Shown here in pieces: positions 1 to 39,783 of a stretch of DNA of 39,783 bases. Within the stretch, counting starts at the first letter, position 1, and the number at the start of each line of letters is the position of its first letter. Under the pieces are notes generated by a model. It made no database searches. It was not told the DNA's origin and saw nothing but the letters and a program-made list of their open reading frames with translations. This DNA is from Bacteroidales bacterium (GTDB lineage Bacteria; Bacteroidota; Bacteroidia; Bacteroidales; BM520): NCBI GenBank assembly GCA_016285515.1, contig JAEEQW010000009.1, positions 69,561 to 109,343 of the forward strand, written 5' to 3'. Position numbers and translations under genes: made by a program.

Positions 1-605
1 ACAATGAGAAATTCCAACAGGAGAAATCCTGTCACTGACAAACTGAGGCGTATCCATAAATCGGTGTTAATGCCTAACTGTACATTGTTGACAATTACTG
101 CCAACAGCGTCAGGGCGGCAATGTCGGAAATAATGGTTGCGCCTATGGTTATGGGTATTGAGTGGTCATTCGTGATATTGCGTTTTGTGACAATAGGGTA
201 GGTCACTAAGGTATGTGTGCTGAAAGTTGAGGCGAACAGGATGCTTCTGTCAAAATTAAAGTGAAATATGTAGCGGAATAGGAAATAACCTATGAGTAGC
301 GGAATAGTAAATGTAAGAAATCCGAACAGAAGGCTTTTGTATTTGTAGGCCTGAAATTCCTCGAGGTTGAGATCCAATGCGGTAAGGAACATGAGATACA
401 GCAGCCCTATGGTGGACAGAAGTTCAAAAGTGGCATTGTTTTCGACTATATTGAAGCCATAAGGACCGATGATTATGCCGCAGATAATCAGTCCGATGAC
501 ACTTGGAATGTTCAGTTTGTCGAACAGTATGGGCATTATGAGAATAATCAAAAGTATTACGGCGAACAGCAATACGGGATTCGTTATGGCCATTGACAAA
601 AGCAT
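1..605 (-). CDS. CPA2-type cation/proton antiporter, N-terminal part (cut by window edge)
   Basis: This is the first ~200 codons of an inner-membrane sodium or potassium/proton antiporter; the rest lies outside the window. Reading the minus strand gives a start MLLSMAITNP followed by alternating hydrophobic helices, including VIGLIICGIIIGPYGF, a typical TM2 of the KefB/NhaS3-like CPA2 family. Further on come STHTLVTYPIV and GATIISDIAALTLLAVI, the segment corresponding to the polar unwound helix and the ion-binding Asp region. I chose the ATG at 605; an in-frame ATG at 593 is equally possible because no Shine-Dalgarno decides between them. A -7 element at 649-642 would give a leader of about 30 nt. 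The gene is divergent from the DUF4290-murA cluster. The family assignment is firm; the transported ion cannot be told. Confidence 0.8.
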   Translation of the reverse strand, partial: MLLSMAITNPVLLFAVILLIILIMPILFDKLNIPSVIGLIICGIIIGPYGFNIVENNATFELLSTIGLLYLMFLTALDLNLEEFQAYKYKSLLFGFLTFTIPLLIGYFLFRYIFHFNFDRSILFASTFSTHTLVTYPIVTKRNITNDHSIPITIGATIISDIAALTLLAVIVNNVQLGINTDLWIRLSLSVTGFLLLEFLI

Positions 606-641
606 GCGGCGAATGAAATTTCTTATTTGCGAAATAATGTA

Positions 642-649
642 CAAAGTTA
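642..649 (-). promoter_or_regulatory. Bacteroidota -7 element for the antiporter gene
   Basis: The minus strand reads TAACTTTG, which fits the TAnnTTTG consensus, about 35 nt before the antiporter start. I see no good TTTG at the -33 position. Confidence 0.45.
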
Positions 650-665
650 ATTAAAAAAATTGATA

Positions 666-673
666 TATCTTTG
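666..673 (+). promoter_or_regulatory. Bacteroidota -7 element for the DUF4290-murA cluster
   Basis: TATCTTTG matches TAnnTTTG, 26 nt before the ATG at 700. It lies back to back with the minus-strand element at 649-642, so a single ~30-bp region drives both divergent units. No clear -33 TTTG is present. Confidence 0.55.
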
Positions 674-699
674 CAAGATTATTAAAGTAATTAGGAATA

Positions 700-1344
700 A
701 TGAGTTACAATACCTCAAGGGAAAAGATTGCCCTGCCTGAATTTGGCCGCAATTTTCAGAGCATGGTAGAATATATCAATACGATAGAAGACAAGACATT
801 AAGGACCAAAGCTGCATACAGATTGGTGGAAGTCATGTCGAACATGACTACTGCCGCAAAAGAAGGTGATTTCAACAGAAAGTTGTGGGATCAGATGTTC
901 ATCATGTCGGATTACAAGCTTGATGTGGATTCCCCTTATCCTATGCCGGAACGCGAAGAGGTTAACAAAAAGCCTATGACTGTAAATTATAATGTCAACA
1001 ATATACATTTTCGTCACTATGGAAATTTGATACATTCGCTTATCAATAAGGCTTCGGAAATGGAGGACGGTGAAGAGAAGGACAAGGTGGTTTCTGACAT
1101 TGCGCTTCAGATGAAGAAACTTTATCTGCAGTGGAGCCTTGACAATGTTGAGGATTTGCAGATTTTCCAGGATCTTCAGATTCTTTCTGGTGGTAAGGTT
1201 AAGGTTAATCCGGAATTGGTATTACCCTCATCGGAGGAACTGCTGGAGAAAGAACGCGATAGAAACAGCAGGAATCAGTTCAATAATCGCAAGGGCAAGA
1301 AACAGAACAAGAAGAAAAAAAACCGTGATTATCAGAAACAATAG
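700..1344 (+). CDS. DUF4290 family protein
   Basis: A 214-residue cytoplasmic protein that opens [20 protein letters not shown], the conserved start of the Bacteroidota-specific DUF4290 family, whose role is unknown. The body is helical and acidic. The last ~30 residues are strongly basic and Lys/Asn-rich ([18 protein letters not shown]), so the tail may contact nucleic acid or the ribosome; that is inference. It ends 2 bp before murA, so the two are almost certainly co-transcribed from the promoter at 666-673. The DUF4290-murA neighbourhood is usual in Bacteroidota and argues for a housekeeping role. Confidence 0.85.
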
Positions 1345-1346
1345 TT

Positions 1347-2657
1347 ATGGCTACAGTTTTTAAGATAAAAGGCGGAAGAAAACTTTCAGGTGAGATAGTG
1401 CCTCAAGGCGCGAAGAATGAAGCGTTGCAGGTGTTGTGTGCTTCGTTGCTCACAACGGAACGTGTTGATTATTATAACGTTCCGGATATTTTGGATGTCA
1501 ACAGGCTGCTGAAGCTGATAGAATTGCTCGGGGCGGAAGTCGTGCGTGACGGACATCATGTAAGCATTACAGCCAAAAATATTGACATCAGCAAGGCGAT
1601 GACTGAGGAATATTCGCAACTTTCGGGCGTGTTCAGAGGTTCGGTAATGCTTGTAGGACCGATGCTTTCACGTTTCAGGAAGGCGTATATCTATAAACCT
1701 GGCGGTGATAAGATAGGCCGTAGGCGTCTCGACACTCATTACTTCGGCCTCAACAAACTTGGAGCCGAGCTTCATGTTGAGGACAATTCACCGTATATCA
1801 CTATTACCGCAGACCGACTTCAGGGAACTTACATGCTGCTTGACGAGGCGTCAGTTACCGGTACCGCCAATATCATAATGGCGTCGGTTTTTGCAGAAGG
1901 CAAGACAACTATTTTCAATGCTGCGTGTGAACCATACATTGTGCAGCTTTGCACTTTGTTGAATAATATGGGGGCAAATATTAAAGGTGTTCGCTCGAAT
2001 CTTCTTACTATTGAAGGCGTTACGTCACTTAACGGAGCAACACACACAATACTTCCTGATATGATTGAAATTGGCTCGTTCATTGGAATGGCTGCGATGA
2101 CTGCTTCGGAAATACGCATCAAAGACGTGTGTTTAAGCGAGTTGGGGCTTATCCCTACGGTTTTTTCCCGTCTTGGCATCGAACCGTATATCGATAATAA
2201 TGACCTTGTTGTCCCTGCATTGCAACATTACGAGATCAAGCCTTTCGATGACGGCTCTCTGATGACGATATCGGACGCCCCGTGGCCTGGTTTCTCCCCT
2301 GACCTTATCAGTATTGCCCTTGTGACTGCTATTCAGGCAAAAGGCAGCGTTCTCATCCATCAGAAGATGTTTGAAAGCCGATTGTTTTTTGTGGACAAGC
2401 TGATAGACATGGGAGCTCAGATTATTCTGTGTGACCCGCACAGAGCAACAGTAATCGGACTTGATCACAGCATTCCGTTGAGGGGTATTTCACTTACCTC
2501 TCCTGATATACGTGCAGGAGTGGCACTGCTTATCGCCGCTTTATCGGCTGAAGGTACAAGCGTTATCCATAATATTGATCAGATAGATCGCGGATATCAG
2601 GACATTGATGGCCGTTTGAGGGCAATAGGTGCTGATATTCAACGTGTTGAAGAATAA
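1347..2657 (+). CDS. murA: UDP-N-acetylglucosamine 1-carboxyvinyltransferase (MurA)
   Basis: Cytoplasmic enzyme of the first committed step of peptidoglycan synthesis: it transfers enolpyruvate from PEP to UDP-GlcNAc. At 436 residues it is a little longer than the E. coli enzyme. The N-terminal GAKNEALQ contains the substrate-binding Lys23-Asn24 pair. The active-site loop reads [15 protein letters not shown]: Asp121 stands where E. coli has Cys115. The C-terminal [18 protein letters not shown] and [12 protein letters not shown] are conserved EPSP-synthase-fold motifs. The Cys-to-Asp change is usual in Bacteroides-type MurA and is known in other bacteria to prevent alkylation by fosfomycin, so intrinsic resistance is expected. 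It sits between the DUF4290 and DUF3078 genes, 2 and 27 bp away. Confidence 0.97.
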
Positions 2658-2684
2658 TTTTTAATTCTGTAAAATTTATAAACT

Positions 2685-3581
2685 ATGAAAAAATTTATTA
2701 TCGTTGCAGTCATGTTACTGTCAGTTGTAACCTGTTTCGGTCAGGATGATAAAACCGAGACTAAGAATTGGGACAAAGGAGTAACTACATCGTTGAACTT
2801 TTCGCAGGTAGCATTCTCCAATTGGGCTGCAGGTGGAGTCAACTCCATTTCATTCAACGGGTTTGTCAAGGCTTTTGCCAATTATAACAAGGACAAATCA
2901 CATTGGCTCAATAACATCGACCTTGAGTATGGATTGATTCGTACAAGTGATATCGATTATCTTAAGAAATCCAATGATAAGATTTATTTGGAGAGCAAAT
3001 ATGGCTATGATTTGGCAAAAAAATGGAGATTGACTGCTACATTTAATTTTCTTAGCCAACTAACAAACGGTTATGATTATACAATCCTTGATGATAACGG
3101 CAATTTCAAGCTCCTTTCAGGTTTCATGTCTCCTGGTTATATTCAGTTTGGTGTCGGCTTTGATTATCTGCCAGTGGATTACTTTACCATCAATTTGTCG
3201 CCATTGATGTCAAGGCTGACTATAGTCACAATCCCTGAACTGAGGACCAAATACGGCAATGCTGCCGATCAGGTTGTAAGATGTGGTCTGGGCGCTCAGG
3301 TTGGATTTGATTTCAACAAGGAAATCTTTAAGAATGTAACATTGCAGACGAGTGCAAAGGCGTTCTTCGACTATCTTGACAAGCAAGGCTATAATCCTGT
3401 TGTAAACTGGGATCTGGCAATTGTGATGCAGATAAACAAATTTATGGCTGCTAACATCGGAACGAGCCTTATATGGGATAAGAATGTCCTTGTCTTAGAC
3501 ACTGATGGTGATGGCGTTTATGACAAGAGTGCTTTACAGTTCAAGGAACTGTTGGGTGTGGGATTCACGTTTTCATTTTAA
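2685..3581 (+). CDS. DUF3078 family outer-membrane protein
   Basis: A 298-residue exported protein. The signal peptide (about residues 1-19) ends at CFGQ. The mature part has alternating beta-strand patterns and aromatic turns, with SLNFSQVAFSNWAAGGVNS near its start, as in the DUF3078 family of Bacteroidota, which is thought to form an outer-membrane beta-barrel. It ends GVGFTFSF, a typical barrel C-terminus with a terminal Phe. It follows murA by 27 bp and probably ends the cluster. Its function is unknown. Confidence 0.85.
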   Translation: MKKFIIVAVMLLSVVTCFGQDDKTETKNWDKGVTTSLNFSQVAFSNWAAGGVNSISFNGFVKAFANYNKDKSHWLNNIDLEYGLIRTSDIDYLKKSNDKIYLESKYGYDLAKKWRLTATFNFLSQLTNGYDYTILDDNGNFKLLSGFMSPGYIQFGVGFDYLPVDYFTINLSPLMSRLTIVTIPELRTKYGNAADQVVRCGLGAQVGFDFNKEIFKNVTLQTSAKAFFDYLDKQGYNPVVNWDLAIVMQINKFMAANIGTSLIWDKNVLVLDTDGDGVYDKSALQFKELLGVGFTFSF

Positions 3582-3611
3582 CGGAGGAAGCCATTTTCCC
3601 GGAAGAGCTGT

Positions 3612-4037
3612 TCAGATATGACGAGATGGATTAATGGGATTGAAGTCAATATCCATAATTGAATTCAAAGGTATTTTCTTCCCGTCCTCCATTATCAGCT
3701 GATGCTCGTATTCGTCTAATCTTTTCATTATCCCGGTATAAGTTTGATAGGAGCCGCCTGACTTAAAAGCGTCCGGCTGAAAGTATATTATTGTCAATGT
3801 TGGCTTTTCGTCAAGTATTTCCATCAGCAATGACATCTTGCGGTTCAACTGCTCATTGGAATATTCTTCCATGTCCATCTTGTCATCGGTATGTCTGCCT
3901 GACTCCCTGATGGCAGCATCGTAGCCTGTCAATGCGGAAAACGGAGCAAACTGTGCTGCACGTTCAAGCATTGTCATCCGCTTATGGTTCTTCGGTTCCC
4001 AATGCGGTAAATTAATTATGTCGTTATTTGTATCCAT
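3612..4037 (-). CDS. YolD-like protein, partner of the adjacent Y-family polymerase
   Basis: A 141-residue cytoplasmic protein with the YolD-like core HKRMTMLERAAQFAPFSALTGYD at about residues 18-40, followed by a helical segment and a small beta domain. In Firmicutes, YolD-family genes commonly sit beside a UvrX/DinB-type error-prone polymerase. Here the gene lies 30 bp downstream of such a polymerase on the same strand, which supports the call. Its biochemical role is not established; a regulatory or accessory role in lesion bypass is inferred. It converges on the DUF3078 gene with a 30-bp gap. Confidence 0.75.
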   Translation of the reverse strand: MDTNNDIINLPHWEPKNHKRMTMLERAAQFAPFSALTGYDAAIRESGRHTDDKMDMEEYSNEQLNRKMSLLMEILDEKPTLTIIYFQPDAFKSGGSYQTYTGIMKRLDEYEHQLIMEDGKKIPLNSIMDIDFNPINPSRHI

Positions 4038-4067
4038 GGCTGACTTCAGATTTATGAACTATCATAT

Positions 4068-5576
4068 CTATTCGTGATGACCTCCTATTTGAGCGTTGCG
4101 GTCTATTGCGGTGGCTCCTTCCTCAAAATTCAGTCCCTTAAGAATTGCATTCTTGCCGAAACGCTGTTTTATGGCGAGGCGGGCATCCTGTATTTTCCGT
4201 TCTTTATCCAATGCCTGCTGCTCTTGCTGTTTCTTGGCCTTCAGTTCCTCGTAATTGGTAAAAAGGTCAAGTTGTTGAATATCAGCATTATGCTTGGCGG
4301 AGTCCTCGTCAATCACATGGTTTGTGGCAATGTTCAGTCTTCGGATGAGCAAATCGGGATTGACTATTCGGTCGTAGAGTTCAACGATGGCCTGCGTGAT
4401 GAGCATCGAAGATGATGTCTGCATTTTGAGGTTGGCTGTTCCTTGTGCATGTTTCGGCACCTGCCGTCCATAGTGGTCAATATGCACTTCTCCATGATAT
4501 TTGGCTCGAATTTCAGGATTGGTCAGACTTTCGGTATCATAACCTATAGTGAGCACCAGTTGGTCTGTCACCTTGTGTTTTGCAACGAGGTCAAGAGCGA
4601 TGGCATCGGACATTTCCTGGACTACCACCTTTGCCTTAGTGAAATTGTAAGGGTCCTTCAGTACCTGGCCGCTGCTGAGTGAATTGCTTTCAGGCTTATA
4701 AGCTTTTATCATATCCATTGTGCATGGTTCGTAGCCCCATGCATGGTCTATCAGCAATTCTGCGTTCACTCCGAACAGATTGTAAAGGAAATCCTCATGC
4801 TGTAGTGATGCCTGAGCAATTTTACCCATTGTGTCGATGCCATACGGAGCCAGTCTTGCAGCAGTGCCTCTGCCCACGCGCCAGAAGCTGGTAATCGGTT
4901 TGTAATTCCACAAAAGTCTTCTGTACGACATTTCGTCAAGTTCCGCTATGCGTACTCCGTCTTTGTCAGCCTCTTTGTGCTTGGCTACAATATCCATGGC
5001 AACCTTGGCCAAATACAAGTTGGTGCCGATGCCTGCTGTGGCTGTGATTCCGGTTTTGCTTAACACGTCACGTATCACCTTCATGGTGAATTCATAGGCG
5101 GTCATTTTGTATGTGCCGAGATATCCGGTTACATCAATAAAAACTTCATCAATGCTATAGACATGTATGTCTTCTGACGAAACGTATTTCAGGTAGGTTT
5201 CATAAATTTTGGAACTAACATTTATGTAATGTGCCATGCGAGGCGGCGCGATTATGTAGTCAAGCTCCCAGTCGGGATGAGTGGCCAGCTCATTGGCATT
5301 GCAAGATTTCCCGGACATCCTCCATGAAGCCTTTTTTTTCCGTTGGAGGTTGATTTCCTTAACACGCTGTACGACTTCGAAGAGACGTGCCCTTCCGCTG
5401 ATGCCGTAATCTTTCAGTGCCGGTGACACTGCGAGACAGATGGTTTTCTCAGTCCGGCTCTTGTCGGCAACAACGAGATTGGTGGTCAGAGGATCAAGAC
5501 CCCTGTCCACACATTCTACCGAAGCGTAGAAGCTTTTCATGTCAATTGCCACGTAAGTGTGACTGTCGTTTCCCAT
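4068..5576 (-). CDS. Y-family (UmuC/DinB-like) translesion DNA polymerase
   Basis: A 502-residue error-prone polymerase of the ImpB/MucB/SamB type. The palm motifs are intact: AIDMKSFYASVEC holds metal-binding Asp12, and YSIDEVFIDVTGY holds the Asp143-Glu144 pair. A helix-hairpin-helix-like stretch (LAPYGIDTMGKIAQ) and a little-finger region follow. Residues about 75-108 are an insertion typical of the UvrX-like group. The C-terminal ~60 residues are charged and Gln-rich. The start ATG is 8 bp after the C69 dipeptidase stop, and the YolD-like gene follows, so it may depend on the dipeptidase promoter. I see no LexA-type site. Which paralog (DinB, UmuC or UvrX) is the nearest relative is uncertain. 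Confidence 0.9.
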   Translation of the reverse strand: MGNDSHTYVAIDMKSFYASVECVDRGLDPLTTNLVVADKSRTEKTICLAVSPALKDYGISGRARLFEVVQRVKEINLQRKKKASWRMSGKSCNANELATHPDWELDYIIAPPRMAHYINVSSKIYETYLKYVSSEDIHVYSIDEVFIDVTGYLGTYKMTAYEFTMKVIRDVLSKTGITATAGIGTNLYLAKVAMDIVAKHKEADKDGVRIAELDEMSYRRLLWNYKPITSFWRVGRGTAARLAPYGIDTMGKIAQASLQHEDFLYNLFGVNAELLIDHAWGYEPCTMDMIKAYKPESNSLSSGQVLKDPYNFTKAKVVVQEMSDAIALDLVAKHKVTDQLVLTIGYDTESLTNPEIRAKYHGEVHIDHYGRQVPKHAQGTANLKMQTSSSMLITQAIVELYDRIVNPDLLIRRLNIATNHVIDEDSAKHNADIQQLDLFTNYEELKAKKQQEQQALDKERKIQDARLAIKQRFGKNAILKGLNFEEGATAIDRNAQIGGHHE

Positions 5577-5584
5577 AGAATCAG

Positions 5585-7279
5585 CTATCTCTCCTGACGA
5601 TCAATCACCTTTTTCAATTGATAGCGTTCGTCCGTTGATTTCCCAATAGCATTGATAAACTGTTTGTCGTATCCGGGCGTAGAGTAGGGGCCACGAAGCA
5701 GTTCACCGTCCTTTGCAGGACGCACCACTTGGTCGTTGTATCTCACAATTAGGAACTTGGCCAGCTTGTCCCAACGTTGCATCATGCGTTCTGCATAGGC
5801 TATGCTTTTTCGGTTCAGGAAGCTTTGGCGGTCAACGGGCTGCATATCCTTTATGGAGAGCAATACGCTGTCCTGGTCGGCAAAATAATAGCCTTCCAAC
5901 TCTTTTTGCGCCTCACGCAGGTCGCCTATCATCATTGAATAGCGCGGATAGACCATATTGGCCACCCAGTTGTTCATCCAGAAGGCGGACTCATAGCTGA
6001 ACTCGTTGTGAGGATTGTTCTCGGAACGGAAGCAGTCGGGTACTTGGGTTATACAACAATACAGTGGTACGTATGCCACCATGTTGGCATCATCGCAGTT
6101 GAACCAAGTGACGCCGCCCACATCATCGGGCAGCCACGAACGCATTTGGCAGGCCATGGTGAAAGCCGTTTGTTGTGTGGCGATGGGACGCTCACGGAAA
6201 TAATCGATGCTGTCGCTGTCGCTAAAGTGCATTGGCAGTGGACGGATAGGCATTCCCCAAGGACCGGCAGTCATGTCAGCGGTCATATCCAATGGCGTGT
6301 CTTCGAAGTGGTCGCGCATATCGGCTTGCAAGTCTTGCATGGAAAGTGGCTTGTCGGGCTTAATCCATAGCGGCAGGTGGTCGCATTGGTCAAAGTGCCC
6401 GTTAATGTAGGGAAGGTATTTGTCCATCTCTTCGTGGCTATAGTGATGGCGGAAGAAACTCCACACACGTGCATCGGCATAGCGCACATTTTCGAAGTCA
6501 ATCGGGCAGTAGGCATCGCGGAACGAGAAGTCCTCGTCATTGCCATTGAAAAAGCCCATTTCCTTGGCAAAACTGATGACATCTTTGGCGTAAACGCATT
6601 CAATCTCAGGGTTGTTTATGTTCTTCAGGTTATTACTGCTGATGCTGTATTTCGATTTTTTTTCCAAAGGGAACTGACGGATACGGCTCAGGTTGGCATG
6701 GGCGCAGATGCAGTCGTCGGGGATTCGCAAAGCCACCCAAACGGCTCCATTATGCTCAGGCCCTTTGCCTATGATTTCCATAATCCAGGCTTCGTTGGGG
6801 TCGCAGACGGTGATGGTTTCCCCACTGCTGTTGTAGCCGTATTCCTCAACCAATTCGGCCATACATTTGATGGCTTCTCGTGCTGTGGAGGAACGTTGCA
6901 GAGCCAAATGCATTAAGGAGAAATAGTCCAGCAAGCCTTCGTGGTTGACCAACTCTGTGCGTCCGACAAATGTGGTCTCGACAATGGTCACCTGCCGTTC
7001 GTTCATCAGTCCGACGACATTGTAGGTGTATTCCACTTGCTTTACAAAACGGTCTTTGTGAGCAGGGCCCCAGCCGTGGATAGGAATCAGCTCTCCGGCT
7101 GCGTGCCTGCCCGAAGGAGTATAAAACAATGAACCGGAATAGCAGAATCCATCGCAGTTGTAAGTACACATCACACTGCCGTCTGTAGAGGCCTTTTTGC
7201 CTACTATCAAATTGGTGCATGCCATAGCAGTTTCAAGGCCAAAAATCATCGTTAAAACTATAGAAAACAATCTTTTCAT
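5585..7279 (-). CDS. C69 family dipeptidase (PepD-like), exported
   Basis: A 564-residue Ntn-hydrolase of the C69 dipeptidase family. The signal peptide MKRLFSIVLTMIFGLETAMA is followed directly by CTNLIVGKKAS. Cys21 is therefore both the first mature residue and the predicted N-terminal nucleophile, as in other exported C69 enzymes. Conserved family features follow: DGSVMCTYNCDG, VDHEG-like VNHEGLLDY, and AHANLSRIRQFP. It probably cleaves short peptides in the periplasm. A consensus promoter lies at 7358-7328. The Y-family polymerase starts 8 bp after its stop, an unusual pairing that could be simple read-through. Confidence 0.92.
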   Translation of the reverse strand: MKRLFSIVLTMIFGLETAMACTNLIVGKKASTDGSVMCTYNCDGFCYSGSLFYTPSGRHAAGELIPIHGWGPAHKDRFVKQVEYTYNVVGLMNERQVTIVETTFVGRTELVNHEGLLDYFSLMHLALQRSSTAREAIKCMAELVEEYGYNSSGETITVCDPNEAWIMEIIGKGPEHNGAVWVALRIPDDCICAHANLSRIRQFPLEKKSKYSISSNNLKNINNPEIECVYAKDVISFAKEMGFFNGNDEDFSFRDAYCPIDFENVRYADARVWSFFRHHYSHEEMDKYLPYINGHFDQCDHLPLWIKPDKPLSMQDLQADMRDHFEDTPLDMTADMTAGPWGMPIRPLPMHFSDSDSIDYFRERPIATQQTAFTMACQMRSWLPDDVGGVTWFNCDDANMVAYVPLYCCITQVPDCFRSENNPHNEFSYESAFWMNNWVANMVYPRYSMMIGDLREAQKELEGYYFADQDSVLLSIKDMQPVDRQSFLNRKSIAYAERMMQRWDKLAKFLIVRYNDQVVRPAKDGELLRGPYSTPGYDKQFINAIGKSTDERYQLKKVIDRQER

Positions 7280-7327
7280 AGCTTAAATATCATTTAATAG
7301 ATTTTTAGTAGGGGATTATTAATCATG

Positions 7328-7358
7328 CAAAGATACATCATTTTTCTTTGCAGACAAA
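7328..7358 (-). promoter_or_regulatory. Consensus Bacteroidota promoter of the C69 dipeptidase gene
   Basis: The minus strand has TTTG at 7358-7355, then 19 bp, then TATCTTTG at 7335-7328. This matches both the -33 and -7 consensus with canonical spacing, about 50 nt before the start codon. Confidence 0.75.
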
Positions 7359-7434
7359 ACATTTTGCAATTGATGCCTTGCAATTTTTAGGTCTCGTCAT
7401 TGGCATTTCAGTAATATAGTTCACATAATATGTG

Positions 7435-7442
7435 TATCTTTG
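7435..7442 (+). promoter_or_regulatory. Bacteroidota -7 element upstream of the flavodoxin gene
   Basis: TATCTTTG matches the -7 consensus. No matching -33 TTTG is at the right distance, and it lies 136 nt before the start codon, so a long leader would result. Confidence 0.4.
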
Positions 7443-7578
7443 CACTTTACGAATAAAACTTCAATGCCTCCAAATCAGTACTCATGTGAAACCAGATATT
7501 GGCCCAAGGTAGCATCCAAATACATAATATAATTATATGAATTATCGAAACCTAATGTAAACTTCAAATTAATAATCT

Positions 7579-8385
7579 ATGAAAAATATTATGACAGCCA
7601 TTGTAGTTGCAGTCGCCCTGTCGGCCTGCACATCCCAGCAGCCTAAGATGCTGGTGCTTTATTATTCCCAGGAAGGGACAACCCAGAAAGTTGCCGAAGA
7701 AATCGCTGCTCAGACTGGGGCGGACATCGAACGCATTGATGTGACAGAACCTTATTCCGGCAATTTCGAGGAAACTATCCAACGCTGCCTCAAGGAGCGT
7801 AAAGAGGGAATCTTGCCTCAAGCTAATCCTGTCAAGGCAGACCTTTCCAAGTATGATGTCATTTTCCTCGGTTATCCGATTTGGTTCGGGACATATCCAC
7901 CTTCAATTGCAGCATTGCTTAATGATTCCAAGTTTGACAACAAGACTGTGGTGCCGTTCTGCACCTTTGGCAGCGGTGGTTTGCAAAGCAGCATAGCCGA
8001 CCTGAAACAGGTGCTTCCCAATGCTAATATTTGCGAAGGTTTCGGCATCCGCGCTGCCCGTATTGGCAACCTGAAAACTGAATTGGAACGCTTCCTTATT
8101 CTTGGTGGATACAAGGAGGGCAAAGTGGAGCAATATCCCGACTATTCAGCGCAGGAACCCGTAACTGAGGAGCAGGCTGCCATCTTTGATGCCGCATGTT
8201 CTGGCTACCAGTTCCCGTTGGGAACACCTGTCAGTGTCGGCTCTCGCGAAACTTCCACCAACATGGACTATCTGTTTACGGCCGAGGGTAGCGGTCCTGA
8301 CGGAAACGTCTCCCGTTCAAAGGTGTATGTCACTGTCCCCAAGGCTGAAGGCTCCAAGCCTGAATTCACGATAGTTGTGCGGTAG
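7579..8385 (+). CDS. Flavodoxin-like lipoprotein
   Basis: A 268-residue protein. The N-terminus MKNIMTAIVVAVALSACTS is a lipoprotein signal with a lipobox ending at Cys17. A flavodoxin fold follows: KMLVLYYSQEGTTQKVAEEIA is the phosphate-binding loop of FMN flavodoxins, IFLGYPIWFGTYPP the second flavin-contacting segment, and FCTFGSGGLQSS the third. After about residue 185 an extra C-terminal portion of some 80 residues has no equivalent in short flavodoxins. Flavodoxins are normally cytosolic electron carriers; this one should be tethered to the outer face of the inner membrane or to the outer membrane. Its partner is unknown. Confidence 0.88.
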   Translation: MKNIMTAIVVAVALSACTSQQPKMLVLYYSQEGTTQKVAEEIAAQTGADIERIDVTEPYSGNFEETIQRCLKERKEGILPQANPVKADLSKYDVIFLGYPIWFGTYPPSIAALLNDSKFDNKTVVPFCTFGSGGLQSSIADLKQVLPNANICEGFGIRAARIGNLKTELERFLILGGYKEGKVEQYPDYSAQEPVTEEQAAIFDAACSGYQFPLGTPVSVGSRETSTNMDYLFTAEGSGPDGNVSRSKVYVTVPKAEGSKPEFTIVVR

Positions 8386-8427
8386 GCAATCACAATCCGT
8401 AGAATCTTTTAGCTGTAATCTTAACCA

Positions 8428-9636
8428 TTATGGTTTGATATGTTTTTGATAAGCCATTCTCTTGTTGCCGTCAAGAAGGTGGATTATGCCGCAATAATGA
8501 TAACCATGTCTCTTCAGACCCTTTTGCATGATGACGTTGGCTTCGTGTGTGTCGATACGGATATTAGGTGCGACGGCTTGGCAGTAGTCCAGCACAGCAT
8601 CTAATACTCCGTGCGAGTCGGGGGTGCTGGCTATTCGGTGGATGACGTGATAAGGTTCGTCGTCAAGCCACTGCCCATCGTAAATGACGTTGTAGGTCAC
8701 TTCAGGACTGGGTAGCAATGCGAAGGTCCCGACAATCTTTCCCGATGCGTTGAGCATGACATGGCTTCCTCCGAGTTCGATGTCCTTACGGAACTTTTCA
8801 TCGCGCGGATAGCCGTCGGGCCATTGATTGACATTGCCGTAGCTTCGCATGATTTCGCGTGCTTGGTCGCGGAGATTGAGTATAACTGGCAAATCCTCTT
8901 TATTGGATTTTCTGATATAATAACAATGTAAGAAAGCATGTCTGTCGTGCTCCGAGAATTTCTCAATAGCATAGCGAAGCATGGTGCGTGGCATGGACTG
9001 GCAACGGGTTGATAGCCAGTCTATCAGGCGTTGCTCGTCGTGTTTGCCCGCTTCGCGGAGCAGCCAACCTACGGCTTTTTGAAGGAGGTCGTGGAGGGGT
9101 TGTGGCTTCTGCAAGAAGATTTCGGCGATGGCGTAGGTGTCGTCCAACTGTCCATGGCGAATGAACTGCATGGTGCTGACGATGCCGATGCGTTGCTCCC
9201 AGATTGTCTTTCCGTTTCTGGCGAGGTCGTAAAGTAATGTCCGGTCTTTGTCCAACAGCCATGTGCCGAGTATTTCGTAGCAGGATAGGTCCACCAGGTC
9301 CCAGTTGTTAATGTATTTGGTATGATTGAGATAGAAGTCAATGCAGTGTTGCCGCAGTGCTTCGTCCTTTTTGGCGTGTTTGAATATTTGCACTACGACT
9401 AATAAGGCCGCCAAACGCATTTCGTGGTATTCGGAGCGGATACATTGTTCCAAATCATTGAAAGAGGTTTCTTTCCAGCATTGCTTCACCACCTCGCGCG
9501 TCACGGGGACCTTGATGCCGAGGAACTTGTCACCTTCGCCATATTGCCCTTTCCCCGTCTTGAAAAAACGTGATAGACCTTCCGCTTGGGTGGAGTCCTG
9601 ATGGGCGAGGATTTCGATGTAAAGTCGGTTGTTCAT
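8428..9636 (-). CDS. Fusion of AlkD-like DNA alkylation repair domain and GNAT acetyltransferase domain
   Basis: A 402-residue cytoplasmic protein in two parts. Residues about 1-235 are an AlkD-type HEAT-like repeat DNA glycosylase: GDKFLGIKVPVTR near the start, YINNWDLVD (Trp112, Asp113) and KAVGWLLRE (Trp191) match the aromatic and acidic residues with which AlkD removes alkylated bases without flipping. Residues about 240-400 (YYIRKSNKEDLPVILNLRDQ through YCGIIHLLDGNKRMAYQK) form a GNAT-type N-acetyltransferase. The reading frame is continuous across the junction, so this is a true fusion. The substrate of the acetyltransferase half is unknown. It converges on the flavodoxin gene with a 42-bp gap. 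A -7 element lies at 9701-9694. Confidence 0.88.
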   Translation of the reverse strand: MNNRLYIEILAHQDSTQAEGLSRFFKTGKGQYGEGDKFLGIKVPVTREVVKQCWKETSFNDLEQCIRSEYHEMRLAALLVVVQIFKHAKKDEALRQHCIDFYLNHTKYINNWDLVDLSCYEILGTWLLDKDRTLLYDLARNGKTIWEQRIGIVSTMQFIRHGQLDDTYAIAEIFLQKPQPLHDLLQKAVGWLLREAGKHDEQRLIDWLSTRCQSMPRTMLRYAIEKFSEHDRHAFLHCYYIRKSNKEDLPVILNLRDQAREIMRSYGNVNQWPDGYPRDEKFRKDIELGGSHVMLNASGKIVGTFALLPSPEVTYNVIYDGQWLDDEPYHVIHRIASTPDSHGVLDAVLDYCQAVAPNIRIDTHEANVIMQKGLKRHGYHYCGIIHLLDGNKRMAYQKHIKP

Positions 9637-9693
9637 AAACTATGGCAAACCTTAGATTTGCAGCGTGATTTTCTGCAATCTGGTTTGTAAAGG

Positions 9694-9701
9694 CAAAAAT
9701 A
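9694..9701 (-). promoter_or_regulatory. -7 element for the AlkD-GNAT gene
   Basis: The minus strand reads TATTTTTG (TAnnTTTG), about 58 nt before the start codon. The -33 match is poor. Confidence 0.45.
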
Positions 9702-9782
9702 ATAAATTTGTGACACTCAACAGTTGATTATGAATAAAATTGGAATTAGGTCTCTATATGAATGTACCAATGTTTATAAAAC

Positions 9783-9854
9783 AATATTTTGCATTGCACA
9801 TTAACGATGTGGCGATAGTTGAGCCTACTCGTGGCAGATGATGTGCAAAATATT
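9783..9854. repeat. Long-range inverted repeat, 11-bp perfect arms
   Basis: AATATTTTGCA at 9783-9793 pairs with TGCAAAATATT at 9844-9854 across a 50-nt loop. The left side also has a TTGCA duplication. It is untranslated and could fold as a stem in a small RNA, or be two binding sites in opposite orientation; neither is proven. Confidence 0.4.
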
Positions 9855-9976
9855 CGTATCTCCTTGGCAAAAAACGTCAAGTACGCTAATCTGTGTGTTC
9901 TGAAAATAAAATTTTTTGATATGGAATATGTTGAAATTCAATATTTTGTAAGAATTTGCAATAAAAACACAATAAA

Positions 9977-9996
9977 ATAACTAAATTTTTAGTTAT
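9977..9996. promoter_or_regulatory. Perfect 20-bp palindrome, candidate BlaI operator
   Basis: ATAACTAAATTTTTAGTTAT is a perfect palindrome ending 17 bp before the -7 element at 10014-10021, so it covers the -33 region of the repressor's own promoter. BlaI/MecI dimers bind palindromes of this size over their own promoters, so autoregulation is likely. Confidence 0.65.
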
Positions 9997-10013
9997 ATAT
10001 TTAAAAAATTCTA

Positions 10014-10021
10014 TATATTTG
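10014..10021 (+). promoter_or_regulatory. -7 element of the blaI-M56 operon
   Basis: TATATTTG fits TAnnTTTG, 31 nt before the ATG at 10053. A purine-rich AGAAGGAG precedes the start. Confidence 0.6.
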
Positions 10022-10052
10022 CAGTGTCAAAAAATCAAAGAAGGAGAAAAAA

Positions 10053-10469
10053 ATGGCCAAAAAGGAAGATTATTTAGAAGACAACTCCGTTAGAATTAAG
10101 GAGTTGACCAAAGCAGAAGAGCAAGTGATGCAAGTCATCTGGAACATAGGGCAGGGTTTCGCCAATGAAATTATGGCGGCCTATCCTGAACCTAAGCCAG
10201 CTTACAACACCGTGCTTTCCATTATCAAAATATTGGAGAACAAGGGTTTCGTGAAACATGAGACATTCTGTCGCGCCCATCGCTACAGTCCTGCTATCAG
10301 CAAGGAAGAATATTCGCATCGCTACCTTGGTAGCGTGGTGGAACGCTATTTTAACAATTCGTATCTTAATCTTGTCTCGGCTTTTGCCAGAAAGGAAAAC
10401 TTTAGCGTTGAAGAATTAGAGGAGATACGGAATCTTATTGACGAGGCCATAGCCTCAGAAAGGAGCTAA
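10053..10469 (+). CDS. BlaI/MecI/CopY-family transcriptional repressor
   Basis: A 138-residue winged-helix repressor. ELTKAEEQVMQVIWNIGQG is the conserved N-terminal helix of the family. AYNTVLSIIKILENKGFVKHE is the recognition helix and wing. The C-terminal half is the dimerisation domain with the protease-sensitive Asn-rich stretch (FNNSYLNLVSAF) where BlaI homologues are typically inactivated. It is 3 bp upstream of the M56 sensor gene, the usual repressor-antirepressor order. The palindrome at 9977-9996 is its likely operator. The signal and any target genes beyond this operon cannot be seen here; no beta-lactamase of class A is adjacent. Confidence 0.93.
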   Translation: MAKKEDYLEDNSVRIKELTKAEEQVMQVIWNIGQGFANEIMAAYPEPKPAYNTVLSIIKILENKGFVKHETFCRAHRYSPAISKEEYSHRYLGSVVERYFNNSYLNLVSAFARKENFSVEELEEIRNLIDEAIASERS

Positions 10470-10472
10470 GTC

Positions 10473-11861
10473 ATGAATGCGAAGGAATTAATAATAGGTC
10501 ATCTGTTACCCATTGCGGTGGCAATAATGGTGCTTTGGTTGGTGTATCGTCTGTTGTTTCGTAATAGCAACAGGCTGAAATTCAACCGTTTCTATCTGCT
10601 TACGGCTATGCTGTTCTCCTTGGCTTTGCCACTCATAGGCTTGCTGATGGGTACGGAATTGCATCAAATGGTCAGCATGAAACAGAACCTGTTTGGTGGC
10701 ATAATGTTGAACGAAATCACTGTTACGGCCAATGGCACGGTGGTCTTGTCTGAGACAGAACTTGCGACTGCCACACGACTGCACTTCACACTATGGCAGA
10801 TTCTCTGCGGGATTTATTTAATAGGTGTTGGCGTGATGACGTTACTCTTCCTTTTCAAGGTGGGCAAAATAGTCGCACTCATCCTCCGCTCGCCCAAAGA
10901 GAAGCGCGAAGGCTACACAGCTGTGTTTACGGGTCGCGACCATGGTTCCTTCTCTTTCCTCCATTTCTCCTTTTTCCCCAATGAGAACGTGGCACCTGAC
11001 ATCGTCAGACATGAGCTGAGTCACATCCGTCACAACCATTCGGTTGATATCCTTTTTGCCGAGACTATGATGATTATGCAATGGTTTAACCCATTCATCT
11101 ACCTATACAAGAAGGAGTTGCAGAGTCTTCATGAATATCAGGCGGACCGCGACGTGGTGGCTACAGGTGCCGATAAAAAGAACTACATGATGTTGATTTT
11201 GCAGCAGTGCACGGCTGTGGATTTCAGCGGAATGAGCAATAATTTCAGTTTAATACTAACCAAAAAAAGAATTAAGATGATTACAAGAAACGAAAAAAAC
11301 AAACGCCTCGGCTGGAGGCTCTTGGCTACATTGCCGGTATTGGCTGTCTTATTGATTGCCAACACGAAAGTCTCGGCACAGGAAATGAAATCCGATGAGG
11401 GAGACAACACTCCTGTAACTGTTATTCGTGCTGCCACCGATGGCGACATCACGACTTACGACATCAATTCCACCGAGAATTTGCATATCAGAATATCCAA
11501 CCCCAACAACGACAGCATTTACCAACAGGTGGATGTGATGCCCGAATTTCCAGGCGGTGAGAAAGCAATGATGCAATTTATTGTTGATAACATAACTTAT
11601 CCGCAAAGTGCTAAAGATAAGAATATTCAAGGGAAGGTATATGTCTCCTTCGTGGTCGAGAAAGACGGCAGTGTCGATCAGGTGAAAGTTATGCGCAGCA
11701 TTGGCGGTGGTTGTGATGAAGAGGCTGTCCGTGTGGTGAAAGCCATGCCGAAATGGGTGCCGGGCAAGAAGGATGGAAAAAATGTGCGTGTGAATTATGT
11801 GTTGCCATTTGTTTTCAAGTTGAATAACGAAGAAAACGTGAACCAGAAAGACGTGAGATGA
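10473..11861 (+). CDS. BlaR1-type M56 membrane metallopeptidase with TonB C-terminal domain
   Basis: A 462-residue inner-membrane sensor protease that should cleave or trigger loss of the BlaI-type repressor. Predicted TM segments lie at about residues 8-28, 40-60 and 106-128. The cytoplasmic zinc site is RHELSHIRH (His180, Glu181, His184) with a downstream Glu in EYQAD. A fourth TM is at about 284-297 after a basic stretch (RNEKNKRLGWR). The periplasmic part ends in a TonB C-terminal domain (MPEFPGGEKAMMQFI to NVRVNYVLPFVFKL, about 350-455) in place of the penicillin-binding domain of true BlaR1. This M56-TonB architecture is common in Bacteroidota. What it senses is unknown. Confidence 0.92.
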   Translation: MNAKELIIGHLLPIAVAIMVLWLVYRLLFRNSNRLKFNRFYLLTAMLFSLALPLIGLLMGTELHQMVSMKQNLFGGIMLNEITVTANGTVVLSETELATATRLHFTLWQILCGIYLIGVGVMTLLFLFKVGKIVALILRSPKEKREGYTAVFTGRDHGSFSFLHFSFFPNENVAPDIVRHELSHIRHNHSVDILFAETMMIMQWFNPFIYLYKKELQSLHEYQADRDVVATGADKKNYMMLILQQCTAVDFSGMSNNFSLILTKKRIKMITRNEKNKRLGWRLLATLPVLAVLLIANTKVSAQEMKSDEGDNTPVTVIRAATDGDITTYDINSTENLHIRISNPNNDSIYQQVDVMPEFPGGEKAMMQFIVDNITYPQSAKDKNIQGKVYVSFVVEKDGSVDQVKVMRSIGGGCDEEAVRVVKAMPKWVPGKKDGKNVRVNYVLPFVFKLNNEENVNQKDVR

Positions 11862-11868
11862 TGAATTG

Positions 11869-11991
11869 CTTGTAGGGCTGCCATATTATGGCAGCCGCAT
11901 AACGGAAAAAACCCAATGGGGCTGCCACGGTGTGACAATCGTATAACGGAAATATTCCGATGCGGCTGCCACGGTGTGACAGCCCTACAAG
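11869..11991. repeat. 123-bp element with 12-bp terminal inverted repeats and internal hairpins
   Basis: CTTGTAGGGCTG (11869-11880) and its exact inverse CAGCCCTACAAG (11980-11991) bound the element. Inside are a perfect 10-bp hairpin with 1-nt loop (11876-11896), two copies of GGCTGCCACGGTGTGACA, and three copies of an ATAACGGAA motif. It fills the gap between the convergent M56 and ATPase genes. No coding capacity. It could be a miniature mobile element, a dispersed palindromic repeat or a bidirectional terminator. Confidence 0.7.
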
Positions 11992-11992
11992 T

Positions 11993-13162
11993 TTAATAAT
12001 TCAACCCAAAAGCCCAAAGTGGAATCACGTTACCGTAGCCATATTCTATGTCATCTTTCACCACATAACCCTCTTTTGCATCGGTAAGTTGCTTCTTGCC
12101 TTTGCTTTTCCCACCCACTTCGAAGGTCTTGCCTTGAATCTCGAAATCAGAAATTGGTGAAGAAGTTACTTTTTGGTTGACACGCATTTGATTAAAGAAA
12201 AATGTCTCACGAACGGTGCCAGAATCCTGTTGTCCGCTGCCCAAGGCAAACATCAGGTTCGTGTTGTCCAAATAGATTTTCTCCACTTTGCCGAGTTCGC
12301 CCAAGCCTCCGGTGCCGTCTTTCAGTTGCGCAAGCAGTCCGGCCTTTTCCAAATAAGTCAGATAGTCTTCCACATTGTTGCGGCTGGCCTGAATCTGGCC
12401 TCCGAGGCTGGTCATGTTGGGCTTGTAAGGTACCAATCCGGCCAAAATGACCAACAGTTTTTTCAATTTCTTCGCAGTGCCGATGTTCATGTTGGCATAC
12501 TGCGGAATATCCACCTCGATGGTGCGCGTGATGACTTGGTTCAGTTCCATCTCGAAGTCAGGATCCTGACCAAAAGGATAATAGCCCTCTTTCAGGTATT
12601 CCTTGAAATACACCAAAGGATGGCTCACCTCAGGAATTTTCGCCTCATGATTCAGGATTTGCTCCAAACTGAAGACAGGCACTTTTATCTGATGCCGAAT
12701 AGCCAAAAACTCTCTGAACGAAAGCCCTTGCATAAGATATTTCGGGGCGCGGCGACTGAGGTCGGCCTCGCCTTTCTCAATGTCGAGGATAGACGACCCC
12801 GTGAAATAGACGTGCAAGTCTGGGAAGGCATCATACATCAGTTTCAGCTCTTGTGGCCAGTTACTGTATTTGTGTACCTCGTCAATGAAGAAATACTTTC
12901 CCCCGTTCTTGTTGAAAGTTTCCGCCGTTTCAAAAAGTGTATGTGTCGTAAAATAAAGGTGGTCTGTAGTGACATAAAGTGTGTCACGGAGCGAATGGTG
13001 CCTCTTGATGTGCTGGAGAAACAGGGTAGTCTTTCCCACACCCCGTGGTCCAACTAAGGCCAACATGCGGTTTTGCCAATGAATATCATCGTACTTGTAG
13101 CGGATAAACTGGCTCTTTGTCACGTCAAGCTGTTTCTGCATGAATTGATACAAACTTTCCAT
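11993..13162 (-). CDS. AAA ATPase of the AAA_14/DUF4143-like family (ATPase A)
   Basis: A 389-residue cytoplasmic P-loop ATPase. Walker A is GPRGVGKTT (38-46), Walker B YFFIDEVH (Asp94, Glu95), sensor 1 TGSS (121-124), followed by the family signature SFREFLAI. A helical and winged-helix-like middle (QIQASRNNVEDYLTYLEKAGLLAQL) resembles DNA-binding domains. The C-terminal end has only a degenerate nuclease-like motif (FEVGGKSKGKKQ). Members of this family are abundant in Bacteroidota and archaea and have no established function. The promoter has two dyads (13199-13213, 13231-13245) and the gene is 86 bp downstream of the nitroreductase on the same strand. Two further ATPases of related design lie at 27.6 and 32.4 kb. 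Confidence 0.88.
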   Translation of the reverse strand: MESLYQFMQKQLDVTKSQFIRYKYDDIHWQNRMLALVGPRGVGKTTLFLQHIKRHHSLRDTLYVTTDHLYFTTHTLFETAETFNKNGGKYFFIDEVHKYSNWPQELKLMYDAFPDLHVYFTGSSILDIEKGEADLSRRAPKYLMQGLSFREFLAIRHQIKVPVFSLEQILNHEAKIPEVSHPLVYFKEYLKEGYYPFGQDPDFEMELNQVITRTIEVDIPQYANMNIGTAKKLKKLLVILAGLVPYKPNMTSLGGQIQASRNNVEDYLTYLEKAGLLAQLKDGTGGLGELGKVEKIYLDNTNLMFALGSGQQDSGTVRETFFFNQMRVNQKVTSSPISDFEIQGKTFEVGGKSKGKKQLTDAKEGYVVKDDIEYGYGNVIPLWAFGLNY

Positions 13163-13182
13163 TTTCTTTCGTTTTGACGCTG

Positions 13183-13190
13183 CAAAGATA
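13183..13190 (-). promoter_or_regulatory. -7 element of ATPase A
   Basis: The minus strand reads TATCTTTG, 20 nt before the start codon. The -33 region falls inside the dyad at 13199-13213. Confidence 0.6.
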
Positions 13191-13198
13191 ACAAATTT

Positions 13199-13213
13199 GC
13201 ACTATATAAGTGC
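13199..13213. promoter_or_regulatory. Dyad 1 upstream of ATPase A
   Basis: GCACTATATAAGTGC has perfect 5-bp arms around a 5-nt spacer. It starts 8 bp upstream of the -7 element and covers the expected -33 position, so a bound protein would block transcription. Confidence 0.55.
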
Positions 13214-13230
13214 GGTTTTTTTAAAAAAAT

Positions 13231-13245
13231 GCACTATCCAAGTGC
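13231..13245. promoter_or_regulatory. Dyad 2 upstream of ATPase A
   Basis: GCACTATCCAAGTGC repeats the arms of dyad 1 exactly, 32 bp further upstream (about three helical turns, same face of DNA). A T7/A7 tract separates the two. Confidence 0.55.
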
Positions 13246-13248
13246 GAA

Positions 13249-13890
13249 TTATTCAATAATCAACTGCTCCCAACGAATCTTAGGTACGAACTGCACGCCG
13301 TCGGCATCGCGGTAATAGGCGAGACTGTCGCCAGCATCCACAGGCTCCAACCTGATTTTCTCGTTTCCCTTTCCGATGGCTAAAATCAGTAGCGGCTCGT
13401 AGGGCAAGGCGAAATGTTCGGTGATTTTCGCCTTATTGAACGCGCCAATCATGATGCCGTTCAAGCCCATCTCGGTGGATTTCAGCAACATGCTTTGTGC
13501 TGCAATTCCGAGATCGATGTCCACAAGCTTAGTTTCGGGTACGGTGCTGCAAATGATGATGAACGCCTCTGGCTCCGTACCCTCAAAAGGCAGATGCAAC
13601 TCGGGTAGCAGTCCGCCGAGTTTCATGTTTTGCAGGATGACATCGGCTCCTGTTTCCTTGGTAACTAACTTGAAACGAAGCACTTGCTGGTTCTTTGCGG
13701 AGGCAATCTTGGCATTCACCGCCACGATGCGTTCCAGCATTTCGCGCTTCACAACATAGTCCTTTTGGTAGCCGCGATAGCTGCGGTTTTTTTCCATCAA
13801 AGTTTCAATAGAGGTGTGTCTCACTACGGTCTTCTTGGCACCTGCGCCAAAGACCTCTTCGTAACGTTTTTCAAGGTATCCGTCTGCCAT
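13249..13890 (-). CDS. Nitroreductase family protein
   Basis: A 213-residue FMN-dependent oxidoreductase of the nitroreductase fold. NRSYRGYQKDYVVKREMLERIV matches the usual N-terminal Arg-Ser motif and first helix. DIDLGIAAQSMLLKSTEMGLNGIMIGAFN matches the central helix and the loop before the conserved Gly. PLLILAIGKGNE is the final strand. It has no signal peptide and should be cytoplasmic. The physiological substrate cannot be inferred. It stands alone upstream of ATPase A, and its 5' region is shared with the divergent DUF4838 gene. Confidence 0.85.
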   Translation of the reverse strand: MADGYLEKRYEEVFGAGAKKTVVRHTSIETLMEKNRSYRGYQKDYVVKREMLERIVAVNAKIASAKNQQVLRFKLVTKETGADVILQNMKLGGLLPELHLPFEGTEPEAFIIICSTVPETKLVDIDLGIAAQSMLLKSTEMGLNGIMIGAFNKAKITEHFALPYEPLLILAIGKGNEKIRLEPVDAGDSLAYYRDADGVQFVPKIRWEQLIIE

Positions 13891-14004
13891 GATTTTTGTA
13901 ATTTAATGTCAATTTGAAATGGTTGGCCATTTATTGGATTGCGAAATTACTGTTTTTCTTTCAATCTTTCTCGTTTTATCGTGCTTTTTCAACATTTCTG
14001 CTAT

Positions 14005-14030
14005 CATGTTATTTGCTGCAGCATGTTATT
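14005..14030. repeat. CATGTTATT direct repeat around a TGCTGCAGCA palindrome
   Basis: CATGTTATT occurs at 14005-14013 and 14022-14030, 17 bp apart, with a perfect 10-bp palindrome between and overlapping them. It lies in the intergenic region shared by the nitroreductase and DUF4838 genes, just upstream of the latter's promoter, and may be a regulator site. Confidence 0.35.
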
Positions 14031-14048
14031 CAGTGAGTTGTTTTTCAA

Positions 14049-14080
14049 TTTGACATGAAGATATTGTTTTATTATTTTTG
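14049..14080 (+). promoter_or_regulatory. Consensus promoter of the DUF4838 lipoprotein gene
   Basis: TTTG at 14049-14052, 20 bp, then TATTTTTG at 14073-14080. This is a full match to the Bacteroidota consensus, 24 nt before the ATG at 14105. It rules out the in-frame TTG at 14078, which lies inside the promoter. Confidence 0.75.
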
Positions 14081-14104
14081 CATCACAATTCAAAGGCGGT
14101 GAAT

Positions 14105-16414
14105 ATGAGAAAAACAAATTATTTCAAGATTTTAGGTGCATTAATTACTCTCGGTGCAATTCTTTTTGTCTCATGTAAGGAGGTGACGCGACCTCAGGTC
14201 ACGCTTTCTGCCAATGATGACTATGCCATCGTGATTTCTGAAATGGCTTCCCATGTTGATTCTACCGTCGCCAAAGAGTTGTGTTTCTTCCTGCAACAGA
14301 TTTTCGGACACGAGTACAAAATCATTGCCGATGGAGATTATCATGGAAACCATGCCGTATCCATCGGGCGCAACATGCTTTCTGAATCGCTATATCAACA
14401 GTACGGTAACGAGATTAAGGATGACGGCTTCTTGCTTCTTACTAAAGATGAAAATTTGTATCTTATTGGTAATGAGGGTAAAGCGGTACTTTATGCGGCT
14501 TATCATCTCTTGGAGAAATATCTTGGCTGCACTTACACATGTCAAGACCATATCCACTTTGATGCGCTACCTGATGAGGTGGGCCTCAGCATCCACGACT
14601 TGCAAAACCCCTCGTTTCGCTATCGTGAGACTTTGCACCTTATCCCGAATATTGACCAACGTTATGCCGACTGGCATAAATTGCATAACCGCAATGATTT
14701 CTATAAAGATTGGGGGCTTTTCGTCCATACTTTCCAACGCTTGATACCAGTGGACACCTATTTTGATGAGCATCCTGAATGGTTTTCTTTAATTCACGGG
14801 CAGCGCGTTCGTGACGGACAGCTTTGCCTCAGTAATCCGGAAGTACTCGAAGAACTTTGCAAGAATTTGGAAATCATGATGAAAGCGGAACCTGAAAAAC
14901 AGATATGGTCGGTGTCGCAGAACGACATTGAGTCATCGTGTACCTGTCCTGACTGCCGCCGCCTTGATTCGATTTTTGGTGGTCCCTCTGGTACCATGCT
15001 GTATTTCGTCAATCAAGTGGCTGCGCGTTTCCCTGACAAAATCATCTCTACTTTGGCTTATCAGTATACACGTCGTCCGCCCCAAGGCATCAAGCCCGCC
15101 GACAATGTCAATATTATGTTCTGCTCCATTGAGTGCCAACGGCAGATTCCCATTGCCAACAACCAGGCTTGTGCTTCGTTTATGCGCGATATGGAAGGCT
15201 GGTGTGCCCTCACCGACAACATTTTCCTTTGGGATTATGTGGTGCAGTTCCGCAATTATATGGACCCATTTCCGAACCTGCATGTCATCGGTCCCAATCT
15301 AAAGACCTTCCACGAATTTGACATCCCGATGATGTTTGAACAAGGTTCGAACCAGAACATCACTGAGAACTACGAATGGCGTACCTTCCTCATCGCGCAC
15401 CTGATGTGGGATGTGAATACAGACACCGACAGTCTCCGCAACCGTTTCATGGATGCTCATTATGGTCCCAATCGTGCTCCATTCATCAAGCAATACCTTG
15501 ACACTATGCAGCAAGCCCTTCTAGACTCAAAACAGGTGCTGAACATCTACGGCTATCCTATCAATGCCAAAAATGGCTATCTCGCACCTGATAAAATCAA
15601 GTTTTATCAAACGCTTTTTGAAAACGCTTGGAAGACAGCCCCTTGCGAAAATATCTCTGAGAAGGAAAGAACTGAATATAACAATCGGCTACGTCTGTTG
15701 GAACTTACGCTCGACTTTGCCATCCTCGACCTTTCCATGAGTGAGTTGGCACCTGAACTTTCTTATTTCACCTACGATGAGAAAGGAAACAGAGTGGTTA
15801 ATCCTGAGATGTTGGCGAAGGCTGACCGGTTTGTGGCCGACTGTGAGCGATTGGGTGTCAAGCGATTGGATGAAGCCAAGGCTACTCCAATACAATTTCG
15901 ACAGAACATCGACAACTACATCAGCAAATCGATACAGCCTGATATTGCAAGGGGCAAGACGGTGACCTGTTCCACCGAATGGAGTAACAATTACGATGTG
16001 GGTGGTCCTAAGGCTCTTACTGACGGCAAGATGGGTATTATGAACTATAACTACAACTGGCTCGGTTTTCAAGGCAACGACATGGATGTGGTTATTGACT
16101 TGGACAGCATCCAAGCCGTCAATTTAGTCAGTATTGACTTTTTGCTGTTTCCGCTTGCATGGATTTTTATACCCAAGCGAGTGACCTGCTATCTTTCAAA
16201 CGATGGCGAGAACTGGAATGAGGTTGGCTCTAAGACCTATCAAAATCCAACTTATCTGTTGGAATGTAAAATTGAGAACTTTTCTTTCACGAACCTGCAC
16301 GGGCAAGCGCGCTATGTTCGTGTGAAGGCTGAATCGTTACTAACCAATCCTGAATGGCATCGCGGTGTAGGACAATTATGCTGGATTTTCTGCGATGAGG
16401 TGATTGTGAGATGA
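14105..16414 (+). CDS. DUF4838 lipoprotein with C-terminal discoidin-like carbohydrate-binding domain
   Basis: A 769-residue exported protein. The lipoprotein signal MRKTNYFKILGALITLGAILFVSC has its lipid-modified Cys at 24. An N-terminal domain like the non-catalytic domain of GH20/GH67 enzymes (KELCFFLQQIFGHEYKII, then EGKAVLYAAYHLLEKYLGC) precedes a large DUF4838 region, a predicted glycoside-hydrolase-like barrel (NDIESSCTCPDCRRLD, MFEQGSNQNITENYEW). The last ~150 residues (ARGKTVTCSTEWSNNYDVGG to DEVIVR) form an F5/8 type C fold that would bind glycans. A role in host- or plant-glycan breakdown at the cell surface is inferred, supported by the GH20 enzyme downstream. Catalytic residues and substrate are not known. 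Confidence 0.85.
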   Translation: MRKTNYFKILGALITLGAILFVSCKEVTRPQVTLSANDDYAIVISEMASHVDSTVAKELCFFLQQIFGHEYKIIADGDYHGNHAVSIGRNMLSESLYQQYGNEIKDDGFLLLTKDENLYLIGNEGKAVLYAAYHLLEKYLGCTYTCQDHIHFDALPDEVGLSIHDLQNPSFRYRETLHLIPNIDQRYADWHKLHNRNDFYKDWGLFVHTFQRLIPVDTYFDEHPEWFSLIHGQRVRDGQLCLSNPEVLEELCKNLEIMMKAEPEKQIWSVSQNDIESSCTCPDCRRLDSIFGGPSGTMLYFVNQVAARFPDKIISTLAYQYTRRPPQGIKPADNVNIMFCSIECQRQIPIANNQACASFMRDMEGWCALTDNIFLWDYVVQFRNYMDPFPNLHVIGPNLKTFHEFDIPMMFEQGSNQNITENYEWRTFLIAHLMWDVNTDTDSLRNRFMDAHYGPNRAPFIKQYLDTMQQALLDSKQVLNIYGYPINAKNGYLAPDKIKFYQTLFENAWKTAPCENISEKERTEYNNRLRLLELTLDFAILDLSMSELAPELSYFTYDEKGNRVVNPEMLAKADRFVADCERLGVKRLDEAKATPIQFRQNIDNYISKSIQPDIARGKTVTCSTEWSNNYDVGGPKALTDGKMGIMNYNYNWLGFQGNDMDVVIDLDSIQAVNLVSIDFLLFPLAWIFIPKRVTCYLSNDGENWNEVGSKTYQNPTYLLECKIENFSFTNLHGQARYVRVKAESLLTNPEWHRGVGQLCWIFCDEVIVR

Positions 16415-16444
16415 TATTTGTCTTGGTTTGTTGGCCGTTTCTTT

Positions 16445-17800
16445 TTAAATGTTTTTAATTATGTCCCTGAGCAGACGGTTGAAATCAATCTCATGGTCGG
16501 GCTTAGGAGAATATCCAAGTATTACGACCACCAGGTCTTTGGATGGTATTATGAAAATCTGCTGACCGTCGTGTCCGACGCAGGAATACATATCCTCCGG
16601 AACATCTGGAAAATGCCTGTCTGCATTCAACCAGAAAAAGCTGCCATATTGTTTTGCACTGGCTGATGCAGGTGTGCGGGTATATTTTACCCAGGATTCG
16701 GGAAGTATGCGTTGTCCGGCGAACATGCCGTTGTTTAGGTATAGTAGTCCGAAACGGGCGAAATTACGCGCAGTGGTGTACAGGTAGGAAGAACCTACCG
16801 GTGTCCCGCTCATATCAGTTTCGAAGTAAACATCTCGGATTCCGAGGGGAGCAAACAGCCTGTTGCCTATATATGCGTAGAAGTCTTCGTCAGAATCGAA
16901 TTTGCCACGGAGATACCTCATGACTATGTTTGTGCTTCCGGAAGAATAGTACCAGAAGGTTCCAGGCTTGTGTTTCAAGGATTTGCCAATGGCGTAATAG
17001 CCCATGTCTTCCTCCCTGTGGAGCATTAAATTCACATCCGAGCGTGCCCCATAGTCTTCGTTCCACTCAAGACCGCTCTGCATTTGCATAATATCGTTCA
17101 GTGTGATGTCTTTTCTTTCATCGTTCTGCCATTCGGGAATGTCCATCGGAACGTTGATATCCACAATTCCATCGGAAGCCATGAGACCAACTATGGCATT
17201 GGTGAAACTTTTGGCCATACTCCAGGAAAGTAATGGGGTGTTGACATTACAATTGTAACCATAACGCTCTGCCACTATGTTGCCATTATGGAGAACTACG
17301 AAGGCAAACGGAGTGCCGTTATAGACCTTGTCATCGACAAGTGCTTTGGAAATTGGCTCAATTTTATGTGTGAGCTGTTGGTCGGCTGAATCAATGTCTG
17401 TTGGAATTATGTAGCCCAAAGGCCATAAAATTGTATCGGGGTCGCATGAAACGAACTCCGGAAGTTTAGCTCTGCTATACAGATTTGCTTTATCACCACG
17501 CAAAAGAGTCACTCCATAATCAGGTATGTAAACTGCATTCGATTTGCCCCAAAGAAAACGGCTGGTTACAGTTTTGTTTTCATAGTCTATCGTGTTGTGA
17601 GTGAACCTGATGAATGAGAAGTTCAAATCCAGATTCTCCACATCATCCTGTTCCCTGCCGGATATGAAAACTGCTGAGGCAAGATTCTTGGCTGCATAGC
17701 CGGTTATGATGCACATCAAACTGTTCAGGTAAATAATAACAGCAACAATGGCTGCCAGAACTAAACCCGTCACACTCCAAAGTATGGCTTTTCTTCTCAT
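16445..17800 (-). CDS. Membrane-anchored serine hydrolase, beta-lactamase/class C-like
   Basis: A 451-residue protein with one N-terminal TM helix (about residues 7-27), after which the enzyme faces the periplasm. The catalytic core shows SMAK (Ser194-Lys197), a YSSGSTN motif serving as the Tyr-x-Asn-type element, and HDGQ in place of the KTG triad. This is the pattern of the beta-lactamase/D-alanyl-D-alanine peptidase/esterase clan (PF00144). It may act as a peptidase, esterase or amidase; resistance to beta-lactams should not be assumed. It converges on the DUF4838 gene (30-bp gap) and is divergent from the GH20 gene. A -7 element lies at 17834-17827. Confidence 0.9.
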   Translation of the reverse strand: MRRKAILWSVTGLVLAAIVAVIIYLNSLMCIITGYAAKNLASAVFISGREQDDVENLDLNFSFIRFTHNTIDYENKTVTSRFLWGKSNAVYIPDYGVTLLRGDKANLYSRAKLPEFVSCDPDTILWPLGYIIPTDIDSADQQLTHKIEPISKALVDDKVYNGTPFAFVVLHNGNIVAERYGYNCNVNTPLLSWSMAKSFTNAIVGLMASDGIVDINVPMDIPEWQNDERKDITLNDIMQMQSGLEWNEDYGARSDVNLMLHREEDMGYYAIGKSLKHKPGTFWYYSSGSTNIVMRYLRGKFDSDEDFYAYIGNRLFAPLGIRDVYFETDMSGTPVGSSYLYTTARNFARFGLLYLNNGMFAGQRILPESWVKYTRTPASASAKQYGSFFWLNADRHFPDVPEDMYSCVGHDGQQIFIIPSKDLVVVILGYSPKPDHEIDFNRLLRDIIKNI

Positions 17801-17826
17801 TTGCTTTTAGAAATTATGATAGTTTG

Positions 17827-17834
17827 CAAAAATA
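17827..17834 (-). promoter_or_regulatory. -7 element of the serine hydrolase gene
   Basis: The minus strand reads TATTTTTG, 26 nt before the start codon at 17800. The -33 box is not recognisable. Confidence 0.5.
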
Positions 17835-17919
17835 TAAAATCTATTTATGAAACGGCTCTTTATACCAAAATAGTTTCCGATTATTCCTCGCAACTGGAGC
17901 AAGTTTACTATAATTTGAT

Positions 17920-17928
17920 TATCTTTGC
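17920..17928 (+). promoter_or_regulatory. -7 element of the GH20 gene
   Basis: TATCTTTG (position good to one base), about 24 nt before the ATG at 17952. A longer reading frame that begins with TTG inside this element is rejected as the start. Confidence 0.55.
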
Positions 17929-17951
17929 CTAAAATTCAAAATACTATCCCA

Positions 17952-20078
17952 ATGAAAAAACTGGCCCTAATCTGCATCATGGCGTTGCTTTTCGCCTCCT
18001 GCACCAAACAACTTCCTCAAGCCAATTACGATATCATTCCACAACCTAAGGAGTTGTCGATAACGAATGAAAAACCTTTTGTGATTCAGTCGGGCACCAT
18101 CGTTTACTATGAAGAAGGCTTGCAGCGCGAAGCACAGTTCCTCAGCGAATATGTAAACGACATCATGGGATTTGCCATGAACGTAGAAAAATATCAAGAC
18201 CAAACGGATGGTATAGTGTTGAAGCTCGTTCCCGATGATTTCAACCAAGCCGAGTCCTACGAAATCAACGTCACACCAACTCAAGTCGCTGTCAAAGGCG
18301 CTGATGCAGCTGGCGTGTTCTATGGCGTCCAGACCATTCGTAAGAGCCTCCCTAACTGCCAGCCGCAAACTAACTGTTGCCAACTGTCCACTTGTACTAT
18401 CCGCGACTGGCCAAACTTTCCCTATCGTGGAATGCATCTCGACCCTTGTCGCCACTTTATGGATTTGGACTCGGTAAAGATATACATTGACATGTTAGCC
18501 TTGCACAACATGAACCAGTTTCATTTCCATCTCAGCGAGGACCAAGGCTGGCGTATCGAAATCAAGAAATACCCTGAACTTACCAAGGTGGGCGCTTATC
18601 GCAACGGCACTGTTATCGGTCGCAACGGTCGGATTTATGACACCATCCGCTATGGTGGCTTTTATACCCAAGAGCAACTCCGCGACCTTGTGCAATATGC
18701 CGCTGAGCGTCATGTTAACATCATCCCTGAAATCGACCTGCCCGGTCACATGCAGGCGGCTTTGGCATCGTATCCTTGGTTGGGTTGCACGGGTGGACCA
18801 TACGAGGTGTGGCGTCGCTGGGGCGTGTCGGACGATGTGCTCTGCGCCGGTAACGAGGCGACCATGCAGTTCGTTGAGGACGTGCTTAACGAGGTGATGG
18901 ACATCTTTCCTTCGCCATATATCCATATCGGTGGCGACGAGTGTCCCAAGGTGCGTTGGCAGCAGTGTCCGAAGTGCCAGAAGAAGATTAAAGAGTTAGG
19001 CATCAAGTCCGATGGGCGTTTCTCGAAGGAGGACTACCTGCAATCGTATGTGATGAACCGCATGGCGAAGGTGGTGGAAGCCCGTGGCCGTCGTGTCATC
19101 GGATGGGATGAGATATTGGATGGCAACGTCTCCGAGACGGCTATCATCATGAGTTGGCGTGGTACGGAAGGCGGCATCGAGGCTGCGCGGAAAGGTCACG
19201 ATGTGATTATGACTCCCTCATCGCACCTCTATTTCGACTATTACCAAAGCGAGGATCCTTCCACAGAACCTTCGTGTGTGGGCGGCTACCTGCCTGTGTC
19301 GAGGGTGTATGACTTCCGTCCGCTGCCGAAAGAGCTGACGGAGGAACAGCAGAAACACATCATCGGTGTGCAGGCCAACATCTGGACGGAGTACATCACT
19401 TCGTTCAGGCATGTGGAGTATATGGCCATGCCGCGCATGGATGCCTTGGCAGAACTGCAATGGAACAATCCTAACCCCGAGGACCGCGACTTCGACGCTT
19501 TCGTGGAGCGTTGCCGGCGCATGGCACAGCTCTACGACCTTTACCATTATAACTACGCCAAACAGATTTTCTCTCACCAGGTCTATACGGATACGGTGGT
19601 ACCGAACCTCGCCACCCGCAAGCCCATTTATCTGCGGGAGCAACCCAACGAGAAGTACGCCTCCAAAGGAGCTACTGTCCTCAACGACGGCGAAATGGGA
19701 CGCATCGCCTATACCTCAGGACGCTGGCTCGGCTTCTGGGGACAGCCACTTGATGCGGTCATCGACTTGGAGCAGCCTGCTACGATGAGTCATGTCCGTT
19801 TCCGCTCCTTGGTGGATAAGGGAGCGTGGATTTACAACCCAAGCCATGCGAGTGTGCTCGTATCTGACGACGGAGAAACCTTCCGTGAAGTGGCACAAAT
19901 GGATATTCCTATCACCACCTGGAACGACAAGGATGGTAACCTTACTTACGAGTTGAACTTTGAACCCGTCACTGCACGTTTTGTGGAAGTCATCGTCAAG
20001 GACCATATACTTCCCGAGGACCATGATGGCTTCGGCTATCCCGCCTGGATTTTCGTGGACGAGATTGAAGTGTGGTGA
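17952..20078 (+). CDS. GH20 beta-N-acetylhexosaminidase lipoprotein with C-terminal discoidin-like domain
   Basis: A 708-residue surface enzyme that releases terminal GlcNAc or GalNAc from glycans. The lipoprotein signal MKKLALICIMALLFASC places the lipid on Cys17. Residues ~24-150 are the GH20 N-terminal beta domain. The barrel begins at FPYRGMHLDPCRHF; the catalytic pair is IHIGGDECP (Asp329-Glu330), and PEIDLPGHMQAAL carries the conserved substrate-binding His. The last ~140 residues, from about 565 (ATVLNDGEMGRIAYTSGRWLGFWG), are an F5/8 type C/CBM32-like module. The pairing of a hexosaminidase with a DUF4838 lipoprotein fits host-mucin or N-glycan use; the substrate linkage is not predicted. 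Confidence 0.95.
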   Translation: MKKLALICIMALLFASCTKQLPQANYDIIPQPKELSITNEKPFVIQSGTIVYYEEGLQREAQFLSEYVNDIMGFAMNVEKYQDQTDGIVLKLVPDDFNQAESYEINVTPTQVAVKGADAAGVFYGVQTIRKSLPNCQPQTNCCQLSTCTIRDWPNFPYRGMHLDPCRHFMDLDSVKIYIDMLALHNMNQFHFHLSEDQGWRIEIKKYPELTKVGAYRNGTVIGRNGRIYDTIRYGGFYTQEQLRDLVQYAAERHVNIIPEIDLPGHMQAALASYPWLGCTGGPYEVWRRWGVSDDVLCAGNEATMQFVEDVLNEVMDIFPSPYIHIGGDECPKVRWQQCPKCQKKIKELGIKSDGRFSKEDYLQSYVMNRMAKVVEARGRRVIGWDEILDGNVSETAIIMSWRGTEGGIEAARKGHDVIMTPSSHLYFDYYQSEDPSTEPSCVGGYLPVSRVYDFRPLPKELTEEQQKHIIGVQANIWTEYITSFRHVEYMAMPRMDALAELQWNNPNPEDRDFDAFVERCRRMAQLYDLYHYNYAKQIFSHQVYTDTVVPNLATRKPIYLREQPNEKYASKGATVLNDGEMGRIAYTSGRWLGFWGQPLDAVIDLEQPATMSHVRFRSLVDKGAWIYNPSHASVLVSDDGETFREVAQMDIPITTWNDKDGNLTYELNFEPVTARFVEVIVKDHILPEDHDGFGYPAWIFVDEIEVW

Positions 20079-20170
20079 AACAGGCTGCATGAGGATGAAC
20101 AGGCAGTTATAAGATTGTGTTAAATATTGTTAAAGTCTAAATTATTTCTTGATATTGTCAAATTTTGTTG

Positions 20171-20178
20171 TACTTTTG
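20171..20178 (+). promoter_or_regulatory. -7 element of the ABC transporter operon
   Basis: TACTTTTG fits TAnnTTTG, 43 nt before the ATG at 20222. A TTG at 20150-20152 is a plausible -33 remnant. A TGTTAAA direct repeat (about 20119-20136) lies just upstream and could be a site for the GntR-type regulator encoded by the third gene. Confidence 0.5.
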
Positions 20179-20221
20179 CAGTGTTCTAATTTACTAATAC
20201 ACAAACACAAAATAAAATATC

Positions 20222-21049
20222 ATGTTAGAAATCAAGAATTTAGACTTTGGTTACAAAACTCAAGTCGTCTTCAAAAACATCAGTTTGACCTTTGAGAAAG
20301 GCAGTATCTATGGTCTTTTGGGAGAAAATGGAGTGGGGAAGACAAGCCTCCTTAAACTTATTAGTGGTCTCCAAAGTCCCTCAGCAGGTACATGTACCGT
20401 TGATGGCGTAGCCTCCTTCAACCGTTGGCCAGAAACCTTGCAGAAAATTTTCTTTATTTCCGAGGATTTCGCTGTGCCGGAAGGAACACCTGTTAATTAT
20501 ATTCATGATTTGGGCAGGTTTTACCCAAACTACGATGAGAAGCTTTTCTTCGAGCTCTGCACTGAAATGGAGGTCGATCCTGAGCGCAAGTATGGTGAAA
20601 TGTCGTTTGGACAACAGAAGAAATGCCTGATTGCCACAGCTTTGTCACTCAACACGGATTATCTCCTTTTGGATGAGCCCACCAATGGTCTCGACATCCC
20701 TTCCAAGACCTTATTCCGTCAAATTATCATGAAACATTCCAACGAGGAACGCACCATCATCATCTCCACCCATCAGGTGAAGGATGTGGAAAACCTCATT
20801 GATCCCATCATCATCCTCGATCGCGATGAAGTGTTGCTGAAGGCTTCCTTCCGCGAAATCACCGAGAAGCTTTATTTTAACTATACCACAGTGAAAGATG
20901 ATGAAGCACTTTACAGCGAAATCATGCCTGGCGGTTTCGTAAATATCTGCAGAAATCCTGAGGGTTTGGACAGCCAAGTCAACATTGAGGCGCTGTTCAA
21001 CACTGTTATGCACAACAAACAAACTATCAAAGATTTATTCAACAAATAA
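20222..21049 (+). CDS. ABC transporter ATP-binding protein
   Basis: A 275-residue cytoplasmic ATPase of an ABC-2-like exporter. Walker A is GENGVGKT (34-41), the signature MSFGQQ (127-132) deviates from LSGGQ in the usual way for this subgroup, and Walker B is YLLLDEPTNGLD with catalytic Glu152. The H-loop is in STHQVKD. The C-terminal ~70 residues are an accessory domain. It is followed after 18 bp by a membrane protein and then a GntR regulator, the YtrA-type arrangement often linked to envelope stress or peptide export. The substrate is unknown. Confidence 0.93.
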   Translation: MLEIKNLDFGYKTQVVFKNISLTFEKGSIYGLLGENGVGKTSLLKLISGLQSPSAGTCTVDGVASFNRWPETLQKIFFISEDFAVPEGTPVNYIHDLGRFYPNYDEKLFFELCTEMEVDPERKYGEMSFGQQKKCLIATALSLNTDYLLLDEPTNGLDIPSKTLFRQIIMKHSNEERTIIISTHQVKDVENLIDPIIILDRDEVLLKASFREITEKLYFNYTTVKDDEALYSEIMPGGFVNICRNPEGLDSQVNIEALFNTVMHNKQTIKDLFNK

Positions 21050-21067
21050 CGTTAACAATTACTCATT

Positions 21068-21907
21068 ATGAATAATACATTTTCTTTCAATCGTTTCAAG
21101 AATCTTTTGGTGTTAGATTGCAAAAAATATTTCAGGAATTTCAGCACCATGCTCATAGTTTTTTGCAGCCTTCCTGCCGTTTTCTGGATTTTCAACCTGC
21201 TTTTCGGCTCCACTACCGATGGTTCTGTCCGTTTCGGCTTCATCTGTATCGTGGTGGCAATCGCCATGTTGCAAGTTCCTTCCAAGGTTTACGGTAAGTC
21301 CAACCTCCCGCGTGAGGGCATCGGTTTTGCCATGCTGCCTGCTTCCTCGTTGGAAAAATTCATTAGCATGTTCATCTACTGCGCCATTGTCACGCCTATC
21401 CTTGCCTTTTTCGGCAGTTACTTGGTGGATGCGTTTCTGTCCGTATTCCCCTTTGGTGGTTTTGAGAAGCCGATTCACCTTTACACCATAAATGATCTTT
21501 TCCGCATGATTAGTGATAGCGAAGGTGCAATCCAGATGGACGATATGGCTTATCCTTTCGAGAAGATTATGCCTGTCGGCATGATGCGTACCTCATTATA
21601 CCTTAGCATCATCCAGTGGGCTGCCGTTTTCATGCTCGGCAACATGCTCTTCAAGAAGCATAAAGCTGGCAAGACTTTCGCTTGTTATTTGGGTATCAGT
21701 TATGTGCTTTCAATGATTGTGGGTGGTGTTGTCTTCGCCAATAGCGATCGTATTGAGCAATGGCTTGATAGATTCTCGGATCTCCCTACGGAAGAAATGA
21801 TTCACATGTTTCATGTGGCAACCATTTGGGGTATGGTCATCGGCATTGCCATAACGGCTTTGCTGTTGTTTTTCACCTATCGTAAGATTCAGACTCAAAA
21901 ATACTAA
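21068..21907 (+). CDS. ABC transporter membrane subunit
   Basis: A 279-residue integral membrane protein with about six hydrophobic segments: near residues 24-48, 57-70, 88-112, 173-195, 204-222 and 246-270. It should form the channel for the ATPase encoded 18 bp upstream. A short basic tail (TYRKIQTQKY) ends the protein in the cytoplasm. No family name is recognisable from sequence alone, but position and topology make the assignment safe. The GntR gene starts 3 bp after its stop. Confidence 0.85.
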   Translation: MNNTFSFNRFKNLLVLDCKKYFRNFSTMLIVFCSLPAVFWIFNLLFGSTTDGSVRFGFICIVVAIAMLQVPSKVYGKSNLPREGIGFAMLPASSLEKFISMFIYCAIVTPILAFFGSYLVDAFLSVFPFGGFEKPIHLYTINDLFRMISDSEGAIQMDDMAYPFEKIMPVGMMRTSLYLSIIQWAAVFMLGNMLFKKHKAGKTFACYLGISYVLSMIVGGVVFANSDRIEQWLDRFSDLPTEEMIHMFHVATIWGMVIGIAITALLLFFTYRKIQTQKY

Positions 21908-21910
21908 ATC

Positions 21911-22264
21911 ATGGAATTTAACGCACACAAACCCATATACTTGCAGATTTGCTCGCAACTTTATGAGCAGATTCTGCGCGGCGAACTGAAGGCTGATGAC
22001 CGCATCCTTTCAGTGCGTGACCTCGGCATCGAATTGGGCGTGAACCCCAATACCATTATGCGTTCCTACGAAACCATGCAAAATGCAGGAATAATCTATA
22101 ACAAACGAGGTATTGGCTATTTCATATCTGAAAATGCCAAAGATATCGTGCTGAGCCAAATGAAAGAGGAATTCATGAACAACGAACTGCCTGAGGTGGT
22201 TAGGAAGATGAAACTTTTAGGCATTGGCATCGATGATTTGAAACAATACTTCTCGCTTTTTTAA
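21911..22264 (+). CDS. GntR-family transcriptional regulator, YtrA type
   Basis: A 117-residue one-component regulator. The winged helix is clear: PIYLQICSQLYEQILRGELKADDRILSVRDLGIELGV is shared in outline by all GntR proteins, and NPNTIMRSYETMQNAGIIYNKRGIGYFI is the recognition helix plus wing. Only ~40 residues follow, so there is no large ligand domain, as in the YtrA subfamily tied to ABC transporters. It is the last gene of the operon, 3 bp after the permease, and probably controls the promoter at 20171-20178. In Gram-positive bacteria the regulator is usually first, so the order is inverted here. Confidence 0.92.
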   Translation: MEFNAHKPIYLQICSQLYEQILRGELKADDRILSVRDLGIELGVNPNTIMRSYETMQNAGIIYNKRGIGYFISENAKDIVLSQMKEEFMNNELPEVVRKMKLLGIGIDDLKQYFSLF

Positions 22265-22294
22265 GGAGATGTAGTGAATTTCGGAAATTATTGT

Positions 22295-22302
22295 TATCTT
22301 TG
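22295..22302 (+). promoter_or_regulatory. -7 element of the 22.3-kb lipoprotein gene
   Basis: TATCTTTG, 42 nt before the ATG at 22345. The -33 box is weak. It makes the lipoprotein a separate transcription unit from the ABC operon. Confidence 0.5.
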
Positions 22303-22344
22303 CAAGGTATTTTATTCTGAATTTGCAACTAAACGTTAAAAGAA

Positions 22345-23223
22345 ATGAACAAATTTAAACCAGCTGCGATGCTATTAGGATTGCTTGTTTTGACATCCTT
22401 ATCTTCATGCACAAAAGAAGGAGTTTACAATCCAAAAATGAAAATTCAAAGAGTGTATTGCTCTTCTACCTACACTGAAAAATATCTTAACCAGTCATGG
22501 AATTGGGATGGCAAGTTGCTGAAGTCCATCGACCACTATTGGACAGGTGGAACCCTCAGTTGGACTGAAGATTTCACTTATGATGGTAAACGCCTTGCCC
22601 GCGTTGACGATTACATCAGTTCCGAGTATGTGACTTATGCTTATGACGGAAAACTATTGAAGTCTGCCGATTACTACTACAAGGGTAGTTTGGAGTCATC
22701 CACGGCTTACACGTATGACGATGGCAAGTTGACCAAGATGGATGTAACGGAGTATGGCGCGAAAAAGTCAAAGACGGAAAGCCATTTGCAAAATGCGATC
22801 CTGCCTTTCCAATCTGAAGTGGTTAAGGTTGTTAGCAAATTTATGGCTGAAGCTTCTGCCAGAAGAACAGAAAAAGATGTTTACACCTTTACCTTGCAAT
22901 TCACGTGGGATGGCGACAACGTCAGCAAGCTTACTGCCACACAAGAAGGCTATTGGGCTACAGCAGCGCTGCAATATGATTCCAAGAATAGCCCGCTGAA
23001 AGGTTTCCACAGTCTTTATTCGGATACTGAAGAATTAGAGGGAATGTTTAATTGGTCAAAGAACAATGTCACTAAGATGATTGTTTCCGGATCGGACGGT
23101 GAAAACGAAGTGATTGATTACACTTACCAATACAATGACAACGATTACCCGATTATGGTGATAGAGCGGTATGCAGATGAATATGAAGATTATCAGTTTA
23201 CAACAAATTATGAGTATGAATAA
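22345..23223 (+). CDS. Lipoprotein with RHS/DUF4595-like beta repeats
   Basis: A 292-residue lipoprotein; the lipobox ends in LSSC with Cys22. The mature part is built of ~20-residue beta-hairpin repeats of the type F-x-Y-D-G-K-L-L (WNWDGKLLKSIDHYW, FTYDGKRLARVDDY, YAYDGKLLKSADYY, YTYDDGKLTKMDV, FTWDGDNVSKLTA, YQYNDNDYPIMV). This resembles the YD-repeat-like DUF4595 proteins of Bacteroidota surface lipoproteins. No enzymatic motif is visible. It is monocistronic, with its own -7 element and a strong terminator. Binding or structural roles are possible but unproven. Confidence 0.75.
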   Translation: MNKFKPAAMLLGLLVLTSLSSCTKEGVYNPKMKIQRVYCSSTYTEKYLNQSWNWDGKLLKSIDHYWTGGTLSWTEDFTYDGKRLARVDDYISSEYVTYAYDGKLLKSADYYYKGSLESSTAYTYDDGKLTKMDVTEYGAKKSKTESHLQNAILPFQSEVVKVVSKFMAEASARRTEKDVYTFTLQFTWDGDNVSKLTATQEGYWATAALQYDSKNSPLKGFHSLYSDTEELEGMFNWSKNNVTKMIVSGSDGENEVIDYTYQYNDNDYPIMVIERYADEYEDYQFTTNYEYE

Positions 23224-23238
23224 TCAGTGATAATCGAA

Positions 23239-23280
23239 GCAAAGAAAGCCAGAGCCCAAAATCTCTGGCTTTCTTTGTTT
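23239..23280 (+). terminator. Strong intrinsic terminator
   Basis: A perfect 15-bp stem (23240-23254 with 23263-23277) closes on an 8-nt loop and is followed by TTT. The stem core is GCCAGAG/CTCTGGC. It lies 16 bp after the lipoprotein stop. Confidence 0.85.
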
Positions 23281-23330
23281 CTAAATGAAAGATTATAATG
23301 TATTGTTACACAAAATTATACCAACATATC

Positions 23331-25940
23331 ATGAAAAAATCCCTTTTTACCATCCTCTTAGTCTTTTGCCTTGGCACGTTGTTTGGCCAATCCAACAATC
23401 TCCAACATGTTATCGTAATTATGACGGAACGTTACGATGACAGTCAACTGTTGCAAAAGACAGCGTTTATGAACAAGGAGCAACGCCGCGACTTCGTTAT
23501 CGCCGAACGAAAGGCGTTTTGTCAGGCATCGCAAGCCCAAGTGCTTGATTTTCTTGAAGGTTTCAAGAGCCTCGATATGGTCAGCGACTTGAAAGTTTTT
23601 TGGTCATTCAACGGCTTCAGTTGCTTGGCCAGCGATGAAGTCATCGCACAATTGGCTGAATGCAAGGATGTTGCCATGGTTATCCCCGATGAGATGCGCC
23701 AAATGATTCCTCAAAACGAGAAAATCACCCCCGCCACCACAAAAGCCAATGCTTGGCATGTTGACATGATCAACGCGCCTGCAGTTTGGAACTACAATGG
23801 CACAGGCTATACGGGCAACGGCGTCATAGTTGGTCTCATCGATACGGGTGTCAACTATAATCATGTCGACATTACCAACAGCATGTGGGATGGCGGCAGT
23901 GAATTTCCGCATCACGGCTATGATATTTTCTACCATGACAATGACCCCATGGACGACCATGGACATGGCACCCATACCGCTGGCATTTTGGCGGGACAAG
24001 GAACGGCAGGCACTCAGACGGGCATTGCCCCAGGTGCCAAGATTATGGCCATCAAGATTTTGAGCGAAGATGGAGAAGGCGATGCCTCCCACCTTATCCA
24101 AGGCGTTGAGTTTGCTTTGGAACATGGTGCCAACATCCTCAGCCTTTCGCTCAGCGATGTGGGAGCCGGTCCCTGTTACTACTACCGCGATGTCTTTGCC
24201 ACCTGCCTTGATGCAGGTGTGGCGGCTGCCGTGGCTTGTGGTAACGAGGGCCAAACGCAATACTCATACCCCATTCCATTCAACATCAGTGCTCCGGGCA
24301 ACTGTCCACCGCCATGGCTTCATCCCGATCAAAGAAACCTTATCGAAGGCGGCTTGACCTCAGTCATTAGTGTGGGGGCCACCGACTCCAACGATGAACA
24401 CTGTGGATTCTCCTCTGTCGGACCTACCACTTGGGCAGACGGTCCATACGTCGGCGACTACGATGACTATCCATACGAAAACGGTGACGTCAACCAGCCA
24501 GGCTTGATTCGTCCTGACATATCTGCACCTGGTGCCAACATCACATCGTTGAACTTCCAGACCTCTAATGGCTACATCGAGATGGACGGTACTTCGATGG
24601 CTACGCCATGCGTTGCCGGTGTGTTGGCTATGTTGCTTGAAGCTAACCCCGAACTGAGCCCCGCGGAATTGGACTCCATCGTTGAGTTAACCTCCGTGCG
24701 TGTTGGCAACACCATGAAAAACAACCGAGTAGGCACGGGTCGCATTGACGCCTTGGCCGCAATGAATGCCGTATTCCATCACGGTCCGACCAATCTCACC
24801 GCCGACTTCGACGGAGAACAGGTCATCCTTAACTGGACAGCTGCACCTGAAGGTATCTCCTACGATGTCTATCGCGACGGCATACGCATTGCCAACAACC
24901 TGACGGTGACAACCTTTATAGACTATATCAACTATGCAGGTTCTTACACTTATTATGTTATTGCCCATTTGGAAAACGACATAACCTCGCTCCCTTCCAA
25001 CTACGTTACCTTGACATTAGCGGTTGAGATTGAAGCCGAAATTATCAACAACTCGCGCGTGTCGTTGTCGTGGAACTTGCCGGCGGGCATTTTCGACGGC
25101 TTCGAGTCAGGCGACTTTTACCAAAACATGTGGATTAATGATGGCACCAGTCCTTGGGTCATCACCACCACGCAACCAAACACAGGCACGTATTGCGCTA
25201 AATCGACCAATACGAGCATGTTCTCCAACAGCAAGATTTCGTTGGCAGTCAACATACCCACCTCGTGTGTGGTAAGCTACTACGCACGCGTCAGTTGTTT
25301 CCCCCTTAACGGTTGCGGATTCTTCATCGATAACGTGCAATATGGTGAGACTTTGAAGGGCGATGTGCCGTGGACGCGCTACACCGTTGCCATAAGTCCG
25401 GGTAACCACATTTTGGACTGGAGATACGGTAACCAACTCGCTGAAGGTGAATACGATAACGCTTTTTATATCGATGACATCACTGTGGGTAACACCTTCG
25501 ACATCTACCGCGCCAACTGCGACGGAAGCAACATTGAACTAATCGCTACAGACGTGGCAAATGCTTATTACGTGGATTACAGTTGGGATACCTTACCGAT
25601 TGGGAGATACAAATATGGCATCAGCACTGATGACGGAAACACGATTGCATGGTCGGAATGCTTGGATTGGTTGGCCATTGGTGAGAATGATGCAATGGAA
25701 GTCAAGGTATATCCTAATCCTACCAAAGGTATTCTGTATGTACAGACGTTGTGCGCAATGTCTCTGCCAACGGAAACCGAATATAGCATCACCAGTCTGA
25801 CGGGTCAGACGCTGCTGTCAGGACGCATCACTGATGCAATCCAACAGATTGACGTGTCGGGGTTGGATTCGGGAATGTATTTCGTCAGAATTCAGAACGG
25901 TAAAGAAGTGATTGCAAAAAAAGTAAACATTATTAAGTAA
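23331..25940 (+). CDS. S8 subtilisin-like protease exported by the type IX secretion system
   Basis: An 869-residue secreted protease. The signal peptide ends at LGTLFGQ (about residue 20). Residues ~24-120 are an I9-like inhibitory propeptide. The catalytic triad is Asp171 (GLIDTGVNYNH), His212 (DDHGHGTHTAG) and Ser422 (DGTSMATP), with oxyanion Asn305 (ACGNEG). After the protease domain come a fibronectin-like segment (from about 497), a jelly-roll-like segment (GFESGDFYQNMW), and a C-terminal T9SS sorting domain (VYPNPTKGILYV to NGKEVIAKKVNIIK). An upstream in-frame ATG at 23298 lies before the signal peptide and is rejected. The TPR regulator gene follows after 23 bp, probably in the same transcript. 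Confidence 0.93.
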   Translation: MKKSLFTILLVFCLGTLFGQSNNLQHVIVIMTERYDDSQLLQKTAFMNKEQRRDFVIAERKAFCQASQAQVLDFLEGFKSLDMVSDLKVFWSFNGFSCLASDEVIAQLAECKDVAMVIPDEMRQMIPQNEKITPATTKANAWHVDMINAPAVWNYNGTGYTGNGVIVGLIDTGVNYNHVDITNSMWDGGSEFPHHGYDIFYHDNDPMDDHGHGTHTAGILAGQGTAGTQTGIAPGAKIMAIKILSEDGEGDASHLIQGVEFALEHGANILSLSLSDVGAGPCYYYRDVFATCLDAGVAAAVACGNEGQTQYSYPIPFNISAPGNCPPPWLHPDQRNLIEGGLTSVISVGATDSNDEHCGFSSVGPTTWADGPYVGDYDDYPYENGDVNQPGLIRPDISAPGANITSLNFQTSNGYIEMDGTSMATPCVAGVLAMLLEANPELSPAELDSIVELTSVRVGNTMKNNRVGTGRIDALAAMNAVFHHGPTNLTADFDGEQVILNWTAAPEGISYDVYRDGIRIANNLTVTTFIDYINYAGSYTYYVIAHLENDITSLPSNYVTLTLAVEIEAEIINNSRVSLSWNLPAGIFDGFESGDFYQNMWINDGTSPWVITTTQPNTGTYCAKSTNTSMFSNSKISLAVNIPTSCVVSYYARVSCFPLNGCGFFIDNVQYGETLKGDVPWTRYTVAISPGNHILDWRYGNQLAEGEYDNAFYIDDITVGNTFDIYRANCDGSNIELIATDVANAYYVDYSWDTLPIGRYKYGISTDDGNTIAWSECLDWLAIGENDAMEVKVYPNPTKGILYVQTLCAMSLPTETEYSITSLTGQTLLSGRITDAIQQIDVSGLDSGMYFVRIQNGKEVIAKKVNIIK

Positions 25941-25963
25941 AGTCATCGTGGCTTTTTGCCATC

Positions 25964-27397
25964 ATGGTTCGTAATGCCATTAAAGCAGCTTTCTTGGGAT
26001 TGGGGTTCCTCTTGTTCGCCTGTCATCCCGAATCAAAGGATATGCGCCAAGCCGCCCACGAAGCTTTGGAAAACGCCCGCATTCAGTTGGATTCCGGCAA
26101 CAAGTCGGAGGCCATGCAGTTGTTCAAAGATGCGGAGCATTATGGATTGTTGGCGGACGACACGCTGACGGTGGCCCGTGCGCGGTTCAATATTGCGAAA
26201 TGCTTGAGCGTTTATGCCGATGAAAAAGAGTTCGTTTCGTTGTTGAAGGCTGCCGACGAGGGCTTTGGCAACCATTACACCGAACGCGCCAAAGTGATGA
26301 CCGTTTGGGGCGATTATTACCAATTCCATAGGCAATTTGACAGCGCGGAGGTCTATTTGAACCGCGCGATGGACTATGCGGAACGAAGTGGTTCGATGGA
26401 TGCAAAACGTTGTGTTTTGTCCGCTTTTCATGTGAAGTGTTTCAACGCCGGGGAATACAGAAAGTCAGGCGATTACTTGCAGCAGTACTTCCAAACCTAT
26501 CCCCCCGATGCCAGCGACAGCCTGCTGATGTATTATTACCACAACATGGGGAACGTCTATTATAAGATGGGCAACATGGATTCGATGGCCTATTGCTACG
26601 GTCGCTTGGAGGAACTTGTAACCCAATCAGAAACAGATTGTTGTGAGCCAAATGAAGACACGTGGTATTACTATGGAACGTTGGCCAATTTTGCCGAGAT
26701 GCGCGGCGATTATGAAACGGCTTGCGAGTACATTTATCAGTATGAAAAAGGCGATACGCATTACGAAATAGAGCGGCGGGAAAACAACCTCGCACTCATC
26801 AGCCATAAATATGACAGTGCGGTGATGCAGAACGAGTTGAACGCGAAAATCATTCGGAAACAGCGCGTTATCGTTGTCATCAGTTTGGTGGCGGTTTTGG
26901 TTCTGGCGGCATTGTTGGTGTCGCAAATCCGCTTGGCACGGCGGCGTAAGCGCGAAGCCGAAATCAATGCTGAACTTTTCCACTTCAAGCAGCAAAACAA
27001 AGCCTTGGCACAAAAAGATGCCGAGCATGAGCAAATCCAGCAGGACTATGCCGACCGCCTTTCTGAGGCTTTGGATAAGGAACAGCAGGTAATGCTTTTG
27101 TTGGACAACTATTTGAACAATGATAAGCGAGCTAATCTTCTCAGCGACTTGGGGAAATCTGTTTTTGGCGATAAAGACCATTGGGAGGCCATGCTGGAAG
27201 TGGTGGAGCAAAAGTATCCTGACCTTTGGGAAACGCTTCAAAAAAAATATCCCGACTTGGACGAGGACGAGCGGAAATCCTACATCCTTTCGCTTTTCAA
27301 GGTCTCGCGACAAGAAGAAGCCGACTACCTTGGAACTACTGTTAATATGGTGGACAAACTTCGCGGGCGGCGGCGGAAGAAGATGGAAGAAGGCTAA
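25964..27397 (+). CDS. TPR lipoprotein-like membrane protein with cytoplasmic helix-turn-helix-like tail
   Basis: A 477-residue protein. MVRNAIKAAFLGLGFLLFAC resembles a lipoprotein signal with Cys20. TPR-like helical repeats fill residues ~28-270 and would lie outside the inner membrane. One TM helix is at about 301-322 (VIVVISLVAVLVLAALLVSQ), followed by Arg/Lys, a coiled coil (~330-385), and a C-terminal ~100-residue helical domain ending EEADYLGTTVNMVDKLRGRRRKKM, similar to sigma-region-4/LuxR-type helix-turn-helix segments. The same plan recurs in the protein at 32.7-34.3 kb. It is likely a membrane-tethered regulator sensing an envelope signal; DNA binding is inferred. It probably shares a transcript with the subtilase. 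Confidence 0.75.
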   Translation: MVRNAIKAAFLGLGFLLFACHPESKDMRQAAHEALENARIQLDSGNKSEAMQLFKDAEHYGLLADDTLTVARARFNIAKCLSVYADEKEFVSLLKAADEGFGNHYTERAKVMTVWGDYYQFHRQFDSAEVYLNRAMDYAERSGSMDAKRCVLSAFHVKCFNAGEYRKSGDYLQQYFQTYPPDASDSLLMYYYHNMGNVYYKMGNMDSMAYCYGRLEELVTQSETDCCEPNEDTWYYYGTLANFAEMRGDYETACEYIYQYEKGDTHYEIERRENNLALISHKYDSAVMQNELNAKIIRKQRVIVVISLVAVLVLAALLVSQIRLARRRKREAEINAELFHFKQQNKALAQKDAEHEQIQQDYADRLSEALDKEQQVMLLLDNYLNNDKRANLLSDLGKSVFGDKDHWEAMLEVVEQKYPDLWETLQKKYPDLDEDERKSYILSLFKVSRQEEADYLGTTVNMVDKLRGRRRKKMEEG

Positions 27398-27474
27398 GAT
27401 TATGGAGTTCGAGTCGCTGATGGAGAGCGAAGAGAACGTGGAGAAGATGAAATAATTGTAAGATTTTTCTATCG

Positions 27475-27506
27475 TAATGGAAAATTCTTATAAGTTTTTT
27501 CCATTA
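27475..27506. promoter_or_regulatory. 32-bp imperfect palindrome upstream of ATPase B
   Basis: Arms TAATGGAAAA (27475-27484) and TTTTCCATTA (27497-27506) are perfect inverses, and the centre holds a second palindrome CTTATAAG (27487-27494). In all, 28 of 32 positions are symmetric. It ends 16 bp before the -7 element and covers the -33 region. Confidence 0.65.
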
Positions 27507-27522
27507 TATTGTGAAAATATTG

Positions 27523-27530
27523 TATTTTTG
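27523..27530 (+). promoter_or_regulatory. -7 element of ATPase B
   Basis: TATTTTTG fits TAnnTTTG, 23 nt before the ATG at 27554. Confidence 0.6.
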
Positions 27531-27553
27531 CACTCAATCCGAACTATAAAAGC

Positions 27554-28687
27554 ATGATTGAACGTCGTCTGAAACAACTCATTATTCCTAGACTTTTTAA
27601 AGGTAAAGCCATTGTGCTGACGGGCCCGCGTCAGGTGGGCAAAACCACCTTGCTTCGAATGTTGATGGCTGAAACCGACAAAAAAACGTTGTTTTGGAAT
27701 TGCGACGAGCCAGACATAAGACAAAAACTGTCTAATCCAACTTCAACCCAATTGCAGGCTGATACAGCGCAAGCCGACCTTATTTTAATAGACGAAGCAC
27801 AGCGCGTCCAGAACATAGGCATTACCCTCAAATTGCTCATTGACAATTTCCCAGAAAAGCAAATTGTTGTCACTGGATCATCGGCATTACGACTCTCCAA
27901 CACCATCAACGAGCCATTGACAGGAAGGAAATACGAATACAACATGCTCCCGTTTTCTTCAGAGGAACTTATTGACAATCATGGTAATACAGAGGAGAAG
28001 AGGCTTTTGGAAAGAAGAATGGTCTATGGTATGTATCCGGAAGTGGTCAATTTGCCAGGAGAGGAACGCGAGACCCTGTCAAATCTCGTCAACAGCTATC
28101 TTTATAAGGATGTTTTCGCTTTTCAGGATGTTCGGAAACCTGAGATTGTCGAGCAATTGCTTCAAGCCTTAGCGTTACAAATGGGCAGCGAGGTGTCTTT
28201 CAATGAACTTTCCAAGTTATTGGGATTGAATTCGTTAACAGTTCAGCGTTACATTGATTTGTTGGAAAAGTCGTACATCGTTTTTCATTTGCGCTCCTTC
28301 AGCCGCAATCTGCGAAACGAACTGAAAAAAAGCCGCAAGATTTATTTCTACGACAACGGCGTGCGTAACGCGATACTTGGCGACTTCAAGCCGCTACAGC
28401 TTCGACAAGATGCGGGTGCACTTTGGGAGAACTATCTCGTGAGTGAACGCCTGAAGCACAACTCCTACAGTCTTTTTTATGGGAAAAGTTACTTCTGGCG
28501 CACCCAGCAACAGCAAGAAATCGATTATTTGGAAGACATTGACGGACTTTTGCATACTTATGAATTCAAATGGAGTAGCAACAAGCGGTCCAAACTGACC
28601 GAAACCTTTGCCAACAGTTATCCCGACCATACTTTCATGGTTGTCAACCCGGAGAATTATCAATACTTTGTGGTGGGGAAAAATTGA
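27554..28687 (+). CDS. AAA_14/DUF4143 ATPase (ATPase B)
   Basis: A 377-residue cytoplasmic protein. The ATPase core has Walker A GPRQVGKTT (24-32), Walker B LILIDEAQR (Asp80, Glu81), sensor TGSSAL, and the GRKYEYNMLPFSSEEL signature. A winged-helix-like part (VSFNELSKLLGLNSLTVQRYIDLLEKSYIVFHL) follows. The C-terminal DUF4143 domain keeps a PD-(D/E)XK nuclease-like motif, EIDYL then YEFKW about 12 residues later, so a nuclease fold is expected; activity is unproven. No function is established for the family. It has its own promoter with a 32-bp palindrome over the -33 region, and is not part of the TPR regulator's transcript unless read-through occurs. Confidence 0.93.
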   Translation: MIERRLKQLIIPRLFKGKAIVLTGPRQVGKTTLLRMLMAETDKKTLFWNCDEPDIRQKLSNPTSTQLQADTAQADLILIDEAQRVQNIGITLKLLIDNFPEKQIVVTGSSALRLSNTINEPLTGRKYEYNMLPFSSEELIDNHGNTEEKRLLERRMVYGMYPEVVNLPGEERETLSNLVNSYLYKDVFAFQDVRKPEIVEQLLQALALQMGSEVSFNELSKLLGLNSLTVQRYIDLLEKSYIVFHLRSFSRNLRNELKKSRKIYFYDNGVRNAILGDFKPLQLRQDAGALWENYLVSERLKHNSYSLFYGKSYFWRTQQQQEIDYLEDIDGLLHTYEFKWSSNKRSKLTETFANSYPDHTFMVVNPENYQYFVVGKN

Positions 28688-28815
28688 GTTAATCAAACAT
28701 TAAACCGCCAAAATCTTTGGACTTTTCCCAGAAAAAGTTTGGAATTGAAACTGATTCATCTCATTTGTTTTCAGGATATTACATTTTTAAAACCTCGGAA
28801 TTGTTTGGACTGCCC

Positions 28816-28846
28816 TTTCGACCGCTTGACAAACAAGGTATTTTTG
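28816..28846 (+). promoter_or_regulatory. Promoter of the M23-like/S41 fusion gene
   Basis: TTTC near 28816, about 19 bp, then TATTTTTG at 28839-28846. This is close to the consensus, 27 nt before the ATG at 28874. Confidence 0.55.
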
Positions 28847-28873
28847 CTTTCAAATTTCAAAACGCATCCATCT

Positions 28874-31030
28874 ATGAAAACAAAATCCATCATTTTCGCA
28901 TTGCTGTTCATGGTCAACTTTGCTTTTGGGCAGGAAAACTACCTTTGGCCTGTCGCTCTGTCTTTAGACAAAAAGGCTGGCGACGACATCCTATACCGAC
29001 CTCAAGACTACATCGGAGTGGCCGATGGCTTAACCCAAGCCGAGTTGAATTTTGATCGTTTGATTATTGGGGCGCCTTTGTGGACGCCCGTGCTTTGCCC
29101 CGTGGATGGGAAAATCACTCATGCCAGCATTGGCTATAGCAACAGTTTCAGTTGTTCCGTTGATGTATTCAACCAACAAACGGGAAACTTCGAGCAGGAT
29201 TCCCTGCTGTTCGTCGAGTGGGGAATGTCGCCGGAAAAGATCCGTTATCTGAACACATGGGTTTCCATTCGCGTTTCCGACGGACGGGAGGTGCACGTGA
29301 GCGGTATGCGCCCGCTGCGACTGTTCAAGACGGGCGAAATCGTGCATCGGGGCGATGTGTTGGGCACCGTGGGCTATTATTACAAGCGCATCAAGAAGCC
29401 ATGCGTTGTGGTCAGCATCTCAAAAAACTCCAAAGCCGACGATCCGATGACACCTTTCGGGCTGAAAACGACTTTTATCCCGCCCAAGGTGAACAACAAG
29501 ACCCAACTGACCCGCGAGGAGGCACAAGCCGACATCGACGGCATGATAACGGCTCTTGAAGATGCTTTCCCGGGACTGTATGACTACACGCCGAAAGAGG
29601 AATTCGATACCTATATCAAAAACAGAATGGCTGCGATAGGCGAAACCATCTCCAGAAGTGATTTTGAGGTATTAGTTTTCAAGTTGCTTGGGAAAATCCA
29701 CGACAGTCATACGGCCATCATCTCAGAGCCGAAAGTGACGAGTGCAAGTGGGTTGCCTTCCTCAGTGTGTTTAGGTTGGTTCAACGACACGCTACGGGTA
29801 TGGCGCACCGTTCCAAGATACAAAGACTATCTCGGCAAACCAGTGGTTTCAGTAAATGGCATTCCCGCCGATTCTCTGAAAGACATGGTGTTGGAGTATG
29901 CCACCTATTCCGATGGCTATGTGAAGAGCTATGGTGATTATGTGCTTCTGTATGGAATGGATAATTACTACTGCGACCAAATCGCGAAGGATGCCAACTT
30001 TATGGTTACTTTTGCTGACGGCGAGACGAAGCGTTTTGAGCAGATGAAACCCAAAGACCCTTACCGCGAACCACAATGGTTAGAATACCAATACCGCCAT
30101 TTCCATGCAAACGAAAAGACGCATTTCGACTTTGAAAAACTCTCTGACACAGTGGCTTACCTCGCCCTCCATACTTTCGAGTTGGACGATTTGGAAATGG
30201 AACAAATCGATGAAATCTTTGCCAATCTCATTGCCGACAGCATTCCCAACCTGATTCTTGACATTCGTTTCAACTATGGCGGACCAGAAGCCACAGTGGA
30301 AGGCGTTTATGTGCATCTGGCCCAGAAGCCGTTCTGCACCAGTCTGCGCAAAATCGTGAACAAAAAAGGCGGTTATCAATGCTTCGGCAGTTGTCCTGTG
30401 GATGCCAACCAAGAAGACTATTATCCTGATTACAAGCCGCTTCCGAATGGTGAGGGGTTTGTAAAGGACGAGCCGGAATGGAAGTCACCTGATTCTTTAG
30501 TCAACTATAAAGGGCGGCTGTATCTGCTCACCAACGAGACTTCGTTTTCGGCTTCCACCATGTTTGCAGGCTGGGTGAAAAAGCAGAACCGTGGTGTCAT
30601 CGTCGGGCGCGAGACAGGCTCGGCTTACCATCAAATGAAGGCAGAGAATTTTACACAATACCTGTTGTCGAATTCCGATATCGCCATCCAAATCCCAACG
30701 ATCAAGGTGGTGTTCGACACAGTGGTCAACGAGCGTTTCCCCTACGGTCGCGGTGTGCTTCCCGATTATCCCGTCAACTTCACGCCTGAGGAACTATCCT
30801 TTGTCCACGGTGATTCCATCCTGAACTACACCCTGCAACTCATTCAAGATGGCAAATACATCTATTACGTGGAGCCTGAACCAGAGACACCGAGCGTTGA
30901 GGAGGACGCGCGTCCCTTTCGTTGGTGGTGGGTCGCTGTAGGAGTGGTGGCTTTGGCGGTGATTGTTGGGGTGGGTTGGAAGAGAAAGAAGAAAGGAGAA
31001 GACATTGTCAAAACAAGTCGTCAAGAATAA
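28874..31030 (+). CDS. Fusion of M23-like domain and S41 family peptidase with C-terminal TM anchor
   Basis: A 718-residue exported protein. The signal peptide ends at NFAFGQ. Residues ~20-205 resemble a lysostaphin-type M23 fold (APLWTPVLCPVDGKITHASIGY, GEIVHRGDVLGTVGYYYKRIKKP, DDPMTPFGL) but lack a visible HxH zinc site, so this half may be inactive and bind peptidoglycan or peptides. Residues ~212-660 are an S41 C-terminal processing-type protease: a PDZ-like strand (VVSVNGIPADSL), ILDIRFNYGG, and the nucleophile motif TSFSASTMF with Ser559. A C-terminal TM (WWWVAVGVVALAVIVGVGW) with a basic tail anchors it. The upstream in-frame ATG at 28739 precedes the promoter and is rejected. Its 3' end overlaps the convergent ATPase C by 23 bp. 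Confidence 0.83.
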   Translation: MKTKSIIFALLFMVNFAFGQENYLWPVALSLDKKAGDDILYRPQDYIGVADGLTQAELNFDRLIIGAPLWTPVLCPVDGKITHASIGYSNSFSCSVDVFNQQTGNFEQDSLLFVEWGMSPEKIRYLNTWVSIRVSDGREVHVSGMRPLRLFKTGEIVHRGDVLGTVGYYYKRIKKPCVVVSISKNSKADDPMTPFGLKTTFIPPKVNNKTQLTREEAQADIDGMITALEDAFPGLYDYTPKEEFDTYIKNRMAAIGETISRSDFEVLVFKLLGKIHDSHTAIISEPKVTSASGLPSSVCLGWFNDTLRVWRTVPRYKDYLGKPVVSVNGIPADSLKDMVLEYATYSDGYVKSYGDYVLLYGMDNYYCDQIAKDANFMVTFADGETKRFEQMKPKDPYREPQWLEYQYRHFHANEKTHFDFEKLSDTVAYLALHTFELDDLEMEQIDEIFANLIADSIPNLILDIRFNYGGPEATVEGVYVHLAQKPFCTSLRKIVNKKGGYQCFGSCPVDANQEDYYPDYKPLPNGEGFVKDEPEWKSPDSLVNYKGRLYLLTNETSFSASTMFAGWVKKQNRGVIVGRETGSAYHQMKAENFTQYLLSNSDIAIQIPTIKVVFDTVVNERFPYGRGVLPDYPVNFTPEELSFVHGDSILNYTLQLIQDGKYIYYVEPEPETPSVEEDARPFRWWWVAVGVVALAVIVGVGWKRKKKGEDIVKTSRQE

Positions 31031-32441
31031 CACATTTGACGATGTGTTCTGAATAGGCATTGCGCTGCAAGCTGAAAGGCGTGATGAAAACTGGGATGAT
31101 ACCTCCAGAATAGTCGGTTTCTTGTTGGAAACGGGCTATGCGGTTTTGGAATTTTAGATGTTCTTCCTTATCAATCAAGTAGTTGTTGGGACTGTATTTT
31201 ATCTCGCAAATATTTGCCATGTGGTCGGCGCGTTCAATGATGAGGTCGATTTGGGCTTTGCGACCGTTGTCTTCGTTCTCAGCCGTACTTCGCCATGAGT
31301 AATAAGTGGTTTTGATGGCCTCAATGCCGAGCGCTTTTTTGATTTTGGGGATATGAGCGAGGCAGATGCGCTCAAAAGCCAAGCCTCTCCATGTATTGAC
31401 TGATGGCGTGTTCTGGCTTTTGGTCCAGAAATGCTCGTCATTTTCAATACCCTTGACAAATTGCAGATAAAAAGCAGTGTAAAAGTCGGTCAGTTGGTAC
31501 AGCCCGCTTTGCTTGGAGATTTTCTTTTTCTTGATGTTGTAGAATCTGACCAAATCGCAATCAACGAGATTGTTCAGCATTTTGGTCAGTCTGCCGCTTG
31601 ACTTTTTCCCAGTGATTTGGGTGATTTCGTCCCGAGAAAGACCTTTCTTTTTGCTGAACAGAGCCTCAATGATGGCGATATACGGTTCATAATTGGTGAA
31701 AAGAGTTTTGTAAAGGCGTTGGAATTCGCGCCGCATTTCTCCGTCGGTACGGAAAAACAACCGGTCGATGTTTTGCGCGAGGCTTTCTTCTCTGTTCAAA
31801 AGGCTGAGGTAATAAGGTATGCCGCCCAAAGCCATGTAGGTTTGCAGGGTTAGCAACCTGTCCCACGGGAAACCGCCAGTTTTTAGGTATTGCTCGGTTT
31901 CACTAAGTGTAAACTCCTTGAGGTGCATCTCGTGCGTGATGCGGTCGTGCAGTCCGCCGTGGCTGTCAATAATGTTTTCCATCATCCATGAGGTGGCCGA
32001 GCCGCAAACAATGAGCATGATGTTGTTTTGCAGCGAAGCCCAACTGTTCCAGAAATACCCCAGCGCATTAGCAAAATCCGATTGGCGGGTGTCGAAACAG
32101 GGAAGTTCGTCGATGAAAACGATGCATCGTTTGTTTCTGTTCAATTTTTTCATCAAGAAATGGCGCAGCATTTGGAATGCCTCATACCAGTCTTTGGGTT
32201 TTTTTTCGAGCGAATTACCGTACAAGTTCATCGCGTCACAGAAAGCGTGTATCTGCGCGGCTTTGTTTCCTTCCATGACACCTGTCATGGAAAAGGTGAA
32301 TTTTTCTCCGAAAGTTCTGTTTATCAGGAATGTTTTGCCCACACGGCGGCGACCATAAAGGGCCACAAATTCTGCTTTTCCCGATTGGGCGTATTTCTTC
32401 AAAAGTTTGGTTTCTTCTTCGCGACCGATGAGTTTGTTCAT
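31008..32441 (-). CDS. Archaeal-type ATPase with C-terminal DUF234/PD-(D/E)XK-like domain (ATPase C)
   Basis: A 477-residue cytoplasmic protein. IGREEETKLL precedes Walker A (GRRRVGKT, 30-37), and Walker B is CIVFIDELP (Asp111, Glu112). This is the PF01637 ATPase pattern. A winged helix follows (LSRDEITQITGKKSSGRLTKMLNNLVDCDLV). The C-terminal domain carries QIDLIIE then ICEIKYS, a D-x(n)-E-x-K nuclease-like motif of the DUF234 type. The function of the family is not established. It has its own promoter (32472-32465) with two dyads 51 bp apart, and its 3' end overlaps the S41 gene antiparallel by 23 bp. Confidence 0.93.
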   Translation of the reverse strand: MNKLIGREEETKLLKKYAQSGKAEFVALYGRRRVGKTFLINRTFGEKFTFSMTGVMEGNKAAQIHAFCDAMNLYGNSLEKKPKDWYEAFQMLRHFLMKKLNRNKRCIVFIDELPCFDTRQSDFANALGYFWNSWASLQNNIMLIVCGSATSWMMENIIDSHGGLHDRITHEMHLKEFTLSETEQYLKTGGFPWDRLLTLQTYMALGGIPYYLSLLNREESLAQNIDRLFFRTDGEMRREFQRLYKTLFTNYEPYIAIIEALFSKKKGLSRDEITQITGKKSSGRLTKMLNNLVDCDLVRFYNIKKKKISKQSGLYQLTDFYTAFYLQFVKGIENDEHFWTKSQNTPSVNTWRGLAFERICLAHIPKIKKALGIEAIKTTYYSWRSTAENEDNGRKAQIDLIIERADHMANICEIKYSPNNYLIDKEEHLKFQNRIARFQQETDYSGGIIPVFITPFSLQRNAYSEHIVKCVILDDLF

Positions 32442-32464
32442 GGCATTAAGGTTTTTATCGGCTG

Positions 32465-32472
32465 CAAAAATA
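32465..32472 (-). promoter_or_regulatory. -7 element of ATPase C
   Basis: The minus strand reads TATTTTTG, 23 nt before the start codon at 32441. The expected -33 box falls at the near edge of dyad 1. Confidence 0.6.
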
Positions 32473-32494
32473 ATAAAAAGGAATCAAACTCGCG

Positions 32495-32527
32495 TTCCAA
32501 ATCGAAGAAATTTTTCGCGATTTGGAA
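32495..32527. promoter_or_regulatory. Dyad 1 upstream of ATPase C
   Basis: TTCCAAATCG (32495-32504) and CGATTTGGAA (32518-32527) are perfect 10-bp inverses around a 13-nt spacer that itself contains GAAATTTTTC. It lies 22 bp upstream of the -7 element. Confidence 0.65.
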
Positions 32528-32536
32528 ACTTTTCTT

Positions 32537-32587
32537 AAACTCATGTTCCAAACAGATGATTTTTTAGGTGATTTGGAATCTGAGTTT
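32537..32587. promoter_or_regulatory. Dyad 2 upstream of ATPase C
   Basis: A second copy exactly 51 bp from the first: TTCCAAA (32546) and TTTGGAA (32572) have the same 26-bp spacing as in dyad 1. The outer AAACTC and GAGTTT extend the arms to 16 bp with 2 mismatches. The two dyads form a tandem repeat with inverted symmetry. Confidence 0.6.
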
Positions 32588-32675
32588 GAGTATAATCTGT
32601 TGCCTCTGACAAACACTTTTCAGTAGAAACTGTTGCCTGTATAACCGCCACCAATGGCAATATTATTGCTGAACG

Positions 32676-32707
32676 TTTGGTAATCAAATAAAACAAGTGT
32701 ATCTTTG
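32676..32707 (+). promoter_or_regulatory. Consensus promoter of the TPR-LuxR regulator, close to the start codon
   Basis: TTTG at 32676-32679, 20 bp, then TATCTTTG at 32700-32707. The ATG at 32712 is only 5 nt after the -7 element, so transcription would start at or next to the start codon. Confidence 0.7.
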
Positions 32708-32711
32708 TGGC

Positions 32712-34322
32712 ATGAAAAGACAGTTTGTCATATTGACACTTCTTACAGCGTTGTTTCTGGTCAGCGCCTGTTCCCAACCTGCTTCCCCTCACGAGGACCT
32801 GCTTTATCAGGTGGAGTGCTTCCTGCAAATCATGCCTGACAGTGCCTTGAAAGTGCTTGAAGACCTTGATACCATGCCACTTTCCAAAAAAGAAATAGCT
32901 CATCGTAACCTTTTGATGGCGCAGAGCCTGTATTTCCTGAGCCAAACTCCAGAAGTGATAGATTCACTGCTCGATGAAGCAGAAATATACTACGCAAAAA
33001 GCGATGACAGGTATCACGAAGCCATGGTATATTGGCAAAAATCGGGCATTGGAACAAAACTTGGCTATGGAGCCCAATACACTTTGGATTATCGGTTGAA
33101 AGCCCTGCAGACCATCGAGCAGTGCAAACATGTGGACCCGCGTCTGGTGCAGTATTCCCTCATTCCGTCCGATGAACAGAATGAGATTGATCGCCTGAAA
33201 TACGCCATTCACCAACGGCTCGGCATGTCCTATACAGCAAGCGGCTATCACCGCGAAGGAATAAAACACCTGCTGCTTTCAGAACAGTATTATGACTGGC
33301 AAAAGCGCTATAACCTTCACCTTGGCTCGGCGTATATGCTTGGACACGCCTATAACCTTGTTTCAGAATACGACAGCAGCCTGATGTATTACAAAAAAGG
33401 CCTGCAATCCGCCCAAAGCTTGGGTAATGTTGTTGAAACTGCCTATTATTATGACGCTGTAGGAGAAGGGATGCTTTACCGTTATGACGTGCAAACAGAT
33501 GCCAGCAATGACGAACGTCTGCAAATGCTCCATCAATCGGTTTCGAATAGTCTGAAAGGTTTGGAAATACTTGAAAATGTTAACGATAAAATGGCCAATG
33601 CCTATCGTTTGGAAATGTTCGAGAACCTTTCAAGAGCCTATTTCAACCTTCAATACTACGACTCTTGTGTGTTTTATGGCCGTAAAGTGTATGATTTTTA
33701 CGGAGATAAAACTTCTGAATTTCAACTGAAATACCTTTACGATGCATGTAAGTCGTTGGGCGACAAGGAAAACACCACCTTGTTTGCCGATATTCTGCTT
33801 AATTTGCCCAATGACCACGGTCAGGAGCAGAAAGCCATTGCCGAAGTAAAGGATGAATATGAAAAACAATTGGAAATCAACCAATTGCAATCGGAACAGC
33901 AAATCAAGCGCTATCGCTTGTATCTATGGATTGCCATTTTGGTCCTTGTGCTGTTGGTGATGTTGTGGATGGTGCTTCGGATGAAATCCAACAAGGAACG
34001 CATTAAAATAGAACAGAGCGAAAACCTTGTAAGAAGGGTACTCGTCATATATGCCGACCATCAGAAGGATGCCAGGCAGCGTATCATGAACGAGTTTGGC
34101 GCCACTTATCCTCAGGCGCACGAAAAAATCCTTGCTGTTTACCCCGAATTGACCGAACAGGAATACGAAATATGTGTGCTTGGTTATCTGCCGTTTCGTT
34201 CCAAAGAAATCGCACAATTGTTCGATGTACAGGAAAACACCATCTATCGTTACCGCACCTCCATACGAAAAAAGGTGGGAACGGATGACTTGGGAACCCT
34301 TGTCAGCCGTTTTTTGGCTTAG
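32712..34322 (+). CDS. TPR membrane protein with LuxR-type DNA-binding domain
   Basis: A 536-residue protein. The lipoprotein-like signal MKRQFVILTLLTALFLVSAC ends at Cys20. TPR-like repeats fill about residues 40-380 (AMVYWQKSGIGT, LLLSEQYYDWQKRYN, SLMYYKKGLQSAQSLGN, SCVFYGRKVYDFYG). One TM lies near 403-423 (LYLWIAILVLVLLVMLWMVL). The C-terminal ~60 residues are a LuxR-type helix-turn-helix: LTEQEYEICVLGYLPF, then SKEIAQLFDVQENTIYRYRT, then IRKKVG. A periplasmic TPR sensor joined through the membrane to a cytoplasmic DNA-binding domain is the natural reading. The T9SS cargo array starts 138 bp downstream and is a candidate target; this is inferred. The transcript may be leaderless. Confidence 0.88.
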   Translation: MKRQFVILTLLTALFLVSACSQPASPHEDLLYQVECFLQIMPDSALKVLEDLDTMPLSKKEIAHRNLLMAQSLYFLSQTPEVIDSLLDEAEIYYAKSDDRYHEAMVYWQKSGIGTKLGYGAQYTLDYRLKALQTIEQCKHVDPRLVQYSLIPSDEQNEIDRLKYAIHQRLGMSYTASGYHREGIKHLLLSEQYYDWQKRYNLHLGSAYMLGHAYNLVSEYDSSLMYYKKGLQSAQSLGNVVETAYYYDAVGEGMLYRYDVQTDASNDERLQMLHQSVSNSLKGLEILENVNDKMANAYRLEMFENLSRAYFNLQYYDSCVFYGRKVYDFYGDKTSEFQLKYLYDACKSLGDKENTTLFADILLNLPNDHGQEQKAIAEVKDEYEKQLEINQLQSEQQIKRYRLYLWIAILVLVLLVMLWMVLRMKSNKERIKIEQSENLVRRVLVIYADHQKDARQRIMNEFGATYPQAHEKILAVYPELTEQEYEICVLGYLPFRSKEIAQLFDVQENTIYRYRTSIRKKVGTDDLGTLVSRFLA

Positions 34323-34390
34323 AAAAACCTTGATTTCAAAAATCATAACTTGTTGATATTCAACAATAGCAATATGAAAAAACCTTGATT
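34323..34390. repeat. Direct repeat and two dyads between the TPR-LuxR regulator and the cargo array
   Basis: AAAAACCTTGATT occurs at 34323-34335 and 34378-34390. Between the copies are TTGTTGATATTCAACAA (34350-34366, perfect 7-bp arms) and TGATTTCAAAAATCA (34331-34345, perfect 6-bp arms). No T-run follows, so a terminator is less likely than a binding site for a dimeric regulator. Confidence 0.5.
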
Positions 34391-34427
34391 CACAGGTTGC
34401 TGTTGTTTTTTATGAGATTTTTTGTTA

Positions 34428-34435
34428 TAATTTTG
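34428..34435 (+). promoter_or_regulatory. -7 element of the T9SS cargo array
   Basis: TAATTTTG fits TAnnTTTG, 25 nt before the ATG at 34461. GTTG about 22 bp upstream may serve as -33. Confidence 0.55.
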
Positions 34436-34460
34436 TGGCGTTAACCATTTTCAAAATATA

Positions 34461-35951
34461 ATGAATAATCTCAGATTTGTCACATTACTCGCCATCATTT
34501 TTGTGGAAAGTTTAAACCTGTACGCCCAAGAATTGGAACCAGTCGAGATACCCATCGAGATCCTTCCATCACCTACACTTATTGTCTATCACATGGATCA
34601 ATGGGGCAACAATCAAATCATTCTCAATGCCGTGGAAACAGGCGTTGGATTATACGCTGTAATCATCGACGAGGACGGCAACATCATCAACCAAGAATTG
34701 TGGCACAACTACTCCAACACCTGCTATTTCCTCACCGAAAGCAGGTTTTTCAGAAACAGCGACGGAAGCCTTTGTTTCTACTATGTGAAAGGTCCCGACC
34801 ATCCTATGGTGTATAAGGTCAACATCGCGGAAGATTTTGGGTTAACCACTTTTGAGTTCCCCGAGGCATTTCCTTTCCCCGAAGAAATTTCACACGACGA
34901 TTGGTGGAATTTCGCATGGCTTCCCAACGAAGACGGAAGCCTGTTCGTTTCGGGCGTTTATATCGACGGCACTCATTGCATGCAGATGCTGGTGCGCTAT
35001 AATGAGTCGGGCGAGATAACCCATCAATGGGCTGAAGAAACCGACCGTGCCACCACCAGCTTGTTGCCGCCAGAAAAAGGCGCTTTGGGATGTCGACTTG
35101 TTATGAACGACCCTGATGCCAAGGATGTCAATTCGGAGTGTGTCGTTTTCGATGACAGCCTGAACGTTGTTGACATCAGGCACAACATCTATTCTGTTGG
35201 CATCTACAGACCTCATTATGAGTATTTTGCCGTTCATCCTGAAACCGACATGGTTTATCTGATTTCAGATGTGAGTTTTCCTGCCTTTAATGGCAATCCC
35301 GAAATAAAGGCAGATGTTTATATGAGTCAGTTTAATCCTGATTTTACTCAGACCAAGTATAAACTGGGACCTTACACCGTTAATGAATACGACCAAATGG
35401 CATTATGCGAAGCCATCGATTTTCAAGGAGAAAATATTTATTTGTGTGGATATATGAATACCATGTGGGGAGGCAGCAATCCCGATTGTGACAACTTCTA
35501 CGTGGCCATGTTTGACGGCGATATGGACATCATTGGAGAAATCTATTATCACAATGAGATGCGCATGTTGGTGCCTTACAGCATCCACGTCCTTGAGTCG
35601 GGCGACTGTTTGGTCTCTACTGCCGGAAAAGATCGAAATACAGGCGAGTTTCAGCATGCTATTTTCAGACTTTCGCAAGGAATCTTCCTTGGTGTCGACG
35701 AAGCCCATGCTGCCGGTTTCGCTGTGGCGGTGGCTTATCCCAATCCAGGGAGCAGCACCCTCAACATTCGCACGACCTTGCAAAATGCCCACTTGGAGAT
35801 CTATGATTTGACTGGAAAATTGATTCACAATCAACAAATCACTGACACCATCACTTCGATAAACGCTGAGAACTGGTGCAATGGCGTTTACGTTTGGAAA
35901 GTCATTGCCAATGGCAAAGAAGTCGAATGTGGAAAGTGGATTAAGGAATAG
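34461..35951 (+). CDS. T9SS-exported surface protein, cargo paralog 1
   Basis: A 496-residue secreted protein. The signal peptide ends at LNLYAQ (about residue 23). The body is a run of ~50-residue beta-strand repeats with motifs such as YAVIIDEDGNIINQELW and FNPDFTQTKYKLG, suggesting a beta-propeller-like fold. The C-terminal domain (DEAHAAGFAVAVAYPNPGSS to NGVYVWKVIANGKEVECGKWIKE) is a T9SS type A sorting signal. It shares this domain almost word for word with the two following paralogs, while the body has diverged. It is the first gene of the array. No catalytic motif is visible; adhesion or ligand binding is possible. Confidence 0.85.
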   Translation: MNNLRFVTLLAIIFVESLNLYAQELEPVEIPIEILPSPTLIVYHMDQWGNNQIILNAVETGVGLYAVIIDEDGNIINQELWHNYSNTCYFLTESRFFRNSDGSLCFYYVKGPDHPMVYKVNIAEDFGLTTFEFPEAFPFPEEISHDDWWNFAWLPNEDGSLFVSGVYIDGTHCMQMLVRYNESGEITHQWAEETDRATTSLLPPEKGALGCRLVMNDPDAKDVNSECVVFDDSLNVVDIRHNIYSVGIYRPHYEYFAVHPETDMVYLISDVSFPAFNGNPEIKADVYMSQFNPDFTQTKYKLGPYTVNEYDQMALCEAIDFQGENIYLCGYMNTMWGGSNPDCDNFYVAMFDGDMDIIGEIYYHNEMRMLVPYSIHVLESGDCLVSTAGKDRNTGEFQHAIFRLSQGIFLGVDEAHAAGFAVAVAYPNPGSSTLNIRTTLQNAHLEIYDLTGKLIHNQQITDTITSINAENWCNGVYVWKVIANGKEVECGKWIKE

Positions 35952-36007
35952 TTAATGTGGTTATCCCAAAACAACATAAAAATGATAAACAAATAAGGCT
36001 TGGAACA

Positions 36008-36196
36008 ATGGAAAAAATTCAAACTAAACATTACATTATCTTAATCGTTGTTTTCATGGTTATTGTGGCTGTCGCAATAACACTGACCTTAGGCAAAGAT
36101 TCAACTGAAAGTGTATTGCCTACAGGAATAATCGGATGTGTTGTCGGTCTTGTTGCCGGACTCATTATTGGCGTTAATGTCAAAAAAAAGAAATAA
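36008..36196 (+). CDS. Small two-helix membrane protein
   Basis: A 62-residue protein when started at the ATG at 36008; an in-frame GTG at 35957 would add 17 polar residues. It has two hydrophobic segments (IILIVVFMVIVAVAITL and GIIGCVVGLVAGLIIGV) and a basic tail VKKKK, so it is a small inner-membrane hairpin protein. It sits between cargo paralogs 1 and 2, 11 bp before the latter, and is likely co-transcribed with them. No family is recognisable; a role with the exported cargo is only suggested by position. Confidence 0.6.
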   Translation: MEKIQTKHYIILIVVFMVIVAVAITLTLGKDSTESVLPTGIIGCVVGLVAGLIIGVNVKKKK

Positions 36197-36207
36197 TACA
36201 AAATAGC

Positions 36208-37719
36208 ATGATGAAAACAACGAGATTTTATATTTTGCTTTCGCTCCTGCTGATGGCGGGAGTTGCGATGCAAGCGCAAGAACTCAATGAAATTGTTTGG
36301 TCACCCGACTCATGGGTATCTAGTATGGTTTTCGAGGATGCACACACTTTTGTCGCCAAAAAAACCGTGGTTGACTTCAATTGGAACGTTGCAGAAATCC
36401 AATTTGTCAGGATGAACGACGAAGGCGAGGAACTGGCTTCACAGCAACTGTTTTCAGGAGAAGAATACAACACAGAGGTTGTATGGACTAGCCCTTTGCA
36501 ACGCCTTTCCAATGGTAATTTGGTGCTATTTTACGCAAAAAGAGTGGTCGACATCGCCACTTTCTATCGGGTGGATTTGAATGACGACCTTTCGTTTTCA
36601 ACCCTTCAATTGGATTGGGAAACCGATGATTACTATGATGACGACAGGACTTTCTACCCTTATAATACAGGCGTGGTCATAAATAGAGACGGCAACGCTA
36701 TCATCACCTATCCGCCTCATAGCCAATACCATTTAAACGGTACGGAAGCCATGCAGTTACTCAAATTCGATGCTGAAGGTCAACTTGTTGGCCAGCGGCT
36801 GATGGAAGGTTATCGTGGTCAAGACCGCCATCATACGCTGCCGGCACTCGATTCGTTGGGATGCCGCATCATTTTACGGAGTAACGGCTCTCCCAAATTG
36901 GATTGCTATACTTTGGATGCCGACTTGAACACGATCGCTGTCAAGGAAAATGTGGAAGAATTGTCGTGGCCATACCAGTGTTGCCGTTTTGCCTATCTGA
37001 AAACCAATCCCGCCAATGGCAAGACATACTCGAATAACACCATCAACTATCCAGCATACGGCGGCAATCCTGCTATTGTAGAGGATATCATGATGAGCGT
37101 TTTCGATGCTGAAGACTTCCGCCAAACGAATTACACTTGGGGTCTTACCACACAAAGTAATGACGGTGCCGGAATACTTCAATCCATTGGTTTTGACAAT
37201 GATAACAATGTGTATATGGTTGGCCAGATGGATAATGTTATGGCTAACGAGTTCCTGAACCGCAATCTGTACATTGCCTATTTGGACGAGAACTTGAACA
37301 AATTAGGCGAAATCTACCATGTTGATGATTATGTTTATATGGTGAAGTCGATGGCCGCGTGTCCCGAAGGCGGGTGCCTTGTGAGTTGCCATAAAATCCA
37401 TGAAGCCACTAATGAAGCTGGAAACTGCCTGATAAAAATCACGAAAGAGACTCTTGTCGGCATCGACGAAGCCCATGCTGCCGGTTTCGCCGTGGCGGTG
37501 GCTTATCCTAATCCTGGTGGAAATACACTTAATATCCGCACGGGATTGCAGAATGCTTGGGTGGAGGTGTATGACCTCAATGGGAAGTTCTTGCGCTACC
37601 AAAGAATCACGGACAATGTGACAACTATTGACGTGTCGTGGTTGGATTCGGGAATGTATGTTTGGAAGGTGATTTCAAATGGCAAGGAAGTGGAGAGTGG
37701 AAAATGGATAAAAGAATAA
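36208..37719 (+). CDS. T9SS-exported surface protein, cargo paralog 2
   Basis: A 503-residue secreted protein. Two ATGs in a row at 36208 and 36211 compete; the second matches the MKTTR start of paralog 3. The signal peptide ends at AMQAQ. The beta-rich body resembles paralog 1 in layout (LNTIAVKENVEELSWPYQC, NGKTYSNNTINYPAYGGNPAI) and is clearly closest to paralog 3 (LDADLNTIAVKEN versus LDGDLNTIAVKEN). The last ~85 residues are the shared T9SS sorting domain. It lies 4 bp upstream of paralog 3, so the array is translated from one message. Function unknown. Confidence 0.88.
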   Translation: MMKTTRFYILLSLLLMAGVAMQAQELNEIVWSPDSWVSSMVFEDAHTFVAKKTVVDFNWNVAEIQFVRMNDEGEELASQQLFSGEEYNTEVVWTSPLQRLSNGNLVLFYAKRVVDIATFYRVDLNDDLSFSTLQLDWETDDYYDDDRTFYPYNTGVVINRDGNAIITYPPHSQYHLNGTEAMQLLKFDAEGQLVGQRLMEGYRGQDRHHTLPALDSLGCRIILRSNGSPKLDCYTLDADLNTIAVKENVEELSWPYQCCRFAYLKTNPANGKTYSNNTINYPAYGGNPAIVEDIMMSVFDAEDFRQTNYTWGLTTQSNDGAGILQSIGFDNDNNVYMVGQMDNVMANEFLNRNLYIAYLDENLNKLGEIYHVDDYVYMVKSMAACPEGGCLVSCHKIHEATNEAGNCLIKITKETLVGIDEAHAAGFAVAVAYPNPGGNTLNIRTGLQNAWVEVYDLNGKFLRYQRITDNVTTIDVSWLDSGMYVWKVISNGKEVESGKWIKE

Positions 37720-37723
37720 TACG

Positions 37724-39268
37724 ATGAAAACAACAAGAATTTACGCCCTGCTTGCGCTTCTGCTGATGGCGGGAGGGGTGACGATGCAAGCGCAAGAACC
37801 TCAAAGATTCTTTGAACGTCATTATATCGATGACCTTATTTTCATGAATGAGAACGATTTGCTTGTTCTTGGAGCCGATGAAGCGGCAGATGTTGCCCTT
37901 TACAAGGTGGATGAAAACGGAGAACTGATTAATATGGTTGTTCTTCCGAGCATCCAGGACAACAACAGTTTGAGGCATTTGGCACGTTTCCATGACGGTT
38001 CGGTCGGGCTATTCGTTACGAAGTACTCGAATGACACTATCAGGCTGCAAAGAATGACAGTCCACGAGGATTTGTCCGTGGACACTATGGATTTCAATTG
38101 GGAAGGCTATGATTTCTATAGGTTTATTGCTGGTGGTGAGCAATGGGTTGAGGACGCTTTGGGCAATTATTATTACTCTTATTATGTTGATACCTTGTGG
38201 GCAAGCGGCCATCATGGATTAAGGATACTGAAGTTTGACGGAAACGGTGAGTTGCTGACCGAAAGGCTTCTCGATGATCCTGTACCTTCTTCAAGCGGCT
38301 GCTATATGTTCCCGACACCCGACATGATGGGATGCCGACTTGTTTTGGCGGGAAATGGCGGGAAAAGTACTATTTACAATTGCTATACCTTGGATGGTGA
38401 CCTCAATACCATAGCCGTCAAAGAGAATATCGACCAATTGTCTTATCCTTTGCAATGCGGTTGGCAGGCTTGTTTTCGCATGAATCCATACAACGGCAGG
38501 ACTTATACTATCAATATGGAGGTTGAGGTTATACCTGATCCTAATGACCCATACGGGAATCCACTTGTTGTACACAACCAAGATGTCTTAATGAGCATGT
38601 TTGATGCCGACAGTTTTGAGCAAATGGCATACACTTGGGGTATCACTTCCGAAATACCTTGTACACCAGGCCAACCAAACTCTATTGACTTTGGCGAAAA
38701 TGGCGATGTTTATATGGCCAGCGGCATGGACAAACCCGACAACTGGTACTTTTCCAAAAGTCTTTACATTGTCCATTTGGATGAAGGCCTGAACAAACTT
38801 CAAGAGATTTATTATAAGGAAGACGGCACAGAACTGATGTATTTTGGAGGTTTGCGCCTCAATTCCAATGGGGATGTCTTCATCAGTTGTCAAGTTGCAA
38901 AACCAAGCATGACTGGTACGACAGGTGCCATCTTCAAAGTACCAAAGGAAGCTTTTGACGGCATAGAGGAAGCCCATGATGCCGGCTTTGCCGTGGCGGT
39001 GGCTTATCCCAATCCGGGGAAGAATGTGCTTAATATCCGCACGGCTTTACAGGATGCTCGGGTGGAGGTGTATGATATGAATGGAAGAATGGTTTATAGG
39101 CAGGAGATAACGGGAAATGTCACGGCCATCAATACGACGAATTGGAGTGAGGGGACTTATGTTTGGAAGGTGTATGCTTCTGGTGGCGGCCCTTCGACCC
39201 TTCGAGGGGCCTCAGGGACCGCAGGCTCAGGGACCTTGGTGGAGACGGGGAAGTGGATTAAGGAGTAA
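37724..39268 (+). CDS. T9SS-exported surface protein, cargo paralog 3, with in-frame repeat insertion
   Basis: A 514-residue secreted protein. MKTTRIYALLALLLMAGGVTMQAQ is the signal peptide, nearly the same as in paralogs 2 and 4. The body has the same beta-repeat layout as paralog 2 (LNTIAVKENIDQLSYPLQCG, YNGRTYTINMEV). The sorting domain starts at EEAHDAGFAVAVAYPNPG. Between VWKVYASG and VETGKWIKE, where the paralogs have only NGKE, there are ~17 extra residues (GGPSTLRGASGTAGSGT) encoded by GC-rich repeated DNA; the frame is kept and the final GKWIKE is intact. The following 246 bp separate it from paralog 4. Confidence 0.88.
   Translation: MKTTRIYALLALLLMAGGVTMQAQEPQRFFERHYIDDLIFMNENDLLVLGADEAADVALYKVDENGELINMVVLPSIQDNNSLRHLARFHDGSVGLFVTKYSNDTIRLQRMTVHEDLSVDTMDFNWEGYDFYRFIAGGEQWVEDALGNYYYSYYVDTLWASGHHGLRILKFDGNGELLTERLLDDPVPSSSGCYMFPTPDMMGCRLVLAGNGGKSTIYNCYTLDGDLNTIAVKENIDQLSYPLQCGWQACFRMNPYNGRTYTINMEVEVIPDPNDPYGNPLVVHNQDVLMSMFDADSFEQMAYTWGITSEIPCTPGQPNSIDFGENGDVYMASGMDKPDNWYFSKSLYIVHLDEGLNKLQEIYYKEDGTELMYFGGLRLNSNGDVFISCQVAKPSMTGTTGAIFKVPKEAFDGIEEAHDAGFAVAVAYPNPGKNVLNIRTALQDARVEVYDMNGRMVYRQEITGNVTAINTTNWSEGTYVWKVYASGGGPSTLRGASGTAGSGTLVETGKWIKE
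39190..39235. repeat. GC-rich repeat inserted in frame in the sorting domain of paralog 3
   Basis: CCCTTCGA is repeated in tandem (39190-39205) and CTCAGGGACC occurs twice 15 bp apart (39211-39220, 39226-39235). The composition differs from the surrounding gene, and the paralogs lack it. It resembles dispersed intergenic palindromic repeats with CCCTTCGA and CTCAGGGACC cores, though copies elsewhere in this genome cannot be seen. Confidence 0.55.
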
Positions 39269-39514
39269 TTCCGCGGCTGGGGTAGTTTAGAGTTTAGTGT
39301 TTAGTGTTTAGAGTCGGTGGAGAGTTGAGAGTTTTTAGTCGTTTGGTTTCGTTATGCGTGCTTACGTGCTATCGTACTTACGACAATGGGACATATAGGA
39401 CAGATGGGACTTAGACTCCCCCGCCGCGAAGTGGCACCCACTAATCCCTCTGGCCCCCTTAAAAGGGGGATGAGGGGGAAAGGACTGATAAGACTTATAA
39501 AAACCAATAGAACA
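39269..39514. repeat. Low-complexity intergenic region with short repeats and a GC-rich hairpin
   Basis: A run of TTTAGTG/TTTAGAG heptamers (about 39285-39313) is followed by GGGACATA, AGGACAGA, GGGACTTA-type 8-10 bp repeats (about 39387-39413) and a hairpin CCCCCTT-AA-AAGGGGG (about 39454-39469). I see no gene. The next cargo paralog starts right after, at 39515. Confidence 0.5.
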
Positions 39515-39783
39515 ATGAAAACAATGAGAATTTATGCCATGTTTGCGCTGCTGCTGATGGCGGGAGTTACAATGCACGCCCAGCAATGGGAGTTTGATTT
39601 TGGCGATCAGAACGACATCAACCAGTATTCACGCATTGATGCGGGTGTGATTGATGCGGATGGCAATGCCGTTTTGATAGGGCGATTCGGCCGTCGTCAC
39701 GATTGGAATACATCGCTCTTCAAAGTGCATCCTGACGGCAACTACGAGCACCACATTTGTGAGGATTTGCCGAAAATGCTGCT
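39515..39783 (+). CDS. T9SS cargo-like paralog 4, N-terminal part (cut by window edge)
   Basis: The open frame starts MKTMRIYAMFALLLMAGVTMHAQ, a signal peptide nearly the same as those of paralogs 2 and 3, and runs to the window end (89 codons). The mature start QWEFDFGDQNDINQYSRIDAGVIDADGNAVLIG has the beta-repeat style of surface propeller-like proteins but differs from the other paralogs. The sorting domain would lie outside the window, so T9SS export is inferred from the signal and context only. Confidence 0.75.
   Translation, partial: MKTMRIYAMFALLLMAGVTMHAQQWEFDFGDQNDINQYSRIDAGVIDADGNAVLIGRFGRRHDWNTSLFKVHPDGNYEHHICEDLPKML

Follow-up and report, generated by a model that had tools for sequence, protein, structure and literature searches.

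Three ATPase genes, here called A, B and C, lie in a window of 39,783 nucleotides (the whole stretch of Bacteroidales DNA that was analysed), and their promoters raise the question of whether such proteins control their own synthesis. The initial annotation had placed a TAnnTTTG element and one dyad upstream of each gene, with the same geometry and a different sequence in each case, and had proposed that every protein represses its own gene through its winged-helix part. The existence and the description of the three genes were confirmed, as were the TAnnTTTG elements (-7 boxes), which are located 20 nt (A), 23 nt (B) and 23 nt (C) upstream of the ATG (Table 1).

Table 1. Genes, promoter elements and predicted operators of ATPases A, B and C (positions in the window).
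Feature	Position	Strand	Basis
ATPase A: AAA_14 + DUF4143-like, predicted winged helix	11993..13162	-	Pfam
A, codons of predicted recognition helix (residues 261-273; S260-R261-N262 at start)	12344..12382	-	AF2 model, alignment
A, -7 box TATCTTTG	13183..13190	-	
A, proximal operator (predicted) GCACTTATATAGTGC	13199..13213	-	
A, distal operator (predicted) GCACTTGGATAGTGC	13231..13245	-	
B, distal operator unit (predicted) TTTTTCTATCGTAATGGAAAA	27464..27484	+	
B, proximal operator unit (predicted) TTTTTCCATTATATTGTGAAAA	27496..27517	+	
B, -7 box TATTTTTG	27523..27530	+	
ATPase B: AAA_14 + DUF4143, PADLOC PDC-S01	27554..28687	+	Pfam, PADLOC profile
B, codons of residues 226-228 (N-S-L), recognition helix start, best co-varying columns	28229..28237	+	co-variation
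B, PD-(D/E)XK-like motif D324...E337-x-K339, putative nuclease	28523..28570	+	alignment
ATPase C: ATPase_2 (PF01637), PADLOC PDC-S27	31008..32441	-	Pfam, PADLOC profile
C, -7 box TATTTTTG	32465..32472	-	
C, proximal dyad TTCCAAA-N19-TTTGGAA	32495..32527	-	
C, distal dyad TTCCAAA-N19-TTTGGAA	32546..32578	-	

The Walker A and Walker B residues and the fold are those of AAA+/STAND P-loop ATPases. The AF2 models of A and B (pLDDT 90.6 and 89.7, respectively) predict a winged helix following the ATPase domain, composed of H227-243, H250-257, H261-273, E277-281 and E293-298 in A and of H196-208, H216-223, H227-239, E243-248 and E261-265 in B. The putative nuclease part of B is suggested by the PD-(D/E)XK-like residues E298, D324, E337 and K339, invariant in 26/26 aligned B-class sequences. 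Searches of NCBIfam with five proteins gave no match above the cut-off, a PDB sequence search retrieved only stretches of AAA/P-loop proteins with the B profile and no match with C, and Foldseek returned partial matches only. The four scanned neighbours of the three genes (the gene at 10473-11861 being outside the scan) encode a nitroreductase, an S41 peptidase, a protein whose TPR/DUF6377 matches are below the cut-off and a protein without a Pfam match; among them there is neither an antitoxin nor a methyltransferase, the adjoining cognate partner by which restriction-modification would be recognised. The Rfam scan of the window found no family at the gathering score, so a reading in terms of RNA structure was dropped.

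All three dyads are present and exceed chance expectation in the shuffled window: the A pattern matches the window twice (0.01 times on average over 100 shuffles), that of C twice and that of B once (none in the shuffles). The view that each gene has a single dyad proved too narrow, as A and C each possess two tandem dyads and B has two palindromic units. The dyad TAATGGAAAA/TTTTCCATTA, previously ascribed to B, was rejected as an operator in its own right; given the palindromes spaced by 32 bp in B-class relatives, it is composed of the right arm of the distal unit and the left arm of the proximal one. As to the common geometry, it holds for A and B, where the centre of the proximal operator is 16 bp before the -7 box, which places it at the gene's own core promoter between this box and the -33 box, and the next operator is another 32 bp upstream. 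It does not extend to C, whose proximal dyad is located farther upstream (its centre 39 bp before the -7 box) and is followed by the second one at a step of 51 bp.

Tandem arrays at this promoter position were found in most of the orthologs examined, with a period that follows the protein tree: the repeats are spaced by 32-33, 33, 23 or about 52 bp depending on the protein clade, while their sequence is private. In the same genome, the spacing characteristic of the class was observed in 25/39 promoters of the family and in 3/58 controls (those of the 104 boxed promoters with less than 30% coding sequence upstream). Beyond this genome, we compared the best self-repeat lag of each promoter with those of 252 neighbour genes, whose upstream regions were at most half coding and from which any protein bearing a P-loop-like motif close to its start had been excluded. 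The lag fell into the class window in 36/50 promoters of A-class homologs and in 70/100 of B-class homologs (15/252 controls in both cases), in 23/30 of the 33-bp class (25/252), in 14/14 of the 23-bp class (13/252) and in 10/19 of the C class (11/252); the class lag is thus absent from 14/50 A-class, 30/100 B-class, 7/30 33-bp-class and 9/19 C-class promoters.

These counts refer to the following sets. The A class was counted without its eight distant relatives (L112-L119, at 33-36% identity) and the fragments L120 and L121, in which the array is not clear: the best lag is 33 in 1/10 of them, with a low score, and several gene starts are uncertain. The 100 B-class promoters come from 110 loci, after removal of those with a short upstream region, a short or interrupted protein or a low score, and do not include L213 (29% identity). 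All 30 loci of the 33-bp class were counted. From 30 loci of the 23-bp class 15 were taken, the remote matches (L169-L183) being excluded, and 14 were counted after dropping a fragment (L168). Of 30 C-class loci, 27 yielded a gene; one without ATG and one with a short upstream region were dropped and six at 30% identity or less were left out. As for the GTDB lag table, 79 of 80 entries were taken in. Among ten hand-picked promoters of plasmid relatives of B, five have best lags of 22 (L356), 23 (L359), 23 (L362), 45 (L358) and 32 (L363), and in the others (L355, L357, L360, L361 with a lag of 29, and L364) the class lag is not clear. Invertible promoters were also considered and rejected, as the copies flanking the -7 box looked direct, not inverted, when inspected by eye.

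The predicted privacy of the dyad sequences was borne out. The A motif GCACT-N5-AGTGC and the C motif TTCCAAA-N19-TTTGGAA each occur genome-wide at the two sites of their own promoter only, and for 12/14 other units of the same genome the seed was found solely at the own promoter within the 0.53 Mb searched. The seeds of the remaining 2/14 have further matches, in one case an inverted copy lying downstream of the unit's own gene. Half-sites differ also between B and its paralog C35 from the same genome, the arrays being built of AATGG and AATCC, respectively.

The arrays keep a preferred register relative to the promoter. In the A class the operator centre is 12-20 bp before the -7 box in 25/31 promoters, and in the B class 45/57 second operators fall, relative to the -7 box, into one 7-bp phase window of the 32. 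Many arrays run into or past the -7 box (17/26 in the A class, 9/17 in the 33-bp class), and in 11/57 B-class promoters an operator is centred downstream of it. In the 23-bp class the array reaches the -7 box in 0/11 promoters; such a position would equally suit an activator.

The expectation that the dyad sequence co-varies with winged-helix residues held for the B class and is suggestive for the A class, where it fails family-wise correction. In 67 of the 100 B-class genes an operator pair could be called, and among 334 protein columns the top ones for bases 5, 6, 7, 8 and 9 were N226, L228, S227, L257 and K262, respectively, all within the winged-helix region of the AF2 model. With a phylogenetic simulation as the null, significance was retained for bases 5 and 6 (family-wise p of 0.0025 and 0/400, respectively) and not for bases 7, 8 and 9 (p of 0.40, 0.31 and 0.275). 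In 69 genes the pairings were K228 with C6 in 23/27, Q228 with G6 in 5/5 and D226 with C5 in 43/51. Tests on sister pairs were weak (p of 0.045 and rank 12 of 312 for L228 and base 6; rank 45 of 312 for N226 and base 5). In the A class, N262 goes with G before CA in 16/17 cases, ranking second of 357 without significance (family-wise p of 0.447), and several top columns (P39, G365) are outside the winged helix. Significance was reached by one column alone, L236 for bases 7 and 8; this residue belongs to helix 1 of the winged-helix region, but the signal depends on the few rows departing from C or A at these bases.

Since the B-class motif changes with residues of the helix predicted to read it, binding of each protein to its own array is likely, and the operators of A and B lying between the -33 and -7 boxes point to repression. 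The autoregulation proposed in the initial annotation is therefore supported, as far as sequence comparison can support it, with tandem arrays of clade-specific period in place of single unrelated dyads. We consider it quite probable that in the families of A, B and C, whose promoters mostly carry such arrays of an own motif, each ATPase binds its own array via the winged helix and would thereby repress itself; binding and repression in the cell are what we infer from these patterns. Neighbouring dimers would line up along the array at steps of about three helical turns in A and B or about five in C, and an operator centred between the two boxes, as in A and B, would block RNA polymerase. Private specificity would allow dozens of copies to coexist in one genome without mutual repression, and the repressed product would be an ATPase-nuclease, which stress or an invader would release by detaching it from the array.

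Several other readings of the arrays have to be weighed. The ATPase could bind its own array and activate the promoter, in the manner of MalT and other STAND activators, which use repeated boxes, or of MerR proteins, which activate from the spacer between the -35 and -10 elements. The operators are phase-locked to the promoter, as activators need, the Foldseek partial matches include a structure of the maltose-regulator system, and all 11 arrays of the 23-bp class end upstream of the -7 box; however, many arrays or operators of the A, B and 33-bp classes enter or pass the -7 box, where activators are rare, and we regard activation as unlikely. That the array serves mainly as a target, self-tag or incompatibility site of a nuclease that is selfish or defensive, with control of the promoter as a secondary role, appears improbable to a still greater degree: the arrays occupy the promoter and favour one register there, and A and C have no second exact site elsewhere in the genome. 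This is so despite the private sites, the conservation of the Walker and PD-(D/E)XK-like residues, the relatives on plasmids (549 of 72,556 records) and in phages (21 of 50,697 records) and an inverted second array downstream of the family gene C43. In an empty-site test, the S41 gene located between B and C was unmatched at E 1e-20 or better in 20 relatives, save one match of 26% identity, and the comparison yielded no relative usable for locating element ends or an empty site.

A regulator other than the ATPase would have to be supplied as one dedicated protein per copy, and two B-class bases co-vary with recognition-helix residues of the ATPase itself, which makes this explanation very improbable. 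As for AT-rich promoters giving such repeats by chance, low complexity or common ancestry, these regions are indeed AT-rich, a best lag of 32 or 33 was also seen in the 15 control promoters mentioned above, and no lags are more frequent in the control set than 32 and 23, perhaps because some controls share a divergent promoter with an ATPase gene. But the lags are class-specific (23, 32/33 and 51-55) in unrelated sequences and stand out against controls from the same genome, neighbour genes and shuffles, so that we give this explanation hardly any weight.

Self-binding and autorepression would bear on abundant candidate defence systems. PMC12988326 ranks PDC-S01 fourth in frequency among the defence systems of prokaryotes, describes PDC-S27 as likewise abundant, presents PDCs as unvalidated candidates for antiviral function and gives the ATPase as fused to a PD-(D/E)XK-type domain; rumen counts are found in PMC13356809. 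If the DNA site of a PDC can be read from its own promoter, its biochemistry becomes immediately testable, since DNA binding, ATP hydrolysis and nuclease activity could each be assayed with the cognate array in place of random DNA. Residues 226-228 of a B-class protein would, through the recognition code, allow its operator to be predicted, and the arrays would indicate which paralogs are able to coexist. Tentatively, and with somewhat more doubt than confidence, we suggest that PDC-S01, together with PDC-S27, may represent self-insulated switches, in which one polypeptide would be repressor, ATPase and nuclease, a private array would be read by a code at the winged-helix start, array release would be the trigger and diversification of the code would let dozens of copies accumulate.

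Among known systems, the closest are the PADLOC models themselves, which B and C match over the full length: PDC-S01 with B (1-373 of 375 model positions, E 1.6e-161) and PDC-S27 with C (1-477, E 5.7e-186), the match of PDC-S01 to A being partial (residues 30-298, E 3.8e-27). The joining of an ATPase to a PD-(D/E)XK-type domain is a further point in common. Our open-access literature search recognised nothing on operators of these ATPase families, and the available parts of PMC12988326 and PMC13356809 treat counts, distribution and trees of PDC-S01 and PDC-S27, without operators, autoregulation or DNA specificity. The archaeal AAA+/STAND ATPases SSO1545 (2fna) and PABY2304 (2qen), found by VIA-align at 16-19% identity, match residues 1-276, without the C-terminal nuclease-like domain. 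We know of no DNA site for either of them. In plasmids, Rep proteins bind iteron arrays, which resemble the arrays discussed here in that they repeat in direct orientation at steps of about two or three helical turns and adjoin the gene of their binder; here, in contrast, the genes are chromosomal, AAA_14/DUF4143 and ATPase_2 are not Rep proteins and the period varies by clade. In restriction-modification systems with a C-protein and in toxin-antitoxin operons, the product or its partner binds operators at its own promoter, as is proposed here, and private specificity would likewise prevent cross-talk. Unlike in those systems, the regulator, the ATPase and the nuclease-like domain would here be one polypeptide, and the operators form arrays with a clade-specific period.

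Gene reading and a Pfam scan found the three ATPase genes A, B and C as the initial annotation had described them. A and B encode AAA_14 plus DUF4143 proteins, the DUF4143 match of A being weak, and C encodes an ATPase_2 protein. B and C matched over their full length the PADLOC profiles PDC-S01 and PDC-S27 (PDC, phage defence candidate), respectively, and A matched PDC-S01 partially. The source genome (2.58 Mb in 54 contigs) contains 29 DUF4143 matches, 45 AAA_14 matches (37 over the cut-off) and nine ATPase_2 matches (six over the cut-off).

Location of the features discussed (G000, source genome; C25 and C43, its contigs)
Feature	Location	Strand
ATPase gene A	window 11993-13162	-
ATPase gene B	window 27554-28687	+
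ATPase gene C	window 31008-32441	-
Short dyad repeats of type GGCTGCCACGGTGTGACAGCC, between the end of A and the next gene	window 11860-11990	
YolD-like gene and adjoining Y-family DNA polymerase gene (Pfam IMS)	window 3612-5576	
S41 peptidase gene between B and C	window 28739-31030	
Three successive proteins of about 500 aa	window 34461-39268	
L078, ATPase locus of the 23-bp class	G000:C25 about 91280-92095	
L087, C43 ATPase gene with inverted near-copy of its promoter array	G000:C43 about 29280-29350	

The dyads that had been noticed at these promoters proved to belong to tandem arrays with a clade-specific period, on which the homologs agree. We analyzed 39 family promoters of the source genome (29 DUF4143, eight ATPase_2, two of them below the cut-off, and two further AAA_14), many of which carry tandem repeats around or upstream of the -7 box (TAnnTTTG), their sequence differing gene by gene. 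Direct repeats exceeded the 95% quantile of 58 control promoters from the same genome in 18 of the 39, and direct or inverted repeats did so in 23, versus 6 of the 58 controls. In a tree of 31 proteins, every member of a ten-member clade had its best direct repeat at 33 or 66 bp; the distance was 23 bp in a four-member clade (4/4) and 32 bp in the four-member clade of A (4/4). Not all these lags score above controls, two of the four in the clade of A falling far short (p 0.525). Two palindromic units spaced by 32 bp are present in B and in its paralog on contig C35, and the promoter of C has two dyads with a spacing of 51 bp. The repeat period is a property of the protein clade.

Homologs confirm the clade-specific spacing. 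The best lag (distance of the best self-repeat) was 32 or 33 in 36 of 50 A-class and 70 of 100 B-class promoters, the class lag was found in 23 of 30 promoters of the 33-bp class (32, 33 or 64-66), and lags of exactly 23 and of 51-55 were found in 14/14 and 10/19 promoters of the 23-bp and C classes, respectively. Among 252 neighbor-gene controls from the same loci, the lags of the A, B and 33-bp classes occurred in 15, 15 and 25, those of the 23-bp class (23 or 46) in 13 and those of the C class in 11. With 61 lags tried, the best lag in 79 B-class loci named in GTDB was exactly 32 in 44 and 33 in nine. Outside Bacteroidota, 10 of 20 B-class loci assigned to named groups by their record titles had 32 or 33, some with weak scores, including Treponema, Termititenax, Coxiellaceae, Saccharibacteria and Verrucomicrobia; the other ten, among them most Patescibacteria, had neither. 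Ten remote or fragmentary relatives of A, outside the 50, showed no clear array. The ATPase gene of locus L078 is truncated at its N-terminal end, 222 aa being encoded from its first ATG, and retains a 23-bp array; the unit is shared by a longer relative in a same-genus genome (98.8% over 838 bp).

The motif itself is kept in near relatives and changed in others. Exact matches to GCACT-N5-AGTGC and TTCCAAA-N19-TTTGGAA are confined genome-wide to the two sites of A and the two of C, respectively. Seeds of 11 or 12 bases from 14 other units, searched in 0.53 Mb of the source genome, were confined to their own promoter in 12 cases; the unit at C25:33550 had an additional match on contig C37, and for the remaining unit, that of the C43 gene, an inverted near-copy of the promoter array lies some 300 bp past the end of the gene. 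All 11 relatives of A (50-64% identity) whose recognition helix starts with S/G-R-N have GTGC-type half-sites. The motif differs from that of A in the paralogs on C18 (52% to A, DRG) and C36 (54%, SKN), the units of the latter mixing ATCCCT with AGTGC or AGGGAT. In the 23-bp class, a 74% relative has a unit identical to that of the own-genome gene.

The C43 cassette looks as if bracketed by its array and the inverted near-copy, and strings resembling GGCTGCCACGGTGTGACAGCC also adjoin the C37 and C25 ATPases. The three proteins of about 500 aa share a near-identical segment near the C-terminus (GFAVAVAYPNPG) and apparently represent a tandem duplication. The S41 peptidase gene had a single match (26% identity) at E <= 1e-20 in 20 related genomes.

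The initial annotation had proposed that each protein represses its own gene through its winged-helix part, with which the dyad should co-vary. B-class operators (the repeated motif units) were called from DNA alone; a pair 31-34 bp apart (z > 3 versus shuffles) was found in 67 of 100 genes, 59 of them at 32. Among 334 protein columns, N226, L228, S227, L257 and K262 ranked top for bases 5, 6, 7, 8 and 9, respectively. In the AlphaFold2 model of B (pLDDT 89.7), the recognition helix begins with residues 226-228, and residues 257-262 fall within the wing region. Against a phylogenetic null (400 traits simulated on a tree built without residues 196-266), N226 at base 5 (family-wise p 0.0025) and L228 at base 6 (0/400) stood, while bases 7, 8 and 9 kept their top columns without significance (0.40, 0.31 and 0.275). 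In the first registration (69 genes), K228 went with C at base 6 in 23/27, Q228 with G in 5/5, and D226 with C at base 5 in 43/51. For bases 2, 3, 4 and 10 the top columns lay mostly in other parts of the protein, and support from sister-pair tests was weak (p 0.045 and rank 12/312 for L228 at base 6). For the A class, analyzed in 37 of 50 genes at z > 2.5, N262 was paired with G before CA in 16/17, but it ranked second of 357 with a family-wise p of 0.447; the sole significant column, L236, was driven by few rows.

Counted from the first base of the -7 box, B-class operators are centered near -48, -16 and +14. Of 57 second operators, 45 occupy a single 7-bp phase window out of 32, and a called operator centered at -19 to -13 is present in 32 of 57 promoters. 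In the A class an operator is centered at -20 to -12 in 25/31, a register helped by TTTGCA after the box, itself possibly half a site. In A and B of the window, 16 bp separate the box from the center of the proximal operator. An operator within the -33/-7 spacer would presumably obstruct the polymerase. In the 23-bp class, 11 of 11 arrays stop short of the box on its upstream side, so that activation may apply there as well. That each array is recognized by the protein whose gene it precedes is well supported for the B class and likely for the A class, and autorepression would most likely be the consequence.

In searches of open-access papers we recognized nothing on operators of these ATPase families. 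In Thermus thermophilus, RNA of the AAA_14/DUF4143 gene TT_P0211 is listed as rising 6.6-fold with plasmid DNA, only with Argonaute present (PMC4406477, Table 1), which we regard as a lead and nothing further; no class-lag repeat was seen upstream of the B-like ATPase gene of a different pTT27 plasmid from Thermus. PDCs are described as unvalidated to date, S01 and S27 as ATPases fused to the PD-(D/E)XK superfamily, and PDC-S01 as the fourth most common defense across prokaryotes (PMC12988326); 10,358 PDC-S01 were counted in rumen genomes (PMC13356809).
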